Translations under genes and position numbers: made by a program
From: Ligustrum vulgare
Lineage: Eukaryota > Streptophyta > Magnoliopsida > Lamiales > Oleaceae
Assembly: GCA_963555705.1 (NCBI GenBank)
Contig: OY743168.1
Span: 94,032,925 to 94,096,924, forward strand
DNA length: 64,000 bases
Reading direction: 5' to 3'
Notes under the pieces: model-generated
The model's input: only the letters and a program-made list of their open reading frames with translations
Database searches by the model: none
Told to the model about the DNA's origin: nothing
Shown: positions 1 to 64,000 of the stretch, one piece after another
Layout: every line of letters begins with the position of its first letter
Position numbering within the stretch: position 1 is the first letter of the stretch

Positions 1-234
1 GTTAACAATTTCTTTGATGGTTTGTTAACCTTTCTTGATTATGCTGTGGAACAGGGATTCATCTCTCCATTTTCCAGAAGGCTTCTTATTTCTGCTCCTA
101 CTATTGATGAACTACTGGATAAGCTGCAGTCATATATCTCAATACAAGATCCAGCAGGGGTTAAGATAGATTGGTCACAAGGAAGGGGAATCAAGCGAAA
201 ATGGAGTCCGGTTAATGTAAACTTAACTCTTTGA
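1..234 (+). CDS. LOG-family cytokinin riboside 5'-monophosphate phosphoribohydrolase, last exon (partial)
   Basis: The reading frame is open from base 1 to the TGA at 232-234 and gives about 77 residues, the C-terminal end of a protein whose other exons lie to the left of the window. The pattern FFDGLLTFLDYAVEQGFISP followed by LLISAPT and ELLDKLQSYI matches the C-terminal helices of plant LOG proteins, where a GYYxSLL-type segment is followed by an SAPTxxEL segment. LOG enzymes release active free-base cytokinin from the nucleotide form in the cytosol or nucleus. The catalytic PGGxGTxxE motif would be in upstream exons and cannot be checked. The last 25 or so residues are basic and not conserved in the family. 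It could belong to a pseudogene, because only this exon is visible. Confidence 0.75.
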   Translation, partial: VNNFFDGLLTFLDYAVEQGFISPFSRRLLISAPTIDELLDKLQSYISIQDPAGVKIDWSQGRGIKRKWSPVNVNLTL

Positions 235-247
235 ATCTTAGAATAGG

Positions 248-456
248 TGGGGGTAGAGTACGGAGTATTCTCACTCTCGAGACACCCCTCCATTTACTAG
301 GATTTCCTTAATGTTTAAATCTTGTGTGTACTTCAAAGATCCAAGGTGGTAGATTACGGAGTATTCTTACTCTCGAAACACACCTCTTTGAAGGTTTCTT
401 TATTTCCTCAAAAGATCAGAGGTGGTAGGATACGGCTACTCCGGAAACACATCTCT
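248..456 (+). repeat. three imperfect hairpin-forming repeats in the probable 3' UTR of the LOG gene
   Basis: Three related blocks start near 248, 343 and 421. Each opens with GGTGG, then has a TACGG core and ends with a C-rich segment such as ACACACCTC. In the second block GAGTA-TTCT-TACTC is a perfect small hairpin, and the GGTGG and CACC ends can pair outside it. The blocks lie just after the LOG stop codon, so they would be transcribed in its 3' UTR. No function is known to me. Confidence 0.5.
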
Positions 457-600
457 CATTCTGAGGATCTTTCCATGTTTTTCTCTTATGCTTTCGTGTG
501 TTTCATGTATTTCCTTTCCAGTGTGACTCTTGTGTGTTCTCCTTATGAGAAAATAATAAAATCTCTGCTATCATCTACTAAATCTCGTTTGTGATGTAAA

Positions 601-1410
601 TGATCTTGCATGTCTAACCTTAATTCCTTTAGTGGATGCTTATCATATTATGCTCTTAATTCCAAATGATAAAATTCTGGACAGAGTCTCCCTTGTAATT
701 TGGACTTATTCCAAACCATAAGCATACTTCATAACTCACAATAATAAATAACTCCACATTTGATCACAATGATCTAAAAATATTGAAAATAATTCCAACA
801 CTTCAATATCATCAAAAATATCCCATAATTCAATTCATAATTCCTCAACATAACAATTTCAAATTATATTTTTCAATATCACTTCCTTCGATACCTTAAT
901 GGCTCAAAAGATAACTCATACTTATAAATATATGCCATAAATCATATTCCCCAAATTTATTCACAAGGCCAAACTTCATAATAAATTTCTCTTCAAAATA
1001 GAGGAAATAATTCACTTACTCAACATAATATCCATTACTTAATTCTCAATAAAATCATATTATTCCCATTATGCTCAACACTCGTTTTCTTTCTTAAAAA
1101 ATTTCTCATAATCATACATTAAAGCATATAAGTTATGACAAAGCATAACAATATCATTATTTTCGAAGAAATACATTCTTATTTCTCATAAATCATAAGT
1201 ATCCGAAATACTCTTCATTCTTTCTCATAAATCAATAAAATGAGTATTCGAAATACTGAAATAACTTTAAACATTATAAACTTCTTTACCTCGGAGTTGG
1301 TGGAGCGAAATGATGGCAGTGGCAATCTTCATCAATAAAAATCTTATAATGAAAAATATTTCTTGAAAATTCTTTTTGAAAATTTTACCAGTCTACAGAA
1401 ACGCAGACTA
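601..1410. other. AT-rich stretch, no gene seen
   Basis: The segment has many CATAA and CATAAT words and no open frame of interest. The right part, next to the primer-binding site at 1411-1422, should be the 5' untranslated leader of the LTR element whose LTR follows. The boundary between that leader and the LOG gene's downstream DNA cannot be placed. No gag or pol similarity is visible, so the element is truncated here. Confidence 0.4.
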
Positions 1411-1422
1411 GCTCTGATACCA
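1411..1422 (-). other. retrotransposon primer-binding site (tRNA-iMet type)
   Basis: The minus strand reads TGGTATCAGAGC, the standard plant primer-binding site complementary to the 3' end of initiator methionine tRNA. It lies 3 bp from the end of the LTR at 1426, the usual spacing, and it fixes the minus-strand orientation of the element. Confidence 0.85.
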
Positions 1423-2039
1423 ACTTGTAGCGCCCCGAGTTCCGTATACCCGATTCACTACGTCATTTTCTGTCTAAATTTTTTCGAATAATATTTTTGC
1501 GGAAGAAATAATTGAAATTCATTTTTGGCAACATTAAATAAACTGTAATGGCCGCTAAATTTGAAAACATTTATGAAACCATTTGAAATAGTAAATCGAA
1601 CCATTAATATTGTAAAGAAATTGCCAATATCATAATTTCTCAAATAAATGAACTTCTCTAAATTATTCGATTGTTTGGAAAATACGGAAATCATTAACGT
1701 CAAACTTTCAACCGTTCAACGATTATTGCCACCATCATTCATCGCTCGCCACCGTCTCCGAAATCTGCAAAACTGTTAAAAAGTAGGGTGAGTATTTCAT
1801 GGGGGAAATACTCAGTAGACTCATCGCAAATTAATTTAATTTATAAGATGATTAAACACATAAATCCCGGCTCTTTATAAAACGGGCATTGATAGAGCTT
1901 CTTTAAAAAACGGCTCTTGATAAAACTCATATTTTGCATTACAGCACGGGACATATTTTGCAAATCATAGGCTCTTTGAAAATAGCTCTTTGAAAACCAT
2001 ATACTTATAAAAACATTTTAATTATGCCAAGCATAATTT

Positions 2040-2470
2040 CTTTTGAAAGCATAACATAAGATAGGATTGAAATCCTCATAAACATAGGGAGACACAAGAA
2101 CTTTACCGAACTTAGGTGGCAAGAATTCTTATGCAGTAAAATCATAATAACAGTAAGTTTTCATCATAACATAGGATAAAATCGAAATCCTCATAAACAT
2201 AAGAATTTTACCGAACTTAGGTGGTAAGAATTCTTATGTAGTAAGTATACCAAGCATAATTTTCTGAAATTCATAGGGATCAATTGCATCATAACATAAG
2301 ATAGGATCGAAATCCTCATAAACATATGCGACAGGAATTTTACCGAACTTAGGTGGTAAATCCTCATAAACATATGGAAAGATAGGAATTTTACCGAACT
2401 TCGTGGCAAATCCTCATAAACATAGGAGACACAAGAATGTTACCGAACTTAGGTGGCAAGAATTCTTATG
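2040..2470. repeat. cluster of five diverged repeats inside the long LTR
   Basis: The words GAAATCCTCATAAACAT and TTTACCGAACTTAGGTGG recur about five times with variable spacing. The copies differ in length and in small deletions, as expected of an old tandem array. Confidence 0.7.
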
Positions 2471-2909
2471 TGTAGCGCTACTAAAACTCCGGTCCCCTTA
2501 ACATATCATAACTTATCATATGGGACCCAAAACAATCTTGGTAGATTGATTTCATAGCAATGATCCAAAAAAACATTTTCGTGAAGCATAGGGTATACTT
2601 ACTTTTCGTAAAAACATAAAGTATATTTTCTTTTCATAAAAACATACTTACTTTTCATAACAACATAAGGTATATTTACCTTTCATAAAAACATACTTGT
2701 TTTTCTTAAAAATTGACTTTCACAAGTCACATGACATTCATATGAAATCATAATTTAAATCAATTAATAAGTGCGAGTCTACCTCAAATCCGACGAGTGC
2801 AAAGTTGAGCGGGAATGACTTCAATTTCTTTAAATTCTCCGTACGCTTCGTCTTAGCCAATAAGTCACTTTAGTATATCGAATATATAGTTCAAAATGAT
2901 AAATTATAA

Positions 2910-3060
2910 TTTGAGGACTAAAATTGATGTTTTGAAAGTTGAGGGACTAAAATGAATACTTTTGAAAGTTCAGGGACTAAAATAGATACTTTGAAAGTTG
3001 AGGGACTAAAATGAATACTTTTAAAACTTGGGCTTAAAAGTAAATCAACAGTGACTGAAA
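2910..3060. repeat. short tandem repeat (about 36 bp) inside the long LTR
   Basis: The phrase GAGGGACTAAAATGAATACT and close variants recur about four times. It is AT-rich and non-coding. Confidence 0.7.
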
Positions 3061-5043
3061 TAATAGATTTTGAAAATGAAAGGGCTGATTAAAACTCATT
3101 TAAAACTTAAAGGACTGAAATGATAGTTTAAAAGCTGAAAGGACTGAAATAAAACCTTTTTAAAACTTGAGGGGCTTAAGTGCAAATTTCCGAAATTAAT
3201 TATATACTCAGATCTTTCCTCTCTCTCTCTTACCATTCTCTCACTCACCACTCTCTCTCTAACTCACGATCCAGTAAGAAAGAAAAAACGGAGTTTCGAC
3301 TTGTGCGAAGTTCCTCACTCAAATCCGGTATAAAAGCCGGTGATTGGCCGGTGAAACGCCGGGAAGGGTGGCGTAAAGTGATGGTTCAAGAGGGTCCTGG
3401 TTGTGTTAAAGTTTTGATGCGAGTACAGGTTTGAATCAGAGATTTATCGAGGTAGACTGAGGCTGAAGATTGAGGTTTTCCGGCGATAATCCGGCGATCG
3501 AGGTAGGTAGGTATTTTGGGTATTCTATTTCTTGGGTTTTGGTTTGATTTTGGGTTTGGGCGATTTTTCCGGTGATTGAGGTGGTTTGGCCGTCTATGGC
3601 TGTGGTGTTTGGTGATGATGAAGATGATTAAATTGATGTCTAAGTTTGATTAGAATAGGGCAGTGGTGGTGTTTGTTGGAATTTGCAGCTTGCTTCGATC
3701 GAGTTGGATCGGCAGTGATTCATTGGTGGTGGATTGATATTGGACGAAATGGCTGTTGGGTGGTTGATTAAAATGGAAGTGAAGGTTGGTTGTAAATCTC
3801 GGTTTAGCTCTTGGCAGTGATGGAGCTGATTGCGATGGAGTTGAGCTGGTTGCAGTGGTTGGTCAGTGGCTGCGGATTGGTGGTTTAGAGTTCAAATTGA
3901 GTAGAGGTAGTTTGGGATTGAGTGATTGCAGTGCTATCATTCAAGTTGTGTGATGAAGGTGGAAATGGATAGTGGTGGTTTTGACATTGATGATAATGGG
4001 TAGATTGATGAAACAGTGGTGACTGATGATGGAGGCAGGGCTGTGGAGCTATTGCTGCAAATTGGTGCCAATGTGATGATGGTGTATCGACAGCTTTGGT
4101 GAATTGGGTGTTAACAGAGTGATGGTGAGTTTGTAGGGGTTCTTGGTTGATTGCAAAAATTGGGGATTGAAGTATTGTTGCTTGACATTGAGTGGATTGA
4201 TGGTAATGGAATGGCTGCGTGAGATGGTAGTGAAAGGTGGGAATGGAGACTGAATTATTACTTGAATGTGATTTGTGATGAAAGGGATGTTATAATGATG
4301 AATTGGAATGGTGGTAGGTGTAGTTGGTGAGATGATGCTGGGTATTTGCTCTTGGCCGAGTTATGATTATGATGATAATGATGATGTGTGCCCATGTTGA
4401 AGATACTTTGGTGATGGTGTAATGAAGTGGAAAGAGTGAAAAATAATAGAACATGTATATATCATCATTATGTTCTTGAACCATAATGATGGTTGTTTTT
4501 GGTGGACAAAGAAAAGGAAGGAGGAGAAAACGTGGGAGCTAAAAATGGAGTGTAAAGATGGAGTTTGCACATGGAAGGATGATGAAATTGTGTAGAGATT
4601 AGTTGGAAATGCTTTGGTGTTTGTATAATGATATGGAATATGAAAATAGAAAATAGATATAAAATTTTATATATATAATGATGATGTTTTTATGTAAACC
4701 ATTGTACTAAAACTGATATATTTTGGACTGGAAATAAATTTGAGAATAAATTGAATTACGTATTTGGACTTGAAATAATTTAAATAAGGAAAATTGAGAT
4801 ATTTTAATAAATTTGGAATTCAAAATGATTTTGAAAATAATACTTTGAATTAATAATTAAAATAACATAATTTTAGAAATTTGGATTTTAATTTAAAATC
4901 GAACAAATTCGATATTTCTTGACTTGGCTAGACGAATCCGTCGCGGCGTTAATTTCAAAACAATGAGTGAAATAGTAGCGACACAATTTTCTAAATATTA
5001 AAATAATTATAAAATTGCGTAAAAATTCTGGGTCGCTATAACA

Positions 5044-7774
5044 ATTCCTTGGACAGGGACGGTTCTGGAAGCAACAGAAGATCCCATTTCATCTCTAATC
5101 ACAAAGCCAAGTCCGGTTCTTCCAGGATTATCAAACACTGCTGCGTCGATATTAATCTTGAAAGAGCCCGAAGGAGGCGGTATCCACTTTTCATTTTCCG
5201 ATCTATTTGGGGTTGCCGTAGTCTGTGGTTTATCCTGGTTTGCCTCCCGCCATTGTTGGAGAAGAATCTTAGCCATTGACATCATTTTCTTTGCAGTAAA
5301 TGAGCTAGCTTTCCGTACTGTTTCGTTTCGGTTCATCCATAATTCCCAACAAGTCGTAGCAATCAACTCTCTCTTCTGTTGATGATTATTGAAAATAGTA
5401 GTTAGTCATTCTTTGAAATTTCATGCAAGTGACGACGAGTCATGTACACCCACTGCCTCCCAAATTCTTTGCGCAAATTCACAGGAAGCAAGAACATGCA
5501 GTACTGTTTCTTCTTGCATTAAACACACCGGGCAATGGATATGAATATCAAATTTTTTAGTCCTCAACTGACTGGCTGTTGGTAGGACATTCTGTGCAGC
5601 CCTCCAAAGAAGATTTCGGACTTTAGCCGGTGTTTTACATTTCCAAATGTTTCTCGAGAAACTATCCGTATTGCTGGGATGATGGACAGGAGATGTCTTC
5701 ATCAATTGCTGCTAACCACTTCTAACAGAGTAATCTCCCTTTTTATCATGAGCCCACATCATACGGTCCTCTCTCCCAAGTGTTGTAAGGGGATTTTCAT
5801 TATTTGGCTACGATCCTCCTCATTGAACAACGCAGTAAGAAGATTATAATCCCATTCGAATTCTCCTTCAATAATCAGTTGGTTTACTGTGTCATTTTCC
5901 CTTCCTGGCATTGGTTCTGAAGTTACAATACCTTGGTTTTGATTAGAAATCCAAGGATCATGCCAAATTCTAGTCGAGAGCCCATTACCCACACGAATTA
6001 TGTAGCCTTCTTGCAAGAGGGGTTTGGAAGCAAAAATACTACGCCAAATATAGCTCGGTCTATACCCAATCTTTGCTTCCAAGAATGTTGCTGATGGATA
6101 ATAAAGAGATTTCAAGATCCGGGCAACCAAGGAAGTAGGTTGCGTTATCAACTTCCAACCGATTTTTCCGAGAAGAGCTAGGTTCATTTCATGCAATTTC
6201 CTGAATCCCATTCCGCCTTTTGATTTTGGGATACAGAGTTTATCCCATGTAGCCCAATTGATTCCTCTGTTATTACCTTGGTTTGATTGCCACCAAAATT
6301 TATTCATGATTCTCTCGAGTTCTTCGCAAAGATGACTGGGGATCAAGAATACACTCATTACGAAATTAGGAACAGCTTGTGCTACGGTTTTGATAAGAAT
6401 CTCTTTACCGGCCCTAGATAAACACTTCTCTTTCCACCCTTGAGTTCTCTGCCAAACTCTGTCTTTAATAAAAGAGAAAATCTCTCTTTTCTTCCTCCCA
6501 ATAATGGATGGTAAACCAAGATACTTTTCGTGGCCTTGGAATGCCTGAACACCCAAAGTTAAGCGTATAGACTCCTGCATCTCGGACTCTATATTGTTGT
6601 TGAAATGTAGGGTAGATTTATGGTAATTAATAGATTGGCCAGATTCCATTTCATAGTTGTGAAGAAGCTCCTTGATAACTCCACATTCTCTGATATTTGC
6701 GCGAAAAAACAATAAGCTGTCATCCGCAAAGAAAAGGTGAGTGAGAGAAGGGGCATTCCTAGCAATCTTACAGCCATGGATGGTGCCTGAGATCTCTTTG
6801 GACCGAATGAGTGATGATAGACCTTCCGAGCAGATAATGAATAGATATGGAGAAAGTGGGCAACCTTGACGTAGTCCTCGCTCAGGGGTGGTAGGTCCTA
6901 TATCGGAACCCTCGTGAGTAATATGATATCGGACTGTAGAGACACATAGAGCAATCAAGTCGACCCATTTATGTGGAAATCCCATTCGAACCATCATTTG
7001 TTTCAAAAATCCCCATTACAGCCTGTCATATGCCTTGCTGATGTCAATCTTGAGAGCGGCTATGCCATTCTTACCACGAGTTTTCTTTTTCATATTGTGG
7101 AGAGCCTCGAATGCTACTATAATATTGTCATTAATGGATCGGCCAGGGACAAAAGCGCACTGTGTATCTGATATGACATCCGGCAAGATAAGTTTGAGGC
7201 GGTTAGCGAGAGTTTTGGCCAATATTTTGTACATGACATTGCAGAGAGAAATTGGTCTAAAATCTTGCATACTTTCCGGATTTTCTTTCTTCGGAATAAG
7301 GACAATAGAAGTATCATTTAAGCCTACAGGGAAGGTACATGAGTTCAAACAATGTAGACACAAAGAGACCACATCCTTACCGACAACGTCCCAGAGGTTT
7401 TAGTAGAATCCCGGATTCATACCGTCCGGTCCCGGAGCTTTATCGGGGTGCATGTCAAAAGTAGCCTTTTTAATTTCTTGGGCTGTGAATGGGGCTGTCA
7501 ATACCTCATACTGAGTTTTCCGGGATTCTGGCATGTAATCCCTCCACGACTGGACCCGGATCATTTCCCACTCTTGATGATTTGAATAGCTCCTGAAAGT
7601 ATTCGAAGATAGTTCCTTGTATAGCTGACAATTCCGAAATCCAATTGCCCTCTTTGTTCTTGAGTCTCTGTATCTCATTATGCCTACGCAGAGAAGAGGC
7701 TGCCTTATGAAAACATTTTGTATTGGAGTCTGCCAATTTGCGTTCATTTCTTTCATTAAGTAATTAAAAAACAA
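5044..7774 (-). pseudogene. L1-type LINE reverse transcriptase, both ends missing
   Basis: Reading leftward from 7774 the segment encodes, in order, a linker with APGPDGMNPGFY, the reverse-transcriptase palm with [13 protein letters not shown], the block DISKAYDRL, then RQGCPLSPYLF and the catalytic LTHLFFADDS near 6710, a zf-RVT segment with PAKVRNLLWRA (about 5,600-5,650), and the start of a RNase H domain (INIDAAVFDNPGRTGLGFVI). This is the order found in plant LINE ORF2. The endonuclease is absent, as in 5'-truncated copies. A frameshift lies near 7510, a stop just after FY near 7400, and a TAA directly after AYDRL (7013-7015). The RNase H domain stops at 5043 where the long LTR begins. 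It is inactive. Confidence 0.85.
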
Positions 7775-8190
7775 ACACTTTATAAATTAGATGGAAAATT
7801 TGGAAGTGCTCATACGTAATTTCATTTTACCGCCAAACCATGTTCTTCTTTAAACTGTCATCTATAATTTTTTTTTTAAAAAACCAAGTTTTAGTTATAA
7901 CTAAATAGAGTAATTAGTATATAATATGACACAACATAAAAAAAAAAAATCAACAAAAAACGATTATGTTGACAACCTCAATGACAAACTAATTGAGTTA
8001 TTTCATGAAAATTTGAGAATTTGCTACTTTCAATGAAGCAGTAGATGATACAAATTAATTTTACCAAGAGGAGTTCTTAAATAGATTATTGTCAAGTAGT
8101 ACCTTATCATATAAGTTAATCTTGAAAATAAATTCTTCTATGATCCTACTAAGGAATTTGGACCCATCTCGATCTTTGCAATGAAATAAA
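7775..8190. other. AT-rich spacer, nothing recognised
   Basis: The stretch holds A/T runs and no open frame, promoter or repeat that I can support. Confidence 0.6.
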
Positions 8191-8206
8191 CACTACAAGA
8201 AAAAGG
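8191..8206 (+). mobile_element. CACTA (En/Spm) transposon terminus
   Basis: CACTACAAGAAAAAGG is the characteristic end of plant CACTA elements. It is followed by AT-rich subterminal direct repeats (about 8,225-8,455) with the word GTCACA, as expected for transposase-binding regions. The matching inverted end was not found downstream, so the element is probably cut or its right end is too diverged. A related word, CACTATGAGAAAATTACG, occurs at about 9,579 in the same orientation. Confidence 0.6.
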
Positions 8207-8467
8207 TCTAATAGTGACATATTTTTTGATACGTATGGTGGAAGTGTCCAAAAAAACCATAACTAAATATTGTGATGGTTTGAAGTGTCACATATAATTA
8301 TATTTATAAAAAAATAATTTATTTGCAAATTAGTCACATTTAAAATCTTCATTAAATATTACTAGAGTTCCAAATGTCACAAATAATTATATTCATAAAA
8401 AATAAATAAAAATTAATTTATTCATAATTTAGTGACACTTAAAAGCTTAACTATCCAAAAACTATCT

Positions 8468-8513
8468 AAAAATCACAATTTTTATTATCCCAGGCGCGAA
8501 ATTGTGATTTTTT
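8468..8513. repeat. 13-bp perfect inverted repeat
   Basis: AAAAATCACAATT and AATTGTGATTTTT flank a spacer of about 19 bp containing GGCGCG. It lies between the subterminal repeats of the CACTA-like end and a CT-rich leader-like segment, so it may be part of the element's promoter. Confidence 0.55.
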
Positions 8514-8520
8514 ATGTTTC

Positions 8521-8665
8521 CATTTCTCCTCTCTTCTTCTCCATCAGCAGCTAGGGAGCACCATTTCTCCTCTTCTTCTCCATCAGCAGCGTAGGGAAAG
8601 TTATTCCTCCTATTTTCTTCTCCATCAGCAGTGTAGGGCTAGGTATTCCTCCTCTTTTCTTCTCC
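8521..8665 (+). repeat. three-fold repeat in a CT-rich leader-like segment
   Basis: CTTCTCCATCAGCAG recurs three times, followed by a variant of TAGGG. The segment ends in a CT-rich stretch and a possible splice donor GAG-GTCAGT near 8820, so it may be the first untranslated exon of a gene carried by the CACTA-like element. No protein-coding exon is seen after it. Confidence 0.45.
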
Positions 8666-8839
8666 GATTCTGGCTCCATTTCTCACCTCTTCTTCACAGT
8701 CACTACTCATCATTCTGGTTTTCTTCTTCTTCTTCTTCTTCAGTTGCCGACTAATCCATTTCTTAAAACCTATTACACAGCGAGAGCAGAGAGGAGAAAG
8801 CAGATTAAGGGCTCTTTTGAGGTCAGTTCATAATTCTTC

Positions 8840-9628
8840 TCTTCTACTCGTTTTGTTCTTGTTTAATGTCAAATTATACAATTTTAGTTCTGTTTTTTTT
8901 ATTCTTGTTTATAAGAAATGAAATTGCATATAAGGAGTTGGAGGTTCTGTTTTTGTAGTTGCTATTTTTCTTGAGTTGAGTTGGAAAGATTGATTTTTCA
9001 GATAGGTTTAGGCTTGATTGATTTGCTCTTAGAGTCTCTCCGATCTCTGCAAATTTGATTGAGATTGTGTGAAGATTTGAAGAAATTCTTGATTATGAAT
9101 CTGACCCATTTTTTGATTTTTATATCTTTTCGATGAATTGAATTTGCGTTTCAAATGAAATTGACTATTTAAATTTGTTGTTAGAGTAAGTTGAATAGTA
9201 CTAGTTTTGGTGATGGCACCTAAAGATCGAGGACAATAAGATGCGTTGAACTAACCTGTTTCATTACCCAGAATTTGGAGAAAAATGTGGGCGCAAGTTT
9301 ATGATCTTTCTATAAAATCTAGAAAGAGTGGAATATTCTCTCTCTCTCTCTCTCTCTTACAAATCTAGTAAAAATCTGTAGTAAAAAGTTTGATTTTACA
9401 AAATGATGGATTCCTAATTCCAAATTTTATTAAAAGAAATTGGAATTAATAGATAAACAACATTCTGTTTTTATATGTGATGGATAGAAAGGAAGAAGTT
9501 TTGGGTGATGTAGCCATCAAATTTTCACAGAAATAGTAATGAGGAGGAAAAGTAATTCTTGATTGGAAGTGGAACCATTCACTATGAGAAAATTACGTTT
9601 ATCCTACAAAATTTTCGAATACAAAATG
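8840..9628. other. AT-rich non-coding stretch with a CT microsatellite
   Basis: The stretch looks intron-like (T-rich, no open frame). A (CT)n run lies at about 9,340-9,357. I see no coding region. Confidence 0.5.
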
Positions 9629-9865
9629 AAATTTATATGTAAGGTCTACTTTTTTCTGCAAAACGAGTTTTTGTAGGGGTAAAAATCTGGGTCCAAAAAT
9701 ATTTATACTTAAACTACAATTTTTTCACATACTAATTAAATTTGTATGGAGAGTCTATTTTTCCTAAAAAACAAGTTTTTATAAGGATAATAATTTGGCT
9801 CCAAAAATATTTATACATAAACTACAAATTCTGCCCCTACAAAATTAAATTTGTAGGCGGAGTTT
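9629..9865. repeat. diverged tandem duplication, period about 109 bp
   Basis: Two copies begin at 9629 and 9738 with AAATTTATATG and AAATTTGTATG. Both contain CCAAAAATATTTATAC and CAAGTTTTT- or CGAGTTTTT-type words. They resemble subterminal repeats of a DNA transposon. Confidence 0.6.
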
Positions 9866-10835
9866 TAATTTTCTTTGCTTTCCCTCTCTTTTCTTTTCTT
9901 TCCCCTTTTTTCTCCACGTTTTCAGTTTTCTTTCCCTCTCGTTATGCTTTCCTCCTTTCTTTCATACTTCTTTTCCTTCATCTGTTTTTTCTCCATTCGA
10001 CTTCTCGTCTCTCCAAATCCGTCTCTCTCAAATTTATGGCGTTCAATCAACCATTACATTGAGCCCCGAAAGTTTAGGTATTACTCATGTTGAGCCCATC
10101 TGTTCAATCAGCGGTATGGAATCTGGGTTTTGTTTGGTTTCTATAAATTTGTTAGTATTAGGATTTCATTATTTGAAACTCAATAATTATGTTATTCTTT
10201 TTATATATATAACCTCTAATTTAATTATTATTTGTTATTTATGAGAAATTATCGACTAGGGCTAAGTAAACTTATTCATTTATATAGCTTAATTATTTAT
10301 GTAGTGTATTTAACGATTTGGATCTTGATAGTTGGGGATTGATTTTGGGATTTTTTGATTTTATTGTGGTGGATTTTGATAGGTGTGTGATTTGACTTTG
10401 ATTTTGGGATTTCAGATTTTTAATGGGGTGTATTTTGGGATTTCAGATCCCTAACCTTAATTCCGTTTGAGTCGAGGATACAAGCATGTTTGGAAAAGCT
10501 TAAAAAATAGAAAGATTTAATTTTGAATTATGTAGAAATGTAAATCAATGTTCGCTCCGCAAGTGCACAGGTCGCGCAAGTAATAAAGTGGACGTGAGTC
10601 CAAGTATCGATTCCACAAAGATTGTTTTAAATTGTATTTTAGACTACTACCTTAACCAGAACAAGAAAAACTTTGAATTTGGGAATTTTGATTTTGAAAA
10701 ACAAATTAAAAATTAAACAAAAGAAACTATAAAAATTTGAATTTAAAACTTATAAAAAGAAATGCGTCAGAATTATGAATCAATTTTAATCAAATCATCC
10801 ATATTTCGACCAAATTATTTAAATACAATTCATGG
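9866..10835. other. CT-rich then AT-rich DNA, no gene
   Basis: 9870-10020 is strongly CT-rich, which opens two long but low-complexity frames that I do not accept as genes. At 10556-10630 the words GCAAGTGCACAGGTCGCGC and AGTATCGATTCCACA resemble the end of an LTR lying in reverse orientation, a family distinct from the LTR that follows. Confidence 0.4.
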
Positions 10836-12776
10836 GGTTTAGAACGAAGATTCTAACCCTTATACACTTTTTGCGACGAGAGAAATATCTTGTGAGGGTG
10901 TTAAAACCCATTACATATGCTTATGAGTGGTTTGAATTGCTTGGTCTAGGATTGGTGCTATGAATGTGGTCGGGGGTACTGTGTTGACTGAATTCACGTC
11001 ATGAACAACTCGGTTTACGAAACTGATTTCCACTGGAGTTGGGCGAAATTATTCTCCTCGTAGTCACTCATAAATGGTTAGGATGTGAGCAAACACGAGA
11101 GGTGCAAGGAAATAAACCATATTGAGCCATGATTGGGATGGGAAATAAAGGGCGTTACATCTCTAGCACACACAAACACAATCCGATCATGCAATGGAAC
11201 ATTTTTGTTAAAGAAAAGTGGGTTGCAACCTCAAGTCTCTAAATTGTAATCTATTGTTTGAATCCTATTCTTTTCTTTGCAAATCTTTGTTCGAGGACGA
11301 ACAATGGTTCAAGTGTAGGGGGATTTGATAAGTGTGATATTTACGTTTATTTTATGCACTTATATCCTTGAATATGCCATAATGTGATTCTATCTAAGTA
11401 TTATTAATGCATTTTATGTTTTATATTATATATGATCATAAAAGAAGAAAAAAGAAGAAAAAATAACCAAAATGCACTCAAAACTGAAGTTTGGGGACTT
11501 AGGTGCAAATACAGTTACGGCCGTATGGTAACAAAGTCACGGCCGTAAAAGTGTTAAACGAATTATGAGAAATCAATAGAATGTGAGTTACGGCCGTAAA
11601 GTAGAAGTTACGGCCGTAACCTTCTAAAGAAAAAAAAAATATGCAGAGACACAATTACGGCCGTGAATGGATATGTCACGACCGTAACCTCAATTCAAGA
11701 AAAATAAGCAGAAACCGTGTTACGGCCGTAAATGAAAAGTTACGGCCGTAACTCTCCAGTCAACAATTTCCATATTTTAATTCTTTCCATAATTTTGGGA
11801 TTTCTTGAGCCCAAAGCTAGGGTATGAAATTAAGGCTATAAAAAGGGACTCTCATGACAGAAAAAAGAAAGTGTGAAATAATTGTGATAGAGGGAGCGGC
11901 TTGCTTGGAGATTGGAAGAAAAATTAAGCGACTTGAGAAGGTGAATCAAGAAAAGAAAATTCCAAAATTCTTCATGGCTTTAAGCGGCTAAGTTCTCTAC
12001 CTAGTTTAAAGGGGATGTTGTACTTTAATTCTTTTGTTCATCACTTTTCCAAACTAGTAACGTAGTTCTAATTTCTTTATTTTGATTTGTTGGATTCTTT
12101 TATGCGATTTGAATTCAATCAATGCAATTCTTTATTTGATTAAGGCCTTATCAATTAAATTGTTGTATTGAGATTTTCTATTTTGAATGATTGGATCCGT
12201 AATTGTCTTTTTGTTCAAATCATAGTAGCAAGTGGAAATTTGATAATTTCCATAAAGAATTCCAACTTAGGTTAATCGTTACGAGCTTGTGTGATTGATA
12301 ACCTAATTCACCCTAATTCTTCTCAACCATTATATAGTTGTTGTCTTAAATCTAAAGAGCTTGTTTTAGGTTATTCAATGGCTAATGTTTGATTAGAGAG
12401 CTTATTCTAATTAAATGCAACTAAGGGAGAATAGGAATAGTTAGAGTTTATTAACTATTTATTGGTGTTAAATCAACGAAGAAATTGAACTCGTATTGCT
12501 TGGAAAGTGATAACATTGTGATGAAATACAACTGAACCTGAGAACTATGGTTTGTCAATAATTGATTTATATTATATCCAATTTACGTTTTTATTTTATT
12601 TTCACGTTATTTACAATATTTGAACTCGAAAACCCCCCATCTATTCCAATTGATATAGCACTATTTTAGTTCTCGTTCCTCGTGGGATCGACTCTTATTT
12701 CCGCTATTATAATCAAATCTGATAAATTACGAGTAAGATATTTATTTATTATTTTGGTGCATTGCGACACGCATCA
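10836..12776 (+). mobile_element. 3' end of an LTR retrotransposon: internal remnant, polypurine tract and LTR
   Basis: The LTR runs from TGATAAGTGTGATATTTACG at 11326 to CACGCATCA at 12776 (1,451 bp). It is preceded by a purine-rich tract, AAGTGTAGGGGGAT, at 11311-11324, after the common plant phrase CGAGGACGAACAATG. The 5' part of the element is missing and no coding domain remains. A second copy, reversed, lies at 27713-30028; the two share the LTR and the sequence just inside it (for example the segment with CATATGCTTATGAGTGGTTT). Confidence 0.75.
11514..11752. repeat. cluster of ACGGCCGT palindromes in the LTR
   Basis: Seven exact copies and one degenerate copy (ACGACCGT) of the palindrome ACGGCCGT occur in about 240 bp, most as the 12-bp palindrome TTACGGCCGTAA, in pairs 15-30 bp apart. 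The rest of the LTR is AT-rich, so the sites stand out. They lie in the first part of the LTR, where promoter elements are expected. The related LTR at 27713-29331 keeps three exact and one degenerate copy at 28744-28842. Confidence 0.85.
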
Positions 12777-12846
12777 AGAACTTAAAGTACATTGAATTTC
12801 TCCAAGAAAATATGGACGTGAATGCAATCGCTCGAAATGCGTACCA
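12777..12846. other. flank of the LTR
   Basis: Short stretch between the LTR end and a tandem duplication. It may be coding in origin but no open frame supports this. Confidence 0.3.
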
Positions 12847-13076
12847 ATGTGGAGGAAGAAATTGACCGTGGAGTTATTGGCATGGAACTTCGAGCCTTAG
12901 TTTGTATTGATGAATCTGGATTTTGTTTGTCTAGTTAAGAATCTTTTTGTGTTGTTGTTTATATGTGGAGGAAGAAATTGACCGTGGAGTTATTGGCATG
13001 GAACTTCGAGCCTTAGTTTGTAGTGATGAATCTGGATTTTGTTTATCTAATTAAGAATCTTTTTGTGTAGTTTTTG
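12847..13076. repeat. tandem duplication of a 116-bp unit
   Basis: Two units start with ATGTGGAGGAAGAAATTGACC at 12847 and 12963 and are nearly identical. The sequence has GC content and words like a coding exon but contains stops in all frames. Confidence 0.85.
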
Positions 13077-13119
13077 GTTTGTATTAGGAACTATGTTTAT
13101 CAATTTTTGTTGGAATAAG

Positions 13120-13229
13120 AATGATCGATTTTTATTCATTTGATTTTAAACTATAACAAGGTTTAATTCATTACAATGATTGATTTTTATTCATTTGATT
13201 TTAAACTATAACAAGGTTTAATTCATTAC
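13120..13229. repeat. 57-bp direct repeat at the left edge of the foldback element
   Basis: TTTTTATTCATTTGATTTTA followed by AACTATAACAAGG occurs twice with a period of about 57 bp. The inner copy runs directly into the first AACGA/TCGTT palindrome. Confidence 0.8.
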
Positions 13230-15010
13230 TTTGCACACATAACGACTTTAACGTCGTTCCCGTCTAAAAAAAAACAGTAACGAGGTATAAATCGTTACTT
13301 CATAAACATAACGTGTTCAACATCGTTCCTTTTGAAAAAACTTTACTGCTTTATATCTGTCCATAACGAGGTTGAACTCCTTACTGTGTACACGTAACGA
13401 CTAAAATGTCGTCAACAAAGTCGCACTAACTTTTCAAAAACGATGTTTAATTCGTTGTAACGACTTCAAATCCATTATCGTTTGGAAGATCATTTCATTG
13501 TAATCGTAACAACATTGAGCTCGTTTGTGTAGAAAATAGCCTAAAACGATGTGGAGCTCGTTACTGTTTCTGTAGAACGAGTTCTAGATCGTTATGTTTC
13601 AGGCTCAGAAAGTCACGTAACGATAATTATGTTGTTTGTTTACAAATTTGACGACATTAAGCTCGTTCTAGTGTACTATTTTACCAAAACGATGTCAATG
13701 TCGTTTTTTCGATAACAAAACGATATTGGAATCGTTATGTTCATAGCCGAATAAATATCATAACGAGTTAAATGCCGTTCTTTCGTAAGTTTGGCAAACT
13801 CTATACCGTCTCAGTGTAAATTATTACTATAACGTCGTTTGTGTCATTTCTTCAATCGCAACACGACATGTATATCGTTAGGACTCAAATCGTCGATCCG
13901 ATCATTCTTTGCCGTCCGAAGTGCCTCCAATAGACGTAATCTAACAAAAATGGGTCATAAAAGGTGATTCAAACACTTTGTAAGTCGACATGATTAGAAA
14001 GATAGGATCAATATGAGATGAAGCTCCTTTAGTTATTTATTACCTTGGGACTTCTACACTTGGGAGAAATGATTATATCTTTCTAATCATGTCGATTTAG
14101 AAAGTATTTGAATCACCTTCTACGATTCATTTTTGTTAGATTACGCCTGTTGGAAACATTTCGGATGGTAAAGAATGATCGAATCATCGATTTCATCCAT
14201 AACGACACACAAGTCATGTTCCACATGAAGAAACGATATCTAAGCCGTTATAATTATAATTTACACTGGAACGAGATGCAGTTCGTTAATTTAACACTAT
14301 AATGATATGGAAGACATTATGATGGTTTTTCGGTTTTTGACAAAACGATTTTAATATCGTTATGCTTACAAAGAAACGATGTAAAAATCGTTTTAGCTAA
14401 CATTTCAACTATAATGATCTTGATGTTGTTCAATTTGTACATAAACGACATAATCGTCGTTATGTTATTTTCAGATACTGAATTAGAACGTTATTTTACT
14501 CGTTATATGTAAAATGAGACGACATATATATCGTTTTAATTTTATTTTCAACTCCAACGATCTCAAAATCGTTATTATTACATTGGAACGATTTATCAAA
14601 TGATCACAATTTTGAAATCGTCACAACGACTTAAACATCGTTACGACAAAATTTGTGCGAGTTTGTTGATTGTTTGGATTTATGGACGACGAGGGCATTA
14701 TTGTAAATATGTCGTAACGACATAAATCTCGTTATGTGTAAGAAGTAACGACTTCAATATCATTATGAATAGATCTGAAGTAGTAACTATAACGACATTT
14801 AACTCGTTATGTGTACAAAGTAACGATTTAGATCTCGTTATGAACATATTTGAAGTAGTACATTGAATTCGTTATGCATACACAATAACGACTTCAATCT
14901 CGTTACTACATTTTTTCAACTATAACGACATTGAACTTGTTACATGTGCAAAGTAACGATTTAGATATCGAAACAGTTCTCATATCGTTATGAGTTCCGT
15001 TACAAGGTAC
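13230..15010. mobile_element. foldback-like element made of AACGA...TCGTT palindromes
   Basis: The segment is a long imperfect inverted repeat centred near 14,030. The arms pair in the same order: a segment with GTAATCTAACAAAAATG at about 13,936 is mirrored at about 14,125, the segment with GATCATTCTTTGCCGTCCG at about 13,900 is mirrored at about 14,160, and the outer GTTACTTTGCACA-type ends are mirrored near 14,950. Each arm is itself a row of small palindromes of the form AACGA, 6-12 variable bases, TCGTT, repeated every 30-50 bp; dozens are present. No open frame is carried. The architecture resembles foldback elements or MULEs with long terminal inverted repeats; the family is not recognised. 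Confidence 0.7.
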
Positions 15011-15490
15011 CTATGGCGACAAATACTCATCTATAACAATACATACCACATTTTTTCAAATAACTTTTTAACCACATAAATTTCTCAAACCACTTTTGAA
15101 CCACATATTATACCTCAAAATTATCACATTCTTTGGTTATAAGCAAAAGTTATTTATCAAACAGAGGCTTGATTTTCAAGATAAAAATCTACACATACGG
15201 GTGAATTTGCATATTATTTAGCGCATTTGTGTTGTGTGAATTTGATTTTTTTTCCCTTATTTTCAGTCTCTTTAAAAAAAAAAAAATTCGGGGGCGCTAT
15301 CCCCAAAGCTCCGAAATATTCATTGCAAAAAATACATGTTCATCTCCGTGTCCTACTATTACTAATTATCTGCGTCCAACACTGCTTATATGTTTACTAG
15401 ATATTAATGTTCAATTCCTTGCATTATTAAATTTAAAATATTTTTGGAATATAATATAAATTCATTAGCTATAATTCATTACATAAATTA
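15011..15490. other. AT-rich spacer, nothing recognised
   Basis: No gene or repeat can be supported; an A12 run lies at about 15,280. Confidence 0.5.
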
Positions 15491-15494
15491 TTAT

Positions 15495-15560
15495 TGGTTC
15501 AAGTGGTTGAATTTTTAAAATGTTCAAGGTTCAATTCCTTACAACCCTATATTTATGGGA
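15495..15560 (+). mobile_element. SINE-like RNA polymerase III promoter, copy 1
   Basis: TGGTTCAAGTGGTT (A-box-like) at 15495 and GGTTCAATTCC (B box) at 15528-15538 are 33 bp apart, as in tRNA genes. No tRNA cloverleaf is formed, so this is more likely a tRNA-derived SINE than a tRNA gene. Confidence 0.45.
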
Positions 15561-15902
15561 AATGAAATACAATTTTTTAGAATACAATATATATAGCTTA
15601 GAGATAAAAAGGTCATTTGATACTTTAAAATGTTTTTCTTTTTCTTTCATATTCTTATTTTAGTCAAGGGGTTAGTTGGACAAAAGTTTTGTGAGTGAGG
15701 GTTATCCCAGCTAATTCCCCTTCAAAAAATGGAGAGTGAGAGACTGTGTTCTGTGTCTGTGAGAAGAGAAAGAAACTGATCTGAATCTGATTGCGATGCT
15801 AAATGAATGAGAAGGACTATCCAGATAGAGTTTATACTTTATAATAATTTGATTTCATATTCAAATATGTTTAATAAAAAAGAAACAAATCCAACAATTG
15901 AA

Positions 15903-15995
15903 GGCATAGCTTAGTGATTGTGTTTACAAATTCTATTCATCATGTTCTGGGTTCGATTCTTGTTTGCACCATTTCAATTTTTTATATATTAAAAA
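15903..15995 (+). mobile_element. SINE-like RNA polymerase III promoter, copy 2
   Basis: TAGCTTAGTGAT (A-box-like) at 15907 and GGTTCGATTCT (B box) at 15950-15960 are followed by a T-rich then A-rich tail. The tRNA-like fold is not complete. A tRNA-derived SINE head is the best explanation. Confidence 0.5.
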
Positions 15996-16012
15996 AAAAT
16001 ACACATGTTTGG

Positions 16013-16170
16013 GTCAATATCGGGGCGGGTACGGTCCGCCCCGAACCTGCCCCGATATGGTTTGCGAGGTGGAAAATCCGCCCAGAACCCGCCCTGCTGA
16101 CCCAAATTTTCGAGGCGCTACGGGTCCGCAGGGTTTCGGGTCGTTCGAGTTTTTTTGCCATCCCTACATT
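16013..16170. repeat. GC-rich dispersed-repeat segment
   Basis: A 158-bp GC-rich island with words such as CGGGGCGGGTACGG and CCCGCCCTG, bounded on the right by GCCATCCCTAC. Such segments with a GTAGGGATGGCAA end (minus strand) are frequent in plant genomes, and I take it as a transposon fragment. The overlapping open frames are not genes. Confidence 0.4.
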
Positions 16171-16662
16171 AGTATTCTTTTTTATTGAGATACCAAAATA
16201 TCGAAAGCGGAGTTTCATTATTTTTATGTCATGTTGTCGGTTTGATGCTTAATTAAGATGTCTCTCTTTATCCACAAGAGCTATAGAAAAATAAAAATAA
16301 GTACTCACTCTATCCCAATTATATATGCTTGTTTGACTTTTCACACAAATTAAAAAAACTTATTAAATGTCATTGAAAAAGTAATTTTTGTAAAGAAGAT
16401 TTCCAACTTACCCTTATTTAATATCAAAACTATTATATTGGAAGTAATAAATAGGGGTACATTGGTAAACAAACAAAATAAATACTCTTAATAAAGAAAC
16501 AAGTCTATATAATTGAGATAAACGAAAGAGGAAAGATAACCTATATAATTGAGACGGATGGAGTATTAAAAGTTTAAAATTGATCTTGAAATAAATAAAA
16601 AGGACAACAAAGAAATGTAAATACAATTCCAACTTCCAAGACTAAATGCATACCTACAAAGT
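16171..16662. other. AT-rich spacer, nothing recognised
   Basis: No gene is visible. The words CTCTATCCCAATTATATATGC (near 16,310) and ATATAATTGAGACGGATGGAG (near 16,545) are the two ends of a common Tc1/mariner-type (Stowaway-like) repeat, so an old MITE may be present between them. Confidence 0.35.
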
Positions 16663-16672
16663 ATAATGCATG

Positions 16673-16834
16673 GGGTTTTGATCTAAAATCCATTGTGGGT
16701 TTCTTATGAAACCCACACCCCACCCCCTATGGTGGGTGGGAAGTGGGGCCAGCCCACCATCATCCAACCCCCATCCGCCACATGGCGGATGGATTTTATA
16801 ACTAGTGCCCATCATGGGCACTGGATCATTTCCC
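16673..16834. mobile_element. 162-bp Mutator-type MITE built of hairpins
   Basis: The segment is flanked by a perfect 10-bp direct repeat, ATAATGCATG (16663-16672 and 16835-16844), the target duplication size of Mutator-like elements. The ends GGGTTTTGATC and GATCATTTCCC form a partial inverted repeat. Four hairpins follow each other inside: TGGGTTTC/GAAACCCA, CCACCCCCTATGGTGGGTGG, CCATCCGCC/GGCGGATGG and AGTGCCCAT/ATGGGCACT. It encodes nothing. Confidence 0.7.
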
Positions 16835-16844
16835 ATAATGCATG

Positions 16845-17195
16845 TACCTGACTCCATGCATCACTTGGTAAGACAAACTCACACTTTGATGTAGGCTCGC
16901 CTACGATAATTTTTTTCACAATTCAAACAATCGTCAATTTCTCGAGAAAGGATTGCAATTCAAAAAAAAAAATCCCAAACTTTTATTTGAATTCAACCAA
17001 AACCTAGAACAATGAAGGAAACATTTAAATAGAAAAAACCTAACGGGCTTTATCCAACAACGGGCTAGACTCGCCGAAAATTAGTAAAACGAACAAAATA
17101 ATGATAAAAAAAGGACAAAACACAGTTTTTCACTTAGTATACAACTTCAAACGGCTAAAATCTATTGTCATAGTAGTGAGTCTTGTAGGGCTCGT
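16845..17195. other. spacer, nothing recognised
   Basis: A/T runs and no coding frame. Confidence 0.4.
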
Positions 17196-17481
17196 TGAGA
17201 CAATTCCGGAAAGTACTTATGGGCCCAAAACGGACACCGTATAACAAAGTTATGGTCATTTAAAGTCGCGAAGCCCAACACCTCACGTTTGGCGATCCCA
17301 ACGGTCCATAAATGCGAGGGCCTGGTCCTGTACTCCATCGAGACCAATCCGAAAAGTACTTATGGGCCCAAAACGGACACCGTATGACAAAGTTATGATC
17401 ATTTAAAGTCACAAAGCCCAACACCTCACGTTTGACGATCCCAACTGTCCATAAATCCGAGGGCCTGGTCCTGTACGCCAT
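17196..17481. repeat. tandem duplication, period 143 bp
   Basis: The phrase AAGTACTTATGGGCCCAAAA recurs 143 bp apart (GGGCCC at 17221 and 17364), and the copies agree over most of their length (CCCAACACCTCACGTTTG, GAGGGCCTGGTCCTGTAC). No function is visible; the overlapping open frame is an effect of the duplication. Confidence 0.85.
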
Positions 17482-17528
17482 CACACTTGTTTCTTTACAT
17501 TTTTTCCTATTAATTACTATTATTAATA

Positions 17529-18812
17529 CTAGTAATCACACATGTGCGATGCACAGAAGATATAATTGATAATTATTTATTTGAATAAGTTGTAAAAATA
17601 TAATACTCGATATAAATCGTGCATTCATATATAATGAAAAATACTCAGAAAAGTAAAATATAAAATTGCAACTTGCATATTTTTTTAACAGTTAATTGTT
17701 TCTTCTTTAATTTTCTTAGTCTATTTAAGCGAAATAAGATGTGGACATGTGACTTATTCTGTACTTTTATAATTTTGATTTGATAACTGAAATCGAGCTT
17801 ACGATTTTTTGATTTCTAAAAGTTGAAATGTTTAGAATTTTCAAGTCGTAAAATAAAATAAAGAGACTAATAAACATTTACAAAGTTAATTTATCGACTT
17901 CCCATATAGCACTATAAGAATTTGTATTAACTATCTTAACACAATAATTGATATTTAAATATATTAAACAAATATTTCATTTTTTTACAGGTAAAAAAGT
18001 GAATACATTTTGAACAAAATCTACCAAATACTGCAATTTGTTAAACTTACACGTGACAAACTTATATGCAGTCCTATATTTTTTTCACAAATTCATAAAT
18101 CATTTACTACATGTATCAATTGAACATTCCTAATTCATGTATTGATAAATATAATTTTTTTTTCCTAAAATGGGTGGAAAACTATGTGTGTAAAATTGTG
18201 ACGTTATCCTATTATTATATATGAATAGATAGATAGATGATTTTGTTAACACATTCTATTTTACAAATTGAACTAATGAGTTTATCGGAACCTAAAGTTG
18301 TAGAAAATTAAATGATTTAATTGAATTTATTTAGAATGATCGAATATCGATTATTTCTTTCAATTTGATAAGAAAAAGATTTAAAATTAATCATTTAGTT
18401 CAAATTGAATTTAGGTAAGAAATGATATATATCATTTTAAGACCTAAATGAGATAAATTAAAAAGATTGAATGTTGGAAAAAATAAAAAGTATAAGTAAG
18501 AGCCCATTTGGTAGCAGAAAAAATTTCACCTCAACTTTTCAAACTTAATCTCAACCATCAATTCTTAATTAAACTCACAATTTTTGACTTTTCAAATTTT
18601 TTTAAACCACACATCCATAAAAATAGGGAAAAAACACCACAAAAATAATTTTTCACATTACCAAACAGACTCTAAAACTTTTATATTTAGTATTTTAGAC
18701 AGTTTTACAAATGATATGTTTAAAATTTGCTTTAAAATAGTAGGTAAAATAGGCGGGAAACTATGTACGTAAAATGGTGACGGTTATCCTGTTATTATAT
18801 AGATGTATAGAT
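17529..18812 (-). mobile_element. Helitron-like non-autonomous element(s)
   Basis: On the minus strand the right-hand end reads TCTATACATCTATATAATAA, a Helitron-type TC start, and the left-hand end has the hairpin TGTGC-ATC-GCACA about 7 bp before a terminal CTAG (17529-17532), the Helitron 3' signature. A second start-like sequence with the same following words (ATAACGTCACAATTTTAC) lies at about 18,175-18,236, so either two elements are nested or the 5' end is duplicated. No RepHel gene is present. Confidence 0.5.
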
Positions 18813-20030
18813 GCAGGGACGGATGTAGCTAGTGCGGCCGCGCTAGCTCGCCGGCCAGGCAATCTGGAGATTTCAAATTAATATATATATATTTTTTTAA
18901 GAACAGCAGCCAGACCAGAAGAGAAGCCAAATGCCCAATGTGTTTACTTACCTACCAACTACAAAACCCATAAATTAAACCCAAAACCCAAACAAAATTA
19001 TTACCCAAACCTAATTAGAATCACATACATACATACATACATACAAACGTGGTAACGCAGCGCAACGTTCTCTTTTCTGGCCCTACTCGCACACGGGCAC
19101 GACACATGCAAGTTGCCAGCCACCACCTCTCCTCTGGCTGGAACTGGATCCACTGCCGGCACCACCACAGGTCCACAGTCGAAGCCCTGCAGTGCAACTG
19201 TAAGTTTTTCCTTTTGTTTTGGAGTTTTGGTTGAATATAATTGGAAATATGGAATTAAGATTATTTTAGCTATTTGATTTGTTTCTTGAATTTCAGTTGA
19301 TTTATGAGTTGGTTGTGCTCATTGATTTCATAATTAAAATAATGATTTAAGAAAAATAATGAACTTCATGTAAAAAATTAATCTTGGAATTTTTGGGTAT
19401 CTGGAATATTTCAGATTTTTTTATCTTTGGTTATAGTGGATTCTTTTTATTTTAATTGAAGGATAAGGTAATGTTTGGCTTCCCTTTACTTTACTTTACT
19501 ATTGTTTTGATGTGTTAGTGTTATTTGAAAAGCTTGAAGTGTTATTTCCTTGATTTTAGATTTTAAGATCTAAGTATTTATGTTTTGAAGTATTATTTGA
19601 AAATTTATTATTGTGATTTGGTGAATTTCATTTAATTTTTGAATTGTGTCTATTTATTGAAATTTGATGAATATTTGAGTTGATTAGTGAATCGTAATTA
19701 TTGACTTATAGATTATGGAACTTTTTTTCAATCGAAACAAAAGTTTCAATCTAGTAGATTATATGTTCATATATTTCATTATAAATGATGTCAGTATCAT
19801 GTATTTTGCTTCTATTTTGGTTGTATTGGATTATATGTTCATATATTTCATTACGACTTTTTATTGTTTTTCTATTTTCTGTACTTATTCATTAATTTTT
19901 AATATTATTTAATTAAACAATATAAAATTTCTCGCTATTTCGATCGTTGACGTTAGTCGGTCAACGGTCAAGGGTCGAAGGTCAAAATCAATGCTATAGC
20001 TGGACCTATGTCCTGGATCTGTCACTATTA
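18813..20030. mobile_element. hAT-like non-autonomous element with a residual exon
   Basis: The ends CAGGGACGGATGTAG (18814) and GGATCTGTCACTA (20015-20027) are inverted with respect to each other and resemble the CAGxGxCGGATCCAG ends of many plant hAT elements. A 14-bp direct repeat, ATAGATGTATAGAT, flanks the segment (18799-18812 and 20031-20044), longer than the 8 bp of hAT elements, so the exact borders are uncertain. Inside, 19045-19200 is GC-rich and ends GCAACTG-GTAAG-like, suggesting a residual first exon with a splice donor. No transposase frame remains. Confidence 0.45.
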
Positions 20031-20044
20031 ATAGATGTATAGAT

Positions 20045-20537
20045 TTCAAATTTAATTGGACGGTGAAAAGTTAATTGAAGTGATAATCCAAAGAAATGGG
20101 ACTCAAGAACATTTCAATTCTTGTTCAGGAATTTTGTGTTCTGCGTAGATTCAATTTTATATTAATTATAATTCTGTATGTATCATGTGGGAACAGGTAT
20201 TAAATATTGACACTCCTTGTCATTACAATTTACATATCCAGATGAACATATATTAGTCATCCGTTTAAGGTTGAACAAAAATAATAAAATTGTTGATACA
20301 TATGAATAAATAAAGATTGTAATATTCGATAAATATAATATTTTATTAAATTAAAAAAAAATAAAAGACAAACCATCAGTTGGGGTGGGTTGATCATTAG
20401 TGTATTTTTAATATTACACCTTCGTTAATTTATACATATATAAAAATAAAGTTCATGCAAAAAGTAACACGCAAATAATTTTCCGTCAAAAATGACTTTC
20501 TAAATCTGAAAATTTATGTAAAGAAAATAATATGCAA

Positions 20538-20575
<38 letters not shown>

Positions 20576-20712
20576 TTATTATTGTACATAACGTTTGAAT
20601 TCGTGATATGCTATTAATGACATCAAGATTTTAATTTATTTTTACGTATATATTTTTTTTTTTTTTGGTAATAGTTATTATTATTCACTTGATAATTATT
20701 TGATTATATTTA
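20045..20712. other. AT-rich spacer, nothing recognised
   Basis: No gene is visible; a trinucleotide microsatellite lies inside. Confidence 0.5.
20538..20570. repeat. (AAT)n microsatellite
   Basis: Eleven AAT units in a row. Confidence 0.95.
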
Positions 20713-21810
20713 AGTCGAAAAAAATATGTAATATCGGTGTCAAATCGAAGATCTCAACAAAAAATTTCCGTAAAATTGTTTTAAAGATCAAATGTAAAAG
20801 TTTTTATATTTTTTTTAATTTTACTCAATATCTCATTCTTTTTAAATTAAATCACTTAAGTTCTATAATATTATCTATAAACTATTTTTTTATTAATTAT
20901 CGTTCTTTTTATAATTATTATTTTATTCTGAAATAAAAAAAATATGTAATATGTATGTCAAATCGAAATTCTCAACTAAAAGTTTAATACGAAATAACAA
21001 ATAAAAAGAAAATGAAATTATATTTTCCGTAAAATCGTCTCAAAGTTCAAATCGCCCTGAAGTTTCTTGGTAAGCCTTCCCCTCTAGAAAATCAATTACA
21101 ATTTTTTTTTTTTAATTTATAAAAAAACAACGTTGTCTATATCACATAATGTTTTTTTATAAAAGTAGAAAATGAAAGAGAACAAAATAAGAGCGTTTCA
21201 TGGACCTATTTTTCTTTCCTTTTCATTTTAATAAAAGTTTGAGTGTATATCACACCACACACACACACACACACATATTTATTTTTTCATTTATTACAAA
21301 TTCTATTTAAATGTAATTTTACTTTCTCACTTTAAGGTTTAAATCAATTTAAATCACAACGTTTAAAGAATAGATGTCACTAAATTCTGCACATAGTTTC
21401 CCGCAAAAAAAATCTTTCTAAATTTGGATTTTTTTGCCAAAAAAAGTATATTAAATGTTATAGTAAGTATTATGGTACATGTGGCATTGATTGCATTAAC
21501 ATTTGTGTTATGCTATTAATGAGATCAAAATATTTTTTCTATTTTATTATTATTCTTTTAATAATTATTGTATTATTTTGAAGTAGAAAAATATATAATA
21601 TGAGTGACAAATTGAAGATCTCAGTGACAATTGAAAAGTTTAATGCAAAAGTGAGAGCAAATTCTAAATAAATTGTGTACATAAAATTGTATCAAAGATT
21701 AAAGGTAAATGGTAAATGTTTTATTTTTTATTTTTCCTCAATATCTAATTCATTTTAAATTATATCCTTTAAGTCCTATAATAGTATCTATAATTTTTAA
21801 CTAAATTCAA
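20713..21810. repeat. three diverged copies of an AT-rich repeat
   Basis: Segments starting near 20713, 20931 and 21583 share the order AAAAATATGTAATAT, then TCAAATCGAAGATCTCA, then TTCCGTAAAAT or a variant, and the first and third also share CTCAATATCTCATTC and CCTATAATA-type words. The divergence is high. The family is not recognised. Open frames inside are AT-rich noise. Confidence 0.5.
21256..21275. repeat. (CA)n microsatellite
   Basis: About ten CA units. Confidence 0.9.
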
Positions 21811-23994
21811 TTTAGTCATAGATTATTAACTTCAATTCGGGTATTTTCTCACCAAATTAAAATAAATAAAAAATATACAAATTTTCAAAGTAAATTCAAT
21901 TAAGTTGTGTTATTTTTTACAACTTAAGATTCTTTCAGTTTATTCATCATTTTCACACTATTTTTAATTTATTTACTGATTCAGCTCATTTTATATTTTT
22001 CATTATAAATTTAAATAATTAAAATATGCAAATATATATATATATTACAGATTATAACAATTAGTTCATATAATTTTTATTAAACAATTGATTGGTCAGT
22101 AATTTTTATTAAAATAATAAAATAATAATTTAACAATATGAATAAAGAAATTGCCAATATGAAGAAAGAAAAATCAATTAATGTAACAATATTTATTAAA
22201 ATTAATGATTATTATTTTTTAGAAAAATACTTGAAATTAATAATTAATGCTTAAAAATTAAATTATATAAAAAAGTCTATCATACATATCTTTTTGGGAA
22301 AAATATGATGAAGAACAATATATAAAAAATTCCAATTTTAAGGAGAATATATAAGTTGAGTCTTGCACATGTAATGTATGAGCCTAATTTTGTAGTTCAA
22401 TTTTTTGGAAAATTTTATTTATTGAACGTTAAATCCAGAAATCGAATTAATAAGTTTACGGTACAATCTCTAAAATACTTAATTCTTGTCTTGTTTCCCC
22501 TTAAAGATGATAAAACAATTTTTTGTTCTACAATTTTATTAAAATATTAAAAAAATAATTATATAGCGTAAAAAATGGTAAAACTTTATTTCTTAATTTT
22601 ATTAACATATATACAGGAAAAAAAGACTCACTATATATATTTTATTTATATTCTCATTTATAATTTTCTTTTTATTTTATTTTATTGTCATATAATTAAA
22701 TATGCATTTAATTATATTCGATTAAATGGATCGCATTTAAAAATTAAAAAAATTAATCATACAAAGGTTCTCTTGAGTTGAATTCCATGTTAGTGCACTG
22801 CAAATTTTGAAGTTGATTTTCACTTTCGTGCATCGTCAATATTACTTTGTTACTTTTATTTAAATATGGGATTGCGTATGGTATATTTAATTTGTTGCAA
22901 TTACTTTATTTTATGTAAATTATAAGATTTTGAGGGTTATTATTTCTATTCACATTATTTTAAAATATTTATACAATTTTTTATTTTATTTTATACAAAT
23001 ACATTTGAAAAATTGCATTATTTAATTTAAATTAGAGCAATTGTTTAAAATATATTTTGTCTATAACAATTTTCGTGTATCACACGGGTGTGAACAACAA
23101 CAAAATGTACAAACAATGTATTATTTAAAGAGGTTTTTCAAAATAGATGAGAACTGTAATTTATTTCTCTTTTGAGCATTCATTGACAGTTTGTGTCATT
23201 AATCAAAGCAAATTATGTGTTCAAACTTTTTTTCCAATTTTGTAATGATATTTACAGTAAAATCATTTCATATTTTTCTTCCATGCAATGCACATGTGTG
23301 ATACTAGTTAAATGTAATACTATAAAACCTTATCACTACAACATTAATCAAACTCTAAATCTCTATTCGACTAGAATTAAATGAGAATTGAGATTATTTG
23401 GTTGATTTATTTAAATTTTCTAGGCAAGATGTTGGGTTAAAAATTGGATAGAGAAAATGTGGATGGTTAAAAAGGGGTTTGAAAAATTGTGTAAATTAAA
23501 TTTTTGGTTGTTTTTGTCTTTTAGCCAAATTAATCGAAGCAGCCGAACAAAGAGCCCCGTTCATCTTTGAAGGAAGAGCGATTGATTAGATAATTATAAC
23601 ATACTCTTTCAAGGATGGTTCTTTCTGAGCAGACCTTGTGATTATCTGCACACTCTTAGAACATCTCTAATGGTCTATCAATTTGAAAAAAAAAATATAT
23701 TGTTACGTAGGAAAAATAAATAATGATATGAAAATTTAATCTCCATATGGTTTGTTTACATGCCTATGTAGCACTGATGTGATGGAGACATTATCTGGTA
23801 CTATGTCTACATATATATAACTTGCTAAAAAAATATGAAGACACGTGTATACAAAAAAAATTATAGATAATGACTATTGGAGATAGGTTTTAAATCCCAC
23901 TATCTATTTTATCAATATGAATTATATAACTATTTACTTAAGTGCCTCATAGATCAAAATATTCATAAACCATTAGAGATGCTCTTAACACCTT
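21811..23994. other. long AT-rich stretch without genes
   Basis: The stretch is about 75% A+T with short chance frames only. At 23285-23307 the words GCAATGCACATGTGTGATACTAG resemble a Helitron 3' end on the plus strand, but no convincing hairpin or 5' end was found. Confidence 0.5.
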
Positions 23995-24677
23995 TGTTGA
24001 GACCAAGCCCAAAAAGGGGTACAGTAAACCACCAGCGATGGCCCAATAGAGGCCCAATGGACCTTGGCCCATGGCTAAAGCTTAGGATATCACCTTGGGT
24101 CAAATGTCGAGGTGGAACAGCACATGAACTTCTTTAGCCAAACTAGTTTATGTCTAGCCGAGGTGTTTTATATTTAGCCGGGGTGCTCCATTGTAACACT
24201 TCGGATGAGTGATGGGACAATGGATGGAGTCAGAGATGTGACACCGCCTTTATCAAAAAGTGACAGACGTCCATCCCCTACCAAACGTAGCAATGATTAC
24301 TGCCAAAAAGTAAGATCCTCCTCTCAAACAGCTAGGGTAAATACACGTGTCAAGTCCGCCACGTTTCGCAATCCAAAACAAAAACTTCCTCTATAAATAA
24401 GATACTCCTTTCATCCAAACGGGGTTAGCATTTTCACTCTCTTAACTGAGTATTTTACTCTCACTCCCCTTTCTCTCTTTTACACACTTATATTTCCCGC
24501 ACTCAATTTATATTTGCTTGAAATGAGCACTGACTTTGGCATCGGAGTGCAAACGGGAGCCACCTCGGCCCCCTTTGCAAACTGATTGTTTGTCACAGTG
24601 CGCAGGAGATCCGCGTGTTCAAGAGGGAGGAGCTGAGGAGTGTTGGTCCAAGGTCCAGCCGAATTTTGTGGTCAACA
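23995..24677 (+). mobile_element. 5' LTR of the Tat-type Ty3/gypsy element
   Basis: The 683-bp segment starts TGTTGA and ends TCAACA, a 6-bp terminal inverted repeat, and is followed after 3 bp by the primer-binding site. It contains a TATA box at 24392-24400 in its right half, in the position expected for the retroviral-type promoter. The matching 3' LTR is not in the window; it would lie beyond the viral array or be lost. Confidence 0.8.
24392..24400 (+). promoter_or_regulatory. LTR TATA box
   Basis: TATAAATAA preceded by CT-rich sequence, about 285 bp before the LTR end. Confidence 0.65.
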
Positions 24678-24680
24678 TTT

Positions 24681-24696
24681 TGGCGCCGTCTGTGGG
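24681..24696 (+). other. primer-binding site of the Tat-type element
   Basis: TGGCGCCGTCTGTGGG directly follows the LTR (3-bp gap). This is the common primer-binding sequence of plant Tat-type elements and starts with the TGG that pairs with the CCA end of a tRNA. I do not assign the tRNA. Confidence 0.75.
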
Positions 24697-24940
24697 AAAC
24701 CATACTGCTAACCACGAAAACGCATGGTAAAAAGCCTCACAAAAAAGGAAACCTAGAAAAAGGGCGAGTAACCTCTTGCAAAAGAGCGGAGAACTACAAG
24801 AACTTTGAAACATAAGTTTATTAACCTTGAAAAAGGCGTGAAACTTTGGAATATAAGTTTAATAACCTTGAAAAAGGCTTAGAGCTTTGAGATAAAAGTT
24901 CACCTATCTTTGAAAGAAAAGATAGAACCAAGAAACTGCT

Positions 24941-26757
24941 TTGAACATGAATGAAAGTGACGATGATGCTAACCCTCGTAGGAGTAGAAATGACCAACAC
25001 AGCGAGGAAGAGGCTCCCCAGAGGCCTCGTGAGAACACAAATGAGGGGGTGGCCCAACCAAACCCTCCACGTCGGTACCGAAATTGCCGCATGCTACGAG
25101 ATATGACTCGCATGGCAGCCCAGATGTTGGAAATGCAGAAACAGCAGATAGAACAAACTGTTGTGATGAATGCCTTTATGGCTAGAGGGTATGTTATAAA
25201 TGAACCCGTAATGCCTCCACAATACTCGCAGCCACATTACTTACCATTTGATGCGGCTACTGCCTCTTACTACTATCAAGATCCGCAGGCATATGACGAG
25301 GTGGAATCTGTTCCTCTCTACGAAGAAGGTCCGGTGCATGAAGTACCAAGAGAACAAGGCCAACCCTCAATTAACCATAGGGAGACTTCACCCTCAAAAT
25401 CTGGCATTGTTTTTAGCCGAATAGGAGGGCTATTCAGGGGCAAGCGAGGGGGGCGAGCTGACCAAGGTCGGCATAATGCAGCTGAGCCTAGAAATAGGCT
25501 CGAGTGACGGGCTGAAGAAGCCCTGTCGCGGAGCCAAATGCATAGAAACCGGTATGATACAGGGGCGGAAAAATTGAGCCCCACACATGAGCCTAGGAAT
25601 AGGCGGGAAAGAAGGGCAGAAGCAGATCGGACCAAATCTCATGATGGCCTTCCGACCTTTGAAAGGCCAAACTACAGTCGAGTTTTGCCACCACGAAGGC
25701 AGGACTACGCTCAACCACCCTATGACCAATACCATGACCCGATGCACTTTGACCACGATGAGAACAGTGAATTACCATCATACGAGCTGGATGATGAAGA
25801 GGAAATAAGCTTCTTTATGGAGGGCATCCGAAAGTGCCCAGTGCCCCATGACTTTGAAATGCCGAAAACAACAAAGTATTCTGGCCAAGGTGACCATGAT
25901 GATCACCTGTTAAACTATCGCGCTAGCATGGAAATAGCCGGAGCCACTCCGACACTAAAGTGCAAAGCCTTCGCTTTAACCCTTGAGGAAAGTGCAATAC
26001 GATGGTATAAAAAACTCCCTCCTGGTAGCATCCACAGTTGGATAGATTTGAAGACAGCCTTAAAAAATGGCTTTGTCTCTTCCAGGCTCGGCCAGCTCCC
26101 ACTCCAGCGTCTTCAAGACTTACAGCATGGAAGGGAGGAATCTTTGAAAATCTAGCTAGCTCGATTTACTGAAGAGATGCACATTTGTGTGAACATCACC
26201 GAGGCGGAGATGTTTTCCACATTAAGGGGGGCCTAGACATGACGAGCATGTTTTGGAAGGATGTCCGAAGCAGAAAGCTGAGGGACTACAATGCCCTAGT
26301 AGATCTGATGAAGGAAGAGATTGTCTCAGAAGAGATGGCTAGGGCCAGAGACAATCATCCTCAAGGGAGATACAATCTTGGGTACCCCAATGAAGCGAAC
26401 CCCAGGAAAGGGGGTAATAAGGATAGGTTCGGCGGCAACAAAAAGTGGAGTGCCACGTCCATTTTCGAGAACCGAGTCCAGCTATGCAACAGAGGTCACC
26501 GAAGCTATCCCCAACTTGCACTCCAACGCTCCCTCTTCGAATCCCCCCACAGCTCAAGGAAGAATGGAAGGTAGCCAAAGTGGAAAGCAGCCCATGATTG
26601 GGGCTTACTGTGCCTACCACAGGTATTATGACCACGTAACGAAAGATTTTAGGGAAATCCACATGTTAGTAGACCGAAAGACACACGGAAGAAGGGGAAG
26701 CGATTTCTGTCCTGACAAAGGAAAAACGCAAAAGCCAGGAAACCATAAGTTTAACTG
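24941..26757 (+). pseudogene. gag polyprotein of the Tat-type element, decayed
   Basis: From the ATG at 24941 the frame encodes an acidic, low-complexity N-terminus, then the capsid-like region with YSGQGDHDDHLLNYRASMEI and CKAFALTLEESAIRWYKKLP (about 25,880-26,020), the pattern of the retrotransposon gag family in which W-Y/F and a following AFxxLP are typical. The frame is broken by a TGA at 25505-25507 and a TAG at 26153-26155, then by frameshifts near 26,230 and 26,300. A zinc-knuckle remnant, CAYHRYYDHVTKDF, lies near 26,610-26,655; its last cysteine is replaced by phenylalanine. The protein would form virus-like particles in an intact element; this copy is inactive. Confidence 0.8.
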
Positions 26758-26879
26758 AGCTGATAGGCGAGCCCCATGGAAGAACCCAACAAAAGCAAGG
26801 ATTGACGGTCGTCAAAGAGACAGGGCAAAGGTCAGGATAACTCACCGACACATGCTAAAGATACGAGAGAACCACCTAT

Positions 26880-27712
26880 GCCTACAAATGATCCGTCGAT
26901 TCGCGAAATCGACACAATATTGGGAGGCCTCCATCCAGGTGGAAGCACAAATAACTCTCAGAAGTGGTATATCAGAGAGGCCAAGCAGTCTTCCAACGTG
27001 AATTATCACATCCATTCACATCCTGCTGGGATGCCTTAGATGGGATCTATCACATTTACCCAGGATGATGCTATTGGGGTGCATTTCCCGAATAATGACT
27101 CGTTGGTTATCCGGGTAGTGGTAGCTCAGAATAGATTGTCACGGATGATGGTACCTCAATAAACGTGATTTATGGAGTAACTTTTGATAAGATGGGGATT
27201 ACCAGCCCACTCATTCCAGTCCCAGATCCAATATACGGATTCACTGGGGACAGCATAACTCCCAGATGATCTATAACCCTTATGACTGAGGTGGGGCAAG
27301 CACCAACTTTCTCCATAATCCCCATGGAATTCTTGATTGTAGACAAAATCTCCTCTTATTATGGCTCAAATTGAAGGTCGGGTCTCATTGACTTGGGGGC
27401 TGCAACCCATACGAAATACATTTGCATGAAATTCCCCACGGAGCATGGTGTAGCAACTGTAAGGGGGGGGGGGGAAACTGAATCACGGGTCTGTTACACA
27501 GACATTATTCGAAAATTTCAAGATCGGAGCTTGAACATGATCAGCGATGTGGCAATGGCCGAGGCTGCTCCAGACCCTGAAAGACTGGGTGGAGGGCCCT
27601 TAGAAAGTGAAGATGTTACAATGACGCCGAAAGAGGATCTAGCATATCTAGACCCAAGAATGGCCGGAGACAATTGCTCTACCCCAGCTGAAAGGCCGGA
27701 ATGCTTTGGTGT
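26880..27712 (+). pseudogene. protease region of the Tat-type element, heavily decayed
   Basis: Scattered pieces of the plant Ty3/gypsy protease linker are readable: ITFTQDDAIGVHFPNNDSLV near 27,050, and YICMKFPTEHGVATVRG near 27,420-27,465, a hallmark segment between protease and reverse transcriptase. Several stops and frameshifts separate them and the catalytic D[TN]G motif is not seen. A G9 run at about 27,464-27,472 adds a probable frameshift. The region ends at 27712 where another LTR fragment begins. Confidence 0.65.
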
Positions 27713-30028
27713 TGATGCGTGTCGCAATGCACCAAAATAATAAATAATTCCTTACTTGCCAAATATTAATTAATAATATAGTAGTGAGAGTAAGGGTCGA
27801 TCCCACGAGGAACGGAAACTAATTTTAGTTGTTCGATCAATTAGAATGGAATGGGGGGTTTGTTGTTTGAAATTGCTTGAATAAAAAATATGCATAAAAA
27901 TAAACAATTAAATATGACTAGAGAAATAATATGAGAATAAATCTTGTTCTCGGGTTCGGTTGTACCCTCAATTAATGTTATACATTTCCTTGTAACGTGT
28001 TTCTATCCCTAATTCAATTATCAATCATAAATAATCAAAAAGTTCTGATTATCTAAATTCTTCCTTATGTGTATCGATTCAAAACAAGCTCTTCGAACCA
28101 ATTCTAGCCACGGACAATCCTAAACAAGCTCTTAGAATTTAATGTACGACTAGTATGAAAATTTAGAAGAATAGATTTAATTAGATCGTTAATTACACAA
28201 GCTCGAATTAATCAATCCAAGTTGAATTATTACTAAACCTGCACGAGATTTATTTGCTACTAAAGTAAAGATTCAATGACAATTACGGATCAAGAATCTA
28301 AACATAGCATATTCATGAATCCAAAGATCAATAATTTAATTGGCCAAATTAAACTATTAATCAAATAAACTCAATGAACATTCAAAATATAATAATCCAA
28401 CAATTTAAATAAAGGAATAAATTCACGCTACTAATTTGTACGAAAAGAAAATAACATAATTAAGTTAACACAACTTCCCCTTTGAACAAGATATGGAATT
28501 TAGCCTAGCATGATTGTGGTAGATTCTTCAAGTTGCTTCATGAATTCTATTGTTGTTGTGTTCTTTGGCTTGAAAATCTCCCAAGAATGCTCTATATTTT
28601 GCTCTCAATTTTCCTCAATGTCTAGCCTCCTTTTTGTGGTGATTTTCCTCCTTTAATACTCCCAAAATCGTGCCCTAACTTTACCCCAAATATATACCAA
28701 AGATAGACCTTGAATCAGATAAGGAAATTCCTTGTAGAGCAAGTTACGGCCGTAACTTTCCTTATCACAGCCGTAAGTTAGCTACTGAAAATTTTCGGAA
28801 TTTGGAAGTTACGGCCGTAACTATATCATTTACGGCCGTAAGTGTATTTCTGCCGAGAAGCGCCTGTGCTCGATTATTTGGTCATAACTTTCTCTCCCGA
28901 AGTCCGATTGTGGCGATTCAAGTTGCGTTGGAAAGAAAACTCAAATATCTACAATTCTTTGTGAAATAGATCTTCCCAAATTCGAAATTCTTATATGAAA
29001 AAATTGAGCTTCAATATATGACTAAAATTCATGATCACAATCCTTGCGGGTTTTTGATTTCCAACTTCATTCCAAACCTTCTTTGACCATAATTTTTGCA
29101 TCTAATATTCTTCCCACATGCCATTATTGATTTGGAGCTCTTTGAATATTCCCTTGAACCTCACTTCTTGATTTTTTTGTATTTCTTTTGTTATGTTTCC
29201 TTTCTTTTTCTTCTTTTTGACCTTACATAGCACAATAAGTGAAATGCATTAAACGATGCTTCAATAAGATCAAACCAATAACAAAATAAGATAATAAGTG
29301 AATTAAATACATGCTAATAAAGAACTTATCAAATCCCCCCGCACTTAAACCATTGTTCGTCCTCGAATAATGATGTGAAAGAAAAGAAACATAACTCAAA
29401 CAAAAAGATAGACCTACAATCGGAAAGTCAAGGTTACAGCCCACTTCTCTTTTAGCATGAAAATTTAGTTGCATAACCGGAGTGTGTTAGTGTGTGCAAG
29501 AGATGCATCATCCAATATCCTCTAAACAGAAATGAAAATCAATACCCCCGGCCCAATTCATTTCCCAATGTGGCTTGTATCCTCCCATCTCTCGTGAGTT
29601 CTCTGTTAACCTCTATCAATGATTTACTACATGGTTTTAGTTTCGACTAACTCGAAAGCATAGAATATAGACCAAGCAATTCAAACCACTCATAAGCATA
29701 TGTAATGGGAGTTAACACCCTCACTAGATATTTCTCTCTTCGCACAAAGTGTATAAGGGTGAGAATTTTCACTCAACTCACTGCATGGAGAATCTATTAC
29801 CACAGACTGCTCAAATGTCATAACCGGAGCCAACAATAACACAAGTGCAAAGTAAAGGTCTTTATTTGGTTGTAACGGGGCTTCAGGTCAGGTTGGATAA
29901 AAGGATATATTTAGGCTGAGTCAAGAAGGAATTTCGCAAACTAAGTCAATTCACAATGACATTACTTCCTTCACCCCTTAATATGAACTTCATTGTTTCC
30001 CGCTACCCAACTTTGTTCACACTTGAAT
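27713..30028 (-). mobile_element. LTR and internal remnant inserted in the Tat-type pol gene
   Basis: This is a reversed copy of the family at 10836-12776. On the plus strand the LTR reads TGATGCGTGTCGC at 27713 to ACTTATCA at 29331 (1,619 bp), followed by the complement of the polypurine tract (AATCCCCCCGCACTT) and the internal 3' sequence to about 30,028. It separates the protease remnant from the RT remnant, and about 110 codons of the RT N-terminal part are missing at the site, so the insertion came with a deletion or was followed by one. It carries the ACGGCCGT palindromes at 28744-28842. Confidence 0.75.
28744..28842. repeat. ACGGCCGT palindromes of the second LTR copy
   Basis: Three exact copies and one degenerate copy (ACAGCCGT) in 99 bp; pairs are spaced as in the copy at 11514-11752. 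Confidence 0.8.
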
Positions 30029-32805
30029 CTCTTAGCGGGACATCTGATGCTGAGCTTTATGGATGCATACTCCGGATACAATCAAATCCCCATGCATGAA
30101 TCGGATTAGGAGCACACCTCGTTTATTACGGATAGGGGACTCTATTGTTACAAAGCCATGCCATTTGGCTTAAAAAATGCTGGAGCCACCTACCAAAGGT
30201 TGGTAAATCGTATATTTTCAGAACAATTTGGAAACACCATGAAAGTATATGTCGATGACATGTTGGTCAAAAATATGGTCGCCACAGAGCATATCTGCCA
30301 TTTGTTAGAGGCCTTCGATGTTTTGAGGAAATATTGAATGAAGCTCAATCCAGCGAAATGCGCTTTTGGGGTGGCGTCCGGAAAATTTCTTGGATTCATG
30401 GTGAACAGGAGAGGGATTGAAGCCAATTCTGATAAAATCAAAGCTTTACTGAACATGCGACCTCCTCGGAGCCCAAAAGAAGTGCAAAGCTTGACGGGAA
30501 GAATCGCGGCTTTAAATCGATTTGTTTCTAAGTCCATTGATAAATGCTTGCCATTTTTTAAGATCTTGAAGGGAGGGAAGCGATTCCAATGGACGTCGGA
30601 ATGTGAGCAAGCTTTTTCCGACCTAAAAGCATCCTTGGGACAGTCCCCATTATTATCAAAACCGAAGGCTGGCGAACCACTCTACTTGTATTTGTCCGTG
30701 TCAAAAGAGGTTGTTAGCTCAGTATTGATCAGAGAAGAGGATGGGAATTAGTTCACAGTGTATTATGTAAGCAAAGCCATGCTGGATGCAGAAACACGTT
30801 ACCCAGATATGGAAAAACTTGCCCTCTCGTTGATCACAACAGCTCGCAAACTCTGCCACTACTTTCAGTCACACTCATTACATGTTCTCACAAACTTTCC
30901 TATGAGGCAAGTATTGCAGAAACCAGACGTATCTGGGAGGTTAATGAAATGGGCAATAAAAATCATCCAATACGACCTGCATTATGAGCCTTAGATAGCT
31001 ATAAAAGGTCAAGCATTAGCAGATTTTATAGTTGAGTTCACGCATCCGCCCGAGGTGGAGATGATTGATAACTCAGAGGATAGTCATGAGTGGAAATTGT
31101 TCATTGACGGGTCCTCAACTGAAGGAAGATCTGAGGCAGGGATACTACTAATGAGTCCAGAAGGATACAAACTGCACAGTGCGATCCGCTTTGGCTTTAA
31201 AGCCTCAAACAACATTGCAAAGTACAAGGCGCTCTTAGCTGGACTAAGGCTTGCGAAAGCTCTAAAGATTAAGTCTGTAGTGGCAAATAGTGACTCGCAG
31301 CTTGTTGTAAGCCAGTTTAACGGACAGTTTTCTGCCAAAGAGCCGGCCATGGTTGCTTACTTGAAGAAAGTGAAAGATTTAGCCGTGCACTTCGAAAAAA
31401 TTGAGTTACATCATATTTCCACAATTGAGAATTCCAATGCAGATGCTTTATCTAAACTAGCAAGCAGTAATGATTCCGAGCTCCACAATATGGTTCCAAT
31501 TGAGCATTTGCCGACTTCTTCCATTGAGCCAGGAACGGAAATTTTAGCAATAGAAGAAGAAGGATCTTGGATGAGTCCTATACTGGTATACTTGAAGCAT
31601 CAAACAATACCAGACGAGCCGGAAGCAGCTCGGAGATTGCAAAGATATGCCGCAAATTTTGTACTCTTGGATGATCTGCTTTATAAACGGAGCTATACCT
31701 CTCCTCTGTTGCGATGTGTTGGGCCGGAGGAAGAACAGTATATAATGAAAGAAATCCAAGAGGGCATATGTGGCAACCACGCTGGGGCGTTATCACTGGC
31801 TCGAAAAGCCCTCAAACAGGGATATTTTTGGCCAACTATGCGAAAGGACTCTCATGACTTCGTCTGAAAGTGCGATAAATGCCAGAGACATGCAACCATA
31901 CCGCATCAGCCGCATCACAAATTGACTGTGGTAACTAGCCCTTGGCCTTTCGCGAAGTGGGGGATTGATATTATCGGTCCTATGCCCAGAGGTGCTGGTA
32001 ACAATTGTTTTGCAATAGTAGCAATTGACTACTTCACCAAGTGGGTCGAGGTGGAACCCCTGATGAGGATTACCAAGGCCAACACCACCAAGTTCATCTG
32101 GAAGAATATTATATGCAAATTTTGAATACCGCACTCGTTGGTTAGTGATAATGCAAAACAGTTCAAAAACAGAAGCATTGATGAATTGTGTGACGATTTG
32201 GGAATTAAGAAATTATTCTCGTCTCTGCATTATCCACAAGCTAATGGGCAGGTAGAAGCCGTGAACAAGACCATAAAAAAACACCCTAAAGAGGAAGTTG
32301 AAATCCAAAAAAAGGCGCATGGGTAGATGAACTCCCACAAGTATTATGGGCACTTCAGACCATCTCGCACACTGCCACCGGTGAAACGCCTTTCTCCCTG
32401 GCATATAGATCCGAGGCGGTATGTCCAGTTCAAATTGGGGTGTCTTCTCTTCGTCAAATCCATTATGACGAGGCGGGAAACGAAGAAGCACAAAGGAAAA
32501 ATTTGGATTTCCTCCTAGAAAAACGGATTGACTCTCAAATAGTAATGGCCAAGTACCAGGAAAAAATGACCCGCTACTACAACAAAAGAGTAAAGGGTCG
32601 GCACTTTAACATTGGGGATTTAGTCCTTAAAAAGGTCCTTCCCTCTACTCAAGAACCAGGAGTAGGGACTTTAGGTCCTAATTGGAAAGGCCCTTATAAA
32701 GTTACCGTCAAGGTGGTACCCGGTATGTACATGATCGAAGACCTATCTGGGGTACCTTTGTGTAATCATTGGAACACGGACCACCTTCATCTCTATTATC
32801 AATAA
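30029..32805 (+). pseudogene. RT, RNase H and integrase of the Tat-type element, decayed
   Basis: The frame gives SFMDAYSGYNQ and MPFGLKNAGATYQRLVN, the RT catalytic YVDD at 30248-30259, then a connection domain, then an archaeal-type RNase H starting FIDGSSTEGRSEAGI (about 31,097) with HHISTIENSNADALSKLAS, the extra RNase H typical of the Tat lineage. Integrase follows: the zinc-binding H-H-C-C region (NHAGALS to KCDKCQRH), the DDE core (WGIDIIGPMPRG, LVSDNAKQF, YPQANGQVEAVN) and a C-terminal part with GDLVLKKV and NTDHLHLYY. In-frame stops occur near 30,107, at 30336, 30749, 30992, 31865 (R to stop, CGA to TGA) and 32123, and a frameshift lies near 32,315. The N-terminal RT part was lost at the LTR insertion. 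Confidence 0.9.
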
Positions 32806-33441
32806 AATCAAATTCCTCTTTGATGATTACAATATCTCCACGTAATTTTAATGAAAATTTGAAGTGAGTTACGTTAAGGATTGCATCAATTGCTGTTCGA
32901 TAAACATGGCGGATATTAAAAATGCCAAAATTATTTTGTTTATGGGAGAGTACAACTCCTTTATACTTGAACTTTTCTAAACAAAGGGACTCTTATAAGC
33001 CTGTACTATGATCATTGCGTATTGGTTGAACGTATTGACACATCAATAGGAGCTTGTCCAAACTAATACTCGTAAGAAGGAAGAATCGCAGGTGTGACAA
33101 AGTATAATTCAAACATGTTCAAGTGTTTGTCAAAATCAGATCTAACTAGTACACATGAATGCCTTAAGCTACTCAGATCTGAGGGACTATCTTGATACAA
33201 TGCGTTTGGTAACAATGCGTTTAGAAGGAGTTTTGCGTTTAGAAGTGTTTAGAAAATTCACACTTAAACAAATGATGTTGTCCAAAACTTGCGTACACAA
33301 CTGTCGAATTTCGCAAAATGATCAAAACAGCGAGCTAATTGAATCATTGCGTTTACAATTTAAAGCGTCATTACATTTACATTTTGAAAAATTCAAGAAA
33401 TATACAATATGCAAAATGGCAAAGAATAAATACAAAAAGGA
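32806..33441. other. non-coding spacer between integrase and the antisense ORF
   Basis: The stretch has AT-rich sequence and a few repeats of TGCGTTTAGAAG/TGCGTTTGGTAA near 33,200-33,250. No gene is visible. In Tat-type elements this zone separates pol from the extra ORFs. Confidence 0.5.
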
Positions 33442-34180
33442 TCATTGAGGAGGGACATCTTCTGAAGAGTTTCTACAAGGTACATCCAAAGGATCAACGA
33501 GATCATCAAGGGAACCGCCCTTATCCGTATCTTGAGGTTCAAGGTACAGGACTTCGATGGGGGATATGTCCAAAGTTGGGAAAGCTTCCTTTACGTCCCC
33601 CAAAGCCATCACGTCCCTTATATTCCCAAAGACCCTTTGCATGGCCTCATACTCTAGCGTCTCTTCAAAAGTATCTTTAAGATTCTGGATCGCCTCGGAC
33701 ACCTTGGCATTCAAAGCTCCTTCCACTCGTGTTGTAATGGTCTGCTCCAGAACCTCCGTGATCCTGGATTCCATATGCCGTTGTAGAGAGACAAGGTCCT
33801 CCTCCGCCTTTTTTCGAGTTTCCACCTCTCTCCCCAATTTCTCAGTGGATGCCGTCACCTCAGTCTCCAGCTTAGCTTTGGCTGCATTGGCTGCTGTCAG
33901 GGCCTCAGAAGCTATGGATTGAGCCCGGTTGGAGTCATCCAATTTCTTACAAAGGGGCACCACATCTGCCTCGGAAGCGTGAAGATCATGCTTTAGCTTT
34001 TCATTGTCCTCCTGAAGGCGTTTGGCTGTTACCCTATCTTCCGAGGAGGCCTTGCGAGCGATGGACAGATGCTCCTTGAGGTCATTAATTTCCTTCAGTA
34101 TCTTGTTCGCATGGCGAAGTGCCGTTTCGGCCTCCTTCTTGTCCAGTTGGGCCTCAATAACGGAAGACTCCACTTCATTA
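33442..34180 (-). CDS. antisense coiled-coil ORF of the Tat-type element, 5' end cut by the viral insertion
   Basis: The minus strand is open for about 245 codons with a high content of E, K, A and L in heptad-like spacing (for example ARKASSEDRVTAKRLQEDNE and AAKAKLETEVTASTEKLG), so a long coiled coil covers the first 150 or so residues; a tail rich in acidic residues follows. Plant Tat-lineage elements are known to carry additional, sometimes antisense, ORFs between integrase and the 3' LTR, and position and strand fit. Its function is unknown. The natural start is missing: upstream of about 34,180 the open frame continues 18 codons into viral DNA, which is a chance fusion. Unlike gag and pol this ORF has no internal stop. 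Confidence 0.6.
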
Positions 34181-34207
34181 ATTATAGCTCGTATTTTGTT
34201 CAGACAT
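34178..34207 (-). pseudogene. 203-residue gene, first codons only
   Basis: Only the start ATGTCTGAACAAAATACG and two or three further codons survive; the junction with the retroelement brings a stop after nine codons. Confidence 0.7.
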
Positions 34208-34389
34208 TTGATTTGCGAATCTCTTCGTGTCAAATCAGAAACAGATGTAATAAGAACTTTAGATTCGAATTTGAAAATCGTTCAATCAATTTATCGCGTT
34301 CAAATCGTAAATAATTGATATAAAGAACATCGTATAAACATATACTGTTCAGATCACTCGTCCAGAAGATACAGAAATTCATAGTCATG

Positions 34390-34863
34390 CTATGTGCACT
34401 TGTCTATCTTCTCTTCGCGTCTGTATTGAATGATTTCATAGCCTCTGACCAGAGCAGTCCATGTGTACGTTGATCTGTGTATGCAGTCGGAGTATTCTGA
34501 GTAGTAATCCGAGTCGATCAGGTTGGATATGAATTTTGACAAATTCGTATCTATCTTCAACCTCTCGAGGTTCTCGATTATCTGTGCAGCTGGAGTTCTG
34601 AGATAGTTTATAATTCCCAAATTTATTTCGTCCTTGTAAAACAAGAAGTCGTTGTATTCTGGACACCAGAACGGTCTGAAAACCCACGACATCATTTTCG
34701 TTTGCCTAAACAAATGATGCATATCTTCCATATGTTGAGAATAATATATTTTTTTTATCTGTTGTTTCAAATCCTCCGGTAAATCGGAGAACAAATGTCC
34801 AAACTCGTGATTTTGGTCCACTGCGAAACGAGGCGAAATTTGAGAGGAATTCATGTTTCGCAT
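34390..34863 (-). CDS. 157-residue viral protein, inverted copy
   Basis: Complete frame with the same start and stop as in the array copies; residue 21 is F where all array copies have S. Full description at the copy starting at 37287. Confidence 0.75.
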   Translation of the reverse strand: MRNMNSSQISPRFAVDQNHEFGHLFSDLPEDLKQQIKKIYYSQHMEDMHHLFRQTKMMSWVFRPFWCPEYNDFLFYKDEINLGIINYLRTPAAQIIENLERLKIDTNLSKFISNLIDSDYYSEYSDCIHRSTYTWTALVRGYEIIQYRREEKIDKCT

Positions 34864-35098
34864 GCCGAATTCGCAATGGAGTCTCTCAAACAGTACTAGT
34901 CAATTGGTGTATTGGTGTATTACTTATAGGTGTTGACTGGGAACACGTGTCATCTACTTTAATTTGAAATTCAAATTCTCCCTCCAAAACTCCCGCCCTA
35001 CAGTACGAATATTCGAAATTCAAAATTCAAAATCCGACAGATGGGACCGAGTACGTATGGAATATTCAGACCACGCAGTGGCACGGCTCCCCCAACCC

Positions 35099-35133
35099 GC
35101 GGGCAAACCTATATAATATTACGGTTTGCCCGC
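35099..35133 (-). other. viral origin stem-loop, inverted copy
   Basis: GCGGGCAAACC / GGTTTGCCCGC stem; here the loop with TAATATTAC is on the plus strand because the whole copy is inverted. Confidence 0.9.
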
Positions 35134-35431
35134 CCGCCGGGGTCACTTCCGTACAGCCACGTGTCCGAATCCTAGCCATCCGCTGTTCGGGTAAACAGGG
35201 TCGATTCAGATCGACCGCTGAGCTTGAAATTGGCCCTGCTTCTAACTTGTCGCCCACGATTAGGATGGTCCGTTCAATCGCGAGCGTTTAACTTTTTCGT
35301 ACGCTCGTATAAACGCGACGATCTTTTCTCACCGTCTTGTTGGTTGTGATGAACGTTTTACGGACTGTGATTCTTTCGATATTTATAACATTATTAATCG
35401 CCCTGCAGGTATACTTTGAAATTCATTTTCA

Positions 35432-35944
35432 ATGTCTGAACAGGGACCTGTGTTTGATAGAGATTATAAGACGAAAACAATACAAGCTTGTGCTCATGGA
35501 GATTGGAGCCACATAATTTTGAACCTGCCCAGTTTCAGTGAATACACTTGGTCGAGGTTGAGGAATCATGCGCTGAGGATTGACAAGTGTTTGATAACCT
35601 ACAGAGCTCAGTGTCCGATCAATTCCGAGGGAATTGTTAGGGTTCAGGTTCACGACACCAGGGTCGATTCGGATGATTCTAGGCAGGTTGAATATGTTTT
35701 CCCGGTGACGTGTAATGTCAACATGGTTTATTACGGTAGTAGCTGGAGTTCCATCGAGGAGAAACAGTTTCCGTGGCAATTGATGTACAGGTCGGAGAAT
35801 ACTAATATCAGAACTGGTGTTAAGTTTTGCAAGTTGAAGGGCCAACTTAAACTCTGTTCGTGCCCGAAGGCAACTGAGATTGCGTTGCGCAGTCCAGAAA
35901 TTTGTAGATCTGAAAACTTCAAGAAAGATGGAAACTTTGCATGA
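35432..35944 (+). pseudogene. movement-type protein, residues 1-157 then filler-encoded tail
   Basis: The frame agrees with the array copies to the residues LRSPEI, then runs for 13 codons into the filler DNA before a stop. It therefore keeps the N-terminal half of the conserved domain and loses the rest. Private substitutions include A86V, R116Q and L120S; residue 108 is I, as in the outermost copies. Confidence 0.85.
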
Positions 35945-36016
35945 TTCCAAAAGTTCCATACGAGAAAAGAAACATGGTCTCGATGTTGTGCAAAAGGGAA
36001 AATTGAAAAAAAAAAA
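35903..36016. other. 114-bp filler DNA between the tail-to-tail viral copies
   Basis: The segment matches neither the viral unit nor the Tat-type element within this window. It ends in a run of 12 A directly before the next viral sequence, so it could derive from a polyadenylated transcript or be patched filler made during end joining. Origin not recognised. Confidence 0.7.
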
Positions 36017-36807
36017 ACAATATCTACAATTTGATGTCCGGTCAAGGAACCCGAACAAACCAACGATTCGTCTTTCCTCGAACTAGACACCTGACTAACG
36101 CTATCCTCTGGCTTCACATCTAGATTCTGTGAAGTATTGCAATCGACAATTGGCCCAGATAACGATCGCCTAGAAAAATCATGATAACTGAGACCAGGTA
36201 CCGTCCTCACCGAATCGATGCTCATCCTACTCCTGTCGACCACGGTGAGGCATCTGTTCAGTGCTGGATTCAAATTAACATATCCAACATGCCAAACGTC
36301 AACAGCATCCTTCGAGAAATTACTCGACATAATTTGAATTTCTGGACTGCGCAACGCAATCTCAGTTGCCTTCGGGCACGAACAGAGTTTAAGTTGGCCC
36401 TTCAACTTGCAAAACTTAACACCAGTTCTGATATTAGTATTCTCCAACCTGTACATCAATCGCCACGGAAACTGTTTCTCCTCGATGGAACTCCAGCTAC
36501 TACCGTAATAAACCATGTTGACATTACACGTCACCGGGAAAACATATTCAGCCTGCCTAGAATCATCCGAATCGACCCTGGTGTCGTGAACCTGAACCCT
36601 AACAATTCCCTCGGAATTGATCGGACACTGAGCTCTGTAGGTTATCAAACACTTGTCAATCCTCAGCGCATGATTCCTCAACCTCGACCAAGTGTATTCA
36701 CTGAAACTGGGCAGGTTCAAAATTATGTGGCTCCAATCTCCATGAGCACAAGCTTGTATTGTTTTCGTCTTATAATCTCTATCAAACACAGGTCCCTGTT
36801 CAGACAT
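36017..36807 (-). pseudogene. movement-type protein, first array copy, C-terminus replaced
   Basis: Residues 1-264 agree with the complete copies, then the frame passes through the filler and the antisense of the inverted copy to 35731, giving a chimeric open frame of 358 codons. The last 22 native residues are missing. Residue 108 is I. Confidence 0.85.
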
Positions 36808-37016
36808 TGAAAATGAATTTCAAAGTATACCTGCAGGGCGATTAATAATGTTATAAATATCGAAAGAATCACAGTCCGTAAAACGTTCATCACAACCAAC
36901 AAGACGGTGAGAAAAGATCGTCGCGTTTATACGAGCGTACGAAAAAGTTAAACGCTCGCAATTGAACGGACCATCCTAATCGTGGACACGTGGCTGTACG
37001 GAAGTGACCCCGGCGG

Positions 37017-37051
37017 GCGGGCAAACCGTAATATTATATAGGTTTGCCCGC
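37017..37051 (-). other. viral origin stem-loop, unit 1
   Basis: Same 11-bp stem and 13-base loop as in the other units. The flanking origin region lacks 89 bp here (between CATCCTAATCGTGG and ACACGTGG), but the hairpin is intact. Confidence 0.92.
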
Positions 37052-37221
37052 GGGTTGGGGGAGCCGTGCCACTGCGTGGTCTGAATATTCCATACGTACT
37101 CGGTCCCATCTGTCGGATTTTGAATTTTGAATTTCGAATATTCGTACTGTAGGGCGGGAGTTTTGGAGGGAGAATTTGAATTTCAAATTAAAGTAGATGA
37201 CACGTGTTCCCAGTCAACACC

Positions 37222-37229
37222 TATAAGTA
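37222..37229 (+). promoter_or_regulatory. TATA box of the 157-residue gene
   Basis: TATAAGTA lies 58-65 bp before the ATG, with a G-box-type CACGTG about 20 bp upstream; the same sites recur in each unit (for example TATA at 39958-39965, CACGTG at 39937-39942). Confidence 0.55.
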
Positions 37230-37286
37230 ATACACCAATACACCAATTGACTAGTACTGTTTGAGAGACTCCATTGCGAATTCGGC

Positions 37287-37760
37287 ATGCGAAACATGAA
37301 TTCCTCTCAAATTTCGCCTCGTTTCGCAGTGGACCAAAATCACGAGTCTGGACATTTGTTCTCCGATTTACCGGAGGATTTGAAACAACAGATAAAAAAA
37401 ATATATTATTCTCAACATATGGAAGATATGCATCATTTGTTTAGGCAAACGAAAATGATGTCGTGGGTTTTCAGACCGTTCTGGTGTCCAGAATACAACG
37501 ACTTCTTGTTTTACAAGGACGAAATAAATTTGGGAATTATAAACTATCTCAGAACTCCAGCTGCACAGATAATCGAGAACCTCGAGAGGTTGAAGATAGA
37601 TACGAATTTGTCAAAATTCATATCCAACCTGATCGACTCGGATTACTACTCAGAATACTCCGACTGCATACACAGATCAACGTACACATGGACTGCTCTG
37701 GTCAGAGGCTATGAAATCATTCAATACAGACGCGAAGAGAAGATAGACAAGTGCACATAG
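37287..37760 (+). CDS. 157-residue viral protein of unknown function, unit 1
   Basis: I do not recognise this protein. It starts at ATG 37287, about 58 bp after a TATA box; the second in-frame ATG (codon 4) is an alternative start. The region from residue 22 is paralogous to the downstream 203-residue protein: both have a HxFxxLPxDxKxQxKxIY segment, then a stretch ending in FRPFWCPEYNDF or YPFWCPDYNSF, then a helical region. No signal peptide or membrane segment is visible and the tail is basic (YRREEKIDKCT). It is on the complementary-sense strand of the virus, where Rep would be in a geminivirus A component, but it has no Rep motifs. In a B component one of the two genes should encode a nuclear shuttle-type function; I cannot support that for this protein. 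The frame is intact in nine of ten array copies and in the inverted copy. Confidence 0.75.
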   Translation: MRNMNSSQISPRFAVDQNHESGHLFSDLPEDLKQQIKKIYYSQHMEDMHHLFRQTKMMSWVFRPFWCPEYNDFLFYKDEINLGIINYLRTPAAQIIENLERLKIDTNLSKFISNLIDSDYYSEYSDCIHRSTYTWTALVRGYEIIQYRREEKIDKCT

Positions 37761-37942
37761 CATGACTATGAATTTCTGTATCTTCTGGACGAGTGATCTG
37801 AACAGTATATGTTTATACGATGTTCTTTATATCAATTATTTACGATTTGAACGCGATAAATTGATTGAACGATTTTCAAATTCGAATCTAAAGTTCTTAT
37901 TACATCTGTTTCTGATTTGACACGAAGAGATTCGCAAATCAA

Positions 37943-38554
37943 ATGTCTGAACAAAATACGAGCTATAAATTAATCGCTAAACTTCGAATACACTCGACAC
38001 AGAATACAACTCAATATAAAATACAAATGGCATCATCTTCATCGAATAGCTGCCCGGTTCTGAACTTCGAACATATCTTCAGAATGTTGCCTCGAGACAT
38101 GAAGGATCAAGTAAAGGATATTTACTGGAGGGAATACGTGGAATCGAAGGCCAGGTTCAACAACCTATTAAAAATGACGAAGATCATCTACCCGTTCTGG
38201 TGTCCGGACTATAATTCGTTCGCATTCTTCGCAGATGATATACACTCCGGAATGCACATCAGGGTGAGAGAAATAGCAGATGAAGTGCTCAATGGCATGT
38301 ACAAATTGAATGCCGTCGCAAAACCGCAGGACATAATCAACATAATTTACACGATGGAACAAAGGTTCAGATTCTACGAAGGAATAGAATGCAGGTGCAT
38401 GGACTCCGTGGATGTCAATGAAATTGTCACGTTCATAGACTACATGAAATACCCGGAAAGGAATAACGAAGTTCACCACTATCCATTCTTGAGGGGGTTC
38501 TACGACCACTCTCTCGATCGGATCGTCCTAATCGAACAACCGCTCTTCTATTGA
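37943..38554 (+). CDS. 203-residue viral protein of unknown function, paralog of the 157-residue protein, unit 1
   Basis: The frame starts at ATG 37943; the internal Met at codon 29 (MASSSSNS) aligns with Met4 of the 157-residue protein and may be the original start, so the first 28 residues would be an added extension. That extension begins ATGTCTGAACA, the same 11 bases as the start of the movement-type gene. The core has the PFWCPDYN motif at about residues 84-91 and a helical region after it; the C-terminus is longer than in the paralog (YPFLRGFYDHSLDR). The segment REYVESKARFNN before the motif loosely recalls geminivirus V2 proteins, but this is too short to rely on. It follows the 157-residue gene after 182 bp and ends 39 bp before the end of the convergent movement-type gene. 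Confidence 0.75.
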   Translation: MSEQNTSYKLIAKLRIHSTQNTTQYKIQMASSSSNSCPVLNFEHIFRMLPRDMKDQVKDIYWREYVESKARFNNLLKMTKIIYPFWCPDYNSFAFFADDIHSGMHIRVREIADEVLNGMYKLNAVAKPQDIINIIYTMEQRFRFYEGIECRCMDSVDVNEIVTFIDYMKYPERNNEVHHYPFLRGFYDHSLDRIVLIEQPLFY

Positions 38555-38593
38555 AACAACAATGTACAACACGATATTTCATTGCATATAATG

Positions 38594-39454
38594 TCAAGAT
38601 TTGGAATTATCCGTTACAAGTTTTTGTTTAACATCGTTCTGACCCCTATCGTAAGCTGACTTAACAATATCTACAATTTGATGTCCGGTCAAGGAACCCG
38701 AACAAACCAACGATTCGTCTTTCCTCGAACTAGACACCTGACTAACGCTATCCTCTGGCTTCACATCTAGATTCTGTGAAGTATTGCAATCGACAATTGG
38801 CCCAGATAACGATCGCCTAGAAAAATCATGATAACTGAGACCAGGTACCGTCCTCACCGAATCGATGCTCATCCTACTCCTGTCGACCACGGTGAGGCAT
38901 CTGTTCAGTGCTGGATTCAAATTAACATATCCAACATGCCAAACGTCAACAGCATCCTTCGAGAAATTACTCGACATAATTTGAATTTCTGGACTGCGCA
39001 ACGCAATCTCAGTTGCCTTCGGGCACGAACAGAGTTTAAGTTGGCCCTTCAACTTGCAAAACTTAACACCAGTTCTGATATTAGTATTCTCCAACCTGTA
39101 CATCAATCGCCACGGAAACTGTTTCTCCTCGCTGGAACTCCAGCTACTACCGTAATAAACCATGTTGACATTACACGTCACCGGGAAAACATATTCAGCC
39201 TGCCTAGAATCATCCGAATCGACCCTGGTGTCGTGAACCTGAACCCTAACAATTCCCTCGGAATTGATCGGACACTGAGCTCTGTAGGTTATCAAACACT
39301 TGTCAATCCTCAGCGCATGATTCCTCAACCTCGACCAAGTGTATTCACTGAAACTGGGCAGGTTCAAAATTATGTGGCTCCAATCTCCATGAGCACAAGC
39401 TTGTATTGTTTTCGTCTTATAATCTCTATCAAACACAGGTCCCTGTTCAGACAT
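38594..39454 (-). CDS. movement protein similar to begomovirus BC1, unit 1 (first complete copy)
   Basis: The 286-residue frame starts at ATG 39452-39454 and ends at 38594, close in length to begomovirus BC1 proteins (about 290 residues). Residues about 25-180 follow the BC1 pattern: a helical start, LRIDKCLITYRAQCPIN, VQVHDTR, the strand-rich FPVTCNVNMVYYGSSW, PWRLMYRLENTN, FCKLKGQLKL and VWHVGYVN. BC1 proteins bind DNA and membranes and carry the viral genome through plasmodesmata. The C-terminal third is serine-rich and variable. Unlike BC1 it is read from the strand that carries TAATATTAC, so it is virion-sense, as I recall for the movement protein of citlodaviruses. A TATA-like TATTTATA lies 44-51 bp before the ATG. 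Homology is judged by pattern only; I place it as a movement protein with good but not full confidence. Confidence 0.82.
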   Translation of the reverse strand: MSEQGPVFDRDYKTKTIQACAHGDWSHIILNLPSFSEYTWSRLRNHALRIDKCLITYRAQCPINSEGIVRVQVHDTRVDSDDSRQAEYVFPVTCNVNMVYYGSSWSSSEEKQFPWRLMYRLENTNIRTGVKFCKLKGQLKLCSCPKATEIALRSPEIQIMSSNFSKDAVDVWHVGYVNLNPALNRCLTVVDRSRMSIDSVRTVPGLSYHDFSRRSLSGPIVDCNTSQNLDVKPEDSVSQVSSSRKDESLVCSGSLTGHQIVDIVKSAYDRGQNDVKQKLVTDNSKS

Positions 39455-40022
39455 TGAAAATGAATTTCAAAGTATACCTGCAGGGCGATTAATAATGTTA
39501 TAAATATCGAAAGAATCACAGTCCGTAAAACGTTCATCACAACCAACAAGACGGTGAGAAAAGATCGTCGCGTTTATACGAGCGTACGAAAAAGTTAAAC
39601 GCTCGCGATTGAACGGACCATCCTAATCGTGGGCGACAAGTTAGAAGCAGGGCCAATTTCAAGCTCAGCGGTCGATCTGAATCGACCCTGTTTACCCGAA
39701 CAGCGGACGGCCAGGATTCGGACACGTGGCTGTACGGAAGTGACCCCGGCGGGCGGGCAAACCGTAATATTATATAGGTTTGCCCGCGGGTTGGGGGAGC
39801 CGTGCCACTGCGTGGTCTGAATATTCCATACGTACTCGGTCCCATCTGTCGGATTTTGAATTTTGAATTTCGAATATTCGTACTGTAGGGCGGGAGTTTT
39901 GGAGGGAGAATTTGAATTTCAAATTAAAGTAGATGACACGTGTTCCCAGTCAACACCTATAAGTAATACACCAATACACCAATTGACTAGTACTGTTTGA
40001 GAGACTCCATTGCGAATTCGGC
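39455..40022. promoter_or_regulatory. viral intergenic origin and divergent promoter region (complete example)
   Basis: This 568-bp region separates the divergent movement-type and 157-residue genes. From left it holds a TATA-like site for the minus strand (39498-39505), the hairpin GGTCGAT-CTGA-ATCGACC (39670-39687), a G-box CACGTG (39723-39728), the origin hairpin (39753-39787), a segment with GTGCCACTGCGTGG that may hold Rep-binding iterons, a second CACGTG (39937-39942) and the TATA box TATAAGTA (39958-39965). True iterons could not be identified without the partner component. Confidence 0.7.
39753..39787 (-). other. viral origin stem-loop, unit 2
   Basis: The stem GCGGGCAAACC/GGTTTGCCCGC (11 bp) encloses a 13-base loop which on the minus strand reads TATATAATATTAC and so ends in the geminivirus nonanucleotide TAATATTAC, where Rep nicks to start rolling-circle replication. 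The plus strand reads TAATATTAT instead, so the minus strand is the virion strand. Confidence 0.93.
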
Positions 40023-40496
40023 ATGCGAAACATGAATTCCTCTCAAATTTCGCCTCGTTTCGCAGTGGACCAAAATCACGAGTCTGGACATTTGTTCTCC
40101 GATTTACCGGAGGATTTGAAACAACAGATAAAAAAAATATATTATTCTCAACATATGGAAGATATGCATCATTTGTTTAGGCAAACGAAAATGATGTCGT
40201 GGGTTTTCAGACCGTTCTGGTGTCCAGAATACAACGACTTCTTGTTTTACAAGGACGAAATAAATTTGGGAATTATAAACTATCTCAGAACTCCAGCTGC
40301 ACAGATAATCGAGAACCTCGAGAGGTTGAAGATAGATACGAATTTGTCAAAATTCATATCCAACCTGATCGACTCGGATTACTACTCAGAATACTCCGAC
40401 TGCATACACAGATCAACGTACACATGGACTGCTCTGGTCAGAGGCTATGAAATCATTCAATACAGACGCGAAGAGAAGATAGACAAGTGCACATAG
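40023..40496 (+). CDS. 157-residue viral protein, unit 2
   Basis: Identical in protein sequence to the unit 1 copy. Confidence 0.75.
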   Translation: MRNMNSSQISPRFAVDQNHESGHLFSDLPEDLKQQIKKIYYSQHMEDMHHLFRQTKMMSWVFRPFWCPEYNDFLFYKDEINLGIINYLRTPAAQIIENLERLKIDTNLSKFISNLIDSDYYSEYSDCIHRSTYTWTALVRGYEIIQYRREEKIDKCT

Positions 40497-40678
40497 CATG
40501 ACTATGAATTTCTGTATCTTCTGGACGAGTGATCTGAACAGTATATGTTTATACGATGTTCTTTATATCAATTATTTACGATTTGAACGCGATAAATTGA
40601 TTGAACGATTTTCAAATTCGAATCTAAAGTTCTTATTACATCTGTTTCTGATTTGACACGAAGAGATTCGCAAATCAA

Positions 40679-41290
40679 ATGTCTGAACAAAATACGAGCT
40701 ATAAATTAATCGCTAAACTTCGAATACACTCGACACAGAATACAACTCAATATAAAATACAAATGGCATCATCTTCATCGAATAGCTGCCCGGTTCTGAA
40801 CTTCGAACATATCTTCAGAATGTTGCCTCGAGACATGAAGGATCAAGTAAAGGATATTTACTGGAGGGAATACGTGGAATCGAAGGCCAGGTTCAACAAC
40901 CTATTAAAAATGACGAAGATCATCTACCCGTTCTGGTGTCCGGACTATAATTCGTTCGCATTCTTCGCAGATGATATACACTCCGGAATGCACATCAGGG
41001 TGAGAGAAATAGCAGATGAAGTGCTCAATGGCATGTACAAATTGAATGCCGTCGCAAAACCGCAGGACATAATCAACATAATTTACACGATGGAACAAAG
41101 GTTCAGATTCTACGAAGGAATAGAATGCAGGTGCATGGACTCCGTGGATGTCAATGAAATTGTCACGTTCATAGACTACATGAAATACCCGGAAAGGAAT
41201 AACGAAGTTCACCACTATCCATTCTTGAGGGGGTTCTACGACCACTCTCTCGATCGGATCGTCCTAATCGAACAACCGCTCTTCTATTGA
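40679..41290 (+). CDS. 203-residue viral protein, unit 2
   Basis: Identical in protein sequence to the unit 1 copy. Confidence 0.75.
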   Translation: MSEQNTSYKLIAKLRIHSTQNTTQYKIQMASSSSNSCPVLNFEHIFRMLPRDMKDQVKDIYWREYVESKARFNNLLKMTKIIYPFWCPDYNSFAFFADDIHSGMHIRVREIADEVLNGMYKLNAVAKPQDIINIIYTMEQRFRFYEGIECRCMDSVDVNEIVTFIDYMKYPERNNEVHHYPFLRGFYDHSLDRIVLIEQPLFY

Positions 41291-41329
41291 AACAACAATG
41301 TACAACACGATATTTCATTGCATATAATG

Positions 41330-42190
41330 TCAAGATTTGGAATTATCCGTTACAAGTTTTTGTTTAACATCGTTCTGACCCCTATCGTAAGCTGACTTAA
41401 CAATATCTACAATTTGATGTCCGGTCAAGGAACCCGAACAAACCAACGATTCGTCTTTCCTCGAACTAGACACCTGACTAACGCTATCCTCTGGCTTCAC
41501 ATCTAGATTCTGTGAAGTATTGCAATCGACAATTGGCCCAGATAACGATCGCCTAGAAAAATCATGATAACTGAGACCAGGTACCGTCCTCACCGAATCG
41601 ATGCTCATCCTACTCCTGTCGACCACGGTGAGGCATCTGTTCAGTGCTGGATTCAAATTAACATATCCAACATGCCAAACGTCAACAGCATCCTTCGAGA
41701 AATTACTCGACATAATTTGAATTTCTGGACTGCGCAACGCAATCTCAGTTGCCTTCGGGCACGAACAGAGTTTAAGTTGGCCCTTCAACTTGCAAAACTT
41801 AACACCAGTTCTGATATTAGTATTCTCCAACCTGTACATCAATCGCCACGGAAACTGTTTCTCCTCGCTGGAACTCCAGCTACTACCGTAATAAACCATG
41901 TTGACATTACACGTCACCGGGAAAACATATTCAGCCTGCCTAGAATCATCCGAATCGACCCTGGTGTCGTGAACCTGAACCCTAACAATTCCCTCGGAAT
42001 TGATCGGACACTGAGCTCTGTAGGTTATCAAACACTTGTCAATCCTCAGCGCATGATTCCTCAACCTCGACCAAGTGTATTCACTGAAACTGGGCAGGTT
42101 CAAAATTATGTGGCTCCAATCTCCATGAGCACAAGCTTGTATTGTTTTCGTCTTATAATCTCTATCAAACACAGGTCCCTGTTCAGACAT
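41330..42190 (-). CDS. BC1-like movement protein, unit 2
   Basis: Identical in protein sequence to the unit 1 copy; S at residue 108. Confidence 0.82.
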   Translation of the reverse strand: MSEQGPVFDRDYKTKTIQACAHGDWSHIILNLPSFSEYTWSRLRNHALRIDKCLITYRAQCPINSEGIVRVQVHDTRVDSDDSRQAEYVFPVTCNVNMVYYGSSWSSSEEKQFPWRLMYRLENTNIRTGVKFCKLKGQLKLCSCPKATEIALRSPEIQIMSSNFSKDAVDVWHVGYVNLNPALNRCLTVVDRSRMSIDSVRTVPGLSYHDFSRRSLSGPIVDCNTSQNLDVKPEDSVSQVSSSRKDESLVCSGSLTGHQIVDIVKSAYDRGQNDVKQKLVTDNSKS

Positions 42191-42488
42191 TGAAAATGAA
42201 TTTCAAAGTATACCTGCAGGGCGATTAATAATGTTATAAATATCGAAAGAATCACAGTCCGTAAAACGTTCATCACAACCAACAAGACGGTGAGAAAAGA
42301 TCGTCGCGTTTATACGAGCGTACGAAAAAGTTAAACGCTCGCGATTGAACGGACCATCCTAATCGTGGGCGACAAGTTAGAAGCAGGGCCAATTTCAAGC
42401 TCAGCGGTCGATCTGAATCGACCCTGTTTACCCGAACAGCGGACGGCCAGGATTCGGACACGTGGCTGTACGGAAGTGACCCCGGCGG

Positions 42489-42523
42489 GCGGGCAAACCG
42501 TAATATTATATAGGTTTGCCCGC
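42489..42523 (-). other. viral origin stem-loop, unit 3
   Basis: Intact stem and nonanucleotide. Confidence 0.93.
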
Positions 42524-42758
42524 GGGTTGGGGGAGCCGTGCCACTGCGTGGTCTGAATATTCCATACGTACTCGGTCCCATCTGTCGGATTTTGAATTTT
42601 GAATTTCGAATATTCGTACTGTAGGGCGGGAGTTTTGGAGGGAGAATTTGAATTTCAAATTAAAGTAGATGACACGTGTTCCCAGTCAACACCTATAAGT
42701 AATACACCAATACACCAATTGACTAGTACTGTTTGAGAGACTCCATTGCGAATTCGGC

Positions 42759-43232
42759 ATGCGAAACATGAATTCCTCTCAAATTTCGCCTCGTTTCGCA
42801 GTGGACCAAAATCACGAGTCTGGACATTTGTTCTCCGATTTACCGGAGGATTTGAAACAACAGATAAAAAAAATATATTATTCTCAACATATGGAAGATA
42901 TGCATCATTTGTTTAGGCAAACGAAAATGATGTCGTAGGTTTTCAGACCGTTCTGGTGTCCAGAATACAACGACTTCTTGTTTTACAAGGACGAAATAAA
43001 TTTGGGAATTATAAACTATCTCAGAACTCCAGCTGCACAGATAATCGAGAACCTCGAGAGGTTGAAGATAGATACGAATTTGTCAAAATTCATATCCAAC
43101 CTGATCGACTCGGATTACTACTCAGAATACTCCGACTGCATACACAGATCAACGTACACATGGACTGCTCTGGTCAGAGGCTATGAAATCATTCAATACA
43201 GACGCGAAGAGAAGATAGACAAGTGCACATAG
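42759..43232 (+). pseudogene. 157-residue viral protein, unit 3, nonsense mutation
   Basis: Codon 60, tryptophan in all other copies, is TAG here (42936-42938), so the product would end after 59 residues, before the PFWCPEYN motif. The rest of the frame is unchanged. Confidence 0.9.
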
Positions 43233-43414
43233 CATGACTATGAATTTCTGTATCTTCTGGACGAGTGATCTGAACAGTATATGTTTATACGATGTTCTTT
43301 ATATCAATTATTTACGATTTGAACGCGATAAATTGATTGAACGATTTTCAAATTCGAATCTAAAGTTCTTATTACATCTGTTTCTGATTTGACACGAAGA
43401 GATTCGCAAATCAA

Positions 43415-44026
43415 ATGTCTGAACAAAATACGAGCTATAAATTAATCGCTAAACTTCGAATACACTCGACACAGAATACAACTCAATATAAAATACAAAT
43501 GGCATCATCTTCATCGAATAGCTGCCCGGTTCTGAACTTCGAACATATCTTCAGAATGTTGCCTCGAGACATGAAGGATCAAGTAAAGGATATTTACTGG
43601 AGGGAATACGTGGAATCGAAGGCCAGGTTCAACAACCTATTAAAAATGACGAAGATCATCTACCCGTTCTGGTGTCCGGACTATAATTCGTTCGCATTCT
43701 TCGCAGATGATATACACTCCGGAATGCACATCAGGGTGAGAGAAATAGCAGATGAAGTGCTCAATGGCATGTACAAATTGAATGCCGTCGCAAAACCGCA
43801 GGACATAATCAACATAATTTACACGATGGAACAAATGTTCAGATTCTACGAAGGAATAGAATGCAGGTGCATGGACTCCGTGGATGTCAATGAAATTGTC
43901 ACGTTCATAGACTACATGAAATACCCGGAAAGGAATAACGAAGTTCACCACTATCCATTCTTGAGGGGGTTCTACGACCACTCTCTCGATCGGATCGTCC
44001 TAATCGAACAACCGCTCTTCTATTGA
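43415..44026 (+). CDS. 203-residue viral protein, unit 3
   Basis: Differs from unit 1 by R141M, shared only with unit 4. Confidence 0.75.
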   Translation: MSEQNTSYKLIAKLRIHSTQNTTQYKIQMASSSSNSCPVLNFEHIFRMLPRDMKDQVKDIYWREYVESKARFNNLLKMTKIIYPFWCPDYNSFAFFADDIHSGMHIRVREIADEVLNGMYKLNAVAKPQDIINIIYTMEQMFRFYEGIECRCMDSVDVNEIVTFIDYMKYPERNNEVHHYPFLRGFYDHSLDRIVLIEQPLFY

Positions 44027-44065
44027 AACAACAATGTACAACACGATATTTCATTGCATATAATG

Positions 44066-44926
44066 TCAAGATTTGGAATTATCCGTTACAAGTTTTTGTT
44101 TAACATCGTTCTGACCCCTATCGTAAGCTGACTTAACAATATCTACAATTTGATGTCCGGTCAAGGAACCCGAACAAACCAACGATTCGTCTTTCCTCGA
44201 ACTAGACACCTGACTAACGCTATCCTCTGGCTTCACATCTAGATTCTGTGAAGTATTGCAATCGACAATTGGCCCAGATAACGATCGCCTAGAAAAATCA
44301 TGATAACTGAGACCAGGTACCGTCCTCACCGAATCGATGCTCATCCTACTCCTGTCGACCACGGTGAGGCATCTGTTCAGTGCTGGATTCAAATTAACAT
44401 ATCCAACATGCCAAACGTCAACAGCATCCTTCGAGAAATTACTCGACATAATTTGAATTTCTGGACTGCGCAACGCAATCTCAGTTGCCTTCGGGCACGA
44501 ACAGAGTTTAAGTTGGCCCTTCAACTTGCAAAACTTAACACCAGTTCTGATATTAGTATTCTCCAACCTGTACATCAATCGCCACGGAAACTGTTTCTCC
44601 TCGCTGGAACTCCAGCTACTACCGTAATAAACCATGTTGACATTACACGTCACCGGGAAAACATATTCAGCCTGCCTAGAATCATCCGAATCGACCCTGG
44701 TGTCGTGAACCTGAACCCTAACAATTCCCTCGGAATTGATCGGACACTGAGCTCTGTAGGTTATCAAACACTTGTCAATCCTCAGCGCATGATTCCTCAA
44801 CCTCGACCAAGTGTATTCACTGAAACTGGGCAGGTTCAAAATTATGTGGCTCCAATCTCCATGAGCACAAGCTTGTATTGTTTTCGTCTTATAATCTCTA
44901 TCAAACACAGGTCCCTGTTCAGACAT
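44066..44926 (-). CDS. BC1-like movement protein, unit 3
   Basis: Identical in protein sequence to the unit 1 copy. Confidence 0.82.
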   Translation of the reverse strand: MSEQGPVFDRDYKTKTIQACAHGDWSHIILNLPSFSEYTWSRLRNHALRIDKCLITYRAQCPINSEGIVRVQVHDTRVDSDDSRQAEYVFPVTCNVNMVYYGSSWSSSEEKQFPWRLMYRLENTNIRTGVKFCKLKGQLKLCSCPKATEIALRSPEIQIMSSNFSKDAVDVWHVGYVNLNPALNRCLTVVDRSRMSIDSVRTVPGLSYHDFSRRSLSGPIVDCNTSQNLDVKPEDSVSQVSSSRKDESLVCSGSLTGHQIVDIVKSAYDRGQNDVKQKLVTDNSKS

Positions 44927-45224
44927 TGAAAATGAATTTCAAAGTATACCTGCAGGGCGATTAATAATGTTATAAATATCGAAAGAATCACAGTCCGTAA
45001 AACGTTCATCACAACCAACAAGACGGTGAGAAAAGATCGTCGCGTTTATACGAGCGTACGAAAAAGTTAAACGCTCGCGATTGAACGGACCATCCTAATC
45101 GTGGGCGACAAGTTAGAAGCAGGGCCAATTTCAAGCTCAGCGGTCGATCTGAATCGACCCTGTTTACCCGAACAGCGGACGGCCAGGATTCGGACACGTG
45201 GCTGTACGGAAGTGACCCCGGCGG

Positions 45225-45259
45225 GCGGGCAAACCGTAATATTATATAGGTTTGCCCGC
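45225..45259 (-). other. viral origin stem-loop, unit 4
   Basis: Intact stem and nonanucleotide. Confidence 0.93.
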
Positions 45260-45494
45260 GGGTTGGGGGAGCCGTGCCACTGCGTGGTCTGAATATTCCA
45301 TACGTACTCGGTCCCATCTGTCGGATTTTGAATTTTGAATTTCGAATATTCGTACTGTAGGGCGGGAGTTTTGGAGGGAGAATTTGAATTTCAAATTAAA
45401 GTAGATGACACGTGTTCCCAGTCAACACCTATAAGTAATACACCAATACACCAATTGACTAGTACTGTTTGAGAGACTCCATTGCGAATTCGGC

Positions 45495-45968
45495 ATGCGA
45501 AACATGAATTCCTCTCAAATTTCGCCTCGTTTCGCAGTGGACCAAAATCACGAGTCTGGACATTTGTTCTCCGATTTACCGGAGGATTTGAAACAACAGA
45601 TAAAAAAAATATATTATTCTCAACATATGGAAGATATGCATCATTTGTTTAGGCAAACGAAAATGATGTCGTGGGTTTTCAGACCGTTCTGGTGTCCAGA
45701 ATACAACGACTTCTTGTTTTACAAGGACGAAATAAATTTGGGAATTATAAACTATCTCAGAACTCCAGCTGCACAGATAATCGAGAACCTCGAGAGGTTG
45801 AAGATAGATACGAATTTGTCAAAATTCATATCCAACCTGATCGACTCGGATTACTACTCAGAATACTCCGACTGCGTACACAGATCAACGTACACATGGA
45901 CTGCTCTGGTCAGAGGCTATGAAATCATTCAATACAGACGCGAAGAGAAGATAGACAAGTGCACATAG
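45495..45968 (+). CDS. 157-residue viral protein, unit 4
   Basis: Carries I128V, shared with units 5, 6 and 9. Confidence 0.75.
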   Translation: MRNMNSSQISPRFAVDQNHESGHLFSDLPEDLKQQIKKIYYSQHMEDMHHLFRQTKMMSWVFRPFWCPEYNDFLFYKDEINLGIINYLRTPAAQIIENLERLKIDTNLSKFISNLIDSDYYSEYSDCVHRSTYTWTALVRGYEIIQYRREEKIDKCT

Positions 45969-46150
45969 CATGACTATGAATTTCTGTATCTTCTGGACGA
46001 GTGATCTGAACAGTATATGTTTATACGATGTTCTTTATATCAATTATTTACGATTTGAACGCGATAAATTGATTGAACGATTTTCAAATTCGAATCTAAA
46101 GTTCTTATTACATCTGTTTCTGATTTGACACGAAGAGATTCGCAAATCAA

Positions 46151-46762
46151 ATGTCTGAACAAAATACGAGCTATAAATTAATCGCTAAACTTCGAATACA
46201 CTCGACACAGAATACAACTCAATATAAAATACAAATGGCATCATCTTCATCGAATAGCTGCCCGGTTCTGAACTTCGAACATATCTTCAGAATGTTGCCT
46301 CGAGACATGAAGGATCAAGTAAAGGATATTTACTGGAGGGAATACGTGGAATCGAAGGCCAGGTTCAACAACCTATTAAAAATGACGAAGATCATCTACC
46401 CGTTCTGGTGTCCGGACTATAATTCGTTCGCATTCTTCGCAGATGATATACACTCCGGAATGCACATCAGGGTGAGAGAAATAGCAGATGAAGTGCTCAA
46501 TGGCATGTACAAATTGAATGCCGTCGCAAAACCGCAGGACATAATCAACATAATTTACACGATGGAACAAATGTTCAGATTCTACGAAGGAATAGAATGC
46601 AGGTGCATGGACTCCGTGGATGTCAATGAAATTGTCACGTTCATAGACTACATGAAATACCCGGAAAGGAATAACGAAGTTCACCACTATCCATTCTTGA
46701 GGGGGTTCTACGACCACTCTCTCGATCGGATCGTCCTAATCGAACAACCGCTCTTCTATTGA
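46151..46762 (+). CDS. 203-residue viral protein, unit 4
   Basis: Carries R141M, shared with unit 3. Confidence 0.75.
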   Translation: MSEQNTSYKLIAKLRIHSTQNTTQYKIQMASSSSNSCPVLNFEHIFRMLPRDMKDQVKDIYWREYVESKARFNNLLKMTKIIYPFWCPDYNSFAFFADDIHSGMHIRVREIADEVLNGMYKLNAVAKPQDIINIIYTMEQMFRFYEGIECRCMDSVDVNEIVTFIDYMKYPERNNEVHHYPFLRGFYDHSLDRIVLIEQPLFY

Positions 46763-46801
46763 AACAACAATGTACAACACGATATTTCATTGCATATAAT
46801 G

Positions 46802-47662
46802 TCAAGATTTGGAATTATCCGTTACAAGTTTTTGTTTAACATCGTTCTGACCCCTATCGTAAGCTGACTTAACAATATCTACAATTTGATGTCCGGTCAA
46901 GGAACCCGAACAAACCAACGATTCGTCTTTCCTCGAACTAGACACCTGACTAACGCTATCCTCTGGCTTCACATCTAGATTCTGTGAAGTATTGCAATCG
47001 ACAATTGGCCCAGATAACGATCGCCTAGAAAAATCATGATAACTGAGACCAGGTACCGTCCTCACCGAATCGATGCTCAACCTACTCCTGTCGACCACGG
47101 TGAGGCATCTGTTCAGTTCTGGATTCAAATTAACATATCCAACATGCCAAACGTCAACAGCATCCTTCGAGAAATTACTCGACATAATTTGAATTTCTGG
47201 ACTGCGCAACGCAATCTCAGTTGCCTTCGGGCACGAACAGAGTTTAAGTTGGCCCTTCAACTTGCAAAACTTAACACCAGTTCTGATATTAGTATTCTCC
47301 AACCTGTACATCAATCGCCACGGAAACTGTTTCTCCTCGCTGGAACTCCAGCTACTACCGTAATAAACCATGTTGACATTACACGTCACCGGGAAAACAT
47401 ATTCAGCCTGCCTAGAATCATCCGAATCGACCCTGGTGTCGTGAACCTGAACCCTAACAATTCCCTCGGAATTGATCGGACACTGAGCTCTGTAGGTTAT
47501 CAAACACTTGTCAATCCTCAGCGCATGATTCCTCAACCTCGACCAAGTGTATTCACTGAAACTGGGCAGGTTCAAAATTATGTGGCTCCAATCTCCATGA
47601 GCACAAGCTTGTATTGTTTTCGTCTTATAATCTCTATCAAACACAGGTCCCTGTTCAGACAT
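46802..47662 (-). CDS. BC1-like movement protein, unit 4
   Basis: Two private substitutions in the C-terminal third: A to E in NPALNR, and M to L in RSRMSID. Confidence 0.82.
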   Translation of the reverse strand: MSEQGPVFDRDYKTKTIQACAHGDWSHIILNLPSFSEYTWSRLRNHALRIDKCLITYRAQCPINSEGIVRVQVHDTRVDSDDSRQAEYVFPVTCNVNMVYYGSSWSSSEEKQFPWRLMYRLENTNIRTGVKFCKLKGQLKLCSCPKATEIALRSPEIQIMSSNFSKDAVDVWHVGYVNLNPELNRCLTVVDRSRLSIDSVRTVPGLSYHDFSRRSLSGPIVDCNTSQNLDVKPEDSVSQVSSSRKDESLVCSGSLTGHQIVDIVKSAYDRGQNDVKQKLVTDNSKS

Positions 47663-47960
47663 TGAAAATGAATTTCAAAGTATACCTGCAGGGCGATTAA
47701 TAATGTTATAAATATCGAAAGAATCACAGTCCGTAAAACGTTCATCACAACCAACAAGACGGTGAGAAAAGATCGTCGCGTTTATACGAGCGTACGAAAA
47801 AGTTAAACGCTCGCGATTGAACGGACCATCCTAATCGTGGGCGACAAGTTAGAAGCAGGGCCAATTTCAAGCTCAGCGGTCGATCTGAATCGACCCTGTT
47901 TACCCGAACAGCGGACGGCCAGGATTCGGACACGTGGCTGTACGGAAGTGACCCCGGCGG

Positions 47961-47995
47961 GCGGGCAAACCGTAATATTATATAGGTTTGCCCGC
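47961..47995 (-). other. viral origin stem-loop, unit 5
   Basis: Intact stem and nonanucleotide. Confidence 0.93.
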
Positions 47996-48230
47996 GGGTT
48001 GGGGGAGCCGTGCCACTGCGTGGTCTGAATATTCCATACGTACTCGGTCCCATCTGTCGGATTTTGAATTTTGAATTTCGAATATTCGTACTGTAGGGCG
48101 GGAGTTTTGGAGGGAGAATTTGAATTTCAAATTAAAGTAGATGACACGTGTTCCCAGTCAACACCTATAAGTAATACACCAATACACCAATTGACTAGTA
48201 CTGTTTGAGAGACTCCATTGCGAATTCGGC

Positions 48231-48704
48231 ATGCGAAACATGAATTCCTCTCAAATTTCGCCTCGTTTCGCAGTGGACCAAAATCACGAGTCTGGACATT
48301 TGTTCTCCGATTTACCGGAGGATTTGAAACAACAGATAAAAAAAATATATTATTCTCAACATATGGAAGATATGCATCATTTGTTTAGGCAAACGAAAAT
48401 GATGTCGTGGGTTTTCAGACCGTTCTGGTGTCCAGAATACAACGACTTCTTGTTTTACAAGGACGAAATAAATTTGGGAATTATAAACTATCTCAGAACT
48501 CCAGCTGCACAGATAATCGAGAACCTCGAGAGGTTGAAGATAGATACGAATTTGTCAAAATTCATATCCAACCTGATCGACTCGGATTACTACTCAGAAT
48601 ACTCCGACTGCGTACACAGATCAACGTACACATGGACTGCTCTGGTCAGAGGCTATGAAATCATTCAATACAGACGCGAAGAGAAGATAGACAAGTGCAC
48701 ATAG
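48231..48704 (+). CDS. 157-residue viral protein, unit 5
   Basis: Carries I128V. Confidence 0.75.
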   Translation: MRNMNSSQISPRFAVDQNHESGHLFSDLPEDLKQQIKKIYYSQHMEDMHHLFRQTKMMSWVFRPFWCPEYNDFLFYKDEINLGIINYLRTPAAQIIENLERLKIDTNLSKFISNLIDSDYYSEYSDCVHRSTYTWTALVRGYEIIQYRREEKIDKCT

Positions 48705-48886
48705 CATGACTATGAATTTCTGTATCTTCTGGACGAGTGATCTGAACAGTATATGTTTATACGATGTTCTTTATATCAATTATTTACGATTTGAACGCGA
48801 TAAATTGATTGAACGATTTTCAAATTCGAATCTAAAGTTCTTATTACATCTGTTTCTGATTTGACACGAAGAGATTCGCAAATCAA

Positions 48887-49498
48887 ATGTCTGAACAAAA
48901 TACGAGCTATAAATTAATCGCTAAACTTCGAATACACTCGACACAGAATACAACTCAATATAAAATACAAATGGCATCATCTTCATCGAATAGCTGCCCG
49001 GTTCTGAACTTCGAACATATCTTCAGAATGTTGCCTCGAGACATGAAGGATCAAGTAAAGGATATTTACTGGAGGGAATACGTGGAATCGAAGGCCAGGT
49101 TCAACAACCTATTAAAAATGACGAAGATCATCTACCCGTTCTGGTGTCCGGACTATAATTCGTTCGCATTCTTCGCAGATGATATACACTCCGGAATGCA
49201 CATCAGGGTGAGAGAAATAGCAGATGAAGTGCTCAATGGCATGTACAAATTGAATGCCGTCGCAAAACCGCAGGACATAATCAACATAATTTACACGATG
49301 GAACAAAGGTTCAGATTCTACGAAGGAATAGAATGCAGGTGCATGGACTCCGTGGATGTCAATGAAATTGTCACGTTCATAGACTACATGAAATACCCGG
49401 AAAGGAATAACGAAGTTCACCACTATCCATTCTTGAGGGGGTTCTACGACCACTCTCTCGATCGGATCGTCCTAATCGAACAACCGCTCTTCTATTGA
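48887..49498 (+). CDS. 203-residue viral protein, unit 5
   Basis: Identical in protein sequence to the unit 1 copy. Confidence 0.75.
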   Translation: MSEQNTSYKLIAKLRIHSTQNTTQYKIQMASSSSNSCPVLNFEHIFRMLPRDMKDQVKDIYWREYVESKARFNNLLKMTKIIYPFWCPDYNSFAFFADDIHSGMHIRVREIADEVLNGMYKLNAVAKPQDIINIIYTMEQRFRFYEGIECRCMDSVDVNEIVTFIDYMKYPERNNEVHHYPFLRGFYDHSLDRIVLIEQPLFY

Positions 49499-49537
49499 AA
49501 CAACAATGTACAACACGATATTTCATTGCATATAATG

Positions 49538-50398
49538 TCAAGATTTGGAATTATCCGTTACAAGTTTTTGTTTAACATCGTTCTGACCCCTATCGTAAGC
49601 TGACTTAACAATATCTACAATTTGATGTCCGGTCAAGGAACCCGAACAAACCAACGATTCGTCTTTCCTCGAACTAGACACCTGACTAACGCTATCCTCT
49701 GGCTTCACATCTAGGTTCTGTGAAGTATTGCAATCGACAATTGGCCCAGATAACGATCGCCTAGAAAAATCATGATAACTGAGACCAGGTACCGTCCTCA
49801 CCGAATCGATGCTCATCCTACTCCTGTCGACCACGGTGAGGCATCTGTTCAGTGCTGGATTCAAATTAACATATCCAACATGCCAAACGTCAACAGCATC
49901 CTTCGAGAAATTACTCGACATAATTTGAATTTCTGGACTGCGCAACGCAATCTCAGTTGCCTTCGGGCACGAACAGAGTTTAAGTTGGCCCTTCAACTTG
50001 CAAAACTTAACACCAGTTCTGATATTAGTATTCTCCAACCTGTACATCAATCGCCACGGAAACTGTTTCTCCTCGCTGGAACTCCAGCTACTACCGTAAT
50101 AAACCATGTTGACATTACACGTCACCGGGAAAACATATTCAGCCTGCCTAGAATCATCCGAATCGACCCTGGTGTCGTGAACCTGAACCCTAACAATTCC
50201 CTCGGAATTGATCGGACACTGAGCTCTGTAGGTTATCAAACACTTGTCAATCCTCAGCGCATGATTCCTCAACCTCGACCAAGTGTATTCACTGAAACTG
50301 GGCAGGTTCAAAATTATGTGGCTCCAATCTCCATGAGCACAAGCTTGTATTGTTTTCGTCTTATAATCTCTATCAAACACAGGTCCCTGTTCAGACAT
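49538..50398 (-). CDS. BC1-like movement protein, unit 5
   Basis: Same protein as unit 1; one silent change (CATCTAGGTTCTG at about 49,710). Confidence 0.82.
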   Translation of the reverse strand: MSEQGPVFDRDYKTKTIQACAHGDWSHIILNLPSFSEYTWSRLRNHALRIDKCLITYRAQCPINSEGIVRVQVHDTRVDSDDSRQAEYVFPVTCNVNMVYYGSSWSSSEEKQFPWRLMYRLENTNIRTGVKFCKLKGQLKLCSCPKATEIALRSPEIQIMSSNFSKDAVDVWHVGYVNLNPALNRCLTVVDRSRMSIDSVRTVPGLSYHDFSRRSLSGPIVDCNTSQNLDVKPEDSVSQVSSSRKDESLVCSGSLTGHQIVDIVKSAYDRGQNDVKQKLVTDNSKS

Positions 50399-50696
50399 TG
50401 AAAATGAATTTCAAAGTATACCTGCAGGGCGATTAATAATGTTATAAATATCGAAAGAATCACAGTCCGTAAAACGTTCATCACAACCAACAAGACGGTG
50501 AGAAAAGATCGTCGCGTTTATACGAGCGTACGAAAAAGTTAAACGCTCGCGATTGAACGGACCATCCTAATCGTGGGCGACAAGTTAGAAGCAGGGCCAA
50601 TTTCAAGCTCAGCGGTCGATCTGAATCGACCCTGTTTACCCGAACAGCGGACGGCCAGGATTCGGACACGTGGCTGTACGGAAGTGACCCCGGCGG

Positions 50697-50731
50697 GCGG
50701 GCAAACCGTAATATTATATAGGTTTGCCCGC
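50697..50731 (-). other. viral origin stem-loop, unit 6
   Basis: Intact stem and nonanucleotide. Confidence 0.93.
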
Positions 50732-50966
50732 GGGTTGGGGGAGCCGTGCCACTGCGTGGTCTGAATATTCCATACGTACTCGGTCCCATCTGTCGGATTT
50801 TGAATTTTGAATTTCGAATATTCGTACTGTAGGGCGGGAGTTTTGGAGGGAGAATTTGAATTTCAAATTAAAGTAGATGACACGTGTTCCCAGTCAACAC
50901 CTATAAGTAATACACCAATACACCAATTGACTAGTACTGTTTGAGAGACTCCATTGCGAATTCGGC

Positions 50967-51440
50967 ATGCGAAACATGAATTCCTCTCAAATTTCGCCTC
51001 GTTTCGCAGTGGACCAAAATCACGAGTCTGGACATTTGTTCTCCGATTTACCGGAGGATTTGAAACAACAGATAAAAAAAATATATTATTCTCAACATAT
51101 GGAAGATATGCATCATTTGTTTAGGCAAACGAAAATGATGTCGTGGGTTTTCAGACCGTTCTGGTGTCCAGAATACAACGACTTCTTGTTTTACAAGGAC
51201 GAAATAAATTTGGGAATTATAAACTATCTCAGAACTCCAGCTGCACAGATAATCGAGAACCTCGAGAGGTTGAAGATAGATACGAATTTGTCAAAATTCA
51301 TATCCAACCTGATCGACTCGGATTACTACTCAGAATACTCCGACTGCGTACACAGATCAACGTACACATGGACTGCTCTGGTCAGAGGCTATGAAATCAT
51401 TCAATACAGACGCGAAGAGAAGATAGACAAGTGCACATAG
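50967..51440 (+). CDS. 157-residue viral protein, unit 6
   Basis: Carries I128V. Confidence 0.75.
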   Translation: MRNMNSSQISPRFAVDQNHESGHLFSDLPEDLKQQIKKIYYSQHMEDMHHLFRQTKMMSWVFRPFWCPEYNDFLFYKDEINLGIINYLRTPAAQIIENLERLKIDTNLSKFISNLIDSDYYSEYSDCVHRSTYTWTALVRGYEIIQYRREEKIDKCT

Positions 51441-51622
51441 CATGACTATGAATTTCTGTATCTTCTGGACGAGTGATCTGAACAGTATATGTTTATACGA
51501 TGTTCTTTATATCAATTATTTACGATTTGAACGCGATAAATTGATTGAACGATTTTCAAATTCGAATCTAAAGTTCTTATTACATCTGTTTCTGATTTGA
51601 CACGAAGAGATTCGCAAATCAA

Positions 51623-52234
51623 ATGTCTGAACAAAATACGAGCTATAAATTAATCGCTAAACTTCGAATACACTCGACACAGAATACAACTCAATATAAA
51701 ATACAAATGGCATCATCTTCATCGAATAGCTGCCCGGTTCTGAACTTCGAACATATCTTCAGAATGTTGCCTCGAGACATGAAGGATCAAGTAAAGGATA
51801 TTTACTGGAGGGAATACGTGGAATCGAAGGCCAGGTTCAACAACCTATTAAAAATGACGAAGATCATCTACCCGTTCTGGTGTCCGGACTATAATTCGTT
51901 CGCATTCTTCGCAGATGATATACACTCCGGAATGCACATCAGGGTGAGAGAAATAGCAGATGAAGTGCTCAATGGCATGTACAAATTGAATGCCGTCGCA
52001 AAACCGCAGGACATAATCAACATAATTTACACGATGGAACAAAGGTTCAGATTCTACGAAGGAATAGAATGCAGGTGCATGGACTCCGTGGATGTCAATG
52101 AAATTGTCACGTTCATAGACTACATGAAATACCCGGAAAGGAATAACGAAGTTCACCACTATCCATTCTTGAGGGGGTTCTACGACCACTCTCTCGATCG
52201 GATCGTCCTAATCGAACAACCGCTCTTCTATTGA
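51623..52234 (+). CDS. 203-residue viral protein, unit 6
   Basis: Identical in protein sequence to the unit 1 copy. Confidence 0.75.
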   Translation: MSEQNTSYKLIAKLRIHSTQNTTQYKIQMASSSSNSCPVLNFEHIFRMLPRDMKDQVKDIYWREYVESKARFNNLLKMTKIIYPFWCPDYNSFAFFADDIHSGMHIRVREIADEVLNGMYKLNAVAKPQDIINIIYTMEQRFRFYEGIECRCMDSVDVNEIVTFIDYMKYPERNNEVHHYPFLRGFYDHSLDRIVLIEQPLFY

Positions 52235-52273
52235 AACAACAATGTACAACACGATATTTCATTGCATATAATG

Positions 52274-53134
52274 TCAAGATTTGGAATTATCCGTTACAAG
52301 TTTTTGTTTAACATCGTTCTGACCCCTATCGTAAGCTGACTTAACAATATCTACAATTTGATGTCCGGTCAAGGAACCCGAACAAACCAACGATTCGTCT
52401 TTCCTCGAACTAGACACCTGACTAACGCTATCCTCTGGCTTCACATCTAGATTCTGTGAAGTATTGCAATCGACAATTGGCCCAGATAACGATCGCCTAG
52501 AAAAATCATGATAACTGAGACCAGGTACCGTCCTCACCGAATCGATGCTCATCCTACTCCTGTCGACCACGGTGAGGTATCTGTTCAGTGCTGGATTCAA
52601 ATTAACATATCCAACATGCCAAACGTCAACAGCATCCTTCGAGAAATTACTCGACATAATTTGAATTTCTGGACTGCGCAACGCAATCTCAGTTGCCTTC
52701 GGGCACGAACAGAGTTTAAGTTGGCCCTTCAACTTGCAAAACTTAACACCAGTTCTGATATTAGTATTCTCCAACCTGTACATCAATCGCCACGGAAACT
52801 GTTTCTCCTCGCTGGAACTCCAGCTACTACCGTAATAAACCATGTTGACATTACACGTCACCGGGAAAACATATTCAGCCTGCCTAGAATCATCCGAATC
52901 GACCCTGGTGTCGTGAACCTGAACCCTAACAATTCCCTCGGAATTGATCGGACACTGAGCTCTGTAGGTTATCAAACACTTGTCAATCCTCAGCGCATGA
53001 TTCCTCAACCTCGACCAAGTGTATTCACTGAAACTGGGCAGGTTCAAAATTATGTGGCTCCAATCTCCATGAGCACAAGCTTGTATTGTTTTCGTCTTAT
53101 AATCTCTATCAAACACAGGTCCCTGTTCAGACAT
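52274..53134 (-). CDS. BC1-like movement protein, unit 6
   Basis: One private substitution, C to Y in LNRCLTV. Confidence 0.82.
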   Translation of the reverse strand: MSEQGPVFDRDYKTKTIQACAHGDWSHIILNLPSFSEYTWSRLRNHALRIDKCLITYRAQCPINSEGIVRVQVHDTRVDSDDSRQAEYVFPVTCNVNMVYYGSSWSSSEEKQFPWRLMYRLENTNIRTGVKFCKLKGQLKLCSCPKATEIALRSPEIQIMSSNFSKDAVDVWHVGYVNLNPALNRYLTVVDRSRMSIDSVRTVPGLSYHDFSRRSLSGPIVDCNTSQNLDVKPEDSVSQVSSSRKDESLVCSGSLTGHQIVDIVKSAYDRGQNDVKQKLVTDNSKS

Positions 53135-53432
53135 TGAAAATGAATTTCAAAGTATACCTGCAGGGCGATTAATAATGTTATAAATATCGAAAGAATCACA
53201 GTCCGTAAAACGTTCATCACAACCAACAAGACGGTGAGAAAAGATCGTCGCGTTTATACGAGCGTACGAAAAAGTTAAACGCTCGCGATTGAACGGACCA
53301 TCCTAATCGTGGGCGACAAGTTAGAAGCAGGGCCAATTTCAAGCTCAGCGGTCGATCTGAATCGACCCTGTTTACCCGAACAGCGGACGGCCAGGATTCG
53401 GACACGTGGCTGTACGGAAGTGACCCCGGCGG

Positions 53433-53467
53433 GCGGGCAAACCGTAATATTATATAGGTTTGCCCGC
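53433..53467 (-). other. viral origin stem-loop, unit 7
   Basis: Intact stem and nonanucleotide. Confidence 0.93.
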
Positions 53468-53702
53468 GGGTTGGGGGAGCCGTGCCACTGCGTGGTCTGA
53501 ATATTCCATACGTACTCGGTCCCATCTGTCGGATTTTGAATTTTGAATTTCGAATATTCGTACTGTAGGGCGGGAGTTTTGGAGGGAGAATTTGAATTTC
53601 AAATTAAAGTAGATGACACGTGTTCCCAGTCAACACCTATAAGTAATACACCAATACACCAATTGACTAGTACTGTTTGAGAGACTCCATTGCGAATTCG
53701 GC

Positions 53703-54176
53703 ATGCGAAACATGAATTCCTCTCAAATTTCGCCTCGTTTCCCAGTGGACCAAAATCACGAGTCTGGACATTTGTTCTCCGATTTACCGGAGGATTTGAA
53801 ACAACAGATAAAAAAAATATATTATTCTCAACATATGGAAGATATGCATCATTTGTTTAGGCAAACGAAAATGATGTCGTGGGTTTTCAGACCGTTCTGG
53901 TGTCCAGAATACAACGACTTCTTGTTTTACAAGGACGAAATAAATTTGGGAATTATAAACTATCTCAGAACTCCAGCTGCACAGATAATCGAGAACCTCG
54001 AGAGGTTGAAGATAGATACGAATTTGTCAAAATTCATATCCAACCCGATCGACTCGGATTACTACTCAGAATACTCCGACTGCATACACAGATCAACGTA
54101 CACATGGACTGCTCTGGTCAGAGGCTATGAAATCATTCAATACAGACGCGAAGAGAAGATAGACAAGTGCACATAG
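53703..54176 (+). CDS. 157-residue viral protein, unit 7
   Basis: Carries A14P and L115P, both shared only with unit 8. Confidence 0.75.
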   Translation: MRNMNSSQISPRFPVDQNHESGHLFSDLPEDLKQQIKKIYYSQHMEDMHHLFRQTKMMSWVFRPFWCPEYNDFLFYKDEINLGIINYLRTPAAQIIENLERLKIDTNLSKFISNPIDSDYYSEYSDCIHRSTYTWTALVRGYEIIQYRREEKIDKCT

Positions 54177-54358
54177 CATGACTATGAATTTCTGTATCTT
54201 CTGGACGAGTGATCTGAACAGTATATGTTTATACGATGTTCTTTATATCAATTATTTACGATTTGAACGCGATAAATTGATTGAACGATTTTCAAATTCG
54301 AATCTAAAGTTCTTATTACATCTGTTTCTGATTTGACACGAAGAGATTCGCAAATCAA

Positions 54359-54970
54359 ATGTCTGAACAAAATACGAGCTATAAATTAATCGCTAAACTT
54401 CGAATACACTCGACACAGAATACAACTCAATATAAAATACAAATGGCATCATCTTCATCGAATAGCTGCCCGGTTCTGAACTTCGAACATATCTTCAGAA
54501 TGTTGCCTCGAGACATGAAGGATCAAGTAAAGGATATTTACTGGAGGGAATACGTGGAATCGAAGGCCAGGTTCAACAACCTATTAAAAATGACGAAGAT
54601 CATCTACCCGTTCTGGTGTCCGGACTATAATTCGTTCGCATTCTTCGCAGATGATATACACTCCGGAATGCACATCAGGGTGAGAGAAATAGCAGATGAA
54701 GTGCTCAATGGCATGTACAAATTGAATGCCGTCGCAAAACCGCAGGACATAATCAACATAATTTACACGATGGAACAAAGGTTCAGATTCTACGAAGGAA
54801 TAGAATGCAGGTGCATGGACTCCGTGGATGTCAATGAAATTGTCACGTTCATAGACTACATGAAATACCCGGAAAGGAATAACGAAGTTCACCACTATCC
54901 ATTCTTGAGGGGGTTCTACGACCACTCTCTCGATCGGATCGTCCTAATCAAACAACCGCTCTTCTATTGA
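54359..54970 (+). CDS. 203-residue viral protein, unit 7
   Basis: Private E to K change seven residues from the C-terminus (IKQPLFY). Confidence 0.75.
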   Translation: MSEQNTSYKLIAKLRIHSTQNTTQYKIQMASSSSNSCPVLNFEHIFRMLPRDMKDQVKDIYWREYVESKARFNNLLKMTKIIYPFWCPDYNSFAFFADDIHSGMHIRVREIADEVLNGMYKLNAVAKPQDIINIIYTMEQRFRFYEGIECRCMDSVDVNEIVTFIDYMKYPERNNEVHHYPFLRGFYDHSLDRIVLIKQPLFY

Positions 54971-55009
54971 AACAACAATGTACAACACGATATTTCATTG
55001 CATATAATG

Positions 55010-55870
55010 TCAAGATTTGGAATTATCCGTTACAAGTTTTTGTTTAACATCGTTCTGACCCCTATCGTAAGCTGACTTAACAATATCTACAATTTGATGT
55101 CCGGTCAAGGAACCCGAACAAACCAACGATTCGTCTTTCCTCGAACTAGACACCTGACTAACGCTATCCTCTGGCTTCACATCTAGATTCTGTGAAGTAT
55201 TGCAATCGACAATTGGCCCAGATAACGATCGCCTAGAAAAATCATGATAACTGAGACCAGGTACCGTCCTCACCGAATCGATGCTCATCCTACTCCTGTC
55301 GACCACGGTGAGGCATCTGTTCAGTGCTGGATTCAAATTAACATATCCAACATGCCAAACGTCAACAGCATCCTTCGAGAAATTACTCGACATAATTTGA
55401 ATTTCTGGACTGCGCAACGCAATCTCAGTTGCCTTCGGGCACGAACAGAGTTTAAGTTGGCCCTTCAACTTGCAAAACTTAACACCAGTTCTGATATTAG
55501 TATTCTCCAACCTGTACATCAATCGCCACGGAAACTGTTTCTCCTCGCTGGAACTCCAGCTACTACCGTAATAAACCATGTTGACATTACACGTCACCGG
55601 GAAAACATATTCAGCCTGCCTAGAATCATCCGAATCGACCCTGGTGTCGTGAACCTGAACCCTAACAATTCCCTCAGAATTGATCGGACACTGAGCTCTG
55701 TAGGTTATCAAACACTTGTCAATCCTCAGCGCATGATTCCTCAACCTCGACCAAGTGTATTCACTGAAACTGGGCAGGTTCAAAATTATGTGGCTCCAAT
55801 CTCCATGAGCACAAGCTTGTATTGTTTTCGTCTTATAATCTCTATCAAACACAGGTCCCTGTTCAGACAT
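55010..55870 (-). CDS. BC1-like movement protein, unit 7
   Basis: Same protein as unit 1; a silent change lies near 55,675. Confidence 0.82.
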   Translation of the reverse strand: MSEQGPVFDRDYKTKTIQACAHGDWSHIILNLPSFSEYTWSRLRNHALRIDKCLITYRAQCPINSEGIVRVQVHDTRVDSDDSRQAEYVFPVTCNVNMVYYGSSWSSSEEKQFPWRLMYRLENTNIRTGVKFCKLKGQLKLCSCPKATEIALRSPEIQIMSSNFSKDAVDVWHVGYVNLNPALNRCLTVVDRSRMSIDSVRTVPGLSYHDFSRRSLSGPIVDCNTSQNLDVKPEDSVSQVSSSRKDESLVCSGSLTGHQIVDIVKSAYDRGQNDVKQKLVTDNSKS

Positions 55871-56168
55871 TGAAAATGAATTTCAAAGTATACCTGCAGG
55901 GCGATTAATAATGTTATAAATATCGAAAGAATCACAGTCCGTAAAACGTTCATCACAACCAACAAGACGGTGAGAAAAGATCGTCGCGTTTATACGAGCG
56001 TACGAAAAAGTTAAACGCTCGCGATTGAACGGACCATCCTAATCGTGGGCGACAAGTTAGAAGCAGGGCCAATTTCAAGCTCAGCGGTCGATCTGAATCG
56101 ACCCTGTTTACCCGAACAGCGGACGGCCAGGATTCGGACACGTGGCTGTACGGAAGTGACCCCGGCGG

Positions 56169-56203
56169 GCGGGCAAACCGTAATATTATATAGGTTTGCC
56201 CGC
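56169..56203 (-). other. viral origin stem-loop, unit 8
   Basis: Intact stem and nonanucleotide; one base differs downstream (GGGCAGGAG for GGGCGGGAG near 56,307). Confidence 0.93.
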
Positions 56204-56438
56204 GGGTTGGGGGAGCCGTGCCACTGCGTGGTCTGAATATTCCATACGTACTCGGTCCCATCTGTCGGATTTTGAATTTTGAATTTCGAATATTCGTACT
56301 GTAGGGCAGGAGTTTTGGAGGGAGAATTTGAATTTCAAATTAAAGTAGATGACACGTGTTCCCAGTCAACACCTATAAGTAATACACCAATACACCAATT
56401 GACTAGTACTGTTTGAGAGACTCCATTGCGAATTCGGC

Positions 56439-56912
56439 ATGCGAAACATGAATTCCTCTCAAATTTCGCCTCGTTTCCCAGTGGACCAAAATCACGAGTC
56501 TGGACATTTGTTCTCCGATTTACCGGAGGATTTGAAACAACAGATAAAAAAAATATATTATTCTCAACATATGGAAGATATGCATCATTTGTTTAGGCAA
56601 ACGAAAATGATGTCGTGGGTTTTCAGACCGTTCTGGTGTCCAGAATACAACGACTTCTTGTTTTACAAGGACGAAATAAATTTGGGAATTATAAACTATC
56701 TCAGAACTCCAGCTGCACAGATAATCGAGAACCTCGAGAGGTTGAAGATAGATACGAATTTGTCAAAATTCATATCCAACCCGATCGACTCGGATTACTA
56801 CTCAGAATACTCCGACTGCATACACAGATCAACGTACACATGGACTGCTCTGGTCAGAGGCTATGAAATCATTCAATACAGACGCGAAGAGAAGATAGAC
56901 AAGTGCACATAG
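56439..56912 (+). CDS. 157-residue viral protein, unit 8
   Basis: Carries A14P and L115P, as unit 7. Confidence 0.75.
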   Translation: MRNMNSSQISPRFPVDQNHESGHLFSDLPEDLKQQIKKIYYSQHMEDMHHLFRQTKMMSWVFRPFWCPEYNDFLFYKDEINLGIINYLRTPAAQIIENLERLKIDTNLSKFISNPIDSDYYSEYSDCIHRSTYTWTALVRGYEIIQYRREEKIDKCT

Positions 56913-57094
56913 CATGACTATGAATTTCTGTATCTTCTGGACGAGTGATCTGAACAGTATATGTTTATACGATGTTCTTTATATCAATTATTTACGATTT
57001 GAACGCGATAAATTGATTGAACGATTTTCAAATTCGAATCTAAAGTTCTTATTACATCTGTTTCTGATTTGACACGAAGAGATTCGCAAATCAA

Positions 57095-57706
57095 ATGTCT
57101 GAACAAAATACGAGCTATAAATTAATCGCTAAACTTCGAATACACTCGACACAGAATACAACTCAATATAAAATACAAATGGCATCATCTTCATCGAATA
57201 GCTGCCCGGTTCTGAACTTCGAACATATCTTCAGAATGTTGCCTCGAGACATGAAGGATCAAGTAAAGGATATTTACTGGAGGGAATACGTGGAATCGAA
57301 GGCCAGGTTCAACAACCTATTAAAAATGACGAAGATCATCTACCCGTTCTGGTGTCCGGACTATAATTCGTTCGCATTCTTCGCAGATGATATACACTCC
57401 GGAATGCACATCAGGGTGAGAGAAATAGCAGATGAAGTGCTCAATGGCATGTACAAATTGAATGCCGTCGCAAAACCGCAGGACATAATCAACATAATTT
57501 ACACGATGGAACAAAGGTTCAGATTCTACGAAGGAATAGAATGCAGGTGCATGGACTCCGTGGATGTCAATGAAATTGTCACGTTCATAGACTACATGAA
57601 ATACCCGGAAAGGAATAACGAAGTTCACCACTATCCATTCTTGAGGGGGTTCTACGACCACTCTCTCGATCGGATCGTCCTAATCGAACAACCGCTCTTC
57701 TATTGA
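57095..57706 (+). CDS. 203-residue viral protein, unit 8
   Basis: Identical in protein sequence to the unit 1 copy. Confidence 0.75.
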   Translation: MSEQNTSYKLIAKLRIHSTQNTTQYKIQMASSSSNSCPVLNFEHIFRMLPRDMKDQVKDIYWREYVESKARFNNLLKMTKIIYPFWCPDYNSFAFFADDIHSGMHIRVREIADEVLNGMYKLNAVAKPQDIINIIYTMEQRFRFYEGIECRCMDSVDVNEIVTFIDYMKYPERNNEVHHYPFLRGFYDHSLDRIVLIEQPLFY

Positions 57707-57745
57707 AACAACAATGTACAACACGATATTTCATTGCATATAATG

Positions 57746-58606
57746 TCAAGATTTGGAATTATCCGTTACAAGTTTTTGTTTAACATCGTTCTGACCCCTA
57801 TCGTAAGCTGACTTAACAATATCTACAATTTGATGTCCGGTCAAGGAACCCGAACAAACCAACGATTCGTCTTTCCTCGAACTAGACACCTGACTAACGC
57901 TATCCTCTGGCTTCACATCTAGATTCTGTGAAGTATTGCAATCGACAATTGGCCCAGATAACGATCGCCTAGAAAAATCATGATAACTGAGACCAGGTAC
58001 CGTCCTCACCGAATCGATGCTCATCCTACTCCTGTCGACCACGGTGAGGCATCTGTTCAGTGCTGGATTCAAATTAACATATCCAACATGCCAAACGTCA
58101 ACAGCATCCTTCGAGAAATTACTCGACATAATTTGAATTTCTGGACTGCGCAACGCAATCTCAGTTGCCTTCGGGCACGAACAGAGTTTAAGTTGGCCCT
58201 TCAACTTGCAAAACTTAACACCAGTTCTGATATTAGTATTCTCCAACCTGTACATCAATCGCCACGGAAACTGTTTCTCCTCGCTGGAACTCCAGCTACT
58301 ACCGTAATAAACCATGTTGACATTACACGTCACCGGGAAAACATATTCAGCCTGCCTAGAATCATCCGAATCGACCCTGGTGTCGTGAACCTGAACCCTA
58401 ACAATTCCCTCGGAATTGATCGGACACTGAGCTCTGTAGGTTATCAAACACTTGTCAATCCTCAGCGCATGATTCCTCAACCTCGACCAAGTGTATTCAC
58501 TGAAACTGGGCAGGTTCAAAATTATGTGGCTCCAATCTCCATGAGCACAAGCTTGTATTGTTTTCGTCTTATAATCTCTATCAAACACAGGTCCCTGTTC
58601 AGACAT
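57746..58606 (-). CDS. BC1-like movement protein, unit 8
   Basis: Identical in protein sequence to the unit 1 copy; the last unit with S at residue 108. Confidence 0.82.
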   Translation of the reverse strand: MSEQGPVFDRDYKTKTIQACAHGDWSHIILNLPSFSEYTWSRLRNHALRIDKCLITYRAQCPINSEGIVRVQVHDTRVDSDDSRQAEYVFPVTCNVNMVYYGSSWSSSEEKQFPWRLMYRLENTNIRTGVKFCKLKGQLKLCSCPKATEIALRSPEIQIMSSNFSKDAVDVWHVGYVNLNPALNRCLTVVDRSRMSIDSVRTVPGLSYHDFSRRSLSGPIVDCNTSQNLDVKPEDSVSQVSSSRKDESLVCSGSLTGHQIVDIVKSAYDRGQNDVKQKLVTDNSKS

Positions 58607-58904
58607 TGAAAATGAATTTCAAAGTATACCTGCAGGGCGATTAATAATGTTATAAATATCGAAAGAATCACAGTCCGTAAAACGTTCATCACAACCAACA
58701 AGACGGTGAGAAAAGATCGTCGCGTTTATACGAGCGTACGAAAAAGTTAAACGCTCGCGATTGAACGGACCATCCTAATCGTGGGCGACAAGTTAGAAGC
58801 AGGGCCAATTTCAAGCTCAGCGGTCGATCTGAATCGACCCTGTTTACCCGAACAGCGGACGGCCAGGATTCGGACACGTGGCTGTACGGAAGTGACCCCG
58901 GCGG

Positions 58905-58939
58905 GCGGGCAAACCGTAATATTATATAGGTTTGCCCGC
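58905..58939 (-). other. viral origin stem-loop, unit 9
   Basis: Intact stem and nonanucleotide. Confidence 0.93.
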
Positions 58940-59174
58940 GGGTTGGGGGAGCCGTGCCACTGCGTGGTCTGAATATTCCATACGTACTCGGTCCCATCTG
59001 TCGGATTTTGAATTTTGAATTTCGAATATTCGTACTGTAGGGCGGGAGTTTTGGAGGGAGAATTTGAATTTCAAATTAAAGTAGATGACACGTGTTCCCA
59101 GTCAACACCTATAAGTAATACACCAATACACCAATTGACTAGTACTGTTTGAGAGACTCCATTGCGAATTCGGC

Positions 59175-59648
59175 ATGCGAAACATGAATTCCTCTCAAAT
59201 TTCGCCTCGTTTCGCAGTGGACCAAAATCACGAGTCTGGACATTTGTTCTCCGATTTACCGGAGGATTTGAAACAACAGATAAAAAAAATATATTATTCT
59301 CAACATATGGAAGATATGCATCATTTGTTTAGGCAAACGAAAATGATGTCGTGGGTTTTCAGACCGTTCTGGTGTCCAGAATACAACGACTTCTTGTTTT
59401 ACAAGGACGAAATAAATTTGGGAATTATAAACTATCTCAGAACTCCAGCTGCACAGATAATCGAGAACCTCGAGAGGTTGAAGATAGATACGAATTTGTC
59501 AAAATTCATATCCAACCTGATCGACTCGGATTACTACTCAGAATACTCCGACTGCGTACACAGATCAACGTACACATGGACTGCTCTGGTCAGAGGCTAT
59601 GAAATCATTCAATACAGACGCGAAGAGAAGATAGACAAGTGCACATAG
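59175..59648 (+). CDS. 157-residue viral protein, unit 9
   Basis: Carries I128V, like units 4-6 but separated from them by units 7 and 8. Confidence 0.75.
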   Translation: MRNMNSSQISPRFAVDQNHESGHLFSDLPEDLKQQIKKIYYSQHMEDMHHLFRQTKMMSWVFRPFWCPEYNDFLFYKDEINLGIINYLRTPAAQIIENLERLKIDTNLSKFISNLIDSDYYSEYSDCVHRSTYTWTALVRGYEIIQYRREEKIDKCT

Positions 59649-59830
59649 CATGACTATGAATTTCTGTATCTTCTGGACGAGTGATCTGAACAGTATATGT
59701 TTATACGATGTTCTTTATATCAATTATTTACGATTTGAACGCGATAAATTGATTGAACGATTTTCAAATTCGAATCTAAAGTTCTTATTACATCTGTTTC
59801 TGATTTGACACGAAGAGATTCGCAAATCAA

Positions 59831-60442
59831 ATGTCTGAACAAAATACGAGCTATAAATTAATCGCTAAACTTCGAATACACTCGACACAGAATACAACTC
59901 AATATAAAATACAAATGGCATCATCTTCATCGAATAGCTGCCCGGTTCTGAACTTCGAACATATCTTCAGAATGTTGCCTCGAGACATGAAGGATCAAGT
60001 AAAGGATATTTACTGGAGGGAATACGTGGAATCGAAGGCCAGGTTCAACAACCTATTAAAAATGACGAAGATCATCTACCCGTTCTGGTGTCCGGACTAT
60101 AATTCGTTCGCATTCTTCGCAGATGATATACACTCCGGAATGCACATCAGGGTGAGAGAAATAGCAGATGAAGTGCTCAATGGCATGTACAAATTGAATG
60201 CCGTCGCAAAACCGCAGGACATAATCAACATAATTTACACGATGGAACAAAGGTTCAGATTCTACGAAGGAATAGAATGCAGGTGCATGGACTCCGTGGA
60301 TGTCAATGAAATTGTCACGTTCATAGACGACATGAAATACCCGGAAAGGAATAACGAAGTTCACCACTATCCATTCTTGAGGGGGTTCTACGACCACTCT
60401 CTCGATCGGATCGTCCTAATCGAACAACCGCTCTTCTATTGA
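59831..60442 (+). CDS. 203-residue viral protein, unit 9
   Basis: Carries Y167D, shared only with unit 10. Confidence 0.75.
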   Translation: MSEQNTSYKLIAKLRIHSTQNTTQYKIQMASSSSNSCPVLNFEHIFRMLPRDMKDQVKDIYWREYVESKARFNNLLKMTKIIYPFWCPDYNSFAFFADDIHSGMHIRVREIADEVLNGMYKLNAVAKPQDIINIIYTMEQRFRFYEGIECRCMDSVDVNEIVTFIDDMKYPERNNEVHHYPFLRGFYDHSLDRIVLIEQPLFY

Positions 60443-60481
60443 AACAACAATGTACAACACGATATTTCATTGCATATAATG

Positions 60482-61342
60482 TCAAGATTTGGAATTATCC
60501 GTTACAAGTTTTTGTTTAACATCGTTCTGACCCCTATCGTAAGCTGACTTAACAATATCTACAATTTGATGTCCGGTCAAGGAACCCGAACAAACCAACG
60601 ATTCGTCTTTCCTCGAACTAGACACCTGACTAACGCTATCCTCTGGCTTCACATCTAGATTCTGTGAAGTATTGCAATCGACAATTGGCCCAGATAACGA
60701 TCGCCTAGAAAAATCATGATAACTGAGACCAGGTACCGTCCTCACCGAATCGATGCTCATCCTACTCCTGTCGACCACGGTGAGGCATCTGTTCAGTGCT
60801 GGATTCAAATTAACATATCCAACATGCCAAACTTCAACAGCATCCTTCGAGAAATTACTCGACATAATTTGAATTTCTGGACTGCGCAACGCAATCTCAG
60901 TTTCCTTCGGGCACGAACAGAGTTTAAGTTGGCCCTTCAACTTGCAAAACTTAACACCAGTTCTGATATTAGTATTCTCCAACCTGTACATCAATCGCCA
61001 CGGAAACTGTTTCTCCTCGATGGAACTCCAGCTACTACCGTAATAAACCATGTTGACATTACACGTCACCGGGAAAACATATTCAGCCTGCCTAGAATCA
61101 TCCGAATCGACCCTGGTGTCGTGAACCTGAACCCTAACAATTCCCTCGGAATTGATCGGACACTGAGCTCTGTAGGTTATCAAACACTTGTCAATCCTCA
61201 GCGCATGATTCCTCAACCTCGACCAAGTGTATTCACTGAAACTGGGCAGGTTCAAAATTATGTGGCTCCAATCTCCATGAGCACAAGCTTGTATTGTTTT
61301 CGTCTTATAATCTCTATCAAACACAGGTCCCTGTTCAGACAT
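60482..61342 (-). CDS. BC1-like movement protein, unit 9
   Basis: Carries I at residue 108, A to E in CPKATEI and D to E in AVDVWHV; the three are shared with unit 10, and I108 also with the two leftmost copies. Confidence 0.82.
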   Translation of the reverse strand: MSEQGPVFDRDYKTKTIQACAHGDWSHIILNLPSFSEYTWSRLRNHALRIDKCLITYRAQCPINSEGIVRVQVHDTRVDSDDSRQAEYVFPVTCNVNMVYYGSSWSSIEEKQFPWRLMYRLENTNIRTGVKFCKLKGQLKLCSCPKETEIALRSPEIQIMSSNFSKDAVEVWHVGYVNLNPALNRCLTVVDRSRMSIDSVRTVPGLSYHDFSRRSLSGPIVDCNTSQNLDVKPEDSVSQVSSSRKDESLVCSGSLTGHQIVDIVKSAYDRGQNDVKQKLVTDNSKS

Positions 61343-61640
61343 TGAAAATGAATTTCAAAGTATACCTGCAGGGCGATTAATAATGTTATAAATATCGAAA
61401 GAATCACAGTCCGTAAAACGTTCATCACAACCAACAAGACGGTGAGAAAAGATCGTCGCGTTTATACGAGCGTACGAAAAAGTTAAACGCTCGCGATTGA
61501 ACGGACCATCCTAATCGTGGGCGACAAGTTAGAAGCAGGGCCAATTTCAAGCTCAGCGGTCGATCTGAATCGACCCTGTTTACCCGAACAGCGGACGGCC
61601 AGGATTCGGACACGTGGCTGTACGGAAGTGACCCCGGCGG

Positions 61641-61675
61641 GCGGGCAAACCGTAATATTATATAGGTTTGCCCGC
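61641..61675 (-). other. viral origin stem-loop, unit 10
   Basis: Intact stem and nonanucleotide. Confidence 0.93.
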
Positions 61676-61910
61676 GGGTTGGGGGAGCCGTGCCACTGCG
61701 TGGTCTGAATATTCCATACGTACTCGGTCCCATCTGTCGGATTTTGAATTTTGAATTTCGAATATTCGTACTGTAGGGCGGGAGTTTTGGAGGGAGAATT
61801 TGAATTTCAAATTAAAGTAGATGACACGTGTTCCCAGTCAACACCTATAAGTAATACACCAATACACCAATTGACTAGTACTGTTTGAGAGACTCCATTG
61901 CGAATTCGGC

Positions 61911-62384
61911 ATGCGAAACATGAATTCCTCTCAAATTTCGCCTCGTTTCGCAGTGGACCAAAATCACGAGTCTGGACATTTGTTCTCCGATTTACCGGAG
62001 GATTTGAAACAACAGATAAAAAAAATATATTATTCTCAACATATGGAAGATATGCATCATTTGTTTAGGCAAACGAAAATGATGTCGTGGGTTTTCAGAC
62101 CGTTCTGGTGTCCAGAATACAACGACTTCTTGTTTTACAAGGACGAAATAAATTTGGGAATTATAAACTATCTCAGAACTCCAGCTGCACAGATAATCGA
62201 GAACCTCGAGAGGTTGAAGATAGATACGAATTTGTCAAAATTCATATCCAACCTGATCGACTCGGATTACTACTCAGAATACTCCGACTGCATACACAGA
62301 TCAACGTACACATGGACTGCTCTGGTCAGAGGCTATGAAATCATTCAATACAGACGCGAAGAGAAGATAGACAAGTGCACATAG
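61911..62384 (+). CDS. 157-residue viral protein, unit 10
   Basis: Identical in protein sequence to the unit 1 copy. Confidence 0.75.
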   Translation: MRNMNSSQISPRFAVDQNHESGHLFSDLPEDLKQQIKKIYYSQHMEDMHHLFRQTKMMSWVFRPFWCPEYNDFLFYKDEINLGIINYLRTPAAQIIENLERLKIDTNLSKFISNLIDSDYYSEYSDCIHRSTYTWTALVRGYEIIQYRREEKIDKCT

Positions 62385-62566
62385 CATGACTATGAATTTC
62401 TGTATCTTCTGGACGAGTGATCTGAACAGTATATGTTTATACGATGTTCTTTATATCAATTATTTACGATTTGAACGCGATAAATTGATTGAACGATTTT
62501 CAAATTCGAATCTAAAGTTCTTATTACATCTGTTTCTGATTTGACACGAAGAGATTCGCAAATCAA

Positions 62567-63178
62567 ATGTCTGAACAAAATACGAGCTATAAATTAATCG
62601 CTAAACTTCGAATACACTCGACACAGAATACAACTCAATATAAAATACAAATGGCATCATCTTCATCGAATAGCTGCCCGGTTCTGAACTTCGAACATAT
62701 CTTCAGAATGTTGCCTCGAGACATGAAGGATCAAGTAAAGGATATTTACTGGAGGGAATACGTGGAATCGAAGGCCAGGTTCAACAACCTATTAAAAATG
62801 ACGAAGATCATCTACCCGTTCTGGTGTCCGGACTATAATTCGTTCGCATTCTTCGCAGATGATATACACTCCGGAATGCACATCAGGGTGAGAGAAATAG
62901 CAGATGAAGTGCTCAATGGCATGTACAAATTGAATGCCGTCGCAAAACCGCAGGACATAATCAACATAATTTACACGATGGAACAAAGGTTCAGATTCTA
63001 CGAAGGAATAGAATGCAGGTGCATGGACTCCGTGGATGTCAATGAAATTGTCACGTTCATAGACGACATGAAATACCCGGAAAGGAATAACGAAGTTCAC
63101 CACTATCCATTCTTGAGGGGGTTCTACGACCACTCTCTCGATCGGATCGTCCTAATCGAACAACCGCTCTTCTATTGA
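62567..63178 (+). CDS. 203-residue viral protein, unit 10
   Basis: Carries Y167D, as unit 9. Confidence 0.75.
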   Translation: MSEQNTSYKLIAKLRIHSTQNTTQYKIQMASSSSNSCPVLNFEHIFRMLPRDMKDQVKDIYWREYVESKARFNNLLKMTKIIYPFWCPDYNSFAFFADDIHSGMHIRVREIADEVLNGMYKLNAVAKPQDIINIIYTMEQRFRFYEGIECRCMDSVDVNEIVTFIDDMKYPERNNEVHHYPFLRGFYDHSLDRIVLIEQPLFY

Positions 63179-63217
63179 AACAACAATGTACAACACGATA
63201 TTTCATTGCATATAATG

Positions 63218-64000
63218 TCAAGATTTGGAATTATCCGTTACAAGTTTTTGTTTAACATCGTTCTGACCCCTATCGTAAGCTGACTTAACAATATCTACAA
63301 TTTGATGTCCGGTCAAGGAACCCGAACAAACCAACGATTCGTCTTTCCTCGAACTAGACACCTGACTAACGCTATCCTCTGGCTTCACATCTAGATTCTG
63401 TGAAGTATTGCAATCGACAATTGGCCCAGATAACGATCGCCTAGAAAAATCATGATAACTGAGACCAGGTACCGTCCTCACCGAATCGATGCTCATCCTA
63501 CTCCTGTCGACCACGGTGAGGCATCTGTTCAGTGCTGGATTCAAATTAACATATCCAACATGCCAAACTTCAACAGCATCCTTCGAGAAATTACTCGACA
63601 TAATTTGAATTTCTGGACTGCGCAACGCAATCTCAGTTTCCTTCGGGCACGAACAGAGTTTAAGTTGGCCCTTCAACTTGCAAAACTTAACACCAGTTCT
63701 GATATTAGTATTCTCCAACCTGTACATCAATCGCCACGGAAACTGTTTCTCCTCGATGGAACTCCAGCTACTACCGTAATAAACCATGTTGACATTACAC
63801 GTCACCGGGAAAACATATTCAGCCTGCCTAGAATCATCCGAATCGACCCTGGTGTCGTGAACCTGAACCCTAACAATTCCCTCGGAATTGATCGGACACT
63901 GAGCTCTGTAGGTTATCAAACACTTGTCAATCCTCAGCGCATGATTCCTCAACCTCGACCAAGTGTATTCACTGAAACTGGGCAGGTTCAAAATTATGTG
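63218..64000 (-). CDS. BC1-like movement protein, unit 10, cut by the window edge
   Basis: The stop is at 63218 and the frame is open to the edge; by the unit period its start would lie at 64078, 78 bp outside. Carries the same three substitutions as unit 9. Confidence 0.82.
   Translation of the reverse strand, partial: HIILNLPSFSEYTWSRLRNHALRIDKCLITYRAQCPINSEGIVRVQVHDTRVDSDDSRQAEYVFPVTCNVNMVYYGSSWSSIEEKQFPWRLMYRLENTNIRTGVKFCKLKGQLKLCSCPKETEIALRSPEIQIMSSNFSKDAVEVWHVGYVNLNPALNRCLTVVDRSRMSIDSVRTVPGLSYHDFSRRSLSGPIVDCNTSQNLDVKPEDSVSQVSSSRKDESLVCSGSLTGHQIVDIVKSAYDRGQNDVKQKLVTDNSKS

What the first reader, a model, noticed from the sequence alone, without database searches (positions are those of the whole stretch)
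34180..64000. Large tandem array of a geminivirus-like, Rep-less 2,736-bp DNA integrated in a plant genome
Ten head-to-tail units with a constant 2,736-bp period, eleven origin hairpins with TAATATTAC, and intact genes in almost every copy. Known endogenous geminivirus sequences that I am aware of (for example in Nicotiana and Dioscorea) are Rep-derived and mostly degraded; an array of a movement-protein component with open genes would be new in kind. The seen facts are period, hairpin and frames; virus identity rests on pattern similarity to BC1.
Basis: partly seen in the sequence, partly recalled or inferred. Interest (0 to 1): 0.96.

Follow-up and report, generated by a model that had tools for sequence, protein, structure and literature searches.

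The report
Bipartite geminivirus arrays in privet chromosomes
A plant chromosome, very likely of wild privet, holds about fifteen nearly identical, mostly head-to-tail copies of the movement-gene half of a two-part plant virus related to one found in olive trees, and the same genome also holds the replication-gene half and well over a hundred half-size copies; this matters because it makes testable the open question whether the olive virus is built into olive chromosomes.

Summary
Window 34,182-64,000 is the left part of a 42.7-kb locus on chromosome 1 of a 1.385-Gb genome whose chromosome lengths match wild privet, Ligustrum vulgare (Oleaceae). The 2,736-bp unit (copies 99.8% alike) is a geminivirus DNA-B. 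Its 286-residue BL1 movement protein (Pfam E 2.5e-54) lies in virion sense, the unusual layout of Olea europaea geminivirus (OEGV). The 203-residue protein found one relative, OEGV BC1 (E 4.7e-42). The genome also holds DNA-A: 26 Rep and 24 coat-protein matches. One Rep is closest to OEGV (64%), and a common region is up to 99% identical between A and B. It holds 466 origin hairpins; 74 of the 100 listed lie in 1.33-kb half-size arrays spanning over 320 kb on chromosome 10 and 177 kb on chromosome 9. Residence is chromosomal: host junctions, a 687-bp host duplication around the array, a segmental duplication, transposons inside viral copies. Seven of 55 hand-listed breakpoints lie within 1 nt of the Rep nick and all keep the virion 5' side, suggesting Rep-linked integration. 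Tandem endogenous geminiviruses are known; a complete bipartite set with half-size arrays is a new variant.

The parts
23997..24677 (+). Left terminal-repeat-like copy of the retrotransposon (likely Gypsy-type) that apparently holds the array (partner right of the array at L020:6669-7349)
   Evidence: 681-bp direct repeat at 94.0% on the two sides of the array; gag and RNase H domains in between
33495..34181 (+). Left copy of a 687-bp host duplication that abuts both ends of the viral array (right copy L020:2907-3593)
   Evidence: 99.71% identity, 2 differences, distance 0 from both junctions
34182..36983 (.). Rearranged viral edge: inverted and out-of-register DNA-B pieces
   Evidence: inverted repeats I1 and I2 and direct repeat D1; HSP chain
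36984..64000 (.). Regular DNA-B array, period 2,736 bp, 9.87 units in the window; continues to C1:94109830
   Evidence: lag identity; Pfam and DNA searches of the genome; L019 and L020
37015..37055 (-). Origin hairpin with TAATATTAC (nick between 37030 and 37029 on the - strand); one of ten at 2,736-bp spacing in the array
   Evidence: folding -21.6 kcal/mol with RNA parameters
35114..35122 (+). TAATATTAC of the inverted edge copy
38594..39454 (-). Movement protein (BL1), 286 aa, virion sense; repeats every 2,736 bp
   Evidence: PF00845 E 2.5e-54
37943..38554 (+). 203-aa complementary-sense protein, relative of OEGV BC1; repeats every 2,736 bp
   Evidence: profile hit E 4.7e-42 to the OEGV hypothetical protein, 51% identity over 80%
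37287..37760 (+). 157-aa complementary-sense protein, paralogue of the 203-aa protein; its first residues lie in the common region and match the Rep N-terminus
   Evidence: BLASTP E 4e-17 between the two; N-terminus MNSSQ..RFAV as in Rep, by eye
36909..37331 (-). Common region shared with DNA-A (pieces of 423 nt in B, 422 in A)
   Evidence: up to 99.2% identity over 378 nt between a DNA-A copy and this DNA-B
35731..36807 (-). 358-aa frame: movement-protein start (protein residues 24-209) running into rearranged DNA
   Evidence: PF00845 E 4e-54, profile 15-198
38828..39457 (+). 209-aa frame antisense to the movement gene; no family match, probably not a gene

Best explanation
The stretch is the left part of a chromosomal array of the DNA-B component of a bipartite geminivirus of the Olea europaea geminivirus lineage, apparently inside a retrotransposon on chromosome 1 of what is very likely wild privet, and it likely arose when linear rolling-circle products, joined to the chromosome by their Rep-cleaved 5' end, were inserted and later multiplied by unequal exchange. 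Shown: unit, genes, host junctions, a DNA-A with matching common region elsewhere in the genome, half-size derivatives, and breakpoints piled up at the nick with one polarity. Inferred, step by step: (1) a replicating virus with Rep (DNA-A) nicked TAATATT/AC and stayed on the 5' end, as known for geminivirus Rep (recalled); (2) that end, or more-than-unit-length DNA carrying it, was captured at chromosome breaks on several occasions, with A and B sometimes together; (3) at C1 the capture duplicated 687 bp of the target; (4) copies then came to share variants in blocks, as expected from unequal crossing-over or gene conversion; (5) separately, a half-size deletion molecule carrying the origin was captured on chromosomes 9 and 10 and grew into satellite-like arrays.
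For: Identity: PF00845 E 2.5e-54; OEGV BC1 is the only hit of the 203-aa family at E <= 0.01 among 3,032 word-sharing candidates; virion-sense movement gene at 312-1172 from the nick versus 309-1199 in OEGV. DNA-A: Rep, TrAP, REn and coat-protein domains side by side at C7, 26 Rep and 24 coat matches genome-wide, Rep 64% to OEGV, clade support 100/100, common region up to 99.2%. Chromosomal: host flanks and a 687-bp duplication, segmental duplication on C5 at 99.7% over 9.9 kb through the virus-host junctions, two transposon insertions into viral copies with 5- and 6-bp duplications. Mechanism: 7 of 55 breakpoints within 1 nt of the nick, 0.06 expected; 7 of 7 keep the virion 5' side. Virus-like past: movement-gene dN/dS 0.13-0.23 when C5 and C7 copies are compared with C1, C13 and C15 copies, Rep 0.20-0.40 among 6 copies, against 0.95 for the two neighbouring copies on C5 (0.91 when the first is replaced by its segmental duplicate).
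Against: The breakpoint list (55) was made by hand from one BLAST chain, and the seven nick edges are six joints. The C1 array's own outer ends (938 and 396 in unit coordinates) are not at the nick. Only 1 of 10 insertions tested shows a target duplication. Shared variants fit post-insertion duplication but could also be inherited from a mixed template. The true copy number is not proven: the published HiFi totals imply a mean read near 15 kb, shorter than the 42.7-kb locus. Two sequence searches with the movement protein itself found nothing, and OEGV's own movement protein was not fetched or compared. Not all cross-locus dN/dS values are low: movement genes C5 versus C7 0.61-0.98 and C19 comparisons 0.29-0.66; 203-aa gene 0.20-0.63.
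Confidence: 0.82

Rival explanations
1. The array is an assembly product: reads of an episomal virus in the sequenced plant were joined into a chromosome.
For: Copies are 99.8% alike and the locus is longer than the mean HiFi read implied by the published totals.
Against: Viral copies are found on many chromosomes with distinct host flanks. C5 carries a 9.9-kb segmental duplication through the junctions. Transposons sit inside viral copies with target duplications. Older copies are only 75-90% identical to the C1 unit, piece by piece, and some carry stops. The 687-bp host duplication has 2 differences of its own.
Confidence: 0.04
2. One or two DNA-B copies were inserted and the array grew purely inside the chromosome by unequal crossing-over, like ordinary satellite DNA; replication concatemers played no part.
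For: Of the 16 variable columns, 8 carry alleles shared by two or more copies, usually neighbours. The half-size arrays look like satellite DNA.
Against: The C15 insertion is 1.1 units long and starts at the nick, so more-than-unit-length molecules do integrate. DNA-A and DNA-B are also found fused through the common region.
Confidence: 0.3
3. The copies spread inside the genome without any outside virus: chromosomal Rep genes nick chromosomal origins and the products re-insert, a transposon-like pair (DNA-A autonomous, DNA-B and half-size DNA non-autonomous).
For: Rep frames without internal stops in 4 of 6 copies compared, 466 origin hairpins, nick-site ends, nearly identical movement genes on C1, C13 and C15.
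Against: Such an element would not need a movement gene, yet movement-gene dN/dS is 0.13-0.23 between the C1/C13/C15 and C5/C7 copies. No expression data were examined.
Confidence: 0.12

Closest known systems
Olea europaea geminivirus DNA-B (PMC8000510, first four of seven parts of the text; PMC8540022, abstract and section 3.3; PMC8622421, passages)
   Same: Movement protein in virion sense at nearly the same position; BC1 relative of 51% identity; 2.7-kb unit; long common region (about 403 nt there, about 423 nt here); DNA-A with Rep 64% identical
   Different: Unit 2,736 instead of 2,763 bp; movement protein 286 instead of 296 aa; a second, paralogous 157-aa frame that the OEGV texts seen do not report. 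Integrated in many loci here; for OEGV, total-DNA Southern lanes showed no band at all and only rolling-circle products did, which its authors read as episomal, while others took its near-invariance as a sign of integration
Fraxinus symptomless virus (PMC8705360, abstract and passages)
   Same: Rep in the same Oleaceae clade (60% identity)
   Different: No DNA-B was found there; Southern blot showed no band, so integration is neither shown nor excluded
Endogenous geminiviral sequences of yam (EGV1, PMC5014472, passages) and tobacco (GRD, mentioned there)
   Same: Tandem repeats (2,642 bp in yam) with a TAATATTAC hairpin in a plant genome
   Different: Rep/REn type, no DNA-B in the passages seen; here both components and half-size derivatives
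Geminivirus sub-genomic (defective) DNAs (review PMC3187698, its section 5 and passages)
   Same: About half unit size, origin kept, deletions elsewhere
   Different: Known as episomal molecules or transgenes; here natural chromosomal arrays of 1.33-kb units on C9 and C10
Endogenous geminiviruses of Camellia and others (PMC7758297, section 3.3 and passages)
   Same: Rep loci with other geminiviral domains, clusters; olive genome listed among those with Rep loci
   Different: Survey was Rep-led; 'DNA-B' is not found in its main text

Membership tests
Geminivirus DNA-B component | Unit of about 2.5-2.8 kb with hairpin and TAATATTAC | tested here: met
   2,736-bp period and 11 TAATATTAC; one hairpin folded
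Geminivirus DNA-B component | BL1/BC1-type movement protein | tested here: met
   PF00845 185 bits, cut-off 21
Geminivirus DNA-B component | Common region shared with a cognate DNA-A | tested here: met
   378 nt at up to 99.2% with a DNA-A copy on C15
Geminivirus DNA-B component | Nuclear shuttle protein (BV1, coat/NSP family) as in begomoviruses | tested here: not met
   No PF00844 match in the unit's five ATG frames of 100 aa or more; OEGV DNA-B lacks it too
OEGV lineage | Movement gene in virion sense | tested here: met
   286-aa frame and TAATATTAC on the same strand
OEGV lineage | Relative of OEGV BC1 | tested here: met
   E 4.7e-42, only hit
OEGV lineage | Rep groups with OEGV apart from begomoviruses | tested here: met
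   100/100 support, 14 rows chosen from the hits
Olea europaea geminivirus (the species) | Near-identical sequence | tested here: not met
   12 published OEGV primers have at least 3 mismatches in the window, 11 of them 6 or more; Rep 64%
Endogenous viral element | Virus-host junctions and shared fate with host DNA | tested here: met
Endogenous viral element | Reads that span the junction and the array | not testable with these tools
   no reads held
Half-size defective geminivirus DNA | About half size, origin kept, coding parts deleted | tested here: met
   C10 unit 1,327-1,335 bp keeps origin and 157-aa frame, lacks the movement gene
Half-size defective geminivirus DNA | Replicates with a helper and is packaged | not testable with these tools
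   no episomal data

The most novel reading that the evidence does not exclude
Privet carries an inherited form of defective-interfering immunity: hundreds of chromosomal half-size DNA-B molecules with intact origins, built from one deletion molecule and spread over chromosomes 9 and 10, would be copied by the Rep of an incoming (or endogenous) OEGV-like virus and compete with it or feed its silencing, while the full A and B copies around them record repeated Rep-guided integration that enters by the nicked 5' end, as T-DNA does by its right border.
Probability: 0.13. Interest if true: 0.95.

Novelty: new variant of a known kind. Interest (0 to 1): 0.82.

Why it matters
It has been argued both that OEGV is episomal in olive (PMC8000510) and that its near-invariance means it is integrated (PMC8622421). 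A sister virus with both components in a related genome gives the probes, the junction logic and the unit layout to settle that from olive assemblies, and warns that PCR or sequencing detection of such viruses in Oleaceae may report chromosomal copies. The junctions at the Rep nick with one polarity are a countable test of how these viruses enter chromosomes. The half-size arrays show a virus-derived molecule turning into satellite-like DNA.

Tried and rejected
Caulimovirus coat similarity of the 203-aa protein (E 0.013, below cut-off) was rejected once OEGV BC1 turned up. Search of IMG/VR by movement-protein peptides and by an OEGV primer found nothing. Protein search with the movement protein alone: 220 candidates, none at E <= 1e-5; that search needs shared 5-residue words, so this is weak evidence. 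Plasmid and PDB comparisons of the movement protein: no match. AlphaFold2 of the 203-aa protein on 5 sequences gave pLDDT 44.5 and was not used further. Repeated 5-mers in the common regions did not single out clear iterons like those reported for OEGV. Near-junction flank duplications at 9 other insertions: only chance 9-10-base matches. The idea that the insert between u 148 and 153 on C7 was another DNA-A was rejected: it looks like a transposon. Rows dropped before counts: the C22 movement gene (860 bp, out of frame) from dN/dS, the C19 157-aa gene (473 bp) from dN/dS, and DNA-A loci L039-L046 from the breakpoint list. Papers: searches. None of their listings showed an endogenous geminivirus of Ligustrum, a DNA-B array, or geminivirus-derived half-size satellite arrays; subscription papers are not held. 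The one paper with Ligustrum and geminivirus (PMC8503643, passages) is on a hordeivirus and names geminivirus only in a reference. PMC6293997 was seen in a listing only.
Full report
Observation. The period of 2,736 bp, the eleven TAATATTAC motifs and the open frames are all there. Expected TAATATTAC in the whole window by shuffling is 1.13. The regular array starts at 36,984; the 2.8 kb before it are inverted and out-of-register viral pieces. The genome search places the window at C1:94,032,925-94,096,924 of a genome of 1,384,917,791 bp in 51 contigs. With the sequence right of the window, the viral locus runs from C1:94,067,106 to C1:94,109,830 (42.7 kb), has 14 whole movement genes (11 in one orientation, 3 in the other) and turns round once.

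What the unit is. The 286-aa protein is a geminivirus BL1 movement protein (PF00845 E 2.5e-54). It lies on the same strand as the nonanucleotide, that is in virion sense, which PMC8000510 reports as peculiar for OEGV DNA-B. Measured from the nick, it runs 312-1172 (OEGV 309-1199) and the 203-aa frame 1823 to 1212 on the other strand (OEGV BC1 1757 to 1224). A profile of the 203/157-aa family found one protein with E <= 0.01 among 3,032 word-sharing candidates from 5.8 billion: OEGV BC1, 51% identity, E 4.7e-42. The 157-aa frame is a paralogue of the 203-aa one (E 4e-17). It starts inside the common region, and its first residues resemble those of Rep. It is not OEGV itself: published OEGV primers do not fit.

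The other component. On C7 (L030), next to a DNA-B copy, lie Rep (Gemini_AL1 1.5e-42, AL1_M 2.8e-25), TrAP (2.4e-17), REn (3.1e-16) and coat protein in two frames (5.9e-14, 6.5e-5). The Rep matches PDB 1l2m at 2.3e-38; the best of its 852 matches is the OEGV replicase (64%), then Fraxinus symptomless virus (60%), then a set of mostly begomoviruses at 52-57% (120 listed). In a 14-row tree the three Oleaceae Reps form a clade at 100/100. Genome-wide there are 26 Rep matches, 13 of them over all or all but one of the 113 positions, one of these 13 weak at 5e-5 with five stops, and 24 coat-protein matches. DNA-A is also tandem at C10:20.78 Mb, period 2,751. A and B share a common region: 378 nt at 99.2% between a C15 DNA-A and the C1 DNA-B, about 423 nt in all. 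So the genome holds both components; 'Rep-less' is true of this array only. The 14 control genomes of the family searches had no match.

Half-size arrays. The origin hairpin (32 bases, up to 3 mismatches) occurs 466 times in the genome, 0 in the reversed control. Of the 100 places listed, 74 lie in arrays on C9 (41.284-41.461 Mb, 48 places) and C10 (from 30.850 Mb, 26 places) at spacings that are mostly multiples of about 1.33 kb. The C10 array reaches at least 31.175 Mb; it was read in three 10-kb stretches and otherwise followed by hits, so continuity is not shown base by base. C9 has further copies at 41.69 Mb. The units read keep the origin, the 157-aa frame region and the first 102 nt of the 203-aa frame, and have lost the movement gene. 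C9 and C10 units share the same deletion junction with a 14-nt filler, so they likely descend from one molecule. An array at C10:32.96 Mb and a copy on C19 have other deletions. Half unit size with the origin kept is what geminivirus sub-genomic DNAs show, and about half size is said to be needed for packaging (PMC3187698, its section 5). The same section says that plants made transgenic for sub-genomic DNA are usually more resistant to closely related geminiviruses, though they can also be more sensitive; this is the ground for the novel case. Searches by protein and DNA score only the best candidates (150 of 956; 40 of 498), so exact numbers are open.

Chromosomal residence. The array is apparently inserted in a retrotransposon, likely Gypsy-type (gag and RNase H domains; 681-bp repeats at 94% on either side). 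A 687-bp stretch of host DNA abuts the array on both sides as a direct duplication with 2 differences. [quoted passage not shown] with two differences the range is very wide, and faster plant rates (about 7e-9, recalled) give about 0.2 million. Two C5 loci are copies of one another over 9.9 kb at 99.7%, viral DNA and flanks together. A transposon of apparently one family has landed in viral copies on C9 and C7, with duplications of 5 and 6 bp. These speak against an assembly artefact as the general explanation.

Mode of entry. In unit coordinates the nick lies at 2729|2730. From the BLAST chain I listed by hand 55 ends of viral stretches, deletion joints included (left out: stretch edges, transposon gaps, the segmental copy, repeated copies of one deletion, and ends that are only the limit of the common region). 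Seven ends, in six joints on C7, C10 (two), C15, C19 and C22, lie within 1 nt of the nick; 0.06 would be expected (P about 4e-13, which takes the 55 as independent). All seven keep the virion 5' side, to which Rep stays bound after cleavage (recalled knowledge of geminivirus Rep); none of the 55 ends at the nick with the other side kept. On C19 two such ends meet head to head (CCGT|ACGG). Three other ends, on C2, C12 and C19, stop 8-9 nt short of the nick at the loop base (CCTA), keeping the 3' side (the C12 one is outside the 55). Against this, the outer ends of the C1 locus are not at the nick.

History. Movement genes on C1, C13 and C15 are nearly identical (99.9%), while those on C5 and C7 differ from them with dN/dS 0.13-0.23, as in a virus under selection; the two neighbouring C5 copies differ at 0.95 (0.91 with the segmental duplicate), as expected after integration. 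C5 against C7 gave 0.61-0.98, so part of that divergence is also post-integration, and comparisons involving C19 gave 0.29-0.66. The 203-aa gene gave 0.20-0.63. Rep gave 0.20-0.40 over 6 copies, 4 of them without an internal stop. The 157-aa frame gave 0.25-0.86 between chromosomes, 1.15-1.37 between C9 places, and is broken in all four C9 copies examined. Copies only 75-90% alike, piece by piece, on C2 (46.37 Mb), C8 and C13 (50.75 Mb) are older. So entries likely happened at several times, the last ones recently.

Known or new. Tandem endogenous geminiviruses are published for tobacco and yam, and Rep loci with other geminiviral domains for many plants, with Rep loci in olive. I found no report, in the searches named in Tried and rejected, of an endogenous OEGV-like virus shown in a genome, of DNA-B arrays with open genes, of both components of one virus in one genome with a matching common region, or of half-size arrays of this size. 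Hence: new variant of a known kind.

Noticed in passing
L020:2578-4038 (-): A 486-aa open frame runs from host (retrotransposon-region) sequence across the right host junction into the 157-aa viral frame, a natural host-virus fusion frame.
   Followed up: no
L025:2836-4730 and L030:6358-8770: Two insertions of apparently one transposon family (both begin tgtagcgacc) inside viral copies, with 5- and 6-bp target duplications.
   Followed up: partly
L033:7476, L036:3517, L044:1224: Three viral 3' ends on three chromosomes stop at the same place, CCTA at the base of the hairpin loop, 8-9 nt short of the nick.
   Followed up: partly
window 36984-64000: Of the 16 variable columns in the array, 8 carry variants shared by two or more copies, mostly neighbours, a footprint of block duplication or gene conversion.
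   Followed up: partly
PMC8622421, discussion passage: The proposed nuclear localisation peptide is assigned to OEGV BC1, but its nucleotide position (708-809) lies within the movement gene as given in PMC8000510, and by eye it resembles the movement protein here; possibly an annotation slip.
   Followed up: no
L029:8903-9622: A 6-phosphogluconate dehydrogenase C-terminal coding stretch (E 4.7e-91) lies about 1.3 kb from viral copies on C2.
   Followed up: no
window 5759-6997 (-): Reverse-transcriptase frame of 412 aa (PF00078 3.5e-11), a separate retroelement remnant.
   Followed up: no
C10:20.777-20.782 Mb and C10:8.349-8.352 Mb: Tandem DNA-A copies (period about 2,750 bp), partly inverted at the first place.
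   Followed up: partly
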